Shown: in pieces, positions 1 to 64,000 of the stretch
Layout: every line of letters starts with the position of its first letter
How positions within the stretch are numbered: the stretch's first letter is position 1
Source: Falsiroseomonas tokyonensis
GTDB lineage: Bacteria > Pseudomonadota > Alphaproteobacteria > Acetobacterales > Acetobacteraceae
Direction of reading: 5' to 3'
DNA length: 64,000 nucleotides
Assembly: GCF_019024325.1 (NCBI RefSeq)
Contig: NZ_JAFNJS010000009.1
Coordinates: 1-64,000, forward strand
Notes under the pieces: model-generated
Databases searched by the model: none
What the model was told of the DNA's origin: nothing
The model's input: the letters and a program-made list of their open reading frames with translations, nothing else
Made by a program: the position numbers and the translations under genes

Positions 1-1
1 A

Positions 2-754
2 CGATGCCTGCTCTCATCCCAAGAGCTTGAACCAGCCTACCCGTTCAGGGAATCCTCTGAATGGGGCAGTCCACTAGTTCGACGGTATTTTTCGCATGGC
101 CTCATTCCAGACTGGGCGGTTGACGAGGCGTCTGAAGTCTTTACAGACGCGTTTGATCGGCTGGAGGGAAAGACCATTGGGGGTAAGCTTGACAGTCACT
201 ACCTCGAATATCGGAATCGCTTTCACTTTGGACTTTCTGGGACGCAAAAATCCGGGATCATCATTTGGCACCCACTTGCATCTCCGTCGCTGTTACGAGC
301 AGCACGTGGGCTGCCGGCTGAGGTAAAGAGTACCGGGCGCGTCGTCTTCGACGTTACCAGGGAGCTCTGTGAAATTGCTGCGTACCTGCCGTATGATACG
401 CCGGCGCGCGACTGGAGCACCGTCCCGTACCACCAACCGGGAAGATACGATGGAGTTTCGTTTTCGTTGCAGCCGGCACCGGAACTTTTAACTAAGGCGC
501 ATTCAAGGAACGCGTCAGGCTCTGCACCCAGGCGACCGTCCGTGCGTGAAGACGTAGACAGAGGTAAGCTAATTTCTACAGAGATCATCCGCCATTTTTC
601 ATACCTGCGGAATAGCAACAGCGCCGTCTCCGATCTTATGACGGACAAAATTATGGGTAAGATCAAATGGCTGGAGGCGAAGAAAAGCAGATTTCACCGC
701 GTCTGGTACTCGCGAATAACGGGGCTCGTCGACATCCTGGGCTTATCCGACTGA
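2..754 (+). CDS. C-terminal part of an asparagine-synthase-like protein (left end outside window)
   Basis: The frame is open from the left edge to TGA at 752-754, so this is the last 250 codons of a longer gene. The stretch from about residue 65 to 135 (YLEYRNRFHFG, WHPLASPSLLRAARGLP, VVFDVTREL, YLPYD) resembles the end of the asparagine synthase C-terminal domain, where catalytic homologues read 'PL..P.L...A..LP'. The remainder is basic and unrecognised. Base use is clearly less GC-rich than the rest of the window, and the gene borders IS debris, which suggests horizontal acquisition. Such proteins often sit in polysaccharide or peptide-modification loci, but the substrate cannot be read. 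The family call is moderate because the N-terminal half is missing. Confidence 0.5.
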   Translation, partial: RCLLSSQELEPAYPFRESSEWGSPLVRRYFSHGLIPDWAVDEASEVFTDAFDRLEGKTIGGKLDSHYLEYRNRFHFGLSGTQKSGIIIWHPLASPSLLRAARGLPAEVKSTGRVVFDVTRELCEIAAYLPYDTPARDWSTVPYHQPGRYDGVSFSLQPAPELLTKAHSRNASGSAPRRPSVREDVDRGKLISTEIIRHFSYLRNSNSAVSDLMTDKIMGKIKWLEAKKSRFHRVWYSRITGLVDILGLSD

Positions 755-1038
755 ATCAACTGTCGGCTCTGCCTGCCGCCTGGCAGCACCCACGCACTTG
801 TCCGCCCTCGGCCTCCTGGCCGCTACCGCGCGAACGCCATTGCGAGCCCATGGTGCGCTTACAGGCGTCACGCCGCCGCGAGTGTCGGCGTGACATTCGC
901 GGCCGTGCAGAGTGCGCGCGCAAGACTGCGTGTGGGTGTTGGCAGGCTTGAGATCCGGAAGGGTACGATCTCTAGGTTAGCAGGTGAACCCTATGGTAGT
1001 TCAGAGGGTTGCCCCATACTCGCCAACCTTGGCAAATT
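755..1038. other. Non-coding stretch with a 9-bp stem-loop
   Basis: No convincing gene is seen here. A perfect 9-bp inverted repeat (GTCACGCCG at 867-875, CGGCGTGAC at 886-894, 10-nt loop) is the only clear structure. It is not followed by a T-run, so it is not a classical terminator. The stretch probably includes the outer end of the IS481-family element, but no terminal repeat could be matched to the other side. Confidence 0.4.
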
Positions 1039-1280
1039 CACGGCCAGGTATTCATTCCCGGCATTTGGTGGATCGGGGCGATGACGAATGGCTCTGGCGC
1101 TGAGGTCCAGAATTTGCAGATGCGTTCGTAGGGCGTGAGATCGCCGAGCGTCTTGAGCCTGCTGGCGGCGTTGTAGGCTGCCATGAAGTTGGCGAGGTAG
1201 GCGCGCAGTTGATCGTGGCTGTCATAGCGGAAGCGCCTGACGGTTGCGTCCTTGATTGTGCGGTCATCCGCTCGACCTGG
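1039..1280 (-). pseudogene. IS481-family transposase, C-terminal fragment
   Basis: Read on the minus strand this gives QVERM, then IKDATVRRFRYDSHDQL, AYLANFMAAYN, RLKTLGDLTPYERICKFW and finally IHQMPGMNTWP before TGA at 1041-1039. This is the characteristic end of IS481-family DDE transposases, after the third catalytic region. One base is missing near 1262-1265, between the ERMT and TIKDA motifs, so the frame is broken there. It is the distal half of the same gene whose start lies at 2297. Confidence 0.75.
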
Positions 1281-1537
1281 CAGTTACCCAGCATAATGGC
1301 GTTGGTGCCTTGAGGTCCCGCCAGCCTGAACAGGGTTGGCGCCATGGTGAGACCATCCGGAACATGGGGCACCGGGAGCACGCAAGTGCGGGTAGGCCGA
1401 CCTTCTAACGATGGGCTGTGGGCCCAAGCCGTTATCTGGCCGCCCCTGCGGCTCGCCCAGGTGCGCCGTGAGCGCGGATCCGTAGTTGCCGTGTTGCCGG
1501 CAGCTCCCCTGCGTAGAACTCGTCGAGGAGGAGGAGG
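1281..1537 (+). other. Non-coding left end of the IS110-family remnant (possible bridge-RNA region)
   Basis: There are about 257 bp without a supported gene between the IS481 C-terminal fragment and the IS110 transposase start. A strong Shine-Dalgarno run (gaggaggaggagg, ending at 1537) directly precedes the transposase ATG. In IS110-group elements the non-coding left end encodes the bridge RNA that pairs with donor and target DNA (established for IS621 and relatives). Whether this decayed copy retains the loops is not visible by eye. The role is inferred from position only. Confidence 0.35.
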
Positions 1538-2110
1538 ATGCGGGTCGTAGGCCTGGACGTCCACCGCGTCTTTGCCGAGGCGGTGATGCTGGGCGAGGCC
1601 AAGGTGATCCGTCTGGGCCGCGTCGGGATGACGCGCGAGCACCTGGACACCTTCGCCCGGACTTCATTGACGCACCATGTGGTGGTGGAGGCGGCCGGCA
1701 ATGCCACGGAGGGGGCCGAAGTGCTGGCCCCGCATGTCGGACGTGTGGTGATCGCCAACCCGCGCCAGGTACGGCTGATGGCCGAGGCGCGCATCAAGAC
1801 CGACGTGATCGACGCGACGGTGCTGGCCCGGCTCTAAGCCAGCGGCTTCTTGCCGGAGGTTTGGGTGCCTGATGCGCACACCCAAGCGCTGCGGCGCCAG
1901 GCGACCCGGCGGATGCAGATCGCCCGCCAGCGGGCGCAGCTCAAGACGATGACGCAGTCGATCCTGCACGCCCATCTGGTGCCGCCATGCCCGCATGCCG
2001 ACCTGTTTGGGCCGAAAGGGGCGGGCCTCGCTACCTGCACAGCCCCTTCCACCAGACGAGGTCGACGCGGTGGCACCCCACCTGCGCGAGCACGACCGGC
2101 TGAGTGAGGA
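1538..2110 (+). pseudogene. IS110-family transposase, broken N-terminal half
   Basis: The frame starts MRVVGLDVH, with the first acidic residue of the DEDD RuvC-like core, and continues with VVVEAAGN and IANPRQVRLMAEARIKTDVIDATVLARL. An in-frame TAA at 1835-1837 falls where homologues have Tyr (LARL-Y-ASGFLPEVW). The same frame then continues ASGFLPEVWVPDAHTQALRRQ and HLVPPCPHADLFGPKG. A frameshift near 2015-2030 moves the homology to LPPDEVDAVAPHLREHDRLSED, which ends at about 2110. The C-terminal Transposase_20 domain is absent. The element is dead in cis. Confidence 0.75.
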
Positions 2111-2297
2111 CCGTAGACCGCGGTTCCTTAGGTCCGGTCTTGAGGTCCTCGACCGTTACCCGCTTCCGCCATTTCGCAACCGTCTTTGGGTTAATGCTCG
2201 GTTAGGGGCTGTGGTGCGAGAGCGAAGCTTGCGATCGCTGTATTGCTGTTCTGACGGCGTGCGTTGTCGTGGCGCTGCCGTGGCGAAGCTGACCCAT
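2103..2297 (-). pseudogene. IS481-family transposase, N-terminal fragment
   Basis: From ATG at 2297 it reads MGQLRHGSATTTHAVRTAIQ and RSQASLS, meets an in-frame TAA at codon 32 (2204-2202), then continues in the same frame as INPKTVAKWRKR, VTVEDLKTGPKEPRSTVLT. This is the helix-turn-helix start of IS481-family transposases (usual form MGQ..HGSA.TT.AVR.AIQ.SQ). Homology stops at about 2103, where IS110 sequence begins on the other strand. The rest of this gene reappears at 1280-1039. Confidence 0.75.
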
Positions 2298-2354
2298 AGT
2301 GCCTCCTTCCACGCGTTTGAAAGGATCGCAGCATCAAACCGTTGGCCCAAACAC

Positions 2355-3641
2355 CTAGCCCAGCCCCACCAGCCCGCGCGCAAAGTCCCGAGCCGTGAAG
2401 GGCCGCAGATCGGCCGCCTTCTCTCCCACGCCGACGAAATGCACCGGCAGCCCGATCTCCTGCGCCAGGGCCACCACCACGCCGCCCTTGGCGCTGCCAT
2501 CCAGCTTGGTGACGGCCAGGCCGCTGACGGCCACCATATCCTTGAAGATCCGCACCTGCTGCAGCGCGTTCTGGCCGGTGGTCGCATCCAGCGTCAGCAG
2601 CACCGAATGCGGCGCCGTCGGGTCCAGCTTGCGGATCACGCGGATGATCTTGGCCAGCTCCTCCATCAGCGCGGATTTGTTGTGCAGCCGCCCGGCGGTA
2701 TCGATCAGCAGAAGGTCCATGCCTTCCGCCCGCGCACGGGCCAGGGCGTCATGCGCAAGGCCCGCGGCATCGGCCCCCATCTTGGCCGGCGCCACCACGG
2801 CGCAGCCGGTGCGCTCGCCCCAGATCTGCAGCTGTTCCACGGCAGCCGCCCGGAAGGTGTCGCCTGCGGCGAACATCACGCGCAGACCTTCGGCGCGGTA
2901 TTGCTGGCCGAGCTTGGCGATGGTGGTGGTCTTGCCGGTGCCGTTCACGCCGACCACCAGCACCACATGCGGCGCGTGGTCGCGGCGGATGGCCAATGGC
3001 TGTGCGACGGGCGCGAGGATCTCGGCGATGGCCTCCGCCAGCGCGCCCTTCACCTCCTCGTCCGAAACCTCCTTGCCGAAGCGCGTCTTGCGGAAGCCGG
3101 CCACGATGCGCCGCGCCGCGGCCACGCCGAGATCGGCCGCGATCAGCGTATCCTCCAGCTCCTCCAGCGCCGCATCGTCCAGCTTGCGCTTGCGGAAGAC
3201 GGTGGTCAGCGCATCGGTCAGGCGCGCGGTGGAGCGCGACAGACCGGTCTTCAGGCGGGCGAACCAGCCGCCGCCACCCGCCGGCTCGGGCTCGGGCTCA
3301 GGCTCAGGCGCGGGCTCAGACGCGGGCGGCGCTTCCGGCTCGCTGCTGGCCAGGGCCTCGATGAGGGCGGCCTCGGGGTCCGGAGGGGCCAGGCTTCCGG
3401 GCGCCGGCGGCGGCGCCTCCGCCTGCGGCAGGGCGGCGGGCGTCGGGGCGTGGGGCGGGGGCACAGCCGGGCTCGGGGGCAGCGGCGCGACCGGCGGCAG
3501 CATCGGCGCGGGCGGCGCCTCGGGGCTTGGGGTGGCCGGGATGGCGGGCTGCGCCGGCGGCGGGGTGACGGGGCTGGGCGGGGGCGGCTCCGCCGGGGCC
3601 TCGCGGCCGCGCAGCCGGTCCCAGAATCCCTTGAGTGCCAT
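2355..3641 (-). CDS. ftsY: Signal recognition particle receptor FtsY
   Basis: FtsY is the membrane-associated SRP GTPase that docks ribosome-SRP complexes at the translocon. The 428-residue product has a long Pro/Ala/Glu-rich acidic N-terminal A domain (about 14-120), an N domain (about 125-215) and the G domain. In the G domain are the P-loop GVNGTGKTTT at 231-240, GDTFRAAA near 260, DTAGR near 314, TKLD near 378, and the C-terminal GVGEKAADLRPF. It lies 3 bp downstream of mtaB and is probably the last gene of dapF-mtaB-ftsY. The ATG at 3641 gives a normal MALKGFWDRL start. The A domain is long and repetitive, as is common in alphaproteobacteria. Confidence 0.97.
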   Translation of the reverse strand: MALKGFWDRLRGREAPAEPPPPSPVTPPPAQPAIPATPSPEAPPAPMLPPVAPLPPSPAVPPPHAPTPAALPQAEAPPPAPGSLAPPDPEAALIEALASSEPEAPPASEPAPEPEPEPEPAGGGGWFARLKTGLSRSTARLTDALTTVFRKRKLDDAALEELEDTLIAADLGVAAARRIVAGFRKTRFGKEVSDEEVKGALAEAIAEILAPVAQPLAIRRDHAPHVVLVVGVNGTGKTTTIAKLGQQYRAEGLRVMFAAGDTFRAAAVEQLQIWGERTGCAVVAPAKMGADAAGLAHDALARARAEGMDLLLIDTAGRLHNKSALMEELAKIIRVIRKLDPTAPHSVLLTLDATTGQNALQQVRIFKDMVAVSGLAVTKLDGSAKGGVVVALAQEIGLPVHFVGVGEKAADLRPFTARDFARGLVGLG

Positions 3642-3644
3642 GGC

Positions 3645-4892
3645 TCAGGCTGCCTCCGCGATCAGGCCCTGGTCGTCGGCGGCCAGCACGCGCATCGGGC
3701 GCAGGCTGCCGGCGGCGGGCGCTTGGCCTGCCGCGATCCGGACCGGGGCGAATTGTTCGGTGTGGCCGCGGCCACCCTGTTCCAGCAGCACCTGCTCCAC
3801 CCGGCCGAGCCGGCTGGCAAACAGCGCCCGGCGGGCCTCGGCCCCGGCCTGCCGCAGCCGCGCCGCCCTTTCGCGCCGCAGCGGCACCGGCAGCTGCGGC
3901 ATGCGCGCGGCGGGGGTGTTGGGCCGCGCGGAGAATGGGAAGACGTGCAGGAAGCTGAGGCCGGCCTCGGAAACCAGGTCCAGCATCTCGGCAAAATGCG
4001 CCTCGGTTTCTGTCGGAAAGCCGGCGATCAGGTCGGCGCCCAGCGCCACCTCCGGCCGCAGCGCGCGGGCGCGGTGGGCGAGCGCCAGGGCCTCCGCCCG
4101 GCTGTGGCGGCGCTTCATGCGCTTCAGGATCAGGTCGGCGCCGTGCTGCAGCGACAGGTGCAGATGCGGCATCAGGCGCGGCTCCTCTGCCAGCAGCCGC
4201 CAGAGGTCGTTATCCATGCCGGCCGGGTCCAGCGAGGACAGGCGCAGCCGCGGCAGTTCCGGCAACAGCGCCAACAGCCGCCGCACCATCTGGCCGAGGC
4301 ACGGCTGGCCTGGCAGGTCCGGGCCGTAGCTGGCGATATCGACGCCGGTCAGAACCACCTCCCGATACCCCTGCGCCACCAGGGCGCGCACCTGCTCCAC
4401 CACCAGGCCGAGCGGCACGGAGCGCGAGGGGCCGCGGCCCTGGGGGATGACGCAGAAGGTGCAGCGATGGTCACAGCCCTGCTGCACCTGGACCAAGGCG
4501 CGGGCGCGGCCCGCGAACTCCGTCACCGGCAGCGGCGCGGCCGCTTCGGCCTGCATGATGTCGGAGACCGGTGTGGCGGGCGCGGAAAGATCCCAGGCCT
4601 CGGGGCGCAGTTTCTGGGCATTGCCGATGACGCGCTGCACGCCGGGCAGGGCCGCCCAGACGTCAGGCGCGATCTGCGCGGCGCAACCGGTCACCACGAT
4701 GCGCGCCGCGGGGTTTTCGCGGGCCGCGCGGCGGATGGCCTGGCGGGCCTGCGCCTCGGCCTCCGCCGTCACGGCGCAGGTATTGACGATCAGGGTCTCG
4801 GGGCCGTGGCCGGCCTGCGCCGCCAGGGCCCGCATCGCCTCGGTCTCATAGGCATTCAGGCGGCAGCCGAAATTCAGCGTCCGCAGGCTCAT
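3645..4892 (-). CDS. mtaB: tRNA (t6A37) methylthiotransferase MtaB
   Basis: This is a radical-SAM methylthiotransferase that converts t6A37 to ms2t6A in ANN-decoding tRNAs. The N-terminal UPF0004 domain has the three cluster ligands C10, C39 and C70. The radical-SAM motif is C140-x3-C144-x2-C147 (GCDHRCTFC), and a TRAM-like tail follows. The product is 415 residues, normal for the family. The ATG at 4892 was chosen because it starts [10 protein letters not shown] and overlaps the dapF stop by 4 nt (ATGA). The open frame continues further upstream only as an antisense-like shadow of dapF. Translational coupling to dapF is likely. Confidence 0.95.
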
Positions 4893-5746
4893 CCGGCAAA
4901 GGACGAAAGGTCGAGCGTGCCGGTGAAGGCGGTGGCGACCGGGCCGGTCATCAGCACGTGGCCATCGGCCTCCCGCCATTCCATCCGCAGGTCGCCGCCC
5001 GGCATGGTGATGGTGGCGCGGCGGCCCGTCAGCCCGCGGCGATGCGCATTGACCATGGCGGCGCAGGCGCCGGAGCCGCAGGCGAGCGTGATGCCGGCGC
5101 CACGCTCCCAGATCACCAGCCGCATATGCTCGGGCGAGAGAATCTGGGCGAAGCCGATATTGGCGCGGTCGGGGAAAATGGGGTCGTGCTCGAGGCCCGG
5201 ACCGATCTCCGCCACCGGCACCAGGTCCAGGTCGCGCACGAAGAAGGTGGCGTGCGGATTGCCCATGGAGCAGGCCGCAGGATCCGCCACCGCGCCGCGG
5301 GCCAGCGGCACATGCAGGGTATCGACCTCCCGCGCCAGGGGCACGTCCTGCCAGCCGAGCCGCGCCGGGCCCATATCGGCGCGCCACAGCCCGCCGGGCA
5401 GGCGCTCCACCGGCAGGTCGCCGGCAATGGTGCGGACCACCACGCGGTCGCGCCCCGCCTCATCCGCCACCAGGGCCGCGATGCAGCGCGTCGCATTGCC
5501 GCAGGCGCCGGCCTCGGAGCCATCCGGGTTGCGGATGCGCATGAAGACATCGGCGCCGTCCGTGCCGGGCTCCATCACGATGAACTGGTCGCAGCCGATG
5601 CCGAAATGGCGGTCGGCAATGGCGGCGGCGGCGGCCGGCATGATGGCCAGCGGCTGGGCACGCGCATCCAGCAACGGACCTCGGCGTGCATCCAGCACGA
5701 CGAAGTCGTTCCCGAGGCCGTGCATCTTGCGGAAGGGCGTGGTCAC
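4889..5746 (-). CDS. dapF: Diaminopimelate epimerase DapF
   Basis: DapF converts LL- to meso-diaminopimelate, the last step before lysine and the peptidoglycan cross-link residue. The 285-residue protein starts [17 protein letters not shown] and carries both catalytic cysteines: C82 in GACGNATRC and C223 in [10 protein letters not shown]. It is the first gene of the minus-strand dapF-mtaB-ftsY operon, with a 4-nt overlap into mtaB. The upstream region to 6040 holds the IS5-like MITE, whose near end is about 95 bp from the start codon. Confidence 0.97.
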
Positions 5747-5841
5747 CGCACCGATATAGAGCGCCCGGGGGCGGCGTGAAACCCGCGGCGCAGCGTCACG
5801 CGGCGCTCATCCACCTGTCATCGCCCTGTCGCCGCCCGCGC

Positions 5842-6009
5842 CTAGGGTCTGTGGACAGTGGGGGCCGGGATGCGGCCGGCGAGGAACTTTTCGTGCTGGG
5901 CAGGAAGACAGCGGAGCCGATGGCACTCCATCGGCGAGCATGGCTGACGCACCCAGCGCGGAAAAGCAGCGCCGGACGCACCCGCAGCCCAACTGTCCAC
6001 AGACCCTAG
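5842..6009. mobile_element. IS5-like miniature inverted-repeat element (MITE), 168 bp with its CTAG flanks
   Basis: A perfect 18-bp inverted repeat (CTAGGGTCTGTGGACAGT at 5842-5859, its complement at 5992-6009) bounds 132 bp with no gene. The outer CTAG on each side fits a 4-bp target duplication of the YTAR type made by IS5-family transposases, leaving 14-bp terminal repeats GGTCTGTGGACAGT. Inside is a second perfect hairpin, GCCGATGG at 5916-5923 and CCATCGGC at 5928-5935. No transposase fits in this length, so it would have to move in trans. The right end is only about 14 bp before the Shine-Dalgarno of the next gene. The family assignment is inferred from ends and target site. Confidence 0.7.
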
Positions 6010-6039
6010 CTTGCGCCGAGTCGAAGGAGCCTCCCCGCC

Positions 6040-7593
6040 GTGACCCTCAGCCGCCGCGCCCTGCTGGCCACCACGCTGGCCACCCCCGCCCTGCTGCCGC
6101 GCGTGGCCGGCGCCCAGGCCGATGCGCGCCCCGTGCTGCGCATCGCCGTGCAGGCCCTGCCGCCGACGCTGGAACCGCTGGAGGCGATTTCCAATGTCGG
6201 GCTGCGCATCACCACCAATGTCTTCGACACGCTCTGGCGACGGGATTTCGCGGCCGAGGCCGCGCAGGGCGGGCAGCAGTTGACGCCGTTCCTGGCCACC
6301 AGCCTGGAACAGCGCGACCCGCTGAGCTGGGTGGCCACCTTGCGGGAGGGGGTGCGCATGCAGGATGGCGGGGAGCTGACCTCGGAGGACGTGCTCTCCA
6401 CCTTCTCCGCCGAGCGCATGTGGGGCGACCCCGTGCAGACCTTCGAGGGCCGGGTGAACTTCGGCCATCTGGCGGGCGTCGAGGCCGAGGGGCCGCGGCG
6501 GGTGGTGTTCCGGACCAAAACCCCGGACCCGGTGATGCCGCAGCGGCTGGCGGCCTATGGCGGCTGGATCCATTCGGCCCGCGCCTATGCCGAGAGTGGC
6601 CGGGACGGGCTGCGCACCAGGCCGATCGGCAGCGGGCCCTATCGGGTGGCCTCCTTCCAGCGGGACCAGCGCGCGGTGCTGGAAAGCCATGACGACTATT
6701 GGCAGGGCCGGCCGCCGGCGAAGCAGGTGGTGTTCAGCGTGGTGCCCGAGGCCTCCTCCCGCCTCGCCGGCCTCCAGGCCGGGGACTACGACCTGGTGAC
6801 CAACCTGCTGCCGGAGCAGATCGAGGGCCTGGCGCGGCATCCGACGCTGGAGGGCGTCGATGTAGCGCTCGATTTCGCGCACATCCTCTACTACGACACC
6901 AGCCGCCCGGCGCTGCGCGACGTGCGGGTGCGGCGCGCGCTGAACCATGCGGTGGATACCGAGCTTCTGGGGCGCAGCCTCTGGGGCGAGGGCTTCCGGC
7001 CGATGCGCGCTTTGCAGATCCCGGCCTTCGGCGATCTGTATGACGCCAATCGCCGCGGCTTCGCCCATGACCCCGACCTGTCCCGCCGCCTGCTGCGGGA
7101 GGCCGGCTATCGGGGCGAGGAAATCGTCATCCGCATCGCCCCCGGCTATTACCTGCAGATGCTGCAGGCGGTGCAGATCGTGCAGCAGATGTGGCAGGCG
7201 GTCGGCCTGAACACGCGGCTGGAAACTCGCGAGAACCTGTCGCTCCTCACCCAGCCCGGCGCCGATATCCGCCCCACCTCCATCGCCTTCCGCTTCCCGG
7301 ACCCGCTGGGCGGCGGCCTCGCCGTGCATCTGTCCGAGGACTATTCGCTGCAGAAGAACGGCTTCTGGCAGCCGGTACGGTTCAACGAGCTGGTCCGCGC
7401 CCTGCGCCTGGCCAATGACCCCACCGAGCGGAAACGCCTGTGGCTGGCGCTGCTCGATGAATTCGAGGCGGAGGCGCCGGCGCTGATCCTGTATCCCGTG
7501 CGCGAATACTACGCCAAGCGGCGCGCCATCCAGTGGCAGCATCCGCCGCTCTACTACATGGATTTCCGCGCCTCCCAGCTGCGCTTTACCTGA
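6040..7593 (+). CDS. ABC transporter substrate-binding protein, family 5 (peptide/nickel type)
   Basis: This is a 517-residue periplasmic solute receptor of the SBP_bac_5 family. The GTG start at 6040 has aaggag at 6023-6028. The N-terminus (SRRALLATT, then a hydrophobic stretch and cleavage near AGAQA at about 26) is a signal peptide with a twin-arginine look. Typical family landmarks include LRIAVQALPPTLEPL, ATLREGVRMQDGGELTSEDV and GSGPYRV. No permease or ATPase is adjacent, so it is an orphan receptor or works with a distant transporter. A metallophosphoesterase follows after 13 bp, probably co-transcribed. The MITE just upstream has probably replaced or displaced its native promoter. Confidence 0.85.
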   Translation: MTLSRRALLATTLATPALLPRVAGAQADARPVLRIAVQALPPTLEPLEAISNVGLRITTNVFDTLWRRDFAAEAAQGGQQLTPFLATSLEQRDPLSWVATLREGVRMQDGGELTSEDVLSTFSAERMWGDPVQTFEGRVNFGHLAGVEAEGPRRVVFRTKTPDPVMPQRLAAYGGWIHSARAYAESGRDGLRTRPIGSGPYRVASFQRDQRAVLESHDDYWQGRPPAKQVVFSVVPEASSRLAGLQAGDYDLVTNLLPEQIEGLARHPTLEGVDVALDFAHILYYDTSRPALRDVRVRRALNHAVDTELLGRSLWGEGFRPMRALQIPAFGDLYDANRRGFAHDPDLSRRLLREAGYRGEEIVIRIAPGYYLQMLQAVQIVQQMWQAVGLNTRLETRENLSLLTQPGADIRPTSIAFRFPDPLGGGLAVHLSEDYSLQKNGFWQPVRFNELVRALRLANDPTERKRLWLALLDEFEAEAPALILYPVREYYAKRRAIQWQHPPLYYMDFRASQLRFT

Positions 7594-7606
7594 AGGGCCG
7601 CCCAAG

Positions 7607-8482
7607 ATGAGCAAGATCGTCTTTCTCTCCGACCTGCATCTCTCGCCGACGCACGGCTTCTTCTGGGAGAATTTCCGGATCGGCTGCGAGGCCGCCAATG
7701 CGGCGGGGGCGGAGGCCGTGATCGTCAATGGCGACCTCTGCATCAACGGCCCGGACAGCGATGCCGAAATGGACTTCGCCGCCCGCGCCCTGTCCCGCCT
7801 GCGCGGCGAGGTGCTGGCCCTGCCGGGCAACCACGACGTCGGCGACGAACCGCCCGGCCAGGACGCGAAGCAGCTCATCGACGGCGCACGCCTGGCGCGC
7901 TGGAACGACGCCTTCGGCAGCGACCGCTTCACCCTGGATATCGGCGCCTGGCGGCTCCTCGGCGTGAACGCCCAGCTCTTCGGCTCCGGCCTGCCGGAGG
8001 AAGCCGAGCAGACCGCCTGGCTCGCCCAGCAGCTGGCCGGCGCCCAGGGCCGCCCGGTGGCGCTGGTGCTGCACAAGCCGCTGTTCATCGAAAGCGCGGA
8101 TGAGGCGGAGGCCACCGCCTCCTCCCTCAATCCGGCACCGCGCGCCGCCCTGCTGCCGCTTCTGCGGGCGGGCGGCGTCCGCATGGTGATCAGCGGCCAT
8201 CTGCACAGCAGCCGCGACCGCGTGGTGGAGGGCATCCGCCACCTCTGGCTGCCGGCGCTCGCCTTCCTGGGCTCCGCCAGCCATGGCGGCACGCCCGCCG
8301 TGGGCGCCGTGACCGTGGACTTCGCCGGGCCGGAGGCCGTGGTCGCGGACCTGCCCCTGCCCGGCGCCGTGCCGCATGACCTGGCCGCACTGAAGGGCCA
8401 CGGCCGCTACAAGTTCCTGCGCGACATGCCGGAATGCCCGCCCGGGATGGAGCGATCCGTGCTCGGCGATGCCGCCGCCTAG
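7607..8482 (+). CDS. Calcineurin-like metallophosphoesterase
   Basis: The 291-residue protein has the full two-metal phosphoesterase signature: D9-x-H11 (SDLHLS), D43 (NGDL), N75-H76 (GNHD), VISGHLH and a HKP segment. Members include cyclic-nucleotide phosphodiesterases (CpdA-like), but the substrate cannot be assigned from sequence. There is no signal peptide, so it is cytoplasmic. It starts 13 bp after the binding-protein gene and probably shares its transcript. Confidence 0.85.
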   Translation: MSKIVFLSDLHLSPTHGFFWENFRIGCEAANAAGAEAVIVNGDLCINGPDSDAEMDFAARALSRLRGEVLALPGNHDVGDEPPGQDAKQLIDGARLARWNDAFGSDRFTLDIGAWRLLGVNAQLFGSGLPEEAEQTAWLAQQLAGAQGRPVALVLHKPLFIESADEAEATASSLNPAPRAALLPLLRAGGVRMVISGHLHSSRDRVVEGIRHLWLPALAFLGSASHGGTPAVGAVTVDFAGPEAVVADLPLPGAVPHDLAALKGHGRYKFLRDMPECPPGMERSVLGDAAA

Positions 8483-8569
8483 AACCGTATTTTCGTGCCG
8501 ACCTGGGCTTTCGGAGAGAGAAAATCTTTCTGAGGCACGTCTATTGCCTTCCCGTGGAAAAATCCTCTT

Positions 8570-8600
8570 CTCTCGGCTGGAAATCATCCTGCCGAGAGGG
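8570..8600 (+). promoter_or_regulatory. Leader hairpin that covers the ribosome binding site of the ATP-grasp gene
   Basis: A perfect 8-bp inverted repeat, CTCTCGGC at 8570-8577 and GCCGAGAG at 8591-8598 with a 13-nt loop, contains most of the only purine-rich Shine-Dalgarno candidate (gagaggg, 8594-8600), 9 nt before the ATG at 8610. Folding would hide the site. Control of translation by this fold is inference. Confidence 0.4.
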
Positions 8601-8609
8601 TCCACGACC

Positions 8610-9581
8610 ATGACCAAGGTCCATGTCATCCACGAGAACGACGCCTGGGTAGAGCCGCTGCGCAGCGCCTTCGCCAGCCTCGGCACGCCCTTCGAGGAAT
8701 GGTTCCTGGACCGCGGCGTGCTCGACCTGAACCGGCCGCCGCCGCCCGGCGTCTTCTACAACCGGATGAGCGCCTCCTCCCACACCCGCGGCCATATCTA
8801 CGCGCCGGAATACGCCGGCGCCGTGATCGAACAGCTGGAACGGCACAACCGCCCCCTGGTGAACGGCCGGCGCGCGCTTCAGCTCGAACTTTCGAAGGTC
8901 GCGCAATACCAGGCGCTGTCCCTCCACGGCATCCCCACGCCCGCCACCCTCGCCGTGGTCGGCCGCGAGAACATTCCCGAAGCCGCCGCCAAGCTCGGCT
9001 ACCCGCTGATCCTCAAGCACAACCGCGCCGGTAAAGGCCTCGGCGTCCGCCTGGTGCGCAGCGAAGCCGGGCTTCGCGAAGCCCTCGCCTTGCTCGACGT
9101 CACCGCGGATTCCGAAGCCCACCCGCGCGACGGCATCTGGCTGGTGCAGCGCTACATCGAAGCTGCAGCCCCCTTCATCACCCGCGCCGAATTCGTCGGC
9201 GGGCGCTTCCTGTATGCCGTGCAGGTCGATACCTCCGAAGGCTTCGAACTCTGCCCCGCCGACGCCTGCAACATCGGCGAAGGCGCCGCCTGCCCGGCCG
9301 TCGCCCCCACCCACAAGTTCAACATCCTGGAAAACTTCCAGCACCCCCTGATCCACCGCATGGAAGCCTTCCTGCTGGCCAACCACATCGGCGTCGGCGC
9401 CATCGAATTCATCACCGACACCCAAGGCCAAACCTTCGCCTACGACGTGAACACCAACACCAACTACAACGCCGAAGCGGAATCCCGCGCCGGCCGCACC
9501 GGCCCCCAAACCGGCATGGGCGCCATCGCCGCGCACCTGACGGCGCTGCTGCGTCGCGAGGCACTGGCGGCGGCGGCGTGA
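8610..9581 (+). CDS. ATP-grasp ligase (RimK-like)
   Basis: This is a 323-residue protein of the ATP-grasp fold. The ATG at 8610 starts MTKVHVIHENDAW and has a purine-rich site at 8594-8600; longer in-frame starts would run back into the phosphoesterase gene. The N-terminal pre-ATP-grasp part has GVFYNRMSASSHTRGH. The ATP-binding part has LILKHNRAGKGLGVRLVRS, the basic glycine-rich loop, then GIWLVQRYIEAA, FITRAEFVGGRFLYAV and the metal-binding end AIEFITD...YDVNTNTNYN. Relatives ligate an amino acid to a carboxylate, but the substrates here are unknown. The gene sits alone between the phosphoesterase and a hairpin array. Confidence 0.75.
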   Translation: MTKVHVIHENDAWVEPLRSAFASLGTPFEEWFLDRGVLDLNRPPPPGVFYNRMSASSHTRGHIYAPEYAGAVIEQLERHNRPLVNGRRALQLELSKVAQYQALSLHGIPTPATLAVVGRENIPEAAAKLGYPLILKHNRAGKGLGVRLVRSEAGLREALALLDVTADSEAHPRDGIWLVQRYIEAAAPFITRAEFVGGRFLYAVQVDTSEGFELCPADACNIGEGAACPAVAPTHKFNILENFQHPLIHRMEAFLLANHIGVGAIEFITDTQGQTFAYDVNTNTNYNAEAESRAGRTGPQTGMGAIAAHLTALLRREALAAAA

Positions 9582-9603
9582 GGGGGGCGGACGCCAGGTG
9601 ATT

Positions 9604-9813
9604 GCAGGGGGACGCTGTCCCCCTGCACCCCCTGCCAAGGGGCAGTGGCCCCTTGGAACCCTTGAATCTTGAGCAGGAATGGAGAGGGGGCCGGAGCGAC
9701 CGCATGATCTGCGGTACCGCGGGCCCCCTCTCCATTCCTGCTCAAAGGTCCTGAGGTCCAGGAGGCCACTGCCTCCTGGCGGGAGGGGTGCGGGGAGGGC
9801 AGAGCCCTCCCTG
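9604..9813 (+). repeat. Hairpin-array intergenic element, copy 1
   Basis: Five stem-loops lie in a row: 9604-9626 (GCAGGGGGA arms), 9635-9656 (CCAAGGGGC arms), the central repeat with perfect 22-bp arms at 9671-9692 and 9722-9743 around a 29-nt loop, 9758-9779 (CCAGGAGGC arms) and about 9793-9811 (GGGAGGGC arms). The same array recurs in reverse at 41824-42037. There is no coding potential beyond chance. The element fills most of the 425-bp gap between the ATP-grasp gene and rpmI. The family is not one I can name. Confidence 0.85.
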
Positions 9814-9942
9814 CGAACCACCCAGCGCCAGCCACCCTCTCGCTTGCGCCCCGCGCTTCGCGCCGCTACAAGCCGCGCTCCGCGAGTCATGGCCTCTGGT
9901 TGGGCATGCCTGGCCGCGGATACGTGTCCTTGCCGCATGGTG

Positions 9943-10001
9943 CGGTCTGGTTCTCTGAGAGGGGGGCTGGGGTGAGTGGGACCGGCCAGACCGAGTGGAG
10001 G
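9943..10001 (+). promoter_or_regulatory. Leader stem-loop next to the rpmI ribosome binding site
   Basis: CGGTCTGG at 9943-9950 pairs perfectly with CCAGACCG at 9986-9993, ending 1 nt before the rpmI Shine-Dalgarno region (gtggagg, 9995-10001). In several bacteria the L35-L20 operon is repressed when L20 binds its own leader. A role here is inferred from position. No infC precedes rpmI in this window, so the leader belongs to a two-gene rpmI-rplT unit. Confidence 0.35.
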
Positions 10002-10006
10002 TCCAA

Positions 10007-10213
10007 ATGCCCAAGATGAAGACCAAGTCGAGCGTGAAGAAGCGCTTCACGTTGACGGCGTCCGGCCGTGTGAAGGCGGGTGTGGGCAACAAGCGCCACA
10101 TGCTGACGGCGAAGACGAACAAGATGAAGCGGCAGAACCGCGGCACGTTCCTGCTGCCGAAGCAGGACAGTGACACGGTGAAGCAGTGGATGCCTTACGG
10201 TTCGAGCCGGTAA
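10007..10213 (+). CDS. rpmI: 50S ribosomal protein L35
   Basis: This is a 68-residue basic protein of the large ribosomal subunit. It starts [20 protein letters not shown] and has the conserved KRHML and KRQNRG segments. The ATG at 10007 is preferred over an in-frame ATG 12 bp upstream because it gives the universal MPKMKTKS start and has gtggagg 6-12 nt upstream. rplT follows after 15 bp, the usual pair. The gene that usually precedes it, infC, is not here. Confidence 0.97.
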
Positions 10214-10228
10214 GGGGGGATCTGAGCC

Positions 10229-10594
10229 ATGGCACGTGTGAAGCGCGGCGTAACCAAGCACGCCCGTCACAAGAAGGTCCTCAAGCTCGCCAAGGGCTAT
10301 GTCGGCCGGTCTTCCACCGCCTATCGTCCCGCCCTGGAGCGGGTCGAGAAGGCGCTGCAGTATGCCTATCGCGACCGTCGCAACAAGAAGCGTGAGTTCC
10401 GGGGTCTGTGGATCCAGCGCATCAATGCGGCTGTGCGCGAGCATGGCATTACCTATTCCCGCTTCATGGCGGGCATCAAGGCGGCGAACATCGAGATCGA
10501 CCGCAAGGTGCTGGCGGCGCTGGCCTATGATGATGCGGCGGGTTTTGCGGCCATCGTCGAGAAGGCGAAGGGCGCCCTCCCCGCGCAGGCCTGA
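10229..10594 (+). CDS. rplT: 50S ribosomal protein L20
   Basis: This is the 121-residue large-subunit assembly protein. [56 protein letters not shown] and the globular C-terminal part with RKVLAALA are all present. It lies 15 bp after rpmI. A stem-loop with a short T-run follows the stop and separates it from pheS. Confidence 0.97.
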
Positions 10595-10627
10595 ACCATT
10601 CGGTTCGGACTGAAGACCAAACAGGAG

Positions 10628-10653
10628 GGCCGTCCCGCAGGGGGCGGCCTTTT
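10628..10653 (+). terminator. Rho-independent terminator or attenuator between rplT and pheS
   Basis: A 9-bp stem (GGCCGTCCC at 10628-10636 with GGGGCGGCC at 10641-10649, one G-U pair, GCAG loop) is followed by TTTT. It ends 19 bp before the pheS start. The short T-run suggests partial termination, so pheST may be read both from rplT and from its own start. No leader peptide rich in Phe codons is visible. Confidence 0.6.
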
Positions 10654-10671
10654 CCGTATCCGGATGCTGGC

Positions 10672-11760
10672 ATGATGACGGACGATTTGGCGGCACTGCG
10701 GCAGGAAGCGGAGGCGGCGCTGGCGGGCGCTCAGGATCTGCGAGCGCTCGATGCGGTGCGGGTGGCGGTGCTCGGCAAGTCCGGCAGCCTGAGTGGGCTG
10801 CTGAAGGGGCTGGGTGCCGTTCCCGCCGACCAGCGGAAGGAACGCGGCGCTGCGCTGAACCGCCTCAAAGGTGAGGTCGAGGCGCTGCTGGAAACTCGAA
10901 AAGCGGCGCTGGAGGCGGCGGCGCTGGAGGCGCGGCTGAAGGCGGAGCGGCTGGATGTGTCGCTGCCGCCGCGGCCCTTCGCGCCGGGCACGGCGGCGGA
11001 GGGTGGGATTCACCCGATCAGCCGGACGATCGAGGAGCTGACCGCGATCTTCGGTAGCATGGGTTTTCGCGTCGTCGAGGGGCCGGATATCGAGGGCGAC
11101 TGGTACAATTTCGGCGCGCTGAACATCCCGGACCATCACCCGGCGCGGCAGGACCACGATACGTTTTACATGCCGGGGACGGATGCGGCGGGGCAGCGGC
11201 TTGTGCTGCGGACGCAGACCTCGCCCCTGCAGATCCGCACCATGCTGGGCGAGCAGCCGCCCATCCGCATCATCGCGCCGGGCCGCACCTATCGCGCCGA
11301 CCATGATGCGACGCACAGCCCGATGTTCCACCAGGTGGAGGGGCTGGTGATCGACCGCGGGATCACGCTCGGCCATCTGAAGGGCTGCCTGACCGACTTT
11401 CTCCGAGCTTTCTTCGGCATCAGTGATCTGCCGGTGCGGTTTCGCAGCAGCTACTTCCCGTTCACCGAACCGTCGATGGAAGTGGACATCGGCTGGAACA
11501 AGAAGACCGGCGAGCTCGGCGGTGGCGGCGATTGGCTGGAGATTCTGGGCAGCGGCATGGTGCATCCGAAGGTGCTGGCCAATTGCGGGCTGGACCCGCG
11601 CGAATGGCAGGGCTTTGCCTTTGGCATGGGGATCGAGCGCATCACCATGCTGAAGCACGGCATGCCCGACCTGCGCCCCTTCTACGAAAGCGATCTGCGC
11701 TGGCTGCGGCATTGGGCGGCGGACCCGCTGGCGCCGGCCAGCCTGCATGAGGGGATCTGA
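10672..11760 (+). CDS. pheS: Phenylalanyl-tRNA synthetase alpha subunit
   Basis: This is the catalytic alpha chain of the (alpha-beta)2 enzyme that charges tRNA-Phe. The 362-residue protein has an N-terminal coiled-coil arm (about 1-85) and the class II core: VVEGPDIEGDWYNFGALNIP, RTQTSPLQIRTM (motif 2 region), MFHQVEGLVID and motif 3 FAFGMGIERITMLKHGMPDLR. It begins MMTDD, so translation could start at 10672 or 10675. pheT begins 3 bp after its stop, so the pair is coupled. Confidence 0.97.
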   Translation: MMTDDLAALRQEAEAALAGAQDLRALDAVRVAVLGKSGSLSGLLKGLGAVPADQRKERGAALNRLKGEVEALLETRKAALEAAALEARLKAERLDVSLPPRPFAPGTAAEGGIHPISRTIEELTAIFGSMGFRVVEGPDIEGDWYNFGALNIPDHHPARQDHDTFYMPGTDAAGQRLVLRTQTSPLQIRTMLGEQPPIRIIAPGRTYRADHDATHSPMFHQVEGLVIDRGITLGHLKGCLTDFLRAFFGISDLPVRFRSSYFPFTEPSMEVDIGWNKKTGELGGGGDWLEILGSGMVHPKVLANCGLDPREWQGFAFGMGIERITMLKHGMPDLRPFYESDLRWLRHWAADPLAPASLHEGI

Positions 11761-11763
11761 GCG

Positions 11764-14265
11764 ATGAAGTTTCCCCTGAGCTGGCTGCGCGAGCATCTGG
11801 AGACGGATGCGACGCTGGAGACGATTTCCACGACGCTGTCGGCCATCGGCATCGAGGTCGAGGGCATCGAGGACAAGGCGGCGGCGCTCGGCAGTTTCCG
11901 GATCGCCCGCGTGATCGAGGCGGTGCGGCACCCGAATGCCGACCGGCTGCGGCAGCTGCGCGTGGATGTGGGCGATGGGCGCGAGCTGTCCGTGGTCTGT
12001 GGCGCGCCGAATGCGCGGACGGGCATGAAGGGCGTGCTGGCGGTGCCGGGCGATTTCATCCCGGGCACGGGCATCACGCTGAAGCTCGGCGAGATTCGTG
12101 GCGTGAAGTCCGAGGCGATGATGCTCTCCTCGCGGGAGATGGGCCTCGGAGACGATCATTCGGGCATCGTGGACCTGCCGGAGGATGCGCCGGTTGGCGC
12201 CAGCTATGTGAAGTGGGCTGGCCTCGACGACCCGGTGATCGAGATCAAGGTCACGCCCAACCGGGGCGACGCGCTTTCCGTTCGCGGCATTGCGCGGGAC
12301 CTGGCGGCGGCGGGCCTCGGCACGCTGAAGCCTTGGGAGGTGGCGCCCGTGACGCCCGCCTATCCGGCGCCGTTGCAGTGGCGCATTGCCGATCCGCGCG
12401 CCTGCACCTGGGTGCTGGGGCGCGCGGTGCGCGGCGTGAAGAACGGGCCGTCGCCGCAGTGGCTTCAGGACCGGCTGGTGGCGATCGGGCTGCGGCCGAT
12501 CAGCGCGCTGGTCGATATCACCAACTACTTCACCTTCGCCGTCGGCCGGCCGCTGCATGTCTTCGACGTGTCCAAGGTTGCGGGCACCGAGCTGACCATG
12601 CGCATGGCCCGGGCCGGCGAGGAGCTGCTGGCGCTGAACGGCAAGACCTATGCGCTGACCGAGGAAGACGGCGTCATCGCCGATGCGAATGGCGCGGAGG
12701 CGCTGGGCGGCATCATCGGTGGTGAGCATTCGGGCTGCGATGAGGCCACCACCGAATGCTTTATCGAATGCGCGCTCTTCGACCCGGTGCGCATCGCGCT
12801 GTCGGGCCGCCGGCATGATGTGCGCACCGATGCCCGCTCCCGCTTCGAACGCGGCATCGACCCGGCGCTGCTGCCCAAGGCGCTGGAGGCCGCGACGCGG
12901 ATGATCCAGGAGCTGTGTGGCGGCGAGGCTTCGGAGATTTCCGAAGCCGGCGCCCAGCCCGCCTGGCAGCGCGAAGCCACGCTGCGCTTCGCCCGGGTGC
13001 GCGACCTCGGCGGGCTGGACCTGCCGGAAGACGAGATCGTCGGTCGCCTCACCCGCCTCGGCTTCGCCGTGACGCGGCGCGAGGCGGATCGCGTGACGGT
13101 CGCCGTGCCGTCCTGGCGCAACGACATCGCCGGCGCCGGCGCGCTGGCGCAGGACCCGTCCCTGCCCGCGGACCGCGCGCGCATCGCCGCCGAAGGCTGC
13201 GCCGAGATTGAGCCGGAATGCGACCTGGTGGAGGAGGTGCTGCGCCTCGGCGGGCTGGATGCCGTGCCGGCGGTCTCGCTGCCCGTGACCTCCGCCGTGC
13301 CGCGCCCGGCGCTGTCGGCGAAGCAGGTGCGCGCGGCGCTGGCGCGGCGGGTGCTGGCTTCGCGCGGCATGCAGGATTGCGTGACCTACGGCTTCCTGGA
13401 CCGCGCCACGGCGGCGCTGTTCGGCCCGGCTGCGGAGCAGCCTGGAACATGGTCTCCGCCGGATGCGCTGCACCTGGAAAATCCCATCGCCAGCGACCTG
13501 GACCAGATGCGGCCGACGCCGGTGGCCTCCCTCGCCATGGCCGCCGCCCGCAATGCGGCCCGCGGCTTTGCGGATGTCGCGCTGGGCGAGATCGGCGGTG
13601 CCTATCGCGATCCGGCAGCAGGCGTCAGCCAGCTCGCCGTCGCCGCCGGGGTTCGCGCGGGCCAGACGACGGCCAACTGGGCGGCGCCGGCGCGGCCCGT
13701 CGATGCGCTGGATGCGAAGGGCGATGCGCTGGCGGTGCTGGGTGCGCTGGGCGTGCCCATGGCGGCCGTGATGCTGACCACCGATGCGCCGGGCTTCTAC
13801 CACCCCGGCCGCTCCGGCGTGCTCCGCCAGGGGCCGAAGACGGTGCTGGCCACCTTCGGCGAGCTGCACCCGCAGGTGGTGAAGGCGCTCGGCCTGGCCG
13901 GGCCCGTGGTGGCCTTCGAGGTCTTCCTCGATGCGATCGCGGAGCCGAAGCGCCGCAAGAAGGGCCTGCCGGACCTGCCCGCCTTCCAGCCGCTGAAGCG
14001 GGACTTCGCCTTCGTGGTGGATGCGTCGGTGCCGGCGGAGCAGCTGCTGCGCGCCGCCCGCAATGCCGACAAGACGCTGGTCAGCGAGGTCACCCTCTTC
14101 GACCGCTACGCCGGCGAGCGGATGGCTGAAGGAAAGATCAGCTTGGCCATCCAGGCCACGCTGCAGCCGCGCGAGCGCACCCTGACCGATGCGGAGATCG
14201 AGGCGGTGACGGCCAAGATCGTCGCCGCGGTGGCGAAGGCGACTGGCGCGGTGCTACGAGGGTAG
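11764..14265 (+). CDS. pheT: Phenylalanyl-tRNA synthetase beta subunit
   Basis: This is the 833-residue beta chain that supports tRNA binding and editing. In order: the N-terminal MKFPLSWLREHL, the tRNA-binding EMAP-like domain (about 40-155), the B3/B4 editing domain (about 210-380), the B5 domain (about 405-480), the catalytic-like core (FLDR, LENPIASDLDQMRPT) and the FDX-ACB anticodon-binding domain at the end (PLKRDFAFVVD, VTLFDRYAG). A 25-residue insertion after SWRNDIAGAG (ALAQDPSLPADRARIAAEGCAEIEPECD) is slightly unusual within the B5 region. It is co-transcribed with pheS. Confidence 0.97.
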   Translation: MKFPLSWLREHLETDATLETISTTLSAIGIEVEGIEDKAAALGSFRIARVIEAVRHPNADRLRQLRVDVGDGRELSVVCGAPNARTGMKGVLAVPGDFIPGTGITLKLGEIRGVKSEAMMLSSREMGLGDDHSGIVDLPEDAPVGASYVKWAGLDDPVIEIKVTPNRGDALSVRGIARDLAAAGLGTLKPWEVAPVTPAYPAPLQWRIADPRACTWVLGRAVRGVKNGPSPQWLQDRLVAIGLRPISALVDITNYFTFAVGRPLHVFDVSKVAGTELTMRMARAGEELLALNGKTYALTEEDGVIADANGAEALGGIIGGEHSGCDEATTECFIECALFDPVRIALSGRRHDVRTDARSRFERGIDPALLPKALEAATRMIQELCGGEASEISEAGAQPAWQREATLRFARVRDLGGLDLPEDEIVGRLTRLGFAVTRREADRVTVAVPSWRNDIAGAGALAQDPSLPADRARIAAEGCAEIEPECDLVEEVLRLGGLDAVPAVSLPVTSAVPRPALSAKQVRAALARRVLASRGMQDCVTYGFLDRATAALFGPAAEQPGTWSPPDALHLENPIASDLDQMRPTPVASLAMAAARNAARGFADVALGEIGGAYRDPAAGVSQLAVAAGVRAGQTTANWAAPARPVDALDAKGDALAVLGALGVPMAAVMLTTDAPGFYHPGRSGVLRQGPKTVLATFGELHPQVVKALGLAGPVVAFEVFLDAIAEPKRRKKGLPDLPAFQPLKRDFAFVVDASVPAEQLLRAARNADKTLVSEVTLFDRYAGERMAEGKISLAIQATLQPRERTLTDAEIEAVTAKIVAAVAKATGAVLRG

Positions 14266-14281
14266 CCGGCAGGGGTCTGCG

Positions 14282-14698
14282 ATGGGCCGGGTCGTTTCGG
14301 TGCAGGTGGATGCGGAGGGCCGGCTGGTACTGCCGGAGGAAGTCCGCGCCGCGCTGGGCGTGCAGGGCGGGGGTGAAGTGCTGGTGCAGGCGCACGACGG
14401 CCGCCTGCATATCCGCCCGCGCGACGCCGCCATCCGCGATGCCCAGGCCATGGTGGCCTCCATGGTCCCCGCCGGCCTCAGCCTGCAGCTGATGCCTCGG
14501 CATCGGCGACCTCGACCTGCAGAGCTGGAACATCCTGGCCGGCCCCGCCGGCCTGCCGGCCGATCTCGCCGCCCGCACCCAGGACCTGCTGCGCCGCGCC
14601 AGCGCCCATCCGGGGCTGGAGGAGAAGCTGCGCAGCAACGGCCTGCTGGCCCTGCCGGCCCTGGACCCCGCGTCGACCCGCGCCCGCATCCTGGCTGA
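14282..14698 (+). CDS. AbrB/MazE-type DNA-binding protein with an aberrant C-terminus
   Basis: Residues 1-52 form a SpoVT/AbrB swapped-hairpin domain ([43 protein letters not shown]). In antitoxins of this type a short helix follows that reads like [19 protein letters not shown], as here, and then VDELIAERR. In this gene the sequence instead runs from about residue 68 into the wrong frame of a degraded transporter gene, giving a long Arg/Pro-rich tail with no family look. No toxin gene follows. It is probably an antitoxin relic broken by recombination. It is downstream of pheT by 16 bp. Confidence 0.55.
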
Positions 14699-14750
14699 CC
14701 GGCCGCGCTGGCAGGAAATGGTCCAGATCAGCGGCGCGCGGATCGAGTAG
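14493..14750 (+). pseudogene. C-terminal remnant of a Bug-family (TctC-like) binding protein
   Basis: Frame 14493-14750 (TGA immediately upstream at 14490-14492, TAG stop at 14748-14750) reads [61 protein letters not shown]. This matches the last 80 or so residues of Bug proteins, where the usual form is 'SWNGLFAPAGTP...IA.RL...V..AL.DP...RL' and 'E..RWG.VV...G'. There is no start codon or N-terminal domain. It overlaps the aberrant tail of the AbrB-type gene in another frame, so the junction near 14490 is a fusion scar. Confidence 0.6.
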
Positions 14751-14853
14751 CCGGGGCGGCCAGGCCCGGAAAGGTTTGGACTTCGGCGGGTTCTGCCCTA
14801 TCTCCCGGGTGACGCAGGCGGGATTTCCCGCCATAGCCGGCGCCCGGAAGCAG

Positions 14854-16659
14854 ATGACCGAAACACCCCTCTCCCGCATCCGCAACTTCTCGATCATCGC
14901 CCATATCGACCATGGGAAATCGACCCTCGCGGACCGGCTGATCCAGACCACCGGCACGGTGGCGCTGCGCGACATGAAGGAACAGCTCCTCGACAATATG
15001 GAGCTGGAGCGGGAGCGCGGCATCACCATCAAGGCGCAGACGGTGCGCCTGCACTACAAGGCGAATGACGGCGAGACCTATGTCCTCAACCTGATGGACA
15101 CGCCGGGCCATGTCGACTTCGCCTATGAGGTGAGCCGCTCGCTCGCGGCCTGCGAGGGCAGCCTGCTCGTGGTCGATGCCTCCCAGGGCGTCGAGGCGCA
15201 GACGCTGGCCAATGTGTACCAGGCGCTGGACGCCGGGCATGAGATCGTGCCGGTGCTGAACAAGATTGACCTGCCCGCCGCCGAGCCCGACCGGGTGAAG
15301 CAGCAGATCGAGGATGTGATCGGCCTCGATGCCTCGGACGCCGTGATGATCTCGGCCAAGACCAGCCTGAACATCGAGGGCGTGCTGGAGGCCATCGTCA
15401 CCCGCCTGCCGCCGCCGACCGGCGATGCCGAGAAGACGCTGACCGCCCTGCTGGTGGACAGCTGGTACGATGCCTATCTCGGCGTGGTGGTGCTGGTGCG
15501 CGTGCGGGATGGGCGGCTCCGCAAGGGCATGAAGATCCGCATGATGTCGAACGGCACCGCCCATACGGTGGAGCAGGTCGGCGTCTTCACGCCCAAGATG
15601 GTGGCGGTGGAGAGCCTCGGCCCGGGCGAGATGGGCTATGTCACCGCCGCGATCAAAACCGTGGCTGACACCAATGTCGGCGACACGCTGACCGACGACC
15701 GCAACCCCGCCACCGAGGCCCTGCCCGGCTTCAAGCCCTCCATCCCCGTGGTCTGGTGCGGGCTGTACCCCGTGGATGCGGATGACTTCGAAAAGCTCCG
15801 CGAATCGGTTGGAAAACTGCGGCTGAACGACAGCAGCTTCCACTACGAGATGGAGAACAGCGCGGCGCTCGGCCTCGGCTATCGCTGCGGCTTTCTCGGC
15901 CTGCTGCACCTCGAGATCGTGCAGGAGCGACTGTCGCGCGAGTTCGACCTCGACCTGATCGCGACCGCACCCTCCGTCGTCTACAAGATCACCAAGACGA
16001 ACGGCGAGGAGATCGAGCTGCACAACCCGGCCGATATGCCGGACCCCAGCGTGATCGAGGAAATCAGCGAGCCCTGGATCAAGGCCACCATCATGGTGCC
16101 GGAGGAATATCTCGGCTCCGTCCTGACGCTCTGCAACGAACGCCGCGGCGAGCAGGTGGAGCTGACCTATGTCGGCACCCGCCCCATGGCGGTCTATCGC
16201 CTGCCGCTGAACGAGGTGGTCTTCGACTTCTACGACCGGCTGAAGTCGGTATCCCGCGGCTATGCCAGCTTCGATTACACGGTGGATGGCTACCAGGCGG
16301 GCGACCTGGTGAAGATCTCCATCCTGGTGAATGCGGAACCGGTCGATGCGCTGTCCTTCATGGCGCATCGCACCCAGGCGGACCGCCGCGGCCGGCAGAT
16401 CTGCGAGAAGCTGAAGGAGCTGATCCCGCGCCAGCTCTTCAAGATCCCGATCCAGGCCGCGATCGGCGGCCGCGTGATTGCGCGCGAGACGATCAGCGCC
16501 ATGTCGAAGGATGTGACCGCGAAGTGCTATGGCGGCGACATCAGCCGCAAGCGCAAGCTGTTGGATAAGCAGAAGGAAGGCAAGAAGCGGATGCGGCAGT
16601 TCGGCAAGGTCGAAATCCCGCAGAGCGCCTTCATCGCCGCCCTGAAGATGGATGCCTGA
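14854..16659 (+). CDS. lepA: Elongation factor 4 (LepA)
   Basis: LepA is a ribosome-bound translational GTPase involved in initiation and back-translocation under stress. The product is 601 residues. It has the P-loop AHIDHGKST at 16-24, the switch motif DTPGH, the NKID motif, EF-G-like domains III and V, and the family-specific C-terminal domain ([46 protein letters not shown]). The ATG at 14854 gives the usual [20 protein letters not shown] start; the open frame extends 26 codons upstream without similarity. Confidence 0.97.
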
Positions 16660-16697
16660 AACCCAACCCCCTGCCTGCCTGAGGGAACGAGACCAAG

Positions 16698-17678
16698 ATG
16701 ACCAAGATCGGTAAGCGGGGCCTTCTCGGCCTCGCCGGCGCAGCGCTTGCCGCCCCTGCCTTCGCCCAAGGGGCCTTCCCGACCCGCACCATCACCATGG
16801 TGGTGCCCTTCGCGGCGGGCGGACCGACCGATACCGTGGCGCGGCTGATCGCCCAGGCCATGAGCACCAATCTCGGCCAGACCGTGGTGGTGGAGAATGT
16901 CGGCGGCGCCGGCGGCACGCTGGGTGCGCAGCGCACCGCCCAGGCGCGGCCGGATGGCTACAATGTGCTGATGCACCACATCGGCATGGCGACCATCCCG
17001 ACGCTGTATCGCCGCCTGGCCTATGACCCGATCAATGGCTTCGAGACCATCGGCCTGGTGACCGAGGTGCCGATGACGCTGGTCGGCCGCAACGCCCTGC
17101 CCGCGCAGAACATGCAGGAGCTGGTGGCGCTGGTGAAGCGCGAGGGCGAGAAGCTCAACTACGCCAATGCCGGCATCGGCGCGGCCAGCCACCTGTGCGG
17201 CCTGCTGCTGATGCAGGCGATGGGCACGCGCATGACCACCGTGCCCTATCGCGGCACGGGTCCGGCCATGAACGACCTGCTGGCCGGTACCGTGGACCTG
17301 ATGTGCGACCAGACCACCAACACCACCGAGCAGATCAAGGCCGGCGGCATCCGCGCCTTCGCCGTCACCACCTCGGACCGCCTGGAATCCCTGCCGGACC
17401 TGCCCACCGCCGCACAGGGCGGGCTGCCGGGCTTCGAGGTCAGCGTGTGGCACGGCCTCTATGCGCCGAAGGGCACGCCGGCGCCGATCATCACGCGGCT
17501 GAACCAGGCACTGGTTGCGGCGCTGCAGGACCCGAATGTCGGCACCCGCTTCGCTGCGCTGGGCACCGCGCCGGTGCCGGTGGCGCGCGCGACGCCGGCG
17601 GCGCATCGCGAGTTCTGGCAGGCGGACATCGCCAAGTGGCGCCCGCTGATCCAGGCCGCCGGGCAGTACGCGGACTGA
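16698..17678 (+). CDS. Bug-family tripartite tricarboxylate transporter receptor
   Basis: This is a periplasmic receptor of the Bug (TctC) family, 326 residues. The signal peptide is about 1-24 (KRGLLGLAGAALAAPAFAQG). Family landmarks are PTRTITMVVPFAAGGPTDTVAR, the carboxylate-binding region, PDGYNVLMHH, LNYANAGIGAASHL, VPYRGTGPAMNDLLAG and the end SVWHGLYAPKGTPAP. No tctA or tctB membrane gene is adjacent. Many proteobacteria carry large numbers of such orphan receptors; the ligand is usually a di- or tricarboxylate or an aromatic acid, unknown here. It starts 38 bp after lepA. Confidence 0.88.
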   Translation: MTKIGKRGLLGLAGAALAAPAFAQGAFPTRTITMVVPFAAGGPTDTVARLIAQAMSTNLGQTVVVENVGGAGGTLGAQRTAQARPDGYNVLMHHIGMATIPTLYRRLAYDPINGFETIGLVTEVPMTLVGRNALPAQNMQELVALVKREGEKLNYANAGIGAASHLCGLLLMQAMGTRMTTVPYRGTGPAMNDLLAGTVDLMCDQTTNTTEQIKAGGIRAFAVTTSDRLESLPDLPTAAQGGLPGFEVSVWHGLYAPKGTPAPIITRLNQALVAALQDPNVGTRFAALGTAPVPVARATPAAHREFWQADIAKWRPLIQAAGQYAD

Positions 17679-17733
17679 TTTTTTGGGACGCTGCCGCGGG
17701 CGGGTGGCCAAGTGGGCCGCCCGGTTATCTAAG

Positions 17734-17848
17734 CCCTCCCCCGCAAGCGGGGGGTTGCGGCGCTGCCGCAACGCCGGAGGCTGGTTGGGTGGGGGGTAAG
17801 GTAGCGCCTACCCCCACCCCGACCCTCCCCCGCGAGCGGGGGAGGGAG
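17734..17848. repeat. CCCTCCCCC intergenic repeat, copy A (convergent junction)
   Basis: Two palindromic cores, CCCTCCCCCGC-aa-GCGGGGGG at 17734-17754 and ACCCTCCCCCGC-ga-GCGGGGGAGGG near 17822-17847, flank ggttgggtggggggtaa and its near-complement tacccccaccccg. The block therefore forms nested stem-loops. It fills the gap between two converging genes and probably serves as a two-way terminator. Related copies lie at 24422-24508, 37558-37586 and 62913-62948. Confidence 0.7.
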
Positions 17849-17853
17849 AGCGA

Positions 17854-18930
17854 TCAGCGCCTCGTGACCGAAAGGTCCAGCACGCGGTCCTGCGGGTCGA
17901 GGTCGCGCTCCAGCGCATCCAGCGTCGCGCCGAACTCCGCGCGCATCGCCGCCTTCTCCGCCTCCGGCAGCCAGGACCCCTCCAGCCCCGCCAGGCTCAG
18001 CTTCCGCGCCTCCGCCACGCCCCAGCCGAGATCGGCAAAAACCGTGCGCCAACTATGGCCCATGGTGGTGCCGAAGATGGTGGGGTCGTCGGTGCCCAGG
18101 CTGATGTTCAGCCCGGCGTCGAACATCGCCTTGATGCGCTGGCGCCGCGGCGCGCGGTTCCATTCCATGCCGGACCAGCAGGCCATGGTGAACGGCACCT
18201 GGTCCTTCACCGCGCGGGCCACCACGGCGGGGTCGGCCAGCATGTTGTAGCCATGGTCCAGCCGGTCGCAGCCCAGCATGTCGCGGCACAGGCTGTAATG
18301 CATGGGCGGCGCTTCAAACAGCGTCTGGTTGTCCTCGCAGACATGCGCCGTGCGACGGTAGCCGGCCCGGCCCGCCTGCCGCCAAGCCTCGACCCAGAGA
18401 TGCGCGGGCCCGGCGCGCTCGGCGCCGTCCAGGCCGATGCCGATCACCTCCGGCCGCTGCCACTTCGCCATCCACTCCAGCATCTGCAGGGATTCGGAAG
18501 GCAGGCAGACGCTGCGGTCGATACAGGCGATCAGTTTGGCGGAGACGCCATAGGCGGCGTTGCCGCGCGCCAGACCTTCCAGCAGCCCGTCGACGATCTC
18601 CGGGTAGGTCACGCCGTTCGGGGCGAAGTAGTGCGGATTGAAGAAGATCTCGGTGTGGCGGACGTTGCCGTGGCGGTGCAGGTCCTCGATGCATTCGAAG
18701 GCGATGCGGGCGAACTCGGCCGGCGTCCGCACCGCCAGCGCGCCGAGCCGCAGGATGTCGAGGAAGTCGTAGAAGGTCTCGAAGCGGTACATCTCGGCGG
18801 CCGGCTTGGGCAGGCGCACGCCGTTCCTCGCGGCCAGCTCGTCCAGCGTTTCGGCCCGGATCGCACCGGCGATATGCAGGTGCAGCTCCACCTTCGGCAC
18901 GGCGTCGAGATAGTCGGAGAAGGAGAGCAT
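17854..18930 (-). CDS. Adenosine-deaminase-family hydrolase
   Basis: This is a 358-residue metallo-dependent deaminase of the adenosine/adenine deaminase family (PF00962). It has the zinc ligands H17-x-H19 (ELHLHIAGA), H196, catalytic E199 in a variant motif HVCED (usual form H.GE, so Cys replaces Gly), H226 in RLDHGYNM, and D281-D282 in SLGTDDPTIFGTT. The substrate may be an adenine derivative or another aminopurine. Its ATG overlaps the stop of the upstream binding-protein gene by 1 nt (TGATG), so the two are translated together. This suggests that the receptor captures the compound that is deaminated. Confidence 0.8.
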   Translation of the reverse strand: MLSFSDYLDAVPKVELHLHIAGAIRAETLDELAARNGVRLPKPAAEMYRFETFYDFLDILRLGALAVRTPAEFARIAFECIEDLHRHGNVRHTEIFFNPHYFAPNGVTYPEIVDGLLEGLARGNAAYGVSAKLIACIDRSVCLPSESLQMLEWMAKWQRPEVIGIGLDGAERAGPAHLWVEAWRQAGRAGYRRTAHVCEDNQTLFEAPPMHYSLCRDMLGCDRLDHGYNMLADPAVVARAVKDQVPFTMACWSGMEWNRAPRRQRIKAMFDAGLNISLGTDDPTIFGTTMGHSWRTVFADLGWGVAEARKLSLAGLEGSWLPEAEKAAMRAEFGATLDALERDLDPQDRVLDLSVTRR

Positions 18931-20492
18931 CAGCGGCGCTCCAGGTTCCAGAGGAACATGGCCGGGCCGCGCAGCACGCCGTTCAGGTCCGACCGCCAGG
19001 CGCTCGCAGCCGTGAACTGGCCGAGTGGCATGTAGAAGCCGTCCTCGGCCGCCAGGCGATGGATCTCGTCCGAGATGCGCTTGCGTTCCGCATCATCCTG
19101 CGCGCGCGCGAATTCCACGCGCAGCCGCTCCACCTCGGCATTCTCGGGCCATCCCGCGAAGCCGCCGGTGCGGCCGGCGCCATTCACAAAGGGATTGAGC
19201 AACGGCGACTGCATGTCCGGCACCGTGTTGGTCGTATGCGCCCGGTTCCACCCCTCCTGCCGCGCCCGCCGCCCAAAATAGGTGTTGAGGTCCATGGTCT
19301 GCAGGTCGACCCGGAAGCCGAGCTGGGTCAGCAGCCCCTGCGAGACCAGGCCCAGCGCCGCGATGCCGGGCGCATCGGCGGGATGGATGATGGCGACGGG
19401 GCGGGAGAGGTCCGCGCCCGACTCCCGCAGCATGCGGCGCGCCGCCTCCAGGTCGGTCGAAGCCGGCATGCCAGCCGTGGTCTCCAGCGGCGTGCCGCAG
19501 CCGAACATGCTGCGGCATTCGCGGGCGAATTCCGGGCGTCCGGCAACTGCCGCAAGATAATCCGCCTGGTTCACCGCCAGCATCACCGCGCGCCGCACCT
19601 GCGGATTGTCGAAGGGCGGGTGCAGGTGGTTGAAGCGCAGGATGCCCTGGTAGCCGAAGGGCGAGACGGTCGCGACCCTCACCGCGCGATTGCGCTCCAG
19701 GATCGGCAGCACATCGGCCGGCAAGCGTTCCACATAGTCGATCTCGCCGGTGGTGAGCGCCGAGACCTGGGTCGAGACATCCGGCATGGCGAGCAGCTCC
19801 ACCCGCTCCATCCGCGCCACCTTGCCGCCGCTGGCCCAGACCGCGGGCTCCGGCCGCGGGCGATAGCCAGGGTTGCGGGTGACGACGATGCGGTCGCCGG
19901 GCCGGTATTCCTCCCGCACGAAGCGATAGGGGCCGCTGCCCATCACCTCCGTCACCTGCTGCGTCGGCGGCGTGGCGGCCAGGCGCGCCGGCATCATCAT
20001 CGGCACCATGGCGCCGGGCTTGCCGAGCGCCTGCAGCACCAGGCCGAAGGGTTCGCGCAGCACCAGCCGGAAGGTTTTGGCGTCAATCACATCGAGGCTC
20101 GCGCTGGCGCGCATCATCGCGCCACCCAATGCATCCCGCGCGCCCCAGCGGCGCAGCGAAGCCACGCAATCCTCTGCAGTCACCGCGGAACCGTCATGCC
20201 AGGCGAGGCCGTCGCGCAGGACAAAGGTCCAGGTCAGGCCATCCGCGCTGCGCTCCCAGCGATCCAGCATCTGCGGCGTCGGCTCCCAGCGGTCATTCAC
20301 CGCCACCAGCGTATCAAAGACCAGGTAGGCGAAGTCGCGCGTGGTGAAGCTGGTGGTGAAATGCGGGTCCAGCACCGTGGTCAGAGTCTCCGGCGCCACG
20401 CGCAGGGTGCGGGCGCGGTCGGGCTGCTGGGCTGCAACTGGCATGGCAGCCAGCAGGGCAGCGGCGAACAGGGCAAGGGCGGTGCGCGGCAT
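18930..20492 (-). CDS. ABC transporter substrate-binding protein, family 5
   Basis: This is a 520-residue SBP_bac_5 receptor with signal peptide MPRTALALFAAALLAAMPVAA. Landmarks include LDPHFTTSFTTRDFAYLVFDTLV, WTFVLRDGLAWHDGSAVTAEDCV, GSGPYRFVREEY and GQFTAASAWR near the end. It is the first gene of a two-gene minus-strand unit with the adenosine-deaminase-like enzyme. No permease is next to it. The 149 bp between it and the divergent dehydrogenase at 20642 hold no clear operator. Ligand is unknown; the coupling to a deaminase hints at a nucleobase-like compound. Confidence 0.85.
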   Translation of the reverse strand: MPRTALALFAAALLAAMPVAAQQPDRARTLRVAPETLTTVLDPHFTTSFTTRDFAYLVFDTLVAVNDRWEPTPQMLDRWERSADGLTWTFVLRDGLAWHDGSAVTAEDCVASLRRWGARDALGGAMMRASASLDVIDAKTFRLVLREPFGLVLQALGKPGAMVPMMMPARLAATPPTQQVTEVMGSGPYRFVREEYRPGDRIVVTRNPGYRPRPEPAVWASGGKVARMERVELLAMPDVSTQVSALTTGEIDYVERLPADVLPILERNRAVRVATVSPFGYQGILRFNHLHPPFDNPQVRRAVMLAVNQADYLAAVAGRPEFARECRSMFGCGTPLETTAGMPASTDLEAARRMLRESGADLSRPVAIIHPADAPGIAALGLVSQGLLTQLGFRVDLQTMDLNTYFGRRARQEGWNRAHTTNTVPDMQSPLLNPFVNGAGRTGGFAGWPENAEVERLRVEFARAQDDAERKRISDEIHRLAAEDGFYMPLGQFTAASAWRSDLNGVLRGPAMFLWNLERR

Positions 20493-20641
20493 GGCGCGGA
20501 CTCCTGGCGGATCTGGGTCTTGGGGGGCTGTGGCGGCGTTTGGCGGGAAGGGTGCCGCCCGCCCCCGGCGGCGTCAACGCGCGGCGCTTGATCGCGCAGC
20601 GGGAAGGCGCCAAGCATCCGGCAACAGGGAAGGATCGGATC

Positions 20642-21673
20642 ATGCGGGCCATCGTCATTCATGCCGCGCGCGACCTGCGCGTGGAGGACCAGGACTCCGG
20701 CCCGCCCGGCGCCGGGCAGGTCGCGGTGCGCATTCGCCAGGGCGGCATCTGCGGCTCGGACCTGCACTACTACCTGCATGGCGGTTTTGGCGTGGTGCGG
20801 GTGCGCCAGCCCATGGTGCTGGGCCATGAGATCGCCGGCGAGATTTCCGCCCTCGGCGCCGGCGTCGCGGGCCTCGCGGTGGGCGACAAGGTGGCGGTGA
20901 ATCCCTCCCGCCCCTGCGGCGCCTGCCGCTACTGCCTTGCGGGCCAGGCGCAGCATTGCCTGGACATGCGCTTCTACGGCAGCGCGATGCGGATGCCGCA
21001 TGTCGACGGCGGCTTTCGCCAAAACCTGGTCTGCGACGCGGCGCAGGCCGTGAAGCTGCCCGCCACTATGGATTTGCGCCGCGCTGCCTTCGCGGAGCCG
21101 CTGGCAGTGTGTCTGCACGCCGCGCGCCAGGCCGGCCCCCTGATGGGCGCGCGCGTGCTGATCACCGGCGCCGGCCCCATCGGCATGCTGTGTCTGTTGG
21201 TGGCGCGCCATGCCGGCGCGCGGCAGGTGGTGATGACGGACCTGACGCCGAAGCCGCTCGCCCTGGCCCGCGAATTGGGCGCCGATGCCACGCATGATTT
21301 GCGGGCGGAGCCGGAGGCACTGGCGCCCTATGGCGCGGACAAGGGCAGCTTCGACGTCGTCTTCGAATGTGCCGGCAGCGGGCTGGCGCTGGCGGGCGCA
21401 ATCGCCGCGGCGCGGCCCGGCGCCACCATCGTGCAGGTCGGCATCGGCGGCGATGCCTCCGTGCCGCTGAACACGCTGGTGGCGAAGGAGATCACGCTGC
21501 GCGGCACCTTCCGGTTCCACGAGGAATTCGCGCTGGCCGTGGATGCGCTGGCGCGCGGCGCAATCGACCCGATGAAGCTGCTGACGGAGGTGGTGCCGAT
21601 GGAGGATGCGGTGGCCGCCTTCGATCTCGCCGCGGACCGTGCGCGGGCGATGAAGGTGCAGCTGGCGCTGTAG
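20642..21673 (+). CDS. Zinc-dependent alcohol dehydrogenase, L-idonate 5-dehydrogenase type
   Basis: This is a 343-residue medium-chain dehydrogenase that oxidises a polyol or sugar acid with NAD(P). Catalytic zinc ligands are C37, H62 and E63 (GICGSD, GHE); structural zinc ligands are C92, C95, C98 and C106. The Rossmann motif is GAGPIGML near 178. The sequence GSDLHYYLHGG and the overall length fit L-idonate 5-dehydrogenase and related polyol dehydrogenases. The ATG at 20642 with ggaagga upstream was chosen; an earlier in-frame ATG at 20540 lies in the divergent promoter region. A gamma-glutamyltransferase follows 42 bp on. Confidence 0.82.
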   Translation: MRAIVIHAARDLRVEDQDSGPPGAGQVAVRIRQGGICGSDLHYYLHGGFGVVRVRQPMVLGHEIAGEISALGAGVAGLAVGDKVAVNPSRPCGACRYCLAGQAQHCLDMRFYGSAMRMPHVDGGFRQNLVCDAAQAVKLPATMDLRRAAFAEPLAVCLHAARQAGPLMGARVLITGAGPIGMLCLLVARHAGARQVVMTDLTPKPLALARELGADATHDLRAEPEALAPYGADKGSFDVVFECAGSGLALAGAIAAARPGATIVQVGIGGDASVPLNTLVAKEITLRGTFRFHEEFALAVDALARGAIDPMKLLTEVVPMEDAVAAFDLAADRARAMKVQLAL

Positions 21674-21715
21674 CCCCCCTTCCCGCCCAGGATATCGCGG
21701 CCCAAACTGCGCGCC

Positions 21716-23431
21716 GTGCAGCAGATGGGCTTGGTGATGGCAGCGGTTTCGGTTGGGCAGAACGGCTTTCCCCTGGTGCTGGAGAAGACGCCCGCCACCG
21801 GGTCCCGCGGCGTGGTCACCAGCAACCACCCCATGGCCTCCGCCGCCGGCGCGCAGGTGCTGCTGGAAGGCGGCAATGCGGTGGATGCCGCCCTCGCCAC
21901 GCTCTTCGCGCTGACGGTGGTGGAGCCGATGATGGTCGGCCTGCTCGGCGGCGGTGTCGGCCATATCCGCATGGCGGATGGGCGGCATGCGGTGATGGAC
22001 GGCCTCTCCACCGCCCCCGCCGCCGCGACACCCACGATGTACACGCCCCGCACCGATGTGCCGCCGGAGGAGCGGGAGGTGGAGGGCCGCAGCAATGCGA
22101 TCGGCCCGCTCTCCGTCGCCGTGCCGGCCGCGCTGCGCGCCTGGGCGCAGACGCTGCAGACCTACGGAACCTGGTCGCTGGCCGATGTGATGGCGCCGGC
22201 GATCCACCTCGCCGCCAATGGCTTTCGCGTCACGCCCTATCTCTCCGACTGCATCGGCGATGCGGCGCCGGACCTTGCGCGCGATGCCGACCTGGCCGCG
22301 CGCTTCCTGCCGGGCGGCGTGAAGCGCGCCGCGGGCGAGCGCCTCGTCCAGGGCGCCTATGCCGAGACGCTGCGCGCCATCGCCAAGGAAGGCCCGGACC
22401 TGCTGCATGCGGGCGCACTGGGCGGCCTGGTGGCGGATGCGCTGGCGGCCGGCGGCGGCATCATCACCCGAGCTGACCTGCGCGCCAGCCGTCCCATCGC
22501 GCGCGCGCCGATCGGCGCAAGCTATCGCGGCTACGAGGTTTTCGCGCCGCCGCCACCGGCCTCCGCCGGCGTGCATGTGGCGCAGATGCTGAACGTGATG
22601 AGCGGCTTCGACATCGCCGCGATGGGCTTCGGCACGGTCGAATCCTGGCACCTGGTGGCGGAGGTGCTGAAGATGGCCTTCGCCGATCGCGCGGTGGCGA
22701 CGGCAGATCCGGATTTCGTCACGGTGCCGGTGGAGACGCTGACCTCCGCCGCCTATGCCGATCTGCGTCGCGCGGAGATCGACCCGGCTCGCGCGCAGCA
22801 ATGGGCGGCGCATCCCTCGCTCGCGGAATCCAACTGCACCACGCATGTGACGGTGGCCGATGCGGCGGGGAATATCGTGGCCACGACGCAGACCATCAAC
22901 GCGCTGTTCGGCGCGCGCATCGCGATCCCCGGCACCGGGCTGATCGCCAACAACTACATGCACAATTTCGACCCGCGGCCGGGCCTGGCGCTGTCCGTGC
23001 AGCCGGGCAAGCGCGTCTATACCTCCATGGCGCCGACGATCGCGCTGCGCGATGGCAAGCCCGCCTTCGCACTTGGCCTGCCGGGCGGCTTGAAGATTTT
23101 TCCCTCCGCCTTTCAGGCGGTGCTGAACCTGATCGACCATGGCATGACTCTGCAGCAGGCCGTGGAAGCGCCGCGCATCTGGACGCAGGGCCTGGCGCTG
23201 GAGCTGGAGCCGGCGGTGCCTGATGCCGTAGCGGCGGCGCTGGCCGCGCTGGGCCATCCGGTGCGGCGCGTGGCGACCATCGGCGGCGGCATGAACGGTA
23301 TCGCCTTCAACGCCGATGGGACGATGACGGGCGCCGCCTGCTGGCGCGCCGATGGATCGGTGGTGGCATTGGGCGGCGGGCTGGCGCGCGCCGGCGTGCG
23401 CTTCGTGCTGGAGACCGCCAAACCTGTTTGA
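21716..23431 (+). CDS. Gamma-glutamyltransferase family protein
   Basis: This is a 571-residue N-terminal-nucleophile enzyme that cleaves or transfers gamma-glutamyl groups. The precursor would be cut before T375 in the NCTTHVTVAD motif, which corresponds to the catalytic Thr of E. coli Ggt (TTHYSVVD). NHPMASAAG, EGGNAVDAA and the small-subunit residues TSMAPTIALRDGKPAFALGLPGG are also present. No clear signal peptide is seen, unlike the periplasmic E. coli enzyme. The GTG start at 21716 could also be one of the ATGs within the next 8 codons. A 2-hydroxyacid dehydrogenase follows after 19 bp, so the pair is probably one transcript. Confidence 0.85.
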   Translation: MQQMGLVMAAVSVGQNGFPLVLEKTPATGSRGVVTSNHPMASAAGAQVLLEGGNAVDAALATLFALTVVEPMMVGLLGGGVGHIRMADGRHAVMDGLSTAPAAATPTMYTPRTDVPPEEREVEGRSNAIGPLSVAVPAALRAWAQTLQTYGTWSLADVMAPAIHLAANGFRVTPYLSDCIGDAAPDLARDADLAARFLPGGVKRAAGERLVQGAYAETLRAIAKEGPDLLHAGALGGLVADALAAGGGIITRADLRASRPIARAPIGASYRGYEVFAPPPPASAGVHVAQMLNVMSGFDIAAMGFGTVESWHLVAEVLKMAFADRAVATADPDFVTVPVETLTSAAYADLRRAEIDPARAQQWAAHPSLAESNCTTHVTVADAAGNIVATTQTINALFGARIAIPGTGLIANNYMHNFDPRPGLALSVQPGKRVYTSMAPTIALRDGKPAFALGLPGGLKIFPSAFQAVLNLIDHGMTLQQAVEAPRIWTQGLALELEPAVPDAVAAALAALGHPVRRVATIGGGMNGIAFNADGTMTGAACWRADGSVVALGGGLARAGVRFVLETAKPV

Positions 23432-23450
23432 CCCTCCCCAGGACCCAGAC

Positions 23451-24416
23451 ATGACGAAGAAGATTGCCCTGCTGCAGCCCATCGCCGGCGAGATGGCCGA
23501 GATCATCCAGTCCTGCCTGCCCGCCGGCTTCACCGCCACCGCCGTGAAGGGCCGCAGCGTCGGGGATCTGCGGGCCGAGGTTGCCGATGCCGAATATGCG
23601 CTGTGGTGGGACGTGCCCGTGCCGGCCGAGGTGTTGGCCGCCGGGCCGAAGCTGAAGCTGGTGCACAAATGGGGCGTCGGCATCGACAATATCGACCTCG
23701 ACTATTGCCGCGCCCACGGCATCCAGGTGGCGCGCACCACCGGCAGCAACGCCGCGCCCGTCGCGGAATTCACCATCGGCCTGATGCTGGCCCTCGCCCG
23801 CCGCATCGTGCCTGCGCACAACAGCACCACCGCCGGCGGCTGGGCGAAGAACGAGGTGTGGAAGCAGTCCGTGATGCTGAGCGGCAAGACCGTCGGCATC
23901 ATCGGCCTCGGCGCCATCGGCAAGGGCGTCGCCAAGCGGCTGCAAGGCTTCGATTGCCGCGTGCTGTACTATTCCCGCACCAAGCTGCCCGAGGACCAGG
24001 CGCGCGCGCTGGGTGTGGAATACCGCGCGCTGGATGACCTGCTGGGCGAGGTCGATTTCCTCTCCCTCAACTGCCCGCTGACGCCCGAGACCAAGGGCAT
24101 GATCGACGCCGCGGCGCTGGCGAGGATGAAGCCAACGGCAAGCCTGGTGAATGTGGCGCGCGGCGGCGTGGTGGTGGAGGCGGATCTGGTGGCGGCGCTG
24201 AAGGCCGGAAAGCTGCGCGCCGCGGCCGTGGATGTCTTCGACCAGGAACCGCCGCCCGCCGACCATCCGCTGCTGCACATGGACAACGTGCTCGTCACGC
24301 CGCATTGCGCAAGCACGGCCTATGAGAACAGCCGCCGCAGCATCGAGCACTGGCTGGGCAATATGGTCCGCGTCTCGAAGGGCGAGCCGATCCCGGAGCA
24401 GGACCGCGTGGTGTGA
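23451..24416 (+). CDS. D-2-hydroxyacid dehydrogenase (phosphoglycerate dehydrogenase-like)
   Basis: This is a 321-residue NAD-dependent D-2-hydroxyacid dehydrogenase. The Rossmann motif GLGAIGKG is near residue 149, and the catalytic set is R237 (VNVARGG), E266 (FDQEPP) and H285 (TPHCAST). There is no ACT domain, so it is not full-length SerA. The start at 23451 gives MTKKIALLQP and lies 19 bp after the gamma-glutamyltransferase stop. With the upstream genes it could process a gamma-glutamylated or hydroxyacid compound; that link is inference. Confidence 0.88.
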   Translation: MTKKIALLQPIAGEMAEIIQSCLPAGFTATAVKGRSVGDLRAEVADAEYALWWDVPVPAEVLAAGPKLKLVHKWGVGIDNIDLDYCRAHGIQVARTTGSNAAPVAEFTIGLMLALARRIVPAHNSTTAGGWAKNEVWKQSVMLSGKTVGIIGLGAIGKGVAKRLQGFDCRVLYYSRTKLPEDQARALGVEYRALDDLLGEVDFLSLNCPLTPETKGMIDAAALARMKPTASLVNVARGGVVVEADLVAALKAGKLRAAAVDVFDQEPPPADHPLLHMDNVLVTPHCASTAYENSRRSIEHWLGNMVRVSKGEPIPEQDRVV

Positions 24417-24421
24417 GATCT

Positions 24422-24508
24422 CCCTCCCCCGTTCACGGGGGAGGGTCGGGGTGGGGGCTGAGCGCGCGCAGACCCCCACCCAACCCTCCCCCGTGTTACG
24501 GGGGAGGG
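24422..24508. repeat. CCCTCCCCC intergenic repeat, copy B (convergent junction)
   Basis: Two cores, CCCTCCCCCG-ttca-CGGGGGAGGG at about 24422-24445 and CCCTCCCCCG-tgtta-CGGGGGAGGG at about 24484-24508, flank gtcggggtgggggc and gacccccacccaa. The block is nearly symmetrical and sits between two converging stop codons only 100 bp apart. It is related to copies A, C and D and is likely a two-way terminator. Confidence 0.7.
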
Positions 24509-24516
24509 CTAATGCA

Positions 24517-25329
24517 TCACTGCTTCGCGTAGTGGTGGCAGAAGCCCGCGCCGATTTCCGTCAGCCGATCCGCGATCAGCTTGCCGCTCTCCGCGCTGCA
24601 CAGCCGCGGATCGCCCGTGCCGAGACCATTCGGGCTGACCGCATCGTACTCGATCGGCACTGTGACTTCGGCGCCGTTGAAGCTCAGCGAGCCCCAGCCC
24701 TGGAAGGGCAGGCCAAGCGCCGTCGGATTGCCGCTGCGCGGCTCCGGAATCAGGTCCGTGCGGATACGCTCCGGGAACAGATGCATCCCGAGGCTGGTCA
24801 GCGGATCCGCGCCGTGGCTCGACACCGCCTTCGCCTTCTCCGCCCCCAGCAGCTTGGGCATCTCCGCATAGGCGATTCGCCACAGATACAGCGCCGGGAT
24901 CACCAGGCCCGTCCTGTGCATCACCGAGCGCGTCGCCTCGTTCACCACATTGACGTTGCCGCCATGGCCGTTGATGACGATGAGCTTCGTCAGCTTGTGC
25001 CGCAGCAACTCTCCAAACATCTCATCGAGCACGGCCCGAAACGTGGCGGCCGAGAGCGCGATGCCGCCCGGCATCGGGCCGAAGAAATCGCCCTTGCCGA
25101 AGGGCAGCACCGGCGCGACCACGGTGCGCGTGCCTTCCGCCGTCGCGCGCAGCGCGATCAGCTCGGCCATCTTCTCGGCCAGGAAGTAGTCGCCCATCGG
25201 CGCATGCGGGCCCTGATCCTCATGGCTGCCCATCGGCAGCAGGATCACTGGGTTCTGCGGATAGAGCGTGCGGGCCTCGTCGCCCGTGATCTCGCCCATG
25301 CGGACTTTCGTCGGCGATATCTCAGTCAT
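24517..25329 (-). CDS. Creatininase-family amidohydrolase
   Basis: This is a 270-residue protein of the creatininase / formamide-hydrolase superfamily, which opens cyclic amides or cleaves formamides with two metals. The motif region reads GSHEDQGPHAPMGD: E37, H42 and D47 are kept, but the second residue after Glu is Gln where the usual motif EQHG has a metal-binding His. NGHGGN is intact. The ATG at 25329 lies 13 bp after the stop of an ABC ATPase gene, making it the last gene of the peptide-type ABC operon, so its substrate is probably what that transporter imports. Confidence 0.78.
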   Translation of the reverse strand: MTEISPTKVRMGEITGDEARTLYPQNPVILLPMGSHEDQGPHAPMGDYFLAEKMAELIALRATAEGTRTVVAPVLPFGKGDFFGPMPGGIALSAATFRAVLDEMFGELLRHKLTKLIVINGHGGNVNVVNEATRSVMHRTGLVIPALYLWRIAYAEMPKLLGAEKAKAVSSHGADPLTSLGMHLFPERIRTDLIPEPRSGNPTALGLPFQGWGSLSFNGAEVTVPIEYDAVSPNGLGTGDPRLCSAESGKLIADRLTEIGAGFCHHYAKQ

Positions 25330-25342
25330 GCTGGCGGGTTCC

Positions 25343-26317
25343 TCAGTTGATCTCATCGGCACGGATGCAGGCGACACGATGCGCCGGACTGCCGAATTCG
25401 CGAAGGGGGGGCACGGTCTCCGCGCATTCGGGCCGCGCATGCCGGCAGCGCGTGCGGAAGACGCAGCCGGAAGGCGGCGCGGAGGGGCTGGGCGGCTCGC
25501 CCGGTAGGATCTCCCGAGTCAGCCGCCGCGCCGGGTCCAGCATCGGCGTCGCCGAAAGCAGCGCGCGGGTATAGGGGTGCGAGGGGCGCGCGAAGACGTC
25601 CGCCACCGGCCCCTCCTCCATGACCCGGCCGAGATACATCACGATGACCCGGTCGCAGAGATGCCGCACCACCGGCAGGTCGTGGCTGATGAACAGCATG
25701 GCGAGACCGAGGTCGCGCCGCAGCTCCGCCAGCAGCTTCACCACCTGCGCCTGGATCGAGACATCCAGCGCCGAGACCGGCTCATCCGCGACGAGAAAAT
25801 CCGGATTGGTCGCCAGCGCCCGCGCGATGCCGAGCCGCTGCCGCTGGCCACCGGAAAATTCATGCGGATAGGCGCCGAGCCGCTGCGGATCGAGCCCCAC
25901 CCGCACGAACATCTCTGTCAGTCGCGCACGCCTCTCGGCGGCGGAGAGGCGCGTGTGGATGGCCAGCCCGTCCTCCACCTGCGCGCCGATGCTGCGACGC
26001 GCATCGAGACTTCCAAAAGGATCCTGGAAGACGATGCCCATGCGGGCACGCAGACGGCGCCAGGCGGCGCTGCCGGGTTTTGGCAGGGGATTGCCATCGA
26101 AGCGCACCGCGCCGCCCGTGGCGGCCAGCAGGCCCAGCAGCACGCGGCCGAGCGTCGACTTGCCGCTGCCGCTTTCGCCCACCACGCCCAGCGCCTCGCC
26201 CCGCGCCACGGTCGCATCCACACCGGCCACAGCGCGCACCGGCTTGCCGAGCGCGAAAATGCCGCGCGGCGCGAAGGTCATCTCGACACGCTCGGCCACC
26301 ACCAGCGGTTCGCTCAT
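25343..26317 (-). CDS. Oligopeptide/dipeptide ABC transporter ATPase (DppF/OppF type)
   Basis: This is a 324-residue cytoplasmic ATPase. Walker A is GESGSGKST near 49-57, with Q-loop FQDPFGSLD, signature SGGQRQRLGIARAL, Walker B LVADEPVSALD and the C-terminal oligopeptide-transporter extension with cysteines (GCVFRTRCRHARPEC). Its start overlaps the stop of the fused permease-ATPase by 4 nt (ATGA). With that fusion protein it supplies the second nucleotide-binding domain. Confidence 0.92.
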   Translation of the reverse strand: MSEPLVVAERVEMTFAPRGIFALGKPVRAVAGVDATVARGEALGVVGESGSGKSTLGRVLLGLLAATGGAVRFDGNPLPKPGSAAWRRLRARMGIVFQDPFGSLDARRSIGAQVEDGLAIHTRLSAAERRARLTEMFVRVGLDPQRLGAYPHEFSGGQRQRLGIARALATNPDFLVADEPVSALDVSIQAQVVKLLAELRRDLGLAMLFISHDLPVVRHLCDRVIVMYLGRVMEEGPVADVFARPSHPYTRALLSATPMLDPARRLTREILPGEPPSPSAPPSGCVFRTRCRHARPECAETVPPLREFGSPAHRVACIRADEIN

Positions 26318-28134
26318 GCGCTCAGCTCCCGCCAGCGCACGCAGCGCACCGCCTGGCCCTGTACCTCCTCCAGCGGCGGCGGCGTCTCGCAGGCCACGGT
26401 GGCGAAGGCGCAGCGTGGCGCGAAGCGGCAGCCGGGTGGCCAGCGATCGGGGCGCGGCACCACGCCGGGAATGCCCTCCGGCTCCACATCGCCATCCGGC
26501 ACGGCGGCGAGCAGCGCGCGCGTATAGGGGTGCAGCGGGCGGCCGAAAACCTGGGCGACAGGACCGCGCTCCACCACCTGCGCGGCGTACATCACCACCA
26601 CATCCTCCGCGACCTCCGCCACCACGCCGAGGGAGTGGGTGATGAGCACGAGGCCCATCCCCTCCTCGCGCCGCAGTTCCGCGAGCAGGTCGAGGATCGC
26701 CGCCTGCACCGTCACATCCAGCGCTGTCGTCGGCTCATCCGCAATCAGCAGTCGCGGCTTGTTGGCGATGGCCATGGCGATCATCACGCGCTGACGCATG
26801 CCGCCCGAGAGCTCGTGCGGATAGGCGCGGGCGCGGCGTTCCGGATCCGCGATGCCGACGCGCTTCAGCAGCGTCACCGCCTCCGCGCTCGCCTTTGCGG
26901 GCGGCACATCGCGATGCGCGCGGATCGCCTCCGCCACCTGGTCACCGATGCGATGCACGGGGTTCAGGCTGCTCATCGGGTCCTGGAAGACCATCGCCAT
27001 CGCGCCACCGCGCAATTTTCTCCGGGCCGCCTCCGGCATGCGCAGCAGATCCTCGCCATCCAGCCGCGCCACGCCCGCGGCGACGCGCGCGGCCGGCGGC
27101 AGCAGGCCCATGATGGCGGTGGCCGCCATGGATTTGCCGGAACCGCTTTCGCCCACGATCGCCAGCGTGCGACCGGCATCGAGCCGAAAGCCGAGATCCT
27201 CCACCGGGCGGATGATGCCGCCGGGCACCGCGATCTCCACCGTCAGCCCCTGCACATCCAGCAGCGGCTGCGGCGCGGCCGGCGCCGGGAACAGGCCGGG
27301 CAGCAGACGGTCCACCAGCCGCAGCCTTGGCGCGCCGCCACCGCCGCGCTTGTCCGCGACATCGCGCACGGCGTCACACAGCAGGTTCATCGCCAGGATG
27401 GTGATGGTCAGCGCCAGGCAGGGCCAGAGCAGCAGCATCGGCGCCTGCTCCATGGTGGCGCGCGCACCGCGGATCATCAGCCCCCAGCTCGGCGTCGGCG
27501 GCACCACGCCGAGGCCGAGGAAGGACAGGCCGCTTTCCAGCACCACGGCGGAAGCAACGGCGAGCGAGACCTGCACCAGCACCGGCCCCGCGATATTGGG
27601 CAGCACCGTGCGCAGCAGGATGCGCGGCGTGCGCGCGCCGAGCGCACGCACCGCCTCCACATAATCCTGCCCGCGCGCCGAAAGCACTTCCGCGAAACTC
27701 ACGCGGATGAAGCCGGGCAGATACAGCACGGACAGCACCAGGATCAGCGTGCCGGTGCCCGGGCCGAGCAAGGTCACGACCAGCAACGCCAGCAGAACCG
27801 GCGGGAAGCAGAGCACCACATCCGCGCCGCGGATCGCCAGCACCTCCGCCAGCCCACGGAACCAGCCACCAAGCAGGCCGAGCGCCGTGCCGATCACCGC
27901 CGCGATGGCCGCGGACGCAAAGGCGACGGCCAGCGAGGATCGCGCGCCCCAGATCAGCCGGGACATCACGTCGCGCCCGAATTCGTCCCGCCCCATCGGG
28001 CTGCCGGGCACATAGGCCACCAGCCGGTTCGCCACATCCTGTCGCACCGGATCCATCAGCGGCAGCAGCGGCGCCAGCGCCGCGATCAGCACGATCAGCC
28101 CGACGATCGCCGCCGGAAACCACAGCCGCCTCAT
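26314..28134 (-). CDS. Fused ABC permease-ATPase (DppC-DppD fusion)
   Basis: This single 606-residue chain joins two subunits that are normally separate. Residues 1 to about 245 form a DppC-type permease (N-terminal [25 protein letters not shown], then TM helices and the EAA-like loop [20 protein letters not shown] region). From about 285 to the end lies a DppD-type ATPase: Walker [20 protein letters not shown], signature [15 protein letters not shown], Walker [12 protein letters not shown] and a Cys-containing tail. The linker ([24 protein letters not shown]) is short. ATGA overlaps join it to both neighbours. Such fusions occur in some peptide-type importers. Confidence 0.92.
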
Positions 28135-29081
28135 GATCGGGTGATCCGTGGATCAAGCGCGGCGTAGATCAGGTCCATCGCCAGGTTGATCAGCAGGAAA
28201 AGGCCAGAGACGGTGATGACGATGCCGACCACCATGGGGTAGTCCCGCGCCTCCACCGCGCGCAGCAACGGCGTGGACAGGCCGGGCCAGTTGAAGACGT
28301 ATTCCACCAGCACGGTGCCGCCCAACAGCGTGCCCATCTGCAGGCCGAGCACAGTGGTGACCGGGATCAGCGCATTGCGCACGACATGCCGACGCAGCAC
28401 GCGTTGCGGCGTCAATCCTTTGGCCCGCGCCGTGCGGACATGGTCGCGCGACAGCGCATCCAGCACCGATGCGCGGGTCATGCGGAAGATGGTCGCCGCC
28501 AATCCCTTGGCCACCGCGATGGCGGGCAGCGAGAGCAGCACCAGGTGCCGCACGGGGTCTTCTGCGAAGGGCGTATAGCCACCCGCCGGCATCCAGCGCA
28601 GCCATTGCGCCAGCACCAGGATCAGCAGCGTGCCGAGCACGAAGACCGGCACCGCCTGCAGCACGGCGGCGAGTGCCGAGGCCGCACGGTCGAAGGCGCC
28701 ACCCTGGCGCACCGCGGCGAAGGTGCCGGCGGGCAGCGCGATGGCCACCGCCAGCATCGTGCCCGCGAGGATCAATTCCAGCGTGCGCGGCAGGCGCAGC
28801 GCGATCTCCTCCGCCACCGGGTAGTCATCGACCAGCGAGGTGCCGAGGTCGCCGCGCGTCAGGCCCATCAGGAAGGCGCCGTACTGCTCCAGGATCGGTC
28901 GGTTCAGCCCGAGCCGTTCGCGCAGTTCCTGGATCGCATAGGCATCCGGCATGGCGCCGCCGGTGGAGAGCAGCATCTCCGCCGGATCGCCCGGCACCAT
29001 GTGCAGCGCCAGGAAGACGATGGTCGCCACAACCCACATCAGCAGCAGCGACAGCCCGATGCGCTTGGCCAGCCACCACAT
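28131..29081 (-). CDS. Peptide-type ABC transporter permease (DppB type)
   Basis: This is a 316-residue inner-membrane permease with about six TM helices. The first helix (LLLMWVVATIVFLALHMVPGDP) is typical of DppB/OppB, as is the conserved loop RTARAKGLTPQRVLRRHVVRNALIPV near residue 195. It pairs with the permease half of the downstream fusion protein. The start codon overlaps the binding-protein stop by 1 nt (TGATG) and the stop overlaps the fusion gene by 4 nt, so the operon is tightly coupled. Confidence 0.92.
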   Translation of the reverse strand: MWWLAKRIGLSLLLMWVVATIVFLALHMVPGDPAEMLLSTGGAMPDAYAIQELRERLGLNRPILEQYGAFLMGLTRGDLGTSLVDDYPVAEEIALRLPRTLELILAGTMLAVAIALPAGTFAAVRQGGAFDRAASALAAVLQAVPVFVLGTLLILVLAQWLRWMPAGGYTPFAEDPVRHLVLLSLPAIAVAKGLAATIFRMTRASVLDALSRDHVRTARAKGLTPQRVLRRHVVRNALIPVTTVLGLQMGTLLGGTVLVEYVFNWPGLSTPLLRAVEARDYPMVVGIVITVSGLFLLINLAMDLIYAALDPRITRS

Positions 29082-30613
29082 CAGCCGAACGCCGCGAACT
29101 CCAGCAGCGCGCCGGAGGAGGTGGTGAGCGCGCCGGGCAGATTGGCGAAGCCGGTGATGCGGCGGTCATAGCCATAGCCCTGCTCGCGCCAGGCCAGCGC
29201 CACCAGTGGCACTTCCTCCAGCGCCGCGCGCTGCATATCCTTGTAGATCTCGATGCGTTTCGCCGTGTCGAATTCCATGCGGCCCTTGGCCAGCAGCTCC
29301 ACCGTGCGCGGCGTGGACAGGCGGAAGGACCGGCCATGCGCATCGGACAGCGAGGTATCCAGCACCACCGTCAACCCATCCGGATCGTTGAAATCGGCGG
29401 AGACGCCGTGCACGGCGATATCGTATTGCCCGCGGATGCCGGCGGAGACGCGGGTGGACCAGTCCGTCAGCCGCAGCTCCGCCTGGATGCCGACTGCGGC
29501 GAGGTATTGCTGGGTGATCTCCGCGCTGTCCTTGTGCATGCCGAATTGCGAGGTTGCGAGCAGTGTGGTGGAGAAGCCGTTCGGGAAGCCCGCCTGCGCC
29601 AGCAGCGCCTTGGCGCGCTCCGGGTCATAGGCATGGCCCTTGGCAAGTTCCGCGTCGTACCAGGGCGTGCCCTCGACGATCGGCATGCCCTCGATCGGCT
29701 TGCCGCGGCCGGAGAAGGCAACGCGGACGATATCCTCGCGCTTCACCGCATGCGCCACGGCGCGGCGCACCAGCGGGTTGTTGAAGGGCGGCCGCGAGCC
29801 GTTGAACAGGATGTCCATGAAGGGGCCCATCTGCGCATCCAGCTTGAGCCGCGGATCATTCTCCACCGCCGCCATGCCGGACCAGGGCACGTATTCGATC
29901 ATGTCCACATCGCCGGATTGCAGCGCGGCAAGGCGCAGATTCTCATCCGCATAGACCACCATGCGGATGGTGTTGGTGCGCGGCAGGTCGGGCACCCAGT
30001 AGTTGTTCGCCTTCTCCAGCTGCAGCCAGGTGCCGCGTTCCTGGCTCGCGACGCGATAGGGTCCGCAGCCCACGGCATTGGCCATGTCGCGGGAGCCGCG
30101 CCAGACGATGGCCATATTGTAATTGGCGAACCAGAGCGGCGCCGTCGCATTCGGCGCCTTCATCACCAGGCGCACGGTGTGCGCGTCCGGCGTTTCCACA
30201 CGCTCGATCTGCTGCATCTGCGTGCGGTAGTAGGCGGTGGAGCGTTCGGCGGCGATCTGCTCGATGCACCACTTCACGTCTTCCGCAGTCACCTTCTCCC
30301 CATTGTGGAAGACGGCCTCGGGGCGCAGCTTGAAGACCCAGGCGCCTTCGGCATCGCGCGAATACTCGCGGGCAAGCTCGCCCTGCAGCTCGCCCTTTTC
30401 GTCGAAGCGCATCAGGCGGCGATGGATCAGCATCTTCACTGTGCCGGCGGAGGCACCGGTGGAAGGCCAGGGCTGCAGGTTCGGCGGCCAGGCCGAGAGG
30501 CCCATGCGGATCACGCCTGGCCGCTGCTGCGCGCGCGACGGTTTCGTCAGCAGCGGCGCGGCGCCGAGGCCCGCGGCCGCGCCGAGCATGGTGCGTCGGG
30601 TGAGATGGGGCAT
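29081..30613 (-). CDS. Peptide-type ABC transporter substrate-binding protein
   Basis: This 510-residue SBP_bac_5 receptor is the first gene of an operon: receptor, permease, permease-ATPase fusion, ATPase, creatininase-family hydrolase. The ATG at 30613 was chosen because it gives MPHLTRRTMLGAAAGLGAA, a Tat-like signal peptide ending near SRAQQ, and has gaaggga upstream. An upstream in-frame start at 30664 adds 17 residues with no signal character. GELAREYSRDAEGAWVFKLRPEAVFHNGEKVTAEDV is a standard family segment. The cargo may be a cyclic amide or short peptide, judged only from the creatininase partner. Confidence 0.88.
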   Translation of the reverse strand: MPHLTRRTMLGAAAGLGAAPLLTKPSRAQQRPGVIRMGLSAWPPNLQPWPSTGASAGTVKMLIHRRLMRFDEKGELQGELAREYSRDAEGAWVFKLRPEAVFHNGEKVTAEDVKWCIEQIAAERSTAYYRTQMQQIERVETPDAHTVRLVMKAPNATAPLWFANYNMAIVWRGSRDMANAVGCGPYRVASQERGTWLQLEKANNYWVPDLPRTNTIRMVVYADENLRLAALQSGDVDMIEYVPWSGMAAVENDPRLKLDAQMGPFMDILFNGSRPPFNNPLVRRAVAHAVKREDIVRVAFSGRGKPIEGMPIVEGTPWYDAELAKGHAYDPERAKALLAQAGFPNGFSTTLLATSQFGMHKDSAEITQQYLAAVGIQAELRLTDWSTRVSAGIRGQYDIAVHGVSADFNDPDGLTVVLDTSLSDAHGRSFRLSTPRTVELLAKGRMEFDTAKRIEIYKDMQRAALEEVPLVALAWREQGYGYDRRITGFANLPGALTTSSGALLEFAAFG

Positions 30614-30698
30614 GGGCTTTCCCTTCGAGGGGTGCAACGCAGCAGGTTTCACCACGAATGCCACGCGTGATGGCGTGACCTGTCAAGCGCAAATCCGC

Positions 30699-31756
<1,058 letters not shown>

Positions 31757-31760
<4 letters not shown>

Positions 31761-32557
31761 GGCAGCGTCTTCCGCGCGCTGCGCAGCCGCAGCGACTCGC
31801 TGGCCAGCAGGAAGACCAGCGAGCAGAGGAACAGCAGCGTGGCAGCCGCCAGGATGGTGGGCGTAAGAAATTCGCGGACGGAGGCATACATCTGCCGCGG
31901 CAGCGTGAACTGGCCTGGCCCCGCCAGGAACAGCGTGATGACGAATTCGTCCAGCGAGGTGGCGAAGGCAAAGACTGCGCCGGCCGCGATGCCCGGCCAG
32001 ATGTTCGGCACCACCACGCGCAGGATCGCGGCCGTGGGCGGCGCGCCGAGCGAGGCGGCGGCGCGCAAAAGATTGGCATCGAAGGTCTGCAAGGTGGCGA
32101 GCACCGCCATCACCACGAAGGGCACCGCCACCACCGTATGTCCCAGCACCAGCCCCGGCAGCGACCCGGTCAGACCGACCAGCGCATAGGCGAAGTACAT
32201 GGAAGCCGCGGTGACGATATAGGGCGTGACCATCGGCAGGGTCAGCAGCGTCACCAGCAGCGCCTTGCCGCGAAAGCGCCCAAGCTGCAGCCCGATCGCC
32301 GCCGCCGTGCCTAGCAGCGTCGCCAGCAGCGTCGTGGCAATGGCGACCACAAAACTGTTGCGCGTGGCCAGCACCCAGCGGCCGGCGGTGAGGAAATCCT
32401 CGTACCAGCGCAGAGAAAAGCCGCGCGGTGGCAGCACCATCAGCTCGGTGGGCGAGAAGGACAGCACCACCACGGCCAGCATCGGCGCGACCAGGAAGGC
32501 CAGCACCAGGCCTGTGGCGCCGCGCAACAGCACCCGCGCGAGGGGGTGTTCGCGCAT
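31757..32557 (-). CDS. Polyamine-type ABC transporter permease (PotC-like)
   Basis: This 266-residue inner-membrane protein has six predicted TM helices (first LVLAFLVAPMLAVVVLSFSPTEL) and the EAA loop LRAAASLGAPPTAAILRVVVPNIWPGIAAG. It is the second membrane subunit of the polyamine-type importer. A 1-nt TGATG overlap with the preceding permease gene and an ATGA overlap with the ATPase indicate coupled translation. Confidence 0.92.
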
Positions 32558-33738
32558 CAGGCGCGCGCGCCCGTCTGCACCGCGCCGCCGGTCAGCAGGC
32601 GCGTCAGCGCGATCACCGCGCCGCTCATTGCCAGCAGATAGGCGGAGAGTGCTGCGGCCATGCCCCAGTTCACGTCGCGCGTCATGAAGTTGGCGATGAA
32701 CCAGGTGACCATCTGGTCGCGGTCGCCGCCGATCAGCGCCGGCGCGGTGTACATGCCGACCGCCAGCAGGAAGACCATCGCACCCCCCGCCGCGACGCCC
32801 GGCAGGCTCAGCGGCAGCCAGACGCGCAGGAAGCGCTGCACGCCATTGGCGCCGAGCGAGGCAGCGGCGCGCAGATAGGTGGCGTCCAGCCGCGTCATGA
32901 CGCTGTGCATCGGCAGGATGGCGAAGGGCAGCAGCACATGCACCAGCGCCACCACCACCGCGATGCGCGTGCCGAGGATCTGCGCCGGCGCATCCAGCAA
33001 GCCGAGCCCCAGCAGCGCATCATTCACCGGCCCCTCCCGCTGCAGCAGCACATACCAGGCGGTGGTGCGCACCAGAACGGAGGACCAGAAGGGAATCAGC
33101 ACCAGCGTCAGCGCGACGGAGGACCAGGGCGCGCGCAGCCGGGCAATCGTATAGGCCACGGGATAGGCCAGCAGCAGGCAGAGGAAAGTCACCAGCAGGC
33201 TGACCCAGAGCGTGCGCAGGAACAGCGTCCGGAACAGTTTTTCTTCGACTGCCACCTGCGTCACCGTGCCGTCGGGCGTGCGGGTCAGGTCCAGGGCGCG
33301 TAGCAAATAGAGCGAGGTGGTGGGACCGCTGGCGCGTTGCAGCATCAGCCAGGTGTCACGCTGCCCCCAGCGCGCATCCAGCGCCACCAGCGCATCGGCA
33401 TAGGGCGCGCGCAGGCGGTCGCCGGCGCGGGCGGTACGCAGCAGCAGCGTGCGCAGTCCGGTGCTTTCGAAATTCATCCGCTGCGCCAGGTCGCCGATGC
33501 GGCGTTCCTCCAGCGCCGCCGCCAGCTCGCGCGCTACCGCCGCGAAGGCGCCTTCCGGCGGCAGCCCCTGCCCGTCCCAGGACGCCAACAACGCGCTGGT
33601 CTCCGGCAGCGCCGCGGCCACCTCCCGGTCCGCCACGGCGCGAAACAGCGTCAGCCCGACAGGGACCACGAAACTCCCAAGAATCAGCAGCAGCAGCGGC
33701 GCGATCAGCAGCGCCGCCAGCCAGTTGGTGCGCCTCAA
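32557..33738 (-). CDS. Polyamine-type ABC transporter permease (PotB-like) with a long first periplasmic loop
   Basis: This is a 393-residue permease. TM1 is about 8-30 (WLAALLIAPLLLLILGSFVVPVGLTLF); then about 135 mostly soluble residues follow before the remaining five helices (from LRTLWVSLLVTFLCLLLAYPVAY). The EAA loop reads LRAAASLGANGVQRFLRVWLPLSLPG. Typical PotB is about 100 residues shorter, and the extra length lies in this periplasmic segment. The start is TTG at 33738, overlapping the receptor stop as TTGA. The loop could help receptor docking; that is inference. Confidence 0.88.
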   Translation of the reverse strand: MRRTNWLAALLIAPLLLLILGSFVVPVGLTLFRAVADREVAAALPETSALLASWDGQGLPPEGAFAAVARELAAALEERRIGDLAQRMNFESTGLRTLLLRTARAGDRLRAPYADALVALDARWGQRDTWLMLQRASGPTTSLYLLRALDLTRTPDGTVTQVAVEEKLFRTLFLRTLWVSLLVTFLCLLLAYPVAYTIARLRAPWSSVALTLVLIPFWSSVLVRTTAWYVLLQREGPVNDALLGLGLLDAPAQILGTRIAVVVALVHVLLPFAILPMHSVMTRLDATYLRAAASLGANGVQRFLRVWLPLSLPGVAAGGAMVFLLAVGMYTAPALIGGDRDQMVTWFIANFMTRDVNWGMAAALSAYLLAMSGAVIALTRLLTGGAVQTGARA

Positions 33739-34748
33739 CGGTTCAGCCAGGAGGCGAAGCGCTGCTCCAGGTCGGGCCCATTCTCCAGCCAGAACTCGGT
33801 ATCGATCTCAAGCCCGCCGGCCTGATGGTTCGTCATCATCAGCGGATTGCGCGCGCGCACGTCAGGGTTCTCCGCCACCGCCTGCGTCACCGGGTTGATC
33901 GGCCAGAGCTGCGTCAGCGCCAGCAGCGGGCCGGGGCTGGTGATATGCTCGATCAGCCGCATGCCCTGCGCCGCATTGGGCGATCCGCGCACCACCGCCC
34001 AGCTGTCATAGGCATAGAGCAGCGTGGACCAGCGCAGATTGTAGCGCTGGCCGGCGCGGATGCCATTGGCGACGCGGCCGACGAAGCCCACGGCATAAGC
34101 AACCTCGCCGCTGTTCACCAGCTCGATCGGCTGCTGCCCGCCGGTCCAGAAGGTCAGATGCGGGCGCAGGCGGTCGAGCGCGGCGAAGGCGCGCTGCTGG
34201 CCCTGCGGCGTCGCCAGCACCTTGTAGACATCGGCCGCGGCGACGCCATCGCCCATCAGCGCGATCTCCAGCGTCATGCGCGCACCGCGGCGCAGGCTGC
34301 GACGGCCGGGGAAGCGGGCGGTGTCGAAGAATTCCACGAAGTTCGCAGGACCGTTCGGATGCCGCGCCTCGTCGTAGAAGACGGAGACGCCCCAGCCGAT
34401 GGCGCCGGCGCCGCAGGTGGTGGCGCCGCCGGGCATGAACTTGCTGCGGTCCACCACGGACCAGTCGATGCGCTCGAAGATCCCATCCTCGCAGCCGCGC
34501 ACCAGGTCCGGTGCCTCCACCATCACCACGTCCCAGGTGACGTTGCGCGCGGCGACCATCGCGCGGATCGGGCCGACATTGTAGTCATAGGCCGTATCCA
34601 CCACCGGCCCGCCGGCGAAGGTGGAAAACAGCGTGCGCCGCATATGGTCCTGCAGCGCGCCGCCACCGGCGACGATGGTGAGGTCCCGCGCCAAAGCGGG
34701 CGTCGCCGCCAGCACGATCGCGGCGAGGGATGCGAGCAGGCGCCTCAT
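33735..34748 (-). CDS. Polyamine-type ABC transporter substrate-binding protein (PotD-like)
   Basis: This is a 337-residue periplasmic receptor of the SBP_bac_6/8 type. Signal peptide MRRLLASLAAIVLAATPALA is followed by RDLTIVAGGGALQDHMRRTLFSTF and WDVVMVEAPDLVRGCEDGIFE. GWGVSVFYDEARH is typical of PotD-like proteins. The ATG at 34748 was chosen; the frame runs open upstream through the aminotransferase gene without similarity. The substrate is likely a polyamine or related cation, but Asp/Glu ligands were not assigned. Confidence 0.85.
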   Translation of the reverse strand: MRRLLASLAAIVLAATPALARDLTIVAGGGALQDHMRRTLFSTFAGGPVVDTAYDYNVGPIRAMVAARNVTWDVVMVEAPDLVRGCEDGIFERIDWSVVDRSKFMPGGATTCGAGAIGWGVSVFYDEARHPNGPANFVEFFDTARFPGRRSLRRGARMTLEIALMGDGVAAADVYKVLATPQGQQRAFAALDRLRPHLTFWTGGQQPIELVNSGEVAYAVGFVGRVANGIRAGQRYNLRWSTLLYAYDSWAVVRGSPNAAQGMRLIEHITSPGPLLALTQLWPINPVTQAVAENPDVRARNPLMMTNHQAGGLEIDTEFWLENGPDLEQRFASWLNR

Positions 34749-34765
34749 CGGCAGGTCTCCGGTCG

Positions 34766-35716
34766 TCAGGGGGGCGGAATGCTGGACAAGGGGGTGATGT
34801 GCCAGCCGGCATTCTTCCTGGCGTAATAGGTATTGAGCAAGCGCGTTGTGACCGGCCCCGGCACGCCGGCACCGATCGGCGCGCCATCCAGCCGCGTCAC
34901 CGGAAACAGGCCGCAGGAGGTGGCGGTCAGGAAGGCTTCCTGCGCCGCCGCCAGCTGCTCCGGCATCAGCCTTCCGTAGCGGGCGGGGATGCCGAGTTCG
35001 GCGGCCAGTTCGAACATGCTGCGGCAGGAGATCCCCTCCAGCACGCCGGCTTCCGGCGAGAGCAGCGCGCCGTCGATCACCGCCACCACGTTGAAGCCCG
35101 GCGCCTCCGCCACCGCGCCGTCCGTGGCGCAGAGGATGGGCACGTCGAATCCCTCGTCCTTCGCCAGGAAGGCGGCGCGGATGAAGTCGCCCCAATGGGT
35201 GTTCTTCCACACCGGGTTCACCGCGCTGGCCGGAATCCGCGCCACGTCGCGCACCAGCATCGCATTCTGCCCGCGCTGCATCTCCGCCGGCTGGCCGCGC
35301 AGCACCAGCGGCGTGACGGTGGCGAAGAAGCGGTTCTGCGAGAGCGTCGGGTCGCGCGACCCCGGCACGGCCATGCCGCGCGTGCAGGCGAAATAGACCA
35401 GCGCATCCGGCAGCCCGCTGCGTCGGACCAGATCCGCCAGCAGCCGCCGCATCGCCTCCCGCGTCATGCCGGGGTCCAGCCGCAGCCCGGACAGCGAGGC
35501 GAAGAACCGGTCGAGGTGATCCTCCAGCCGGAAGAAGCCGCCCTGCCAGACATGCACCACGTCATAGGTCATGTCGGCATACATCAGGCCGAGGTCGCGG
35601 ACCGGAATCTTCGCCTCGGCCAGCGGCACCACCGCGCCATCGATGAAGCCGAGGGCGCGACTGAAATCCGCGTTCTCCACGGTCAGGTGCGTGGGAACCT
35701 GCAAAGCCTCGGCCAT
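34766..35716 (-). CDS. Class IV PLP-dependent aminotransferase (BCAT / D-amino-acid transaminase fold)
   Basis: This is a 316-residue fold-type IV aminotransferase. The PLP lysine is probably K171 in NPVWKNTHWGDFIRA. The later EAPGFNVVAV and TATSCGLFPV segments contain the phosphate-binding and Glu residues expected for branched-chain and D-amino-acid transaminases. The motif around the lysine is not the standard one of IlvE (usually KS.NYL), so a specialised amine or D-amino acid substrate is possible. It lies 17 bp before the polyamine-type receptor and is probably in the same operon, which suggests it acts on the imported amine. Confidence 0.8.
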   Translation of the reverse strand: MAEALQVPTHLTVENADFSRALGFIDGAVVPLAEAKIPVRDLGLMYADMTYDVVHVWQGGFFRLEDHLDRFFASLSGLRLDPGMTREAMRRLLADLVRRSGLPDALVYFACTRGMAVPGSRDPTLSQNRFFATVTPLVLRGQPAEMQRGQNAMLVRDVARIPASAVNPVWKNTHWGDFIRAAFLAKDEGFDVPILCATDGAVAEAPGFNVVAVIDGALLSPEAGVLEGISCRSMFELAAELGIPARYGRLMPEQLAAAQEAFLTATSCGLFPVTRLDGAPIGAGVPGPVTTRLLNTYYARKNAGWHITPLSSIPPP

Positions 35717-35762
35717 CGGGCACTCCTCGGGCGCCGAGCATAGGAAGGCGCCGCGCGCCGCG

Positions 35763-36467
35763 TCAAACCGGGGGCTGGAAGGCGCCCTGCCCCGCCACCT
35801 CGGCCCAGGCGCGGAAGGCGGGCGAGGGCGTGACGCGGCCGGATTGCAGCAGGTCGAGCCAGCAGGCGGTTGCCTTGACGAAGCGGTTCACGCCGCGCGG
35901 CCAGATCGCCAGGCTCATCGCCTCCGCCATCGCCGGCTCCGGCACGCCCAGCGCATAGGCCGATTCCAGCGCGACGCGCAGGCCCCAGATCTCCTCGCCG
36001 GCCGTGTGCACGCCGATCAGCGCGAGGCGCGCGAGGCCGGGCGAAAGCGGCGAGCCATCGATCAGCGCATCGCAGCCTTGCAGATATTCGCGCGCCGCCG
36101 GCAGCGCCGGAAACTGCCCCTGCCAATGCGCGGCGATGCAGGCATAGCGCGGCGCACCCGCCGCCCAGCCCACCAGGCGGAAAACCGCGGCCGCCAGCGC
36201 ATCGGCGCCGCCCGCCAGGCGGAACTTGTGCAGGTGATGGGTGCCGACCGGCTCCTCGCAGGCGGCGAGGATGGCCAGCCAGACCACCTCCTTCTCCAAC
36301 GGCGCAAGGTGGCGCTGCTCCAGCGTCAGGGCGCGATACATCGCCTCATAGGCCGCATGCAGTTCCGGCAGCGCGGCGGCCATGGCGCCGTGATGCGGCA
36401 GCACGAAGCCGCGCGCGGCGCGGATTTGCTCCAGCGCGCCGCGGATCTCATCGGGGGTTCGGTCCAT
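35763..36467 (-). CDS. Carboxymuconolactone decarboxylase/AhpD-like protein
   Basis: This 234-residue all-helical protein has one clear CMD motif (LEKEVVWLAILAACEEPVGTHHLHKF: E60, C70, H77, H78, H80) and a second, degenerate helical repeat (ALIGVHTAGEEIW) near 150. AhpD-type enzymes use two cysteines; here only C70 sits in the motif, so peroxidase activity is uncertain. It starts the minus-strand group that continues into the aminotransferase and the polyamine-type transporter, 46 bp ahead of the aminotransferase. Confidence 0.65.
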   Translation of the reverse strand: MDRTPDEIRGALEQIRAARGFVLPHHGAMAAALPELHAAYEAMYRALTLEQRHLAPLEKEVVWLAILAACEEPVGTHHLHKFRLAGGADALAAAVFRLVGWAAGAPRYACIAAHWQGQFPALPAAREYLQGCDALIDGSPLSPGLARLALIGVHTAGEEIWGLRVALESAYALGVPEPAMAEAMSLAIWPRGVNRFVKATACWLDLLQSGRVTPSPAFRAWAEVAGQGAFQPPV

Positions 36468-36571
36468 GCCGGAGTGTCGGAAGCGGCGCCGGGGCGGTCA
36501 AGCCGCCAGGGGTGGCGCAACCGCGTGGCTTGGGGTCAGTATTGTCCTGTCAAACAGAACAAGAGGTTCCC

Positions 36572-37546
36572 ATGCGCCGACGCCAAGCCCTGACATTGCT
36601 CGCCGCGCCCCTGCTGGCACCCCGCTTGGCCCGCGCCCAGGCCGCCTGGGCGCCGAGCCGGCCGGTCACGCTCGTCGTGCCCTTCCCGCCCGGCGGGCCG
36701 ACGGACTTGGCCGCGCGCGTCGTGCAGCAGGGGATGTCGACGGCACTCGGCCAGACCGTGGTGGTGGACAACCGGCCGGGTGCGACGGGCGCCATCGGGT
36801 CGCGCTACGTCGCGCAGCAGCCGGCGGATGGCCATACGCTGCTGGTGGCCGCCAGCGGCACGCTGACCATCAACCCGGTGGTCATGCGCAACCCGGGCTA
36901 TGACGTGGAGAAGGACTTCGTGCCGGTCACGCTGGTGATGACGGCGCCGAACATGCTGGTGGTGCATCCCTCCATCCCCGTCCGCACCGTGCCCGAGGTG
37001 GTGGCCTGGATGAAATCCATCCGCGGCGGCCCGGCCTATGCCTCCTCCGGCGTCGGATCCTCGGAACAGCTGGGGATGGAGCTGTTCAAGCTGCTGACGG
37101 GGACGGAGGCGATTCCCGTGCCCTTCCCCGGCGGCCCGGCGGCGGCCACCGCCGTCATCCAGAATACCGCGCCCTTCGCGGTACTGAACGCGGCCACGGT
37201 GGGCGCGCATGTGCAGGCCGGGCGGCTGCGCGGCATCGCCATCTGCGGCCCGAACCGCTTCCCGCAGCTGCCGGATGTGCCAACCATGGCCGAGCAGGGC
37301 CTGCCCGACCATGTCTCCGGCTCCTGGACCGCCATCGTGGCGCCCACGGGCACGCCGGAGCCGGCGCTGGCGCGGCTGAACGAGGTGATCGTCGCCGCGC
37401 TGAAGACGCCGGAGGTGACGCAGCGCCTGGCCAATGTCGGCTTCGCGGTGGATGCCACGAGCCGCGAGGCGCTGGGCAAGCTGATCGCGGACGACCTGAC
37501 GCGCTGGCGGCGCGTGGTGCGGGAGGCGCGGATCGAGGTGAACTGA
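36572..37546 (+). CDS. Bug-family tripartite tricarboxylate transporter receptor
   Basis: This is a 324-residue periplasmic receptor. The signal peptide MRRRQALTLLAAPLLAPRLARAQ is followed by SRPVTLVVPFPPGGPTDLAARVVQQ, the diagnostic Bug start. It ends with GSWTAIVAPTGTPEPALARLNEV and WRRVVREARIEV. The ATG at 36572 has aagagg 6-11 nt upstream; the open frame extends 20 codons further without similarity. It diverges from the AhpD-like gene with a 104-bp gap, and has no membrane partner nearby. Confidence 0.88.
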   Translation: MRRRQALTLLAAPLLAPRLARAQAAWAPSRPVTLVVPFPPGGPTDLAARVVQQGMSTALGQTVVVDNRPGATGAIGSRYVAQQPADGHTLLVAASGTLTINPVVMRNPGYDVEKDFVPVTLVMTAPNMLVVHPSIPVRTVPEVVAWMKSIRGGPAYASSGVGSSEQLGMELFKLLTGTEAIPVPFPGGPAAATAVIQNTAPFAVLNAATVGAHVQAGRLRGIAICGPNRFPQLPDVPTMAEQGLPDHVSGSWTAIVAPTGTPEPALARLNEVIVAALKTPEVTQRLANVGFAVDATSREALGKLIADDLTRWRRVVREARIEVN

Positions 37547-37557
37547 GGGGGGCAGAG

Positions 37558-37586
37558 GCCCCCACCCCAACCCTCCCCAGAGGGAG
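37558..37586. repeat. CCCTCCCCC intergenic repeat, partial copy D (convergent junction)
   Basis: The segment ccccaccccaaccctccccagagggag keeps the GGG-rich arm and a shortened palindromic core (CCCTCCCC-aga-GGGAG). It lies in the 49 bp between the Bug gene stop and the helicase stop and is the most decayed of the four copies. Confidence 0.5.
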
Positions 37587-37595
37587 TTTATTCGC

Positions 37596-39392
37596 TTAAC
37601 CCTGCGGGCGGCGCTTGGGGCCGGCGTAGGGCGCACGTGGCTTGTCGCCGCGGGGCGGGCCGCGATAGGCGCGGGGCGGGCCAGCCGGCCGTTCCGGGTG
37701 CATGGAACCAGCCGGCCGTTCCGGGTGCATGGAACCAGCCGGCCGTTCCGGCCGCGGCGGCGCCGGGCGGTCGCGCGGCGGCTCCCGCCGCGGGGCGCGG
37801 TTCGGCGCCGGCGCATGCGCCATCTGCTCGATCCGGATGCGGTCGTCGTCATCCCCCGTCTCACGCTGGGCAGACGCGGCAAAGCGCGCGGCGGCCCAGG
37901 GGGCGATCTCCACCCGGGTCTCGCGGTCCATCACCTCGATCCGGCCCACTTCCTTCCGCGTCAGGTCGCCCTTGCGGCAGACGAAGGGCAGGATCCAGCG
38001 CGGATCGGCCTGGTCGTGCCGGCCGATGGACAGGCGGAACCACACCCCCTCCCCGCCCTGTTCGCGCGGCGGGCGCGGGGCCGGGGGCGGCGGGGCCGAG
38101 AGTTCTTCAGGCGCGGGCAGGGAGGATCGCAGCGCCTGGAACAGCGCGGCCGCCACCTGCTCCGGCGTCTTGTCCACCAGCAGGGCGCGGGCGAGGTCCA
38201 GGTCATCCTCATCCGCCACCGCATCGACCGCGGTGCGGGCCTGGGCGGCCAGGCGCTCGCGGTCCTTGGCGCGGACATCCTCGGCGCTCGGCGGGCCGGA
38301 CCACTCGGCCTGGATGCGGGCATAGGACAGCAGCCGCTCCGCCAGGCGCCGGCGGGTATGCGCCACCATCAGCACCGCCACGCCCTTGCGCCCGGCGCGA
38401 CCGGTGCGGCCGGATCGGTGCTGCAGCGTCTCCTTGTCCCGCGGCAGCTCGGCATGGATGACCAGGCCGAGATCCGGCAGGTCGATGCCGCGCGCCGCGA
38501 CATCGGTGGCGACGCAGACCCGCGCGCGGCGGTCGCGCAGCGCCTGCAGCGCGCGGTTGCGCTCCGCCTGGGTCAGCTCGCCGGACAGGGCCACGGCCGA
38601 GAAGCCGCGCTCCACCAGGCTGCCATGCAGGCGGTTCACCTGTTCGCGCGTGTTGCAGAAGACCATGGCGCCGCCGGCATCGTACCAGCGCAGCGCATTG
38701 ACCACCGCGGCCTCCACCTCCCGCGGCCCGACCAGCATGGCGCGATAGGCGATGTCGCCATGCCGCTCGCCTTCCACCGTCGCCGCGATGCGCAGCGCAT
38801 TGCGCTGGTAGGAGGCGGCGAGCGCCACGATCTCCCGCGGCACGGTGGCCGAGAACATCAGGGTGCGCCGATCCTCCGGCGCGCCTTCCAGGATGGCTTC
38901 CAGGTCGTCCCGGAAGCCCATGTCCAGCATCTCATCGGCCTCGTCCAGCACGGCGGCGCGCAGCTGGGACAGGTCCATATTGGTGCGGTCGAGATGGTCC
39001 CGCAGCCGGCCCGGCGTGCCGACGACAATCTCCGCCCCGATGCCCAGCGCCCGCCGATCCGCCCGCACATCGGTGCCGCCGACGCAGGCGATCACGCGCA
39101 CATGGGTGCCGGAATAAAGCCAGGCCAGCTCGTCCCGCACCTGCATCGCCAATTCGCGCGTCGGCGCGATGACCAGCGCCAGCGGCAGCCGGCTGCGGCC
39201 GCCGGAGAGCACCTGCTCGGCAATGGCCAGGCCGAAGGCGACCGTCTTGCCGGAGCCGGTCTGGGCGGAGACCAGCAGGTCCCGCCCCGCGGTTGCAGGG
39301 TCCAGCACGGCGGCCTGGACGGGGGTGGGTTCGGCATAGCCGCGCTCGGCCAGGGCCTGGGCGAGACGCTCGGGGAGATCGGGAAAGGGCAT
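37596..39392 (-). CDS. DEAD-box ATP-dependent RNA helicase
   Basis: This is a 598-residue RNA helicase. It has the Q-motif (EPTPVQ near 21-26), motif I AQTGSGKT at 43-50, motif II DEAD at 150-153, motif III SAT near 180 and motif VI HRSGRTGRAGRKG near 330. A CsdA/DbpA-like RNA-binding domain follows at about 455-525 (VWFRLSIGRHDQADPRWILPFVCRKGDLTRKEVGRIEV). The last 70 residues are Arg/Pro-rich with a PERPAGSMH repeat. DeaD/DbpA proteins act in ribosome assembly and RNA turnover. The role here is probably ribosome biogenesis. Confidence 0.92.
   Translation of the reverse strand: MPFPDLPERLAQALAERGYAEPTPVQAAVLDPATAGRDLLVSAQTGSGKTVAFGLAIAEQVLSGGRSRLPLALVIAPTRELAMQVRDELAWLYSGTHVRVIACVGGTDVRADRRALGIGAEIVVGTPGRLRDHLDRTNMDLSQLRAAVLDEADEMLDMGFRDDLEAILEGAPEDRRTLMFSATVPREIVALAASYQRNALRIAATVEGERHGDIAYRAMLVGPREVEAAVVNALRWYDAGGAMVFCNTREQVNRLHGSLVERGFSAVALSGELTQAERNRALQALRDRRARVCVATDVAARGIDLPDLGLVIHAELPRDKETLQHRSGRTGRAGRKGVAVLMVAHTRRRLAERLLSYARIQAEWSGPPSAEDVRAKDRERLAAQARTAVDAVADEDDLDLARALLVDKTPEQVAAALFQALRSSLPAPEELSAPPPPAPRPPREQGGEGVWFRLSIGRHDQADPRWILPFVCRKGDLTRKEVGRIEVMDRETRVEIAPWAAARFAASAQRETGDDDDRIRIEQMAHAPAPNRAPRREPPRDRPAPPRPERPAGSMHPERPAGSMHPERPAGPPRAYRGPPRGDKPRAPYAGPKRRPQG
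37681..37751 (-). repeat. 27-bp tandem repeat inside the helicase gene
   Basis: A 27-bp unit (beginning ccagccggccgttccgggtg) is repeated exactly at 37681-37707 and 37708-37734, with a further partial unit to about 37751. In frame it encodes the nine-residue unit PERPAGSMH in the disordered C-terminal tail. Identical units point to recent slippage, so copy number may vary between strains. Confidence 0.85.
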
Positions 39393-39471
39393 TATGGCGG
39401 CTCTCTAGCCCATAGCGGCCCGGGACGCACGAAAACCCTGGCCGCAGCGCAGCATGGCTGACCCGCGCAAG

Positions 39472-40746
39472 CTACCCCCCGTGCAGCACCACCCCCGCCG
39501 CGCGCAGCCGGGCCAGCTCCTCCGCCCCCAGCAGCGGGCCCAGCACCGCGTCATTGTCCGCGCCCAGCCTGGGCGCCGGATTGCGCAGGATGCCCGGCGT
39601 TTCGGACAGGCGCGGCACCTCGCCATGCATGGGCAGCCAGCCCTCCGGCATCTCGGCATCCGGCACCTCGACCAGTGCCTCGCGCTCGGCAATGTAGGAA
39701 TCCGCGTCCAGCTCGGCCACATCCATGATCGGGCCGATGGTCACGCCGTCCCGGTCGAATTTCGCCAGCGCCTCCTCCCGGTCCATGCCCGCGATGGCAT
39801 CCCGGATCACGCCGTCGATCGCCTCGATATTCGCCAGGCGGTCGGGATTGGTCCGGAAACGCGGATCCTCCACCAGCTCCGGCCGGCCGATGCTGTGCAT
39901 GAGGCGCACGAAGACCGCCTGGGTGCTGGTGGACAGGCTCAGCCAGCCGCCATCCCTGGTGCGATAGGCATTGCGCGGCGCGGTATTGGTGCTGCGGCTG
40001 CCGGTGCGGGGCTTCACCTTCCCGCTGACCCGCCAATTCGCCATCTGCGGCTCCAGCACCGCAAAGATCGGCTCGAATAGCGAGAGGTCCACCACCTGGC
40101 CCTGCCCGCTCCGCGCCGCATGCCACAGCGCGATCATGGCGGCCGAGGCGCCATACAACCCCGCATAGGCATCCGCCATGAACATCGGCGGCAGCACCGG
40201 CTCCCGGTCCGCGAAACCGTTCAGCGCCGCAAAACCGGCATAGCCCTCCACCAGCGTCCCGAATCCCGGCTTGTGGCGGAACGGCCCGGTCTGTCCCCAG
40301 CCGGAAATCCGCACGATCACCAGCTTCGGATTGATCGCCCGCAGCACCTCCGGCGCCAGGCCCATTTCCTCCAGCACACCCGGCCGGAAACTCTCGACGA
40401 AGATGTCGGCCCCGGCCACCAGCCGCTTCACCACCGCGATCGCCTCGGCCTGGCGCAGATCCAGGCAGAGGCTGCGCTTGTTGCGGCACCAGGTCTTCCA
40501 GGCGGTCTCGATGCCGCCCACCTTCCAGGCGCGCAGGCTGTCCCCCGCCGGGGGCTCCACCTTCAGCACCTCCGCCCCATGATCGGCCAGCACCTTGGTG
40601 AGCATATTGCCGGCGACCAGGCGCGAGAGATCCACCACCCGGACCCCCTCCAGCGCCCCGCGCGCCGCCGGGTCAAACTGCCGCCGCCGCTTCGGCTGCC
40701 GCGCCTTGCCTTGCTGCACCCGCAGACCCCTCCCCACCCGCGGCAA
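39472..40746 (-). CDS. CaiB/BaiF family CoA-transferase (class III)
   Basis: This is a 424-residue family III CoA-transferase that moves CoA between carboxylic acids. The fold begins LEGVRVVDLSRLVAGNMLTKVLADHGAEVLKVEPP; CRNKRSLCLDLRQAEA and the catalytic Asp D192 in MADAYAGLYG follow. The first 30 or so residues (VGRGLRVQQGKARQPKRRRQ) are basic and atypical, so the true start may be later, near residue 27-33. It diverges from the OxyR-type gene with a 111-bp gap. No acyl-CoA dehydrogenase or thiolase is adjacent. The acid substrate is unknown. Confidence 0.85.
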   Translation of the reverse strand: MPRVGRGLRVQQGKARQPKRRRQFDPAARGALEGVRVVDLSRLVAGNMLTKVLADHGAEVLKVEPPAGDSLRAWKVGGIETAWKTWCRNKRSLCLDLRQAEAIAVVKRLVAGADIFVESFRPGVLEEMGLAPEVLRAINPKLVIVRISGWGQTGPFRHKPGFGTLVEGYAGFAALNGFADREPVLPPMFMADAYAGLYGASAAMIALWHAARSGQGQVVDLSLFEPIFAVLEPQMANWRVSGKVKPRTGSRSTNTAPRNAYRTRDGGWLSLSTSTQAVFVRLMHSIGRPELVEDPRFRTNPDRLANIEAIDGVIRDAIAGMDREEALAKFDRDGVTIGPIMDVAELDADSYIAEREALVEVPDAEMPEGWLPMHGEVPRLSETPGILRNPAPRLGADNDAVLGPLLGAEELARLRAAGVVLHGG

Positions 40747-40857
40747 GGCGTAGGCGCGGGTCTGGGACCGGTCAATCCGCCCCCTCGCCGACCCCGCCGG
40801 CCGCTAGACCGTTTACGTTTAGATGCGTATCTGCACCCTGCCGCAGGGAAAACTCTC
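40747..40857. promoter_or_regulatory. Divergent promoter region between the CoA-transferase and oxyR-type genes
   Basis: This 111-bp gap holds an imperfect dyad AGATGCGTATCT (40821-40832, 10 of 12 symmetric) 26 bp before the regulator start. It could be a LysR-type site, which usually has a T-N11-A core near such a dyad. Autoregulation and control of the neighbour are inferred from the divergent layout. Confidence 0.35.
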
Positions 40858-41796
40858 ATGACACTCGCCGGCCTGTCGCTGCGTGACCTCGAATACCTCC
40901 TCGCCGTGGCGGAGCACCTCAGCTTCGGCCGCGCCGCCCAGGCCTGCGCCGTCAGCCAACCCACCCTCTCCGCCCAGATCCGCAAGATCGAGGAACTGCT
41001 GCAGGTCGAATGCTTCGAACGCGCCCCGCGCGGCGTGCTCGTCACCGCCCGCGGCGCCGAACTGATCGCCCAGGCCCGCCTCGTCGTCGCCGAAGCCCGC
41101 CGGATGTTCGAGATCGCGGCGGCCGGCGCGGCACCCCTCGAAGGCACCTTCCGCCTCGGCGTCATCTCCACCCTCGGCCCCTACCTGGTCCCCTTCCTGC
41201 TGAAGCCGCTGCGCGCCCGCTTCCCCCACCTCCGCCTGCTGCTCTCCGAAGGGCTCACCCGCCACCTGGCCCGCCAGGTGGAGGACGGCGAACTCGACGC
41301 CATCCTCGCCGCCTCCCCCCTGCCCGGGCCGGACCTCACCGAACTGAAGCTGTTCCGGGAGGAATTCGTCCTGGTGGTCCCCCGCGACCACCCCCTCGCC
41401 CGCGTCGAACAGGTGATGCGCGACGACATCCCAACCCCGGAACTCATCCTGCTCAGCGAAGGCCACTGCCTGCGCGACCACGCGATCGCCTACTGCCCCA
41501 CCCGCCTGCAGGTCGACCGCCCCGAACTCCAGGCCGCCAGCCTGGAAACCCTGCGCCAGATGGTCGCCGCCGGCGTCGGCGTCTCCTTCATGCCGCAACT
41601 CGCCGTGCAGATCGGCGCCCTGCTCGACGACATGGTCGCCTACCGCCGCATCAGCGACGCCAACCTGGGCCGCGACGTCGCCCTGTTCCACCGCCCCGGC
41701 TTCAGCCGCATCCGCGACGTCCGCCTCCTCCGCCAAGCCATCCGCGAAATCCTGGCCGAGCACAGCGCCGTCAAAGTGGCGACGACGCTGGCGTAG
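40858..41796 (+). CDS. oxyR: LysR-family regulator of the OxyR type
   Basis: This is a 312-residue LysR-type regulator. It has the N-terminal helix-turn-helix (LEYLLAVAEHLSFGRAAQACAVSQPTLSAQIRKIEELL) and a C-terminal effector domain. The segment SEGHCLRDHAIAYC places C204 and C213 at the same spacing as C199 and C208 of E. coli OxyR (GHCLRDQAMGFC), the peroxide-sensing disulfide pair. It would therefore sense hydrogen peroxide. No katG or ahpC is adjacent; only the divergent CoA-transferase. The ATG at 40858 gives the correct HTH distance. The symbol is assigned on the Cys pair. Confidence 0.8.
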   Translation: MTLAGLSLRDLEYLLAVAEHLSFGRAAQACAVSQPTLSAQIRKIEELLQVECFERAPRGVLVTARGAELIAQARLVVAEARRMFEIAAAGAAPLEGTFRLGVISTLGPYLVPFLLKPLRARFPHLRLLLSEGLTRHLARQVEDGELDAILAASPLPGPDLTELKLFREEFVLVVPRDHPLARVEQVMRDDIPTPELILLSEGHCLRDHAIAYCPTRLQVDRPELQAASLETLRQMVAAGVGVSFMPQLAVQIGALLDDMVAYRRISDANLGRDVALFHRPGFSRIRDVRLLRQAIREILAEHSAVKVATTLA

Positions 41797-41823
41797 GGTC
41801 GAGGGGGCGCGGCGCCGGTGGCT

Positions 41824-42037
41824 TCGCAGGAGGGGCTCTGCCCCTCCCGCACCCTCCCCGCCAGGAGGCAGCGGCCTCCTGGACCTCAGGACCTTTGAGT
41901 AGAAATGGAGAGGGGGCCGAAGCGGCCGCATGATCTGCGGTACCGCCGGCCCCCTCTCCATTTCTACTCATGATTCAAGGGTTCCAAGGGGCCACTGCCC
42001 CTTGGCAGGGGGTGCAGGGGGACAGCGTCCCCCTGCA
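41824..42037 (-). repeat. Hairpin-array intergenic element, copy 2 (inverted relative to copy 1)
   Basis: The same five stem-loops as at 9604-9813 appear in reverse order: aggggctctgcccct near 41831-41845, CCAGGAGGC arms at 41861-41882, the central 22-bp arms near 41896-41917 and 41947-41968, CCAAGGGGC arms near 41983-42004, and GCAGGGGGA arms near 42013-42035. The central arms read GAGTAGAAATGG where copy 1 reads GAGCAGGAATGG; both arms changed together. The element sits between two converging genes. Confidence 0.85.
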
Positions 42038-42059
42038 AACCACCCAGCGCCCGCCCCCC

Positions 42060-43028
42060 TCACCCTTCGACCGCGATGCCCGCTCTTTGGATGACGCTGC
42101 GCCAGCGCGGGATTTCGGCGGTGAGTTGGGTGGTCAGGGCGGTGGGGCCGTCGAGGCGGATGATGGCGGCGGCGGGTTCCAGGCGGGCGATCAGGGTTTC
42201 GTCGGTTTTCATGGCGGTAAGTTCGGTGACCAGGCGGTTGGTCAGGTTTTCGGGCAGGCCTTTGGGCGCGAACATGGCGAACCAGTTGGGGGCGGCGTAG
42301 CCGGGCACGAGTTCGGCGATGGCGGGGATTTCGGGCACGGCGGGCACGCGGTTGGGCATGGTCATGCCGAGCAGGCGGGCGCGGCCCTGGCGGTGGTGGG
42401 TCAGGACTTCGACGGTGCTGCCGAAGACGAAGTCGATTTCGCCGGTGTAGATCGCGTTCACCGCCTGGCTGACGCCGCGGTAGGGCACGTGGACGGTTTC
42501 GATACCGGCCAGCGCCGCGAATTGCGCGCCGGCCAGGTGGTTGGCGGAGCCGACGCCGCCGGAGCCGTAGGTGAGCTTGCCGGGGTTGGCCTTGGCTTCG
42601 GCGATGAGGCTGGCGAGGTCGGTGAAGCGGCTGTCGGCGCGCACCATCATGCCGGCGGGCACGTCGCAGACGACGGTCAGCGGGGCCAGGTCGCGCAGCG
42701 GGTCGAAGTTCAGCTGGCGTTGCAGCGTCGGCAGGATGGAGATGGAGGAGGAGATGAACAGCAACGTGCCGCCGTCGGGCGGGGCGTTGGCCACCATCTG
42801 CGCGCCGAGTCCGCCGCCGACGCCGGGTCGGTTCTCGATGAAGAAGGTGGCGCCGAGGGTGCGGCTGAGGCGGTCGGCGATGATGCGGGCGGGGATGTCC
42901 TGCGGGCCGCCGGCGGCGAAGGGGATGATGATCTTCACCTGGCGGATCGGCCAGGTGTCCTGGGCGCGCGCGAGGAGGGGCGCGGCCAGCCCGCCTGCGG
43001 CCAGCAGCAGGGCGTTGCGTCGGTTCAT
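42060..43028 (-). CDS. Bug-family tripartite tricarboxylate transporter receptor
   Basis: This is a 322-residue periplasmic receptor. Signal peptide MNRRNALLLAAGGLAAPLLARAQ, then PIRQVKIIIPFAAGGPQDIPARIIADRL; LTYGSGGVGSANHLAGAQFAAL and VPYRGVSQAVNAIYTG are standard Bug segments. It is divergent from the GalD-like tautomerase gene (154-bp gap), and that unit processes carboxylic acids, so an oxo- or tricarboxylate ligand is plausible. There is no TctA/TctB gene here. Codon use looks like its neighbours. Confidence 0.87.
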   Translation of the reverse strand: MNRRNALLLAAGGLAAPLLARAQDTWPIRQVKIIIPFAAGGPQDIPARIIADRLSRTLGATFFIENRPGVGGGLGAQMVANAPPDGGTLLFISSSISILPTLQRQLNFDPLRDLAPLTVVCDVPAGMMVRADSRFTDLASLIAEAKANPGKLTYGSGGVGSANHLAGAQFAALAGIETVHVPYRGVSQAVNAIYTGEIDFVFGSTVEVLTHHRQGRARLLGMTMPNRVPAVPEIPAIAELVPGYAAPNWFAMFAPKGLPENLTNRLVTELTAMKTDETLIARLEPAAAIIRLDGPTALTTQLTAEIPRWRSVIQRAGIAVEG

Positions 43029-43182
43029 CCTGGGTCCTCCGGTTCGGCCGGTCTGGGCGGCCGTTATCCCGCCATTCTGGACTTCCGCGCGTCAGCCGTC
43101 ACCCTGCTACGCGGCGGGCGCGCTTCCCCAGGCGCATGAAGCGGGCGTATGCGGGGGGGATATCGTGCCGCAAGGACCTCCG

Positions 43183-44283
43183 ATGACCCTCCAGACCGCG
43201 ATTCCCTGCACCTTCATGCGCGGCGGCACCAGCCGCGGCCCCTATTTCCTGCGGAGTGACCTGCCCGAGGGGCGGGAGGACGCGGGCAAGGTGTTGCTGG
43301 CGGTGATGGGATCACCGGATGCGCGGCAGATCAACGGCTTGGGGGGCGGCACGACGCTGACCAGCAAGACGGTGATGGTCAGCAAGGCGGCGCCCGGGGA
43401 GAAGCAGCAGGTGGATTACCTGTTTGCCCAGGTCTCGGTGGACCAGGCGGTGGTCGATTGGGGTCCGACCTGCGGCAATATGCTGGCCGGCATCGGCCCC
43501 TTTGCCATCGAGAACGGCCTGGTGCCGCCCGAGGATGGCGAGACCAAGGTGCTGATCCGTGCCGTGAACACCGGCGCACTGATCGAGGCGGTGGTGCAGA
43601 CCCCGGGTGGGCGGGTGACCTATGATGGGGAGGCCGCGATCGCCGGCGTGCCTGGGACGGCCGCGCCCATCGTGCTGAACTTTGCCGAGGCCGTGGGTGG
43701 GGCGACGGGCAAGCTGATGCCGACCGGCAATCCGCTGGACCGGATCGAGGAGGTGGATGTCACCTGCCTGGATGTCGCGATGCCGGTGGTGATCGCGAGG
43801 GCGCGCGACCTCGGCAAGACGGCGCGGGAGAGTGCCAAGGAGCTGGACGCCGACCGCGATTTCATGGCGCGGATCGAGCGCATCCGTCGTGCGGCCGGCC
43901 TAGCCATGGGCATGGGCGATGTGGCGGGCAAGGTGATGCCGAAGTTCGCCATGGTGGGCGAGCCCGCGGGCGGCCAGGGCGTCGCCGCGCGCTACTTCAC
44001 GCCGCTGGCCTGCCATGAGGCGATGGCGGTGACCGGCGGCATCTGCATCGCCAGCGCCTGCAAGTTGCCGGGCACGGTGGCCGAAGGGATCGCGATGGTG
44101 AATGCCGAGGCGCGGGAGATGGTGACGCTGGAGCATCCGACCGGGGTGATGGAGGCGGTGATCACCACCGGCACGGCGGAGGATGGCAGCGCGACGATCC
44201 TGGGCGGCGGCACGCTGCGCACCGCACGCCGGATCATGAAGGGCGAGGTCTATATCCCGGCCAAGGTCTGGGCCGGCAAGTGA
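43183..44283 (+). CDS. PrpF/GalD-family isomerase (4-oxalomesaconate tautomerase-like)
   Basis: This is a 366-residue PrpF-family protein of the DapF-like fold. PrpF and GalD move double bonds in methylaconitate and 4-oxalomesaconate. The N-terminal motif PCTFMRGGTSRGPYFLRSDLP and the WGPTCGNMLAGIGPFAIE segment (catalytic Cys region) are present, as is YFTPLACHEAMAVTGGICIASA. The ATG at 43183 has aagga upstream. The stop overlaps the next GTG start by 4 nt, so it is coupled to the Ldh-like gene. The pair and the divergent Bug receptor suggest a small carboxylate catabolic unit. Confidence 0.85.
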   Translation: MTLQTAIPCTFMRGGTSRGPYFLRSDLPEGREDAGKVLLAVMGSPDARQINGLGGGTTLTSKTVMVSKAAPGEKQQVDYLFAQVSVDQAVVDWGPTCGNMLAGIGPFAIENGLVPPEDGETKVLIRAVNTGALIEAVVQTPGGRVTYDGEAAIAGVPGTAAPIVLNFAEAVGGATGKLMPTGNPLDRIEEVDVTCLDVAMPVVIARARDLGKTARESAKELDADRDFMARIERIRRAAGLAMGMGDVAGKVMPKFAMVGEPAGGQGVAARYFTPLACHEAMAVTGGICIASACKLPGTVAEGIAMVNAEAREMVTLEHPTGVMEAVITTGTAEDGSATILGGGTLRTARRIMKGEVYIPAKVWAGK

Positions 44284-45308
44284 GCCTGGAACGCATCGAG
44301 GAGGCCGCGCTGCTGGATCTGGCCACGCGCGCCTTGGCGCGCGGCGGCATGCGGGCCGAGGAGGCAGCGCCGGCGGCGCGGGTGCTGGTGCTGGCGGAGC
44401 TGGCGGGGCTCACCACGCATGGCATCAGCCGCGTCGGCCAGTATCTGGACCGGGTGAAGGTCGGCGGCATCGATCCGCAGGCGGCGGTGCGGGTGGCCCG
44501 CGTGATGCCGGCGCTGGCCATGGTGGATGGGCGCAACGGCATCGGCCCGCTGGTCGGCATGGTCGGGCTGGAGGCGGCGCTGGCGGGCGCGCGGGATTGC
44601 GGCATCGGCGCCGCCTTCGCCCGCGGCAGCAACCACTTCGGGCCCATCCTGCCCTATGCGCTGATCGCGGCGGAGCAGGGCTTCGCCAGCATCATCGCCT
44701 CCAACGCGACGACGACGATCGCGCCCTGGGGTGGGCGGGATACGCGGCTGGGCAACAACCCGATCGGCATCGGCGTGCCCAATCCGGGCGGCAATCCGGT
44801 GATCCTGGACATGGCCTTGTCCGTCGCGGCGCGGGCCAAGATCCGGGACCTGGCGGCCAGCGGGGCGCCGCTGCCGGAGGGCTGGGCGGCGGATGCCGAA
44901 GGGCGCCCGACCACGGATGCCAAGTCGGCGCTCGCCGGCTTCCTGCTGCCGGTGGGCGGCCACAAGGGCTATGGGCTGGCGGTGATGGTGGACCTGCTGG
45001 CCGGGCTGCTCTCGGGGGCGGCCTTCCTCAGCCATGTGCAGGCCTGGGACAAGAACCCGGAGGTGGCGCAGAACCTCGGCCATGTCTTCATCGCCATCGA
45101 TGCGACGAAGCTGGCGGCGCCGGAAACGCTCGCCGCGCGCATGGCGGATTTCATCGGTATCCTGCACGCCACGCCGCCGGCCGATCCGGCACGGCCGGTG
45201 ATGGTGCCGGGCGAGCGGGAATTGGCGCGGCTGCGGCAGCAGCGGGCGGAAGGCGCCGAGGTGAAGCGAGCGGAGCTGGATCGCCTGCGGGCGCTGGCGG
45301 CGGGCTGA
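44280..45308 (+). CDS. Malate/L-lactate dehydrogenase family (Ldh2/MDH-type) oxidoreductase
   Basis: This is a 342-residue NAD(P)-dependent 2-oxoacid reductase of the Ldh2 family, unrelated to classical MDH. THGISRVGQYLDRV near the N-terminus, ARGSNHFGPILPYAL, TTTIAPWGG, NPIGIGVPN and VGGHKGYGLAVMVDLLAGLLSG are characteristic. The GTG start at 44280 overlaps the GalD-like stop by 4 nt. It probably reduces a 2-oxoacid made by the neighbouring isomerase route. An MFS gene follows after 8 bp. Confidence 0.88.
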   Translation: MSLERIEEAALLDLATRALARGGMRAEEAAPAARVLVLAELAGLTTHGISRVGQYLDRVKVGGIDPQAAVRVARVMPALAMVDGRNGIGPLVGMVGLEAALAGARDCGIGAAFARGSNHFGPILPYALIAAEQGFASIIASNATTTIAPWGGRDTRLGNNPIGIGVPNPGGNPVILDMALSVAARAKIRDLAASGAPLPEGWAADAEGRPTTDAKSALAGFLLPVGGHKGYGLAVMVDLLAGLLSGAAFLSHVQAWDKNPEVAQNLGHVFIAIDATKLAAPETLAARMADFIGILHATPPADPARPVMVPGERELARLRQQRAEGAEVKRAELDRLRALAAG

Positions 45309-45316
45309 GCACCCGG

Positions 45317-46627
45317 ATGCAGGAAGCCGCGCCGGCCGCCGCCCCGGGCGCCCTGTCCCTGCTCCGGCAGCGGCCCTTCGCCCTGTTCCTCTTCTCCCGC
45401 ATCCTTTCCGCGGCCGCGCTGCAGGTACAGGTGGTGGCGGTGGGCTGGCAGGTCTACGAACTGACGGACAGCGCCCTGGCGCTGGGCCTGGTGGGGCTGG
45501 CGCAGTTCCTGCCGATGCTGCTGCTGACCCTGGTGGTGGGCCAGGTGGCGGACCGGGTCGATCGGCGCCTGCTGGTCGGCATCTGCCGCATCGTCACCGC
45601 GGCCGGCGGCTTCGGCCTGGCCTGGGGCAGCCTGGCCGGCTGGCTGGATCGCGATGCGATCTTCGCCTTCGTCGTGCTCTTCGGCGCTGCGCGGGCCTTC
45701 GAGATGCCGGCCCAGCAGGCGCTGATTTCCGGCGTGGTGGCGGCGCCGGACCTGCCGCGCGCCATGGCCATGGGGTCTTCGGCCAACCAGGTGGCGACCA
45801 TCTGCGGCCCGGCGCTGGGCGGCTTCCTCTATGCGCTGGGCGGTGCCACCGCGGCCTATGGCGTGGCGGCGCTGGCCTTCCTGCTGGCCGGGCTGATGGT
45901 GCTGGCCATCCGCATCCCGCCACGCAACCTGATGCGCGGCAAGGTGACGATGGAAAGCCTGTTCTCCGGCCTCACCTTCATCTGGTCCCGCCCGGCGCTG
46001 CTCGGCGCCGTCTCGCTCGACATGGTGGCGGTGCTGCTGGGCGGCGCGGCGGCGCTGTTTCCGATCTATGCGAAGGATATCCTGCAGACCGGCCCCTGGG
46101 GGCTCGGCCTGCTGCGCGCCTCGCCGGCCATCGGGGCGCTGGCCATGTCCCTTCTGCTGACCTGGCGGCCTTTGTCGCGCCACGCCGGGACGCGCATGTT
46201 CATCGCCGTGATCCTGTTCGGCCTGGCGACCATCGTCTTTGGCCTGTCGCGATCGCTGATCCTGTCGAGTGCCGCCCTGGTGGTGCTGGGGGCGGCGGAT
46301 GTAGTCAGCGTCGTGGTACGCCAATCGCTCGTGCAGCTTGCCACGCCGGATGAGATGCGCGGGCGCGTGGCGGCCGTGAATTCGCTGTTCATCGGCACCT
46401 CGAACCAGCTGGGCGAATTCGAATCCGGCGTGGCCGCGGCGCTGCTGGGTCCGGTTGCCGCGGTTGTGCTGGGCGGTGTCGGAACCGTGCTGGTGGCAAT
46501 CGCCTGGATGCGATGGTTCCCGGCGCTGCGCGCGATCGATCGGCTGGAGGATGTCCGGCCTGTATCCAACATGGCGGATGACACAGGCGGACATGTCTCG
46601 ACCGGGCGAAAGCAAGGAAACGATTGA
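45317..46627 (+). CDS. Major facilitator superfamily transporter (MFS_3/EntS-like)
   Basis: This 436-residue inner-membrane protein has about 12 TM helices. The loop between TM2 and TM3 reads GQVADRVDRRLLVGICR, the MFS signature, and the FEMPAQQALISGVV segment is typical of the MFS_3 (PF05977) exporter group. The last 30 residues are hydrophilic. It starts 8 bp after the Ldh-like gene, probably as part of the same transcript, and might move the acid handled there. It overlaps the putative start of the hybrid kinase by up to 50 bp. Confidence 0.85.
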   Translation: MQEAAPAAAPGALSLLRQRPFALFLFSRILSAAALQVQVVAVGWQVYELTDSALALGLVGLAQFLPMLLLTLVVGQVADRVDRRLLVGICRIVTAAGGFGLAWGSLAGWLDRDAIFAFVVLFGAARAFEMPAQQALISGVVAAPDLPRAMAMGSSANQVATICGPALGGFLYALGGATAAYGVAALAFLLAGLMVLAIRIPPRNLMRGKVTMESLFSGLTFIWSRPALLGAVSLDMVAVLLGGAAALFPIYAKDILQTGPWGLGLLRASPAIGALAMSLLLTWRPLSRHAGTRMFIAVILFGLATIVFGLSRSLILSSAALVVLGAADVVSVVVRQSLVQLATPDEMRGRVAAVNSLFIGTSNQLGEFESGVAAALLGPVAAVVLGGVGTVLVAIAWMRWFPALRAIDRLEDVRPVSNMADDTGGHVSTGRKQGND

Positions 46628-49600
46628 CCTCGGGGGGGCGCAGGATATCGTCCCCCCCGCATCGGGCCGGTCCAGGACCAAACAGGTCGCCTCTCCCAGC
46701 GGTGCCAAGGACCCGGAGATCGTTCACGTGTCGCCGCCTTCGGATATGCCCGCACCGTATTTGCACGAAGCAGAACGCCTGGCGGCGCTGCGCCGTTACG
46801 ACGTGCTGGACACCAGCCCCGAGGCCGCCTTCGACCGGATCGTCCGGCTTGCCAGGCAGTTCTTCGAAGTGCCGATCGCGCTGATCTCCTTCGTCGATGC
46901 CGACCGGCAGTGGTTCAAGGCACGGATCGGGATGGAGCTGTCGGAGACCCCGCGCGCCATCGCCTTCTGCAATACCGCGATCCAGGGCGGCGACATCTGC
47001 CAGGTGCCGGATGCCACCCGGGATCCGCGCTTCGCCGAAAATCCGCTGGTGCTGGGCGAACCCCGGCTGCGCTTCTATGCGGGCGCGCCGCTGCTGACGC
47101 CGGAAGGCCATGCCCTCGGCACGCTCTGCATCCTCGATGCGAAGCCGCGGCCGCCGCTGGATGCGGCGCAGGCGCAGTCCTTGCGCGACCTGGCCGCGGC
47201 GGTGATGGCGCAGCTGGAACTGCGCCACCAGCTTGCGGCGCGGGAGGCGGAGATGGCGCGCGCCGCGCTGCGCGAACGCCTGCTGCGCAGCGTGGCGGAG
47301 ACGCCGACCTTCCGCGATGCGATCGAGGCGGCGATGACCGCGCTGCGCGAGGATACGCACGGCGTCCTCTGCCTGGTCTTCCGCCTGGCCCCGGACGGAC
47401 ACCACCTGCAGATGATCGGCGCGCAGGACCAGTCGGGCGTCGCCGATCCCTCGCATCTGGCGCGGCTGCGCGCATTGCCGCTGACCGCGGACAATACCGC
47501 CGCCGGCGCGGCGATCCGCCAGGACCGGCAGATCGTCATCCGCGATGTCCAGGCGGAGCCGGAGGCCGGATTGCCCGATGCCCCCTTCGCCGCGGCCTGC
47601 GGCCTGGTCTCGATGATCGTGACGCCGCTCTCGATCGGGGCGGAGCGCTACTGCCTCTCGCTCGGCTTCGGCGCGGAGCGACAGGACCTGGAGGCGATGG
47701 CGGAGCGGCTGCGGGAGGCAGCCGTGACCTTGCGGCCGCTGCTGCGCCGCCTGCGCGACGCCGAGGAGACCGCGCTGTTCCGCCGCATGGTGGAGGCCAG
47801 CAGCGAGCCCGTGGTGATCAGCCACACCCGGCGCGACGCCGCGCCGGGGTCGGAGGGCGCCGGGCTGATGATCCGCTACGTCAATGCCGCCTTCCTGCAG
47901 CAGTCCGGATTCCGGGAGGAGGAGGTCCTCGGCCAGCCGGTCGCCATGCTGACGCATGCGGATGCGGACCCCGAGGCGCGCCGGCTGGTGCAAGCCGCGA
48001 TCCAGGCCGGCCATCCGCTGCGGCAGCAGATTCTGCACCGGAAGCGCGACGGCTCGCCCTATTGGGTCGAGCTGAACATCTCGCCCCTGGTGGACGAGAC
48101 CGGCTGGCATACGCATTGGATGGCGATCCAGCGCGACATCACGGAACAGCGCGCGGCGGAGGCAGCGCTGAGCGCCAGCGAGGCCGCCTTCCGCGACCTG
48201 TTCCACCTGCATCCCGCGCCGATGTGGGTCTATGACAAGGAAACACTGGCCTTCCTCGAGGTGAACGAGGCGACGCTCACGGCCTATGGCTGGACCCGCG
48301 AGCAGTTCCTCGGGATGACGGTGCTCGACCTGCCGACGGAGGCGGATCGGGCGAAGGTGCTCTCGGCGGCGCGGCAGCTGGGCGACCGGCTGCGGGTCAC
48401 TGGCCCCTGGCCCGCCCGCACCGCATCGGGCGAGATCCGCCAGGTGCAGATCCTGTCGCGGCTGATCGACTTCCGCGGCCGCCGCTGCGCCCTCGCCGTG
48501 GTCTGGGACCTGACGGAGCGCCTGCGCGCGGAGGCCGCGGTGCGCGAGCTGGCGGAGGAGCTGGACGCGACCTTCCAGAGCATCAGCGACGGGCTCTGCA
48601 CGCTCGACCACGACTGGAAGATCACCTCCATCAACAGCGAGGCGGAGCGCCTGCTGCGGCGGCAAGCGGGCGCGCTGCCGGGCCGCACGTTCTGGGACTG
48701 CTTCCCTGACATGGTCGGCAGCGAGGTGGAGCGGAACTTCCGCGCCGCGGTCGCGCAGCACGAGACGCGCCGCTTCATCCATCACCTGCGGCAGATCGAC
48801 ACCTGGTTCGACATCACCGCCTATCCGGCGCGCAACGGCCTGACCATCTATTTCCGCGACATCACCGCCGAGCACCGGCGCGAGGAAAGGCTGCGGCTGC
48901 TCGAAGTGGCGGCGAGCAAGCTGAACGACATCATCCTGATCACCGAGGCCGAGCCGATCCTGCCGCCCGGCCCGCGCACGCTTTTCGTGAACCAGGCCTT
49001 CGAACGCCTGACCGGCTATGCGACGGAGGAGATCATCGGCATCTCGCCCCGCTTCCTGCAGGGCCCGAAGACCAGCCGCGCCGAGCTCGACCGCATCCAT
49101 GCGGCGCTGGCCGCCTGGCGGCCGATCCGCGCGGAGCTTCTGAACTACCGCAAGGACGGCAGCGAATTCTGGCTGGAGCTCGACATCGTGCCGGTGGCCG
49201 ATGGCCTCGGCCACTTCACCCATTGGGTGGCGGTGCAGCGCGACATCACGGAACGCAAGCGGGCGCAGCTGCAGCTGGAGCAGCAGGCGGCGCTGCTCGA
49301 CCAGGCGCGCGACGCCATCCTGGTGCGCGGCATCGACCACCGCATCCAGTACTGGAATCGCAGCGCCGAAGGCCTCTATGGCTGGACGGCGGAGGAGGCG
49401 GCGGGACGCTCGGTGCTCGACCTGCTCTATGACGATCCGGGCCCCTTCCTGCACGCCAACGAGCAGGTGCTGGCGCAGGGCGAATGGAGCGGCCAGATCG
49501 AGCAGCGCCGCAAGGATGGATCGCGGCTGGTGGTGGACGGTGCCTGGACCCTGGTGCGCGACGCGGAGGGGCGGCCGCGCGCCATCCTGGCCGTGAACAC

Positions 49601-50816
49601 CAATATCACCGAGCGCCTGGAGCTGGAGCAGAAGCTGCGCCAGTCGCAGCGGCTGGAAGCGATCGGCCAGCTGACCGGCGGCGTGGCGCATGACTTCAAC
49701 AACCTGCTGACCGTCATCCTCGGCAATTCGGAGATGCTGGCGGAAAGCCTGGAACACGACGCCGAGCTGCGGCAGATGGCGGAGATGAACATCGCGGCGG
49801 CGGAACGCGGCTCCGCCCTGACCAGCCGCATGCTCGCCTTCTCCCGCCGCCAGGCGCTCGACCCCAAGGTGATCGACGTAAACGGCCTGCTGGCCGGGCT
49901 GCACCAGATGCTGCACCGGACGCTGGGCGGGCATATCGAGGTGGAGATCGAACCCGCCGAGGATCTCTGGACGGCGCTGATCGACCCGCCGCAGCTGGAG
50001 AATGCGGTGCTGAACCTCTGCATCAATGCGCGCGACGCCATGCCGAAAGGGGGCCGCCTGGTGATCGAGACCGCGAACGTGCAGCTCGACGCCGCCTATG
50101 CGGAGGCGGAGGGAGAGGTGACGCCCGGTGACTACGTGCTGATCGCCGTCTCCGACACCGGCACCGGCATGACGCCAGAGGTGGTGGCCCGCGCCTTCGA
50201 GCCCTTCTTCACCACCAAGGATGTGGGCCAGGGCAGCGGCCTCGGCCTCAGCATGGTCTTCGGCTTCATGAAGCAGTCGGGCGGGCACGTGAAGATCTAT
50301 TCGGAGCCCGGCCTCGGCACCAGCGTGAAGGTCTATGTCCCGCGCGCCGGGCGCAGCCAGCTTCGCTTCGACCCGGGTGCCGGGGCGGAGGCGCCCCGCG
50401 GCGGCACGGAGAAGCTGCTGGTGGTGGAGGATGACCCGCTGGTGCGCGACCATGTCGCGGGCCAGCTGCGGGAGCTGGGCTACCGCGTCGTCATCGCCGG
50501 CCATGCCGCAGCGGCGCTGGAGGCGCTGAGGCTGCGGGACGATTTCGACCTGCTCCTCACGGATGTGGTGATGCCCGGCGGCATGAACGGCCATGCCCTG
50601 GCGCAGGAGGCGCTGCGCATCCGCCCGGGCCTGCGCGTGCTCTATACCACCGGCTATACGGAAGACGGCATCGTGCACGACGGCAGGCTGGATCCGGACG
50701 TGCTGCTGCTGAAAAAGCCCTATCGTCGCCGCGACCTGGCGGAGAAGGTGCGCCAGGCGCTGGATGCGGTCAGGCCAGGGCCTGCTGCACCGCCTCCTGC
50801 AAGGCACGACGGGTGA
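46578..50816 (+). CDS. Multi-PAS hybrid sensor histidine kinase with C-terminal receiver
   Basis: This is a soluble sensor of about 1412 residues. In order: N-terminal GAF domain (YDVLDTSPEAAFDRIVRLA to LGTLCILD), then five PAS domains, HisKA with phosphorylated H1038 (GGVAHDFNNLLTV), an HATPase domain and a receiver with D1329 (LLLTDVVMPGG). The fourth PAS has ISPRFLQGP where blue-light LOV domains have NCRFLQG, so no flavin-binding Cys is present. No TM helices are seen. The start is uncertain: ATG at 46578 overlaps the MFS gene; ATG at 46746 would avoid this. The 3' end overlaps the next kinase gene on the other strand by 47 bp. Confidence 0.9.
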   Translation: MTQADMSRPGESKETIDLGGAQDIVPPASGRSRTKQVASPSGAKDPEIVHVSPPSDMPAPYLHEAERLAALRRYDVLDTSPEAAFDRIVRLARQFFEVPIALISFVDADRQWFKARIGMELSETPRAIAFCNTAIQGGDICQVPDATRDPRFAENPLVLGEPRLRFYAGAPLLTPEGHALGTLCILDAKPRPPLDAAQAQSLRDLAAAVMAQLELRHQLAAREAEMARAALRERLLRSVAETPTFRDAIEAAMTALREDTHGVLCLVFRLAPDGHHLQMIGAQDQSGVADPSHLARLRALPLTADNTAAGAAIRQDRQIVIRDVQAEPEAGLPDAPFAAACGLVSMIVTPLSIGAERYCLSLGFGAERQDLEAMAERLREAAVTLRPLLRRLRDAEETALFRRMVEASSEPVVISHTRRDAAPGSEGAGLMIRYVNAAFLQQSGFREEEVLGQPVAMLTHADADPEARRLVQAAIQAGHPLRQQILHRKRDGSPYWVELNISPLVDETGWHTHWMAIQRDITEQRAAEAALSASEAAFRDLFHLHPAPMWVYDKETLAFLEVNEATLTAYGWTREQFLGMTVLDLPTEADRAKVLSAARQLGDRLRVTGPWPARTASGEIRQVQILSRLIDFRGRRCALAVVWDLTERLRAEAAVRELAEELDATFQSISDGLCTLDHDWKITSINSEAERLLRRQAGALPGRTFWDCFPDMVGSEVERNFRAAVAQHETRRFIHHLRQIDTWFDITAYPARNGLTIYFRDITAEHRREERLRLLEVAASKLNDIILITEAEPILPPGPRTLFVNQAFERLTGYATEEIIGISPRFLQGPKTSRAELDRIHAALAAWRPIRAELLNYRKDGSEFWLELDIVPVADGLGHFTHWVAVQRDITERKRAQLQLEQQAALLDQARDAILVRGIDHRIQYWNRSAEGLYGWTAEEAAGRSVLDLLYDDPGPFLHANEQVLAQGEWSGQIEQRRKDGSRLVVDGAWTLVRDAEGRPRAILAVNTNITERLELEQKLRQSQRLEAIGQLTGGVAHDFNNLLTVILGNSEMLAESLEHDAELRQMAEMNIAAAERGSALTSRMLAFSRRQALDPKVIDVNGLLAGLHQMLHRTLGGHIEVEIEPAEDLWTALIDPPQLENAVLNLCINARDAMPKGGRLVIETANVQLDAAYAEAEGEVTPGDYVLIAVSDTGTGMTPEVVARAFEPFFTTKDVGQGSGLGLSMVFGFMKQSGGHVKIYSEPGLGTSVKVYVPRAGRSQLRFDPGAGAEAPRGGTEKLLVVEDDPLVRDHVAGQLRELGYRVVIAGHAAAALEALRLRDDFDLLLTDVVMPGGMNGHALAQEALRIRPGLRVLYTTGYTEDGIVHDGRLDPDVLLLKKPYRRRDLAEKVRQALDAVRPGPAAPPPARHDG

Positions 50817-53010
50817 AGGGCTTGCGCAGGAAGCCCTGCACCGCGCCGGTCGTCACCTCGCCATCCGGCACATAGCCGGACATCAGCAGCACCGCGGTTT
50901 CCGGCCGAAGCGCATGGATGCGCTGCGCCAGCGCCATGCCCTCCACGTCGTCCGGCATCAGCACGTCGGACAGCACCAGGTCGAAGCGCTCCCCGGCCTG
51001 CATCAGCGCCAATGCCTCCCGCCCCCCCGGCACGCTCTGCACGCGGTGCGCGGAGCGCGCCAGCATGCGCTCGATCATGGCGCGGATCTCTGGCTGATCC
51101 TCCACCACCAGGATGCGCGCGGCCCGGCCGGGCGGGGGCATGGCTGCATCCGCGCCACCGCCACCGGCCCGTGGGTCCTGCTGCTGCTGCGCCAGCGGCG
51201 TCCGCGCCTCGGGCAAATAGAGCGTCACCGTTGTGCCCTCCCCCGCCGCGCTGCGCAGCGCCATCCGGCCGCCCAGCTGCGTCACCAGGCCGAAGACCTG
51301 CGACAGGCCGAGCCCGGAGCCGGCGCCGGCGGGCTTGGTGGTGAAGAAAGGCTCGAAGGCGCGGGCGGCGACATCCTCGGACATGCCGGGGCCATTGTCG
51401 GTGATGGCGATCGCGACAAAGCCGGGGGCGTCCACGCTGACGCCGGCGTCCGGCAGCTGCGCGCGCGCAGCGCCGATGAGGATGCGCCCCGGCCGCCGCG
51501 TCGCGGCCTCTCCGCCCAGGATCGCATCGCGCGCATTGCTCACCAGGTTGCAGATGGCGGCCTGCAGCTGGGCGGGGTCGAGCGCGCAGCGCGGCAGCTC
51601 GGGCTCCGTCTGCAGCCGCACCTCGATCGCCGGTGTCGCCAGGTCCTGCAGCACCGGCAGCATGTCCTGCAGCAGCGACCCCACCGGCAGCGCCTGCAGC
51701 CGAAGCACCTGGGTGCGGGCATAGGCGAGCAGGCTGGAAGCCAGATGGGCGCTGGCTTCCGCCGCGCGCCGGGTGCGCTGCGCCACGCCGCGCAGCACCG
51801 GATCCATGGTGGCTTCCTCCAGCGCCTCCAGATTGCCGAGCACCACGGTGAGGAGGTTGTTGAAGTCATGCGCCACGCCGCGCGCCATGCGGCCCAGCGC
51901 CTCCAGCGCCCGGGCCTCGCGCAGCTGGGCTTCCGCCAGGTGGCGCAGCTCGGCCTCCTGCCGCAGTTCCGCCAGCGCCCGGCTGCGCCCGACGGCGCCG
52001 CGCCAGGCCATCCAGGCGGCGCCGGACAGCAGCAGGATGATCGCGAGCGCCGTGGCGGCCTGGCGCAGCATGCCCTGCCACCAGCCGTCCAGGCGCGCCT
52101 GCAGGTCGACGCCGAAGCTCACATACAGGGGGAAGGGCTGGACGCGGCGATAGGCATACAGCCGTTCCACCCCATCCACCGAGGAATCCGTTCGGAACAC
52201 CCCCGCATCGTGCGATCGCGCCATGGCCTGGACCAGCGTGCTGGAGGCGGCCAGCCGAAGCCCCTCCCCGCCCGCAGGCAGGCGCACCAGCAGCAGGCCA
52301 TCGGTCCGCATCAGCGACGCCGCGCCGCTCGCGCTGGTCGAGGCGACGGCGAAAGCCTCCTCCAGCACCTCGGGGCTGATCACGGCATGGATGGTGCCGT
52401 TGAACCGGCCGTCCGGGCTGATCCTGCGGCGGCTGATCGCGAAGGAAGGCCGGCCGGTGGCAGGGCTGACATAGCGCGAGCCGATATAGCGGGGCTGCGC
52501 GCGGTCGCGCTGTTCCCTGAAGGATTCGAGGTCGGCGAGGTTGCGGCCCGGCGCGAAGGGGACGGTCGAGGCCAGGACATCGCCCTCTGCATTTGTGATC
52601 CAGAGCGAGTCGGTCTGGTCCAGCCGGGCGACGATGCTCAGAAGCTGCCGGCGCAGGCCGTCCGAGGCAATGGCCGCTTCCTCCATGTCGCTGATCATGT
52701 CCGCGACCAGTTCCAGCACCAGCTCCTGCGTCTCGAACAGCCGCCGTGCGTGCTGCTGCATGATGCTGGCCGTGGCCTCGGCATCCCGCCGCGCTTCCTC
52801 CAGCACCATCCGGCGCCGGTCGGATCCCACGGCCACCAGCACCAGCACCGGCAGCAGCACGATCAGGGCCAGAAGGGCCATCATGCTGCGGCTGACGGCC
52901 AGCGGCGGCTTGTCAGGGTGTCCCGCGCCCCGCGCGCCGCGCCGCCTGACGGCCTGGCCTTCATCGGCGGGGGCGCTCGCGGCATGGTCCAGACGGCTGG
53001 GGCGCTTCAT
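50770..53010 (-). CDS. Membrane-bound hybrid sensor histidine kinase
   Basis: This is a 746-residue protein. TM1 (MMALLALIVLLPVLVLVAVG) is near residue 43-62; a periplasmic dCache-like sensor follows (LWITNAEGDVLAST, RNLADLESFREQRDRAQPRYIG), with TM2 near residue 315. A HisKA domain with H381 (RGVAHDFNNLLTV), an HATPase domain and a C-terminal receiver (LVLSDVLMPDD) come after. The core and receiver strongly resemble those of the neighbouring hybrid kinase, so the two may be related by duplication. The ATG at 53010 gives a hydrophilic lead before TM1. It is divergent from the PhoB-type regulator. Confidence 0.9.
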   Translation of the reverse strand: MKRPSRLDHAASAPADEGQAVRRRGARGAGHPDKPPLAVSRSMMALLALIVLLPVLVLVAVGSDRRRMVLEEARRDAEATASIMQQHARRLFETQELVLELVADMISDMEEAAIASDGLRRQLLSIVARLDQTDSLWITNAEGDVLASTVPFAPGRNLADLESFREQRDRAQPRYIGSRYVSPATGRPSFAISRRRISPDGRFNGTIHAVISPEVLEEAFAVASTSASGAASLMRTDGLLLVRLPAGGEGLRLAASSTLVQAMARSHDAGVFRTDSSVDGVERLYAYRRVQPFPLYVSFGVDLQARLDGWWQGMLRQAATALAIILLLSGAAWMAWRGAVGRSRALAELRQEAELRHLAEAQLREARALEALGRMARGVAHDFNNLLTVVLGNLEALEEATMDPVLRGVAQRTRRAAEASAHLASSLLAYARTQVLRLQALPVGSLLQDMLPVLQDLATPAIEVRLQTEPELPRCALDPAQLQAAICNLVSNARDAILGGEAATRRPGRILIGAARAQLPDAGVSVDAPGFVAIAITDNGPGMSEDVAARAFEPFFTTKPAGAGSGLGLSQVFGLVTQLGGRMALRSAAGEGTTVTLYLPEARTPLAQQQQDPRAGGGGADAAMPPPGRAARILVVEDQPEIRAMIERMLARSAHRVQSVPGGREALALMQAGERFDLVLSDVLMPDDVEGMALAQRIHALRPETAVLLMSGYVPDGEVTTGAVQGFLRKPFTRRALQEAVQQALA

Positions 53011-53087
53011 GAATCCTGGGCCTGGTCCAACGTGCCCCCTGCGCGCCGCGACCTGTGGCAGGGGTTTTGGCAAAACCTGCAGGTATT

Positions 53088-53155
53088 GCATCCTGCGGCT
53101 GCACTCGGTGTCATTTTTGGGGCGAAGGCTCCCTCGCGCGAAAGTTGCAGGATGC
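53088..53155. promoter_or_regulatory. Inverted repeat in the divergent kinase/regulator promoter region
   Basis: GCATCCTGC at 53088-53096 and GCAGGATGC at 53147-53155 are perfect complements separated by 50 bp, between the start codons of the hybrid kinase (minus) and the response regulator (plus). This could be a pair of operator half-sites or a looped site. A weak sigma-70-like match (TTGTCG near 53171, ACATAA 17 bp on) precedes the regulator start. Both assignments are tentative. Confidence 0.35.
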
Positions 53156-53243
53156 GAAATCGCGTTAAGGTTGTCGACAGGGTTGGCGCTTGGACATAAA
53201 GTTGTCGGGAGCCAATCTGCTGCCAACCAGTCGGGGAGCGTCC

Positions 53244-54071
<828 letters not shown>

Positions 54072-54075
54072 CCCA

Positions 54076-55344
54076 ATGACCCCCGCCCCGCCGCAGGCGC
54101 CGGCGCTGACCATCCTGGTGGTGGATGACGAGCGGCCGATCGTGGAGCTGTTGCTGCGCGCGCTGACCCATCGCGGCTTCCAGGTGCAGGGCGCCGACAA
54201 TGCCGAGGCCGCGAAGGCCCATGTGCGAGCCGATCCCAGCATCGGCGTGGTGCTGTCCGATGTCCGCATGCCGGGCCAGACCGGCCTGGCGCTGGCGGAG
54301 GAACTGCTGCGCGGGCGGTCGGAGGCGGAGGCGCTGGAAGTGGTGCTGCTGACCGGGGGCGCCACCGCCGATGTCGCGCTCGGCGCGCTGCGCGCCCGCA
54401 CCTTCGACCTGGTGCAGAAGCCGCTGCGGCTGAACGAGGTGGCGATGGTCGTGGAACGCGCGCTGGCCAGCAGCCGCCAGCGCCGCGCCCGCGCCATCCG
54501 CGATTCCGAGGTGGAGGAGCATATCCGCGCCGCGGAGGCGGAACGCGCGCGGCTGTTCGAACGGCTCAGCGCCTCCTCCGCCCGGCTGGAGGATGCCAAC
54601 AGCGCGCTCGCCGCCAGCCAACGGATGCGCAGCGACCTGCTGGCGGTGATCTCGCATGAGATGCGCACGCCGCTGATCCCGATCCTCGGCTTCTCGGAGA
54701 TCCTGGCCGGCGACGCGCCGCTGCCGGCGGCGGAGGTGCAGGACTATGGCCGGCTGATCCATGCCGGGGCCGATCGGCTGCTGTCGCTGATCGAGGGGGC
54801 GCTGGATATCGTGGCGCTGGCGCACGGCCGCGGCCTTGTCCCGGGGCTGCCGGAGCCGGCGGAGCGACTGCTGGGGCGGGTGCTGGCGCGCCACCAGCCG
54901 GCGGCGGCCGCCCGCGGCATCCGCCTGGCGATGCAGGTGCCCGACCCGTCGCCGATGCTGGCCGGCGACCTGCGCCTGCTGGCGGCGGCCATCGGCCAGC
55001 TTCTGGACAATGCCATCAAGGCCAGCCCCGACGGGGGGGTGGTGGAAGTGGCCGCGCTTGCGCCTCCGGAAGGCGGCGTCCTGCTGCAGGTGCGCGACCA
55101 TGGCGCCGGCCTGCCGCCGGGCCTGCTGGAACAGCTCGGCACCCCCTTCCTGCAGGCGGACATGTCGCTGAACCGCGCCTGGCCCGGGGCCGGGCTGGGC
55201 CTGGCGCTGGCAAGCCGCGTCGCCCAGGCCCATGGCGGCCGGCTGCGGCTGCAGCCGGCGGCGGATGGCGGCACCGAGGCGCGCATCGAGCTGCCGGCGA
55301 AGCCCGGCGCCGCCGAGAGGCCGTCCGTGGCCGCCAAGGGCTGA
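54076..55344 (+). CDS. Receiver-histidine kinase (REC-HisKA-HATPase)
   Basis: This 422-residue protein has a receiver at its N-terminus (about 10-130, D62 in LSDVRMPGQ), then a coiled-coil segment (about 130-180), HisKA with H194 (LAVISHEMRTPLIPILGFSEI) and a HATPase domain (LLDNAIKASPDGG, HGAGLP, GAGLGLALA). There are no TM helices. REC-kinase proteins usually relay phosphate within a multistep pathway. It is 4 bp after the PhoB-type regulator and 20 bp from the converging ferritin-like gene. Confidence 0.88.
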   Translation: MTPAPPQAPALTILVVDDERPIVELLLRALTHRGFQVQGADNAEAAKAHVRADPSIGVVLSDVRMPGQTGLALAEELLRGRSEAEALEVVLLTGGATADVALGALRARTFDLVQKPLRLNEVAMVVERALASSRQRRARAIRDSEVEEHIRAAEAERARLFERLSASSARLEDANSALAASQRMRSDLLAVISHEMRTPLIPILGFSEILAGDAPLPAAEVQDYGRLIHAGADRLLSLIEGALDIVALAHGRGLVPGLPEPAERLLGRVLARHQPAAAARGIRLAMQVPDPSPMLAGDLRLLAAAIGQLLDNAIKASPDGGVVEVAALAPPEGGVLLQVRDHGAGLPPGLLEQLGTPFLQADMSLNRAWPGAGLGLALASRVAQAHGGRLRLQPAADGGTEARIELPAKPGAAERPSVAAKG

Positions 55345-55364
55345 GCGCGAGACCGACCGCGACC

Positions 55365-55874
55365 TCAGGCGCCGGCGGTGGCGCCCCTTGCCCGCAGCTC
55401 CGCATGGCGCCGCGTCACCGCATCCAGATTGTCGTGGCACCACTGCGCCATCCGCTCCTCCTCCCGCAGCGAGAGGTCAAGCACCGCATGAGCGCTGTCA
55501 TGTCCGGCGAGTTCGGACAGGGTGACGAGGCAGCGATAGGCGGCGATCTCGTAATGCTCGAAGGCATAGTTCGCCATCGCGTTCTTCAGCACCTCGTCGG
55601 GCGCCACGGCATGGCCAAGGGCGGCGAGATTGGCGACAAAGCCAGTCACCAGGTCCTTCAGCCCGGAGTGGGAGCTGCCGAGCGAGGACAGCAGTTCATC
55701 CAGCCGGTCGCGCTGCACCTCGCTTTCCCTGACGTGCCGGCGCAGCGCGGCTTGCATCTCCGGATAATTGTCCAGCCGCTCGACCTGGCGCGACAGGAGC
55801 TGGATGGCCTCGGTTTCCATCGCCCTGGCATCGATCAGCCCGGCGACATAGGTCGCGCGATAATCTTGCTGCAT
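55365..55874 (-). CDS. Ferritin-like DUF892 protein (YciE/YciF family)
   Basis: This is a 169-residue helical-bundle protein of the YciE/YciF (DUF892) ferritin-like family: LIDARAMETEAIQLLSRQVERL, E-rich helices, FEHYEIAAYRCLVTLSELAG and a C-terminal helix with EERMAQWCHDNL. These are stress-induced proteins, probably di-iron. It lies about 50 bp downstream of the HWE-type kinase gene, with a second family member on the other side of that kinase. Confidence 0.82.
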   Translation of the reverse strand: MQQDYRATYVAGLIDARAMETEAIQLLSRQVERLDNYPEMQAALRRHVRESEVQRDRLDELLSSLGSSHSGLKDLVTGFVANLAALGHAVAPDEVLKNAMANYAFEHYEIAAYRCLVTLSELAGHDSAHAVLDLSLREEERMAQWCHDNLDAVTRRHAELRARGATAGA

Positions 55875-55923
55875 GGTCTTCTCCAGGATGTCGTCGGCTT
55901 GCCGCCGGGGCCACCGGGCGGCG

Positions 55924-56973
55924 TCATCTGGCGGCCGGGAAGCGGATGCTGCCGCGCAGGCCAGGCCGCTCCGTGCCCGGCGCCACCTGTTCCAATTCCA
56001 GCCGTCCGCCGAGTTGCCCGGCCAGGGCGCGCCCGATGCGGGTGCCGAGGCCGCTGCCCTGCGGCGCGGCGCCCGCAGTCAGGCCGATGCCATTGTCCTG
56101 CACGGCCAGCAGGAAGGTCTCACCCTCCCGCTGGAAGATCACTTCCACCAGGCCGTCCATCTCCTCCGGGAAGGCGTATTTCAGCGAATTGCCGACCAGC
56201 TCGTTCACGATCAGGCCGATGGCCACGGCCTTGGCCATGGGCAGCATCGCGCTCTCCGCCCGCACCGTCAGCACGATCGGACGCATATCCACCGCTAGGT
56301 CGTCGAGATCCGCGATCAGGCCTTCCAGGAAGCCGCGGCTTTCCACCTGCGCGCGGCCATCCTCCTCCCGATGCCGGTCGAGGCGGCCGTTGATGCGTGC
56401 CAGCGCCGCGATGCGGTCGGAGGCGACCTGCAGCGCCTCGCGCGCCGTGACATCGGCGGAGGCGCCCGCCTGCAGGCGCAGCGTCGCGGCCAGGCGCTGC
56501 AAATCGTTGCGCGCGCGATGCACCGCCTCGCTAAGCAGGGTACCGCTCTGCGCCAATGTCTCGCGCAGCTGGTCATTGGCCTGGTCGAGCCCGGCGCGTT
56601 CCGCAGCTAGCGACGCCAGCGCCCGATGCATCGCCTCGAGCAGCGCCGCGGTGAAGAGCGCGATGCCAAGGAAGACCGCGACCTCCAGCAGCACCGTCGC
56701 CTCGGTGATCACCAGGCTGCGGCTTGGCGGCAGGAAGAACCAGACGCCCAGTGCGGTGCTGAGCAGCGAGGCATAGATGCCCGCGCCACGGTCGAAGACG
56801 ATGCCCGAGGCCATGATGGCCGGCATGAACATCAGAAAGGGCATTTCCGGCCCGGGCCCGAGCAGCAGCAGCCGCAGCAGCAGGCTGCCCGCCACCAGCA
56901 GCGTGGCGGCCAGGTAGCGGATCCAGACGGGCATCGCCCGCGTCACCGCCATCTTCAGGAAAAGCCGTTCCAT
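55924..56973 (-). CDS. Membrane histidine kinase with DUF4118 and HWE/HisKA_2 core
   Basis: This is a 349-residue protein. The N-terminal DUF4118 region has several TM helices (about 10-125: VWIRYLAATLLVAGSLLLRLLLL, FLMFMPAIMASGIVFDRGAGIYASLLSTALGVWFF). The kinase core has an HWE/HisKA_2 phosphoacceptor box, LLSEAVHRARNDLQRLAATLRLQAG, and an HATPase-like domain (VNELVGNSLKYAFP, DNGIGL, GLGTRIGRALAGQLGG). HWE kinases often feed the general stress response in alphaproteobacteria, but no PhyR, NepR or EcfG gene is nearby. The ATG at 56973 was selected; another ATG follows 21 bp on. Confidence 0.85.
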   Translation of the reverse strand: MERLFLKMAVTRAMPVWIRYLAATLLVAGSLLLRLLLLGPGPEMPFLMFMPAIMASGIVFDRGAGIYASLLSTALGVWFFLPPSRSLVITEATVLLEVAVFLGIALFTAALLEAMHRALASLAAERAGLDQANDQLRETLAQSGTLLSEAVHRARNDLQRLAATLRLQAGASADVTAREALQVASDRIAALARINGRLDRHREEDGRAQVESRGFLEGLIADLDDLAVDMRPIVLTVRAESAMLPMAKAVAIGLIVNELVGNSLKYAFPEEMDGLVEVIFQREGETFLLAVQDNGIGLTAGAAPQGSGLGTRIGRALAGQLGGRLELEQVAPGTERPGLRGSIRFPAAR

Positions 56974-57032
56974 GCGCGGCGCCGCTGCCTCTGCCGGGCG
57001 GGCGCCGCGCGCGGCGCCCGCCCGGTCCTTCC

Positions 57033-57536
57033 TCAGGCCGCGGCGCGGTTGACGCGACCCTCGGCGATCGAGGTCAGCTTGCGGTCGGCGGCATATTCCT
57101 CGTCCAGGGTCTGCTGCAGCACCGCGGCGCAATCCTGCCGGCCGAGCTGCTTGGCGAAGGCCACCAGCGTGCCGTAGCGCGTGATCTCGTAATGCTCCAC
57201 CGCCTGGGCGGAGGAGATGATGGCGGCATCCAGCACGTCATTGTCGTTGGCGACGCCCAGGATGTCCTGCGCTTCCTCCAGGATGCCGTCCATGGCGGCG
57301 CAGGTGGTGCCCTTCACCGGCTGGCCGTGCATCTGGAAGACCTGCTCCAGCCGGCGGATCTGGCCCTGGGTCTCGGTCAGATGCGCCTGCAGGCCCTGCT
57401 TGAGCTGCGGGTCCGTGGCCTTGTCGATCATCTTCGGCAGCGACTTCGCGATCTGCTGCTCGGCGTAATAGATGTCCTGCAGCGTGTGGACGAAGAGGTC
57501 ATCCAGCGTCTTGATGGATTTCGAGAACAGGCCCAT
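57033..57536 (-). CDS. Ferritin-like DUF892 protein (YciE/YciF family)
   Basis: This is a 167-residue YciF-type protein. It begins MGLFSKSIKTLDDLFVHTLQDIYYAEQQIAKSLPKMIDKA and has AVEHYEITRYGTLVAFAKQLG, the two family hallmarks. Ligands of the likely di-iron site are Glu and His residues in these helices. The ATG at 57536 has aaggag upstream and gives the typical start. It precedes the HWE-type kinase and the second DUF892 gene on the same strand. Confidence 0.85.
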   Translation of the reverse strand: MGLFSKSIKTLDDLFVHTLQDIYYAEQQIAKSLPKMIDKATDPQLKQGLQAHLTETQGQIRRLEQVFQMHGQPVKGTTCAAMDGILEEAQDILGVANDNDVLDAAIISSAQAVEHYEITRYGTLVAFAKQLGRQDCAAVLQQTLDEEYAADRKLTSIAEGRVNRAAA

Positions 57537-57750
57537 GCGGAAGCTCCTTCCGAAAAGCGGACCGGCGGCGCGCCACCGGAAGGGGCGGCGCAACAAGCCG
57601 GACACGGGGGCTGAACGCGGCAGGGTGGGGGTGGTTTGACGGGGCGTGCCGCGAATCCCCCGGCGGGGGTGGCGCGCTGTGATCCACGCGATCGGGCTGC
57701 GAAGGTCCGGCGGACGGCACCGGCGCCGCGACAGGGCGAGGGCCGGGAAG

Positions 57751-57826
57751 TGGTGCCCCGTACGGGATTCGAACCCGTGTTACAGCCTTGAAAGGGCCGT
57801 GTCCTAGGCCTCTAGACGAACGGGAC
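57751..57826 (-). tRNA. tRNA-Glu (anticodon TTC)
   Basis: The minus strand reads GTCCCGTTCGTCTAGAGGCC to ...CGGGGCACCA, 76 nt with an encoded CCA. The D-arm, the anticodon loop CTTTCAA (anticodon TTC, Glu), the T-arm with GGTTCGAATCC and a 7-bp acceptor stem all fit. It lies between the ferritin-like gene and the flavoprotein gene with no close neighbours on its strand. Confidence 0.95.
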
Positions 57827-57882
57827 AGGCTTGGATGGGCGGCGTATGGCGTCCGGACCGCCCGCGGTCAACCCCTAGCGCC

Positions 57883-58968
57883 TCACGCCAGCCCCATCCG
57901 GGTGCCGCGCGCGGCCCAGCCGGCCAGGCCGGGCCAGGCGCCCGCCAGCCGGACCAAGGCCTGCGGCGTGCGGGCCATCAGCCCATCCGCCAGCCCCGCC
58001 AGCCGCATCCCCGGCCGCACGGAGCTGGCCCAGGCCGCGTGGAAGGCCTCCGCGCCCGCGCCCGCGCGAATCGCCTCCGCCGCGCGCTGGCCGGAGGCGA
58101 GCGCCATGGCGATGCCATCGCCGCAGAGGGAGGGCACCACCGCCGCCTGGTCGCCCACCCGGAACAGCCCGCCGGGCCCGCCTGCGGCCCGGTGCAGATA
58201 GCCATAGGGCACGCCCGCCACCGTCAGCGGCCGCGGCCAGGCAGGCCGCGCCGCCCGCAGCAGCTCGGCGGCCAGGTCGGAGGCTGCCGCCACATGCGCC
58301 AGCAGCGCCGCAGGGTCCCGCGCCGCCTGTGCAAGGCCGGGCGTGCCGGGCGCGAGCGCCAGGCAGAGATTGGCGCCGCCGCCGGCGCGCGGCTGCAGCC
58401 CGGCATAGCCGCCGGGGCAGGCTAGCAGGGCGATGGCCTCGCCCATCTCCACGCCGTGCAGCGCCAGCTTCACGCCGAGCGAGCCGCCGGCGGCGGGGCG
58501 GGCCAGGCCGCGCATTTCATGCTTGCCGGTGGCCAGGACCAGCTGCGCGCCCTCCGGCGTCGCGCCATCGGCCAGGCGCAGCCGCCAGCCGCGGGGGCCG
58601 GCCTCCGCCACCAAAGCGGCGGCGCCGCAATGCAGTTCGGCCCCCGCCTCCTCGGCCCGGGCGAGCAGTGCGGCATCCAGCGTCAGGCGGGGCAGCGACC
58701 AGGCGGCGAAGGGCAAGGGCATGCGGCTGCGGTGCCGGCCGGCGCCGAACTGGGCGCTGCGGATCGGCACCGCCCCCAGCGCCGCAAGGTCCAGCCCCAG
58801 CCCGGCCAGCAGGGCCGCCGCATCGGCGCCCAAAAATTCGCCACACACCTTTTCGGCCGGCGCCGCCGCGCGCTCCACCAGCAGCGGCGCCGCGCCTGCG
58901 CGGGCCAGGGTGATGGCGGCCGCGGCACCCGCCGGGCCGCCGCCGAGGATCAGGCTCCGGCCCGTCAT
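57883..58968 (-). CDS. FAD-dependent oxidoreductase (SrsC-like hydroxylase candidate)
   Basis: This is a 361-residue flavoprotein of the geranylgeranyl-reductase/PHBH-like group. The dinucleotide fold is at the N-terminus (LILGGGPAGAAAAITLARAG), ERAAAPAEKVCGEFLG follows, and the GD motif is VGDQAAVVPSLCGDGIAMALASG near 285. It is the last gene of a tight three-gene minus-strand operon: type III PKS, methyltransferase, flavoprotein (the start overlaps the methyltransferase stop by 4 nt). In Streptomyces griseus the parallel srsABC operon makes methylated and hydroxylated phenolic lipids, which suggests this enzyme hydroxylates an alkylresorcinol to a quinone type product. Confidence 0.8.
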   Translation of the reverse strand: MTGRSLILGGGPAGAAAAITLARAGAAPLLVERAAAPAEKVCGEFLGADAAALLAGLGLDLAALGAVPIRSAQFGAGRHRSRMPLPFAAWSLPRLTLDAALLARAEEAGAELHCGAAALVAEAGPRGWRLRLADGATPEGAQLVLATGKHEMRGLARPAAGGSLGVKLALHGVEMGEAIALLACPGGYAGLQPRAGGGANLCLALAPGTPGLAQAARDPAALLAHVAAASDLAAELLRAARPAWPRPLTVAGVPYGYLHRAAGGPGGLFRVGDQAAVVPSLCGDGIAMALASGQRAAEAIRAGAGAEAFHAAWASSVRPGMRLAGLADGLMARTPQALVRLAGAWPGLAGWAARGTRMGLA

Positions 58969-59639
58969 CCGCCGGGACCTTCCACCGCCCAGCGGAAGGG
59001 CAGCACCCAGCGCGGCCGGGCCACCACCCCGGCCTCCGCGATCAGCCGCGACCAGTCGGCGCGGCGGAAGCCGCGCGCGATGGAGACCGGGCCGTCATGG
59101 CACACCATCGGATGCATGCGCAGCAGCCGCGTGCCGGCCCAGACGGCGGCCCAGGGGATGGGGTGGCGATGCAGGTCCAGGATCAGCCAGGCCCTGGCCG
59201 CATGCGCCGGCAGCCAGCGCAGGAAACGGACCAGCGTCGCGTCATCCAGGTGATGCGCGAAAAGCCCGCAGACGATGACGTCGAAGCGCCGATCCGCCGG
59301 CAGGTCGAAGAGATCGGCGGTGATCCAGCGCGCCGGCGTGCTGTGCGCCGCGGCATGCCGCGCCGCCCAGGGGCTGCGGTCCAGCCCCCAGAGGTCCAGC
59401 GCCTGGCCGCGCCGCGCGCCCCAGGCGGCGATGGCCCGCAGCGCATCGCCGCCGCCGGCGCCGACATCCAGCACCGAAAGCGGCTGCCCGTTCACCGCCA
59501 CGCGGTCCAGGAAGCGCAGCAGCGGCGCGGTGGCGAAGGTCATCCGGTTGATGCGCGCCAGGTCGGCCAGCGCCGCGTCGAAATCGGCCTCGGACTGGCC
59601 GGGGTCGTCCATGATCTCGGGCGCCTGGCTGCGTGGCAT
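58965..59639 (-). CDS. SAM-dependent methyltransferase (class I)
   Basis: This 224-residue protein has the SAM-binding loop VLDVGAGGGDALRAIAAW near residue 56, then LWGLDRSPWAARHA, ADLFDLPADRRFDVIVCGLFAHHLDD and LDLHRHP. It is a Rossmann-fold methyltransferase similar to those found beside type III PKS genes. The ATG at 59639 (MPRSQAPEIMDDPGQSEADFD) is 1 bp from the PKS stop codon. It probably O- or C-methylates the polyketide product; this follows from the operon, not from a diagnostic motif. Confidence 0.82.
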   Translation of the reverse strand: MPRSQAPEIMDDPGQSEADFDAALADLARINRMTFATAPLLRFLDRVAVNGQPLSVLDVGAGGGDALRAIAAWGARRGQALDLWGLDRSPWAARHAAAHSTPARWITADLFDLPADRRFDVIVCGLFAHHLDDATLVRFLRWLPAHAARAWLILDLHRHPIPWAAVWAGTRLLRMHPMVCHDGPVSIARGFRRADWSRLIAEAGVVARPRWVLPFRWAVEGPGG

Positions 59640-59640
59640 C

Positions 59641-60699
59641 TCAGCCGAGCTCAAAGCGCATGGCCTCGGCCGAGAGGCCCGGGCCGAAGGCCAGCGCGCA
59701 GCCATGCCCCGGCCGCCCTGCCGCCAGCATCCGCGCCAGCACGAACATCACGGTGGCGGAGGACATGTTGCCATGGTCCGACAGCACGTCGCGGCTGGTG
59801 CTGAGCGCATCGTCCGGCAGATCCAGCCCATGCGCCACCGCATCCAGGATCGACCGCCCGCCCGGATGCACCGCCCAATGCCGCATCTGCGCCAGGCCGC
59901 GCCCGCCATGCAGCGCCGGCGCCAGGTCGGGCAGCGCATGCGCCAGCGTGAAGGGCACCATGCCGGACAGCGTCATGTCGAAGCCCGCATCGCCGATCCG
60001 CCAGGTGATCTGGTCCGCCGCCGCCGGGATCACCTGGCTGGCGAAGCCTTCCAGCCGTAGCCCCGCAGGGTCCGAGGTGACCAGCGCCGCGGCGCAGCCA
60101 TCCGCGAAAAGCAGGAAGCACAGCAGCTGTTCCAGCGCCGTGGTGTCCTGCAGATGCAGCGTGCAGAGCTCGAGGCAGACCACCAGCACGCGCGCCTCCG
60201 GCTCGCTGCGCACGATGTGCCAGGCCAGCTTCAGCGCATTGATCGCCGCCTGGCAGCCCATGAAGCCCACCGTGGTGCGCTCGACATTCAGCGGCAGGTC
60301 GAAGCCGGCGATGATCTGCCGGTCGAGGCCCGGGGCTACGAAGCCGGTGCAGGTGGCGACGATGATATGCGTGATGCCGGGGCCTTCCTGCTCCAGGCCC
60401 AGCCGGCGCAGCGCCGCCCCGGCCAGGTCCGGTGCCTCGGCCTCCCACCGCGCCATGCGGGCGCGGGTGCCGGGGAATTGGCCGCCCTGGCGGTAGAAGC
60501 CGCAGACGGTGCCGGACCCTTCCGGCGCCGAGGGTTCCAGCACCGAATGGCGGCTGGCGATATCCGCCCGCGCGGCCATCCGGGCGAAGGCGCGGCTGTC
60601 GCGGCCCAGGGCTTGGGCGGCGGCGAAGGCGCGGAAGGCGCCATGCACCTGGTGGCGCGGCACGGCGGTCGCGATGCGGTTGAGAAACACTTCCTTCAT
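59641..60699 (-). CDS. Type III polyketide synthase (chalcone/stilbene synthase family)
   Basis: This is a 352-residue ketosynthase homodimer subunit. The catalytic triad is visible as C149 (GFMGCQAAINAL), H278 (HWAVHPGGRSIL) and N311 (DHGNMSSATVMFVL), plus the CGFYRQGGQFPGT and ATCTGFVAPGLD segments. It resembles bacterial alkylpyrone/alkylresorcinol synthases that extend fatty acyl starters with malonyl-CoA. The ATG at 60699 starts MKEVFLNRIATAVP. It is the first gene of the PKS-methyltransferase-flavoprotein operon and is divergent from the sigma factor. The actual lipid starter is not predictable here. Confidence 0.92.
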   Translation of the reverse strand: MKEVFLNRIATAVPRHQVHGAFRAFAAAQALGRDSRAFARMAARADIASRHSVLEPSAPEGSGTVCGFYRQGGQFPGTRARMARWEAEAPDLAGAALRRLGLEQEGPGITHIIVATCTGFVAPGLDRQIIAGFDLPLNVERTTVGFMGCQAAINALKLAWHIVRSEPEARVLVVCLELCTLHLQDTTALEQLLCFLLFADGCAAALVTSDPAGLRLEGFASQVIPAAADQITWRIGDAGFDMTLSGMVPFTLAHALPDLAPALHGGRGLAQMRHWAVHPGGRSILDAVAHGLDLPDDALSTSRDVLSDHGNMSSATVMFVLARMLAAGRPGHGCALAFGPGLSAEAMRFELG

Positions 60700-61045
60700 C
60701 CATGGCAGGTTGGTATGGGCGGCGGCGACACCAGGGCCTGATGCCGGCCCTGGCGCATCACGCTGGCGCCATGCGGCAGGCCCTGCCCGCGGTGAAAGGC
60801 CGGCGCGGTCGAGCCATGCAGAAAAGCCGGGACAAAAGCCCCGTTTCTTCCGATAAGGGGTGTCTGCGCGGGCCCCACCACCCATATGGGCCACTCGCCA
60901 CCACGGCGGCGCGTCCCCCTTCCGATGACCTCCCCGCCTGCCGGCACCCCCGGAAGGGCCGGGGATGCGCCATTGGGCGGGGGTTTGTGACAAGTTGAAG
61001 AAGAGTCTTCGGCCCCCTTCGGGGCGAAGCGGAGCGGATCGACAG
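60700..61045. promoter_or_regulatory. Divergent intergenic region between the PKS operon and the sigma factor
   Basis: 346 bp without a gene. On the plus strand, near the sigma gene, gTTGAA (60994-60999) lies 13 bp before CCCCCTTC (61013-61020). This is a weak resemblance to the heat-shock sigma-32 pattern CTTGAA / CCCCATNT. A small hairpin GCCCC-CTTC-GGGGC at 61012-61025 lies 20 nt before the start ATG. Nothing else stands out. Confidence 0.25.
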
Positions 61046-62905
<1,860 letters not shown>

Positions 62906-62912
62906 CCTCAAG

Positions 62913-62948
62913 CCCTCCCCCGCCTGCGGGGGAGGGTTGGGTGGGGGG
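62913..62948. repeat. CCCTCCCCC intergenic repeat, copy C
   Basis: The core CCCTCCCCCGC-ct-GCGGGGGAGGG (about 62913-62936) is followed by ttgggtgggggg. It is a single half-unit of the block seen at 17734 and 24422. It sits 7 bp after the sigma factor stop and 36 bp before the selO start, here between two genes on the same strand. It may end the sigma transcript. Confidence 0.65.
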
Positions 62949-62983
62949 CATCGCTGCGCCCATTACTGCAAGGAGCCACCTGC

Positions 62984-64000
62984 ATGGCCCCCATCCCCTT
63001 CGACAATTCCTATGCCCGCCTGCCCGATCGCTTCTTCGCGCGGCAGCCGGCCACCCCCGTCGCCGCCCCGCGCCTGATCCGCCTGAACACGGCGCTGGCC
63101 GCGCAGCTCGGCATCGACCCCGCCGCGCTCACACCCGATGTCCTGGCCGGCAATTCCGTGCCCGAGGGCGCCGAACCCCTCGCCCAGGCCTATGCCGGCC
63201 ACCAGTTCGGCCACTTCACCCCCCGCCTCGGCGATGGCCGCGCCCTGCTGCTGGGCGAGGTGGTGGACCGTGACGGCCAGCGCCGCGATATCGCCTTCAA
63301 GGGCTCCGGCCCCACCCCCTTCTCCCGCCACGCCGATGGCCGCGCCGCGCTCGGCCCGGTGCTGCGCGAATACATCGTCAGCGAGGCGATGGCCGCCTTC
63401 GGCGTCCCCACCACCCGGGCGCTCGCCGCCGTCACCACAGGCGAGGAGGTCTTTCGGGAAACCCCCCTGCCCGGCGCCGTGCTGACCCGCGTGGCCGCCA
63501 GCCACATCCGTGTCGGCACGTTTCAATACTTTGCCGCCCGTGGCGACGAGGAGGCGGTGCGGATCCTGCTGGACCATGCCATCGCGCGGCATGACCCTGC
63601 GGCCGCCCAGACCGAACGCCCAGCGCTGGCCTTCTACCAGGGCGTGGTGGCGCGGCAGGCAGCGCTGATCGCGCGCTGGCTCGGCCTCGGCTTCATCCAT
63701 GGCGTGATGAACACCGACAATATGACGGTCTCCGGCGAGACCATCGACTACGGCCCCTGCGCCTTCATGGAGGCCTACGACCCCGGCGCCGTCTTCAGCT
63801 CCATCGACCATGCCGGCCGCTACGCCTATGCCAACCAGCCGCGCATCGCCCAGTGGAACCTGGCCCGGCTGGCCGAGACGCTTCTGCCCCTGCTGGCGGA
63901 TGGCGAGGAGGCGCAGATCGAGGCGGCGCAGACCGCGCTGGCCGGCTTCGCGCCGATCTTCCAGGCCGCCTGGCTCGATGTGTTCCGCACGAAACTTGGC
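62984..64000 (+). CDS. selO: SelO-family protein AMPylase (right end outside window)
   Basis: SelO proteins are pseudokinase-fold enzymes that transfer AMP to proteins during redox stress. The first 339 codons are present: [45 protein letters not shown], the nucleotide-binding part [35 protein letters not shown] and the core [27 protein letters not shown] (with the metal/AMPylation residues). The ATG at 62984 has aaggag upstream. The C-terminal third, with the conserved Cys of bacterial SelO, is beyond the window. Confidence 0.93.

What the first reader, a model, noticed from the sequence alone, without database searches (positions are those of the whole stretch)
9604..42037. Paired hairpin-array elements with covarying arms and a flipped central loop
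Copies at 9604-9813 and 41824-42037 are reverse complements over their flanks: all four outer hairpins and the linkers match in reverse order. The central 22-bp inverted repeat differs at two positions per arm (GAGCAGGAATGG versus GAGTAGAAATGG), and both times the opposite arm carries the matching change, so pairing is kept. Yet the 29-nt loop (CCGCATGATCTGCGG core) reads in the same strand orientation in both copies, so relative to the flanks it is inverted. Covariation argues for a selected fold or for copying from one arm to the other. The flipped loop argues for recombination across the arms. Both elements lie in gene-end regions. I cannot name a family for it.
Basis: seen in the sequence. 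Interest (0 to 1): 0.8.

Follow-up and report, generated by a model that had tools for sequence, protein, structure and literature searches.

The report
Self-mirroring hairpin elements at gene ends
A family of mirror-symmetric, hairpin-rich DNA elements sits just behind genes in this bacterium and its relatives; their paired arms change together and their central loops flip, as expected if DNA copying itself hops between the two arms.

Summary
Both copies belong to a non-coding element (about 210 bp core): four small hairpins around a long central hairpin. A covariance model finds 33 copies in this genome (66 strand matches) and matches in 45 of 150 genomes of the family, this one included. 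Elements sit behind genes: of 183 copies with both sides callable, 93 lie between convergent gene ends, 89 between co-directional genes, 1 between two starts. Central arms are perfect over up to 22 bp in 118 of 140 copies despite many arm sequences. Loops are flipped relative to flanks in 6 of 22 callable family-A copies here. Two paralogues with identical arms have loops that agree 39/39 reversed but 30/39 directly; loops also flip at orthologous sites. Whole elements invert in place at 28 of 42 orthologous sites. Best explanation: replication template switching between inverted-repeat arms, a published cause of arm homogenisation and spacer inversion, acting on a REP/BIME-like gene-end element. 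No Rfam match; no RAYT transposase in 3 genomes. The gene-end function is inferred.

The parts
9603..9627 (+). copy 1, outer hairpin H1 (11-bp stem, 3-nt loop)
9635..9656 (+). copy 1, hairpin H2 (9-bp stem)
9669..9692 (+). copy 1, left arm of central hairpin (24 nt)
9693..9721 (+). copy 1, 29-nt central loop, forward relative to flanks
9722..9745 (+). copy 1, right arm, perfect complement of the left arm
9758..9779 (+). copy 1, hairpin H3
9793..9811 (+). copy 1, outer hairpin H4
41829..41847 (-). copy 2, outer hairpin H4
41861..41882 (-). copy 2, hairpin H3
41896..41919 (-). copy 2, central arm
41920..41946 (-). copy 2, central loop, inverted relative to flanks
41947..41970 (-). copy 2, central arm, perfect complement
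41984..42005 (-). copy 2, hairpin H2
42013..42037 (-). copy 2, outer hairpin H1
8469..9581 (+). gene (ATP-grasp-like by my reading, no family search run) ending 21 nt before copy 1
40858..41796 (+). LysR-type regulator gene (name by my reading, no family search run; start taken at an inner ATG of a longer ORF) ending 32 nt before the outer hairpin of copy 2
42060..43028 (-). convergent gene (tripartite-tricarboxylate/Bug-type binding protein by my reading, no family search run) ending 22 nt from copy 2

Best explanation
It is a discrete, non-coding, two-fold symmetric element (H1-H2-arm-loop-arm-H3-H4), present in 33 copies here and in varying numbers in relatives, placed just behind stop codons. 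SHOWN: copy number, position, covariation, loop inversion and whole-element inversion at fixed sites. INFERRED, mechanism of change: during replication the nascent strand folds back, or jumps to the other strand, at the long inverted repeat. One arm is then copied from the other, which keeps the arms perfect while their sequence changes, and a jump across both arms turns the loop round. Recombination between copies replaces or turns the whole unit, because its ends are also inverted repeats. INFERRED, role: an orientation-independent structure at the 3' ends of transcripts (termination without a U tract, or a barrier to 3' exonucleases) serving both converging genes. Two-fold symmetry would make every flip harmless, so flips accumulate.
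For: Arms: 118 of 140 copies perfect when cut to at most 22 bp, 22 mismatched cells of 3058; covariation far above shuffles and slid controls. In 24 same-orientation orthologous pairs with at least 93% identity over 36 nt on each side, 26 arm differences are on both sides and 7 one-sided; 9 of the 26 are transversions that no G-U step can bridge (pairs share sites, so events are fewer). G-run and C-run lengths agree in 33 of 35 copies (23 are 4/4, 10 are 5/5). Loop inversion: L091/L097 39/39 reversed versus 30/39 direct, collinear from H2 to H3; orthologous L345/L385 with identical arms, loop 0.93 inverted versus 0.71 direct, and L368/L381 with a 6-nt loop inverted, 1.0 versus 0.82. Whole-unit inversion: L328/L342; 46 same, 44 flipped, 4 unclear of 94 pairs, or 28 of 42 sites with at least one flip, 13 without, 1 unclear. 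Replacement: at 13 sites shared by G000 and G001, 8 are flipped, 1 has equal arms, and 9 G000 copies resemble their best paralogue more than the orthologue (best of many against one, which favours paralogues). Published match: template switching causes 'homogenization of IR arms' and 'IR spacer inversion' (PMC8604942, passages); inverted loops at bacterial rRNA hairpins (PMC8794818, passages). Position: 93 convergent, 89 tandem, 1 divergent of 183; median 26 nt from stop to hairpin for 90 ends; flank orientation random to transcription, 15 sense and 18 antisense.
Against: Conservation of the architecture over many genera (45 of 150 genomes, 32 of 102 genera) suggests selection for the fold, so arm identity need not be purely mutational. 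Most arm differences between orthologues could come from whole-copy replacement rather than change in place. The arm finder picks the best inverted repeat, which favours perfect arms; uncut, 53 of 78 second-clade stems are perfect, with 34 mismatches in 1846 pairs. PMC8794818 itself found compensatory change plus loop inversion rare (6 cases) and not enriched, though loop inversion alone was (69 cases). No replication or expression data. No U tract and no terminator-like site, so the terminator reading is weak. In tandem settings the loop (not the flanks) is 15 sense to 5 antisense, which a purely neutral flip does not predict; the sample is small and related.
Confidence: 0.65

Rival explanations
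1. Selection on an RNA fold. Arms covary because a structured 3' end (terminator or exonuclease barrier) is needed; loop flips are tolerated side effects.
For: Position at gene 3' ends in 182 of 183 callable copies; architecture conserved across genera; folds with z -12.0 and -12.8 on the two strands.
Against: Little sign of G-U tolerance: mismatched cells are 4 G-U type, 12 A-C type, 6 other on the genomic strand, and in tandem settings on the sense strand 2 G-U, 4 A-C, 3 other. Few one-sided intermediates. Does not explain loop inversion. A fold needed on both strands would also forbid G-U, so this is not decisive.
Confidence: 0.3
2. Concerted evolution alone: new arm-loop-arm units arrive by non-allelic gene conversion from other copies, and no change happens within a hairpin.
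For: Copies resemble their best paralogue more than the orthologue at 9 of 13 (G000) and 11 of 13 (G001) sites; a segment of about 10 kb is inverted between two copies.
Against: L345/L385 keep identical arms and near-identical outer flanks while the loop is inverted (H2 also differs between them, on both of its arms), and L313/L355 keep 94% of the flanks with one arm pair exchanged and a diverged loop. Gene conversion still needs a source for the inverted loop.
Confidence: 0.3
3. A miniature mobile element (MITE) moved by a transposase in trans.
For: Discrete unit with inverted ends; no element seen in relatives at some sites: G007 at site 2 and G011 at site 1, G002 and G007 behind the gene next to the C1:1139 copy.
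Against: No Y1_Tnp/RAYT in the 3 genomes searched; other transposase families were not searched; no target-site duplication was looked for beyond reading the sites.
Confidence: 0.2
4. A dedicated site-specific invertase flips the loop.
For: Clean inversion between inverted repeats; inner half of the arms is G-rich and similar in the copies listed.
Against: Outer half of the arms differs between copies and clades; inversion of a 6-nt loop leaves no room for a recombinase synapse (knowledge, not tested). Recombinase genes were not searched.
Confidence: 0.05
5. Assembly artefact at repeats.
For: G002 contigs C158, C51 and C32 begin inside elements.
Against: Flips recur in several separately assembled genomes, mostly inside long contigs with unique flanks, over loops of 6 to about 33 nt.
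Confidence: 0.03

Closest known systems
REP / BIME elements (GTAG and CGTC REPs; PMC3733652, passages read)
   Same: Short intergenic palindromic repeats, tens of copies, hairpins that can also pair as one large structure; mostly between convergent or co-directional ORFs and next to 3' ends.
   Different: Unit is about 210 bp with five hairpins; no RAYT-type transposase in 3 genomes; GTAG and CGTC not enriched; that paper says CGTC repeats are missing in Acetobacteraceae.
RIME, ERIC and similar 100-200 bp palindromic elements (recalled, not tested)
   Same: Larger palindromic intergenic units in proteobacteria.
   Different: No sequence comparison was made.
Template-switch (quasipalindrome) mutation (PMC8604942, PMC8794818, passages read)
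   Same: Arm homogenisation and spacer or loop inversion at inverted repeats.
   Different: The passages seen describe separate events in yeast genes and rRNA; here one multi-copy family shows both repeatedly.
Minute hairpin-loop inversions of chloroplast DNA (search listing and abstract starts only)
   Same: Inversions tied to palindromes differ between related plants.
   Different: Plastid sites, not a dispersed bacterial repeat.

Membership tests
REP/BIME superfamily | 20-40 bp single palindromic units tagged by unpaired GTAG or CGTC | tested here: not met
   GTAG in 18 of 65 and CGTC in 49 of 65 copies against 32% and 89% of 215-base window tiles: no enrichment (unpaired position not tested); unit about 210 bp
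REP/BIME superfamily | RAYT (Y1_Tnp) transposase in the genome (GTAG type) | tested here: not met
   PF01797: 0 of 3 genomes (G000, G001, G007), control rings in 5 of 14
REP/BIME superfamily | intergenic, next to 3' ends, rare between divergent genes | tested here: met
   93 convergent, 89 tandem, 1 divergent of 183; rough window map 4 divergent of 29 gaps (which misses the LysR gene)
Known structured RNA (Rfam 15) | match above the gathering score | tested here: not met
   only a tRNA in the window
Intrinsic (U-tract) terminator | GC hairpin followed by a T run | tested here: not met
   0 sites at both window copies; other copies not scanned
Template-switch signature at inverted repeats | arm homogenisation | tested here: met
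   118 of 140 perfect over up to 22 bp; 26 two-sided against 7 one-sided differences
Template-switch signature at inverted repeats | spacer inversion with arms unchanged | tested here: met
   L091/L097, L345/L385 and L368/L381
Template-switch signature at inverted repeats | dependence on replication fork and nucleases | not testable with these tools
   needs mutants
MITE | terminal inverted repeats with target-site duplication and a cognate transposase | tested here: inconclusive
   inverted ends present; duplication and transposase not established

The most novel reading that the evidence does not exclude
A palindromic unit that maintains, re-orients and perhaps spreads itself to gene ends through replication template switching and recombination alone, without any transposase, while serving as a flip-tolerant two-way 3'-end device for converging genes.
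Probability: 0.15. Interest if true: 0.8.

Novelty: new variant of a known kind. Interest (0 to 1): 0.58.

Why it matters
Compensatory change in hairpins is usually read as proof of selection on RNA. Here dozens of paralogous and orthologous copies of one bacterial element show arm co-change together with loop inversion, the pair of marks expected from replication template switching. That makes the family a natural test bed for separating mutation bias from selection in covariation, and for measuring spacer inversion at bacterial palindromes. It also marks a gene-end element spread across a bacterial family for which my paper searches found no description.

Tried and rejected
Rfam search of the window: nothing but a tRNA. 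Intrinsic terminator scan at the two window copies: nothing. RAYT/Y1_Tnp: absent in 3 genomes. Idea that the outer hairpins are a general terminator module: rejected, because all 26 H2-pattern hits in the genome (up to 3 mismatches) lie inside the first 30 elements (compared by position). Idea that G-U excess would show RNA-level selection: flank-oriented counts first looked G-U rich, but counted on genomic or sense strands there is no excess. Idea that loop orientation is fixed to transcription: 15 to 5, left as a lead. First gene caller gave wrong neighbours in places and was replaced by the frame scan. Papers: searches listed no paper that by title or abstract start describes this element. 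In PMC12306157 the words roseomonas, acetobacter and rhodospirillales do not occur; in PMC2267715 the words gluconobacter, acetobacter and rhodospirillum do not.
Full report
What is there. The window holds two copies of a symmetric hairpin array as described. Order in copy 1: H1, H2, long arm, loop, long arm, H3, H4; copy 2 is the same unit on the other strand. Each half resembles the reverse complement of the other half, so a search with one copy hits most copies on both strands (56 matches at 30 distinct places; 40 of 51 candidates scored). A covariance model of 145 positions built from 35 copies (A1; model R1) finds 66 matches in the same genome, which pair up as 33 places, 3 of them new (150 of 4744 first-look candidates scored). 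The H2 hairpin pattern occurs 26 times with up to 3 mismatches, each inside one of the first 30 elements, with no hit for the reversed-pattern control: the element is a whole unit, not a free terminator module.

Where it comes from. G001 and G007 have contigs of the same lengths as Roseomonas oleicola ROY-5-3 (847967, 465724) and Falsiroseomonas selenitidurans BU-1 (154303); both species stand in Falsiroseomonas, Roseomonadaceae, in NCBI. The tool places the window's genome in the same genus. All 14 genus mates searched have matches to copy 1 (25 of 59 genomes in all, own included). Copy number varies: at E of 1e-12 or better the model gives 50, 33, 47 and 38 strand matches in G003, G005, G012 and G013 but 4 in G008 and 1 in G010. 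In the 35 copies read from other genera, sequences differ greatly but the order small hairpin, small hairpin, long central hairpin, small hairpin, small hairpin is kept as far as I read them.

Position. A codon-usage frame scan on each side classed 183 elements with both sides callable: 93 between two gene 3' ends, 89 between a 3' end and a 5' end, 1 between two 5' ends (in G114, locus L280). By set (convergent, tandem, divergent): G000 17, 16, 0 of 33; G001 11, 12, 0 of 23; G002 1, 2, 0 of 3 callable of 5; G007 5, 6, 0 of 11; G003, G005, G012 and G013 together 44, 32, 0 of 76 callable of 78; G011 2, 0, 0 of 2; other genera 13, 21, 1 of 35. The caller is a heuristic trained on this genus and some calls have low scores. 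A rough gene map of the window gives 6 convergent, 4 divergent and 19 tandem gaps (it misses the LysR gene next to copy 2), so convergent sites look over- and divergent sites under-represented. For 90 gene ends the median distance from stop codon to the first strong hairpin is 26 nt, middle half 20-33 (a few are mis-set where an inner hairpin was picked). Flank orientation is random to transcription: 15 sense, 18 antisense.

Arms. In family A (35 copies) and family B (18 copies) of G000 and G001 the stems covary far above shuffles and above partners slid by 1-3 columns. Over the scored copies 118 of 140 have perfect arms when cut to at most 22 bp, with 22 mismatched cells of 3058 (seven degenerate or truncated loci of the first set were dropped: L114, L115, L121, L124-L127). 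The stem finder favours perfect stems; without the cut, 53 of 78 second-clade stems are perfect, with 34 mismatches in 1846 pairs, 10 of G-U and 9 of A-C type. There are 85 distinct 19-nt arm strings, a number inflated by start offsets; the inner, G-rich half of the arms varies less than the outer half. Length changes are shared: the G run and the facing C run are 4/4 in 23, 5/5 in 10 and unequal in 2 of 35 copies. G-U cells are not favoured (4 G-U type, 12 A-C type, 6 other).

Loops. Scoring each loop against one consensus both ways, family-A copies in G000 are 16 same, 6 flipped, 1 ambiguous, and in G001 8, 3 and 1; family B is 2, 1 and 4 in G000 and 1, 2 and 8 in G001, mostly too diverged (two flips, L092 and L107, are just at the cut-off). 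The cleanest pair is in one genome: L091 and L097 share arms and are collinear from H2 to H3, and their 39-nt centres agree 39/39 when one is reversed but 30/39 directly; L098 agrees directly with L091, 38/39. At orthologous sites, L345 and L385 have identical arms and near-identical outer flanks with the loop inverted (0.93 versus 0.71), and L368 and L381 have a 6-nt loop inverted (1.0 versus 0.82).

Whole units. Orthologous pairs were defined by both flanks: 65 pairs among G003, G005, G012 and G013 plus 29 of the first clade. Pairs touching L036, L106 or L110, four degenerate loci, and stems under 15 bp were left out. Of the 94 pairs, 46 keep and 44 invert element orientation, 4 are unclear. 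Counted by site, 28 of 42 have at least one flip, 13 none, 1 unclear. L328 and L342 show the whole unit inverted almost unchanged. At 13 sites shared by G000 and G001, 8 are flipped, 12 keep the family, only 1 keeps the arms, and the copy is closer to its best paralogue than to the orthologue in 9 (G000) and 11 (G001) cases (best of many against one). One site (G000 C57:124, G001, G007) is plainly vertical, with identical arms in all three. A segment of about 10 kb between two G000 copies is inverted in G001 with breakpoints at the elements.

Gain and loss. At copy 2's site G007 has the same two convergent genes with 20 nt between stops and no element, and G011 has copy 1's upstream gene with no element seen behind it. 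G002 and G007 show none behind the gene next to the C1:1139 copy, but there the downstream neighbour also differs. G002 carries a truncated element at copy 1's site.

How it works. Template switching at inverted repeats is reported to cause both arm homogenisation and spacer inversion (PMC8604942), and loop inversions at bacterial rRNA hairpins are shown in PMC8794818, where loop inversion alone was enriched (69 cases) but compensatory change with loop inversion was rare and was not (6 cases). In the 24 orthologous pairs with the same orientation and at least 93% flank identity, 26 arm differences are two-sided and 7 one-sided, 9 of the 26 being transversions, while the loops differ at 210 of 695 positions and linkers at 42 of 672. 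Both marks therefore appear here together, repeatedly, within one repeat family. Selection for a gene-end fold probably acts as well: the architecture and the position are too constant across genera to be mutation alone. I put 0.65 on template switching plus exchange between copies as the main cause of the covariation and flips, and hold the gene-end role (transcript termination or stabilisation) as inference only.

Comparison. It works like a REP/BIME-type gene-end palindrome, and its position matches what PMC3733652 describes for REPs (passages), but it fails the tested REP definitions (size, tags, RAYT in 3 genomes). No Rfam family matches it in the window. No paper listed in nine searches of the library describes it by title or abstract start; subscription papers are mostly not held.

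Noticed in passing
G000:C1:988 (L040), G000:C1:169 (L053), G001 L106, G002 L236: A 20-22 bp perfect palindrome with core TCGGACGCATGCGTCCGA (or TCGGACACATGTGTCCGA) replaces part of the element: a second small palindromic unit nested in the first.
   Followed up: partly
G000:C1:278-288 kb versus G001:C12:182-192 kb: Inversion of about 10 kb whose two breakpoints fall at copies of the element.
   Followed up: partly
tandem-gene copies of the first set (L031-L124): Loop orientation relative to transcription is 15 sense to 5 antisense although flank orientation is random (15 to 18).
   Followed up: partly
L138, L144, L148, L163 and others: A Ruminococcus MAG (Hm464_bin28) carries a multi-copy GC-rich hairpin, apparently unrelated, next to repeated GACATTCA motifs.
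   Followed up: no
L274-L283 (G114): In another genus the central loop is nearly absorbed: 8 of 10 copies read have a stem of 29-35 bp with a 4-12 nt loop.
   Followed up: no
G002 contigs C158, C51, C32: Contigs begin inside elements, so the element seems to break short-read assemblies.
   Followed up: no
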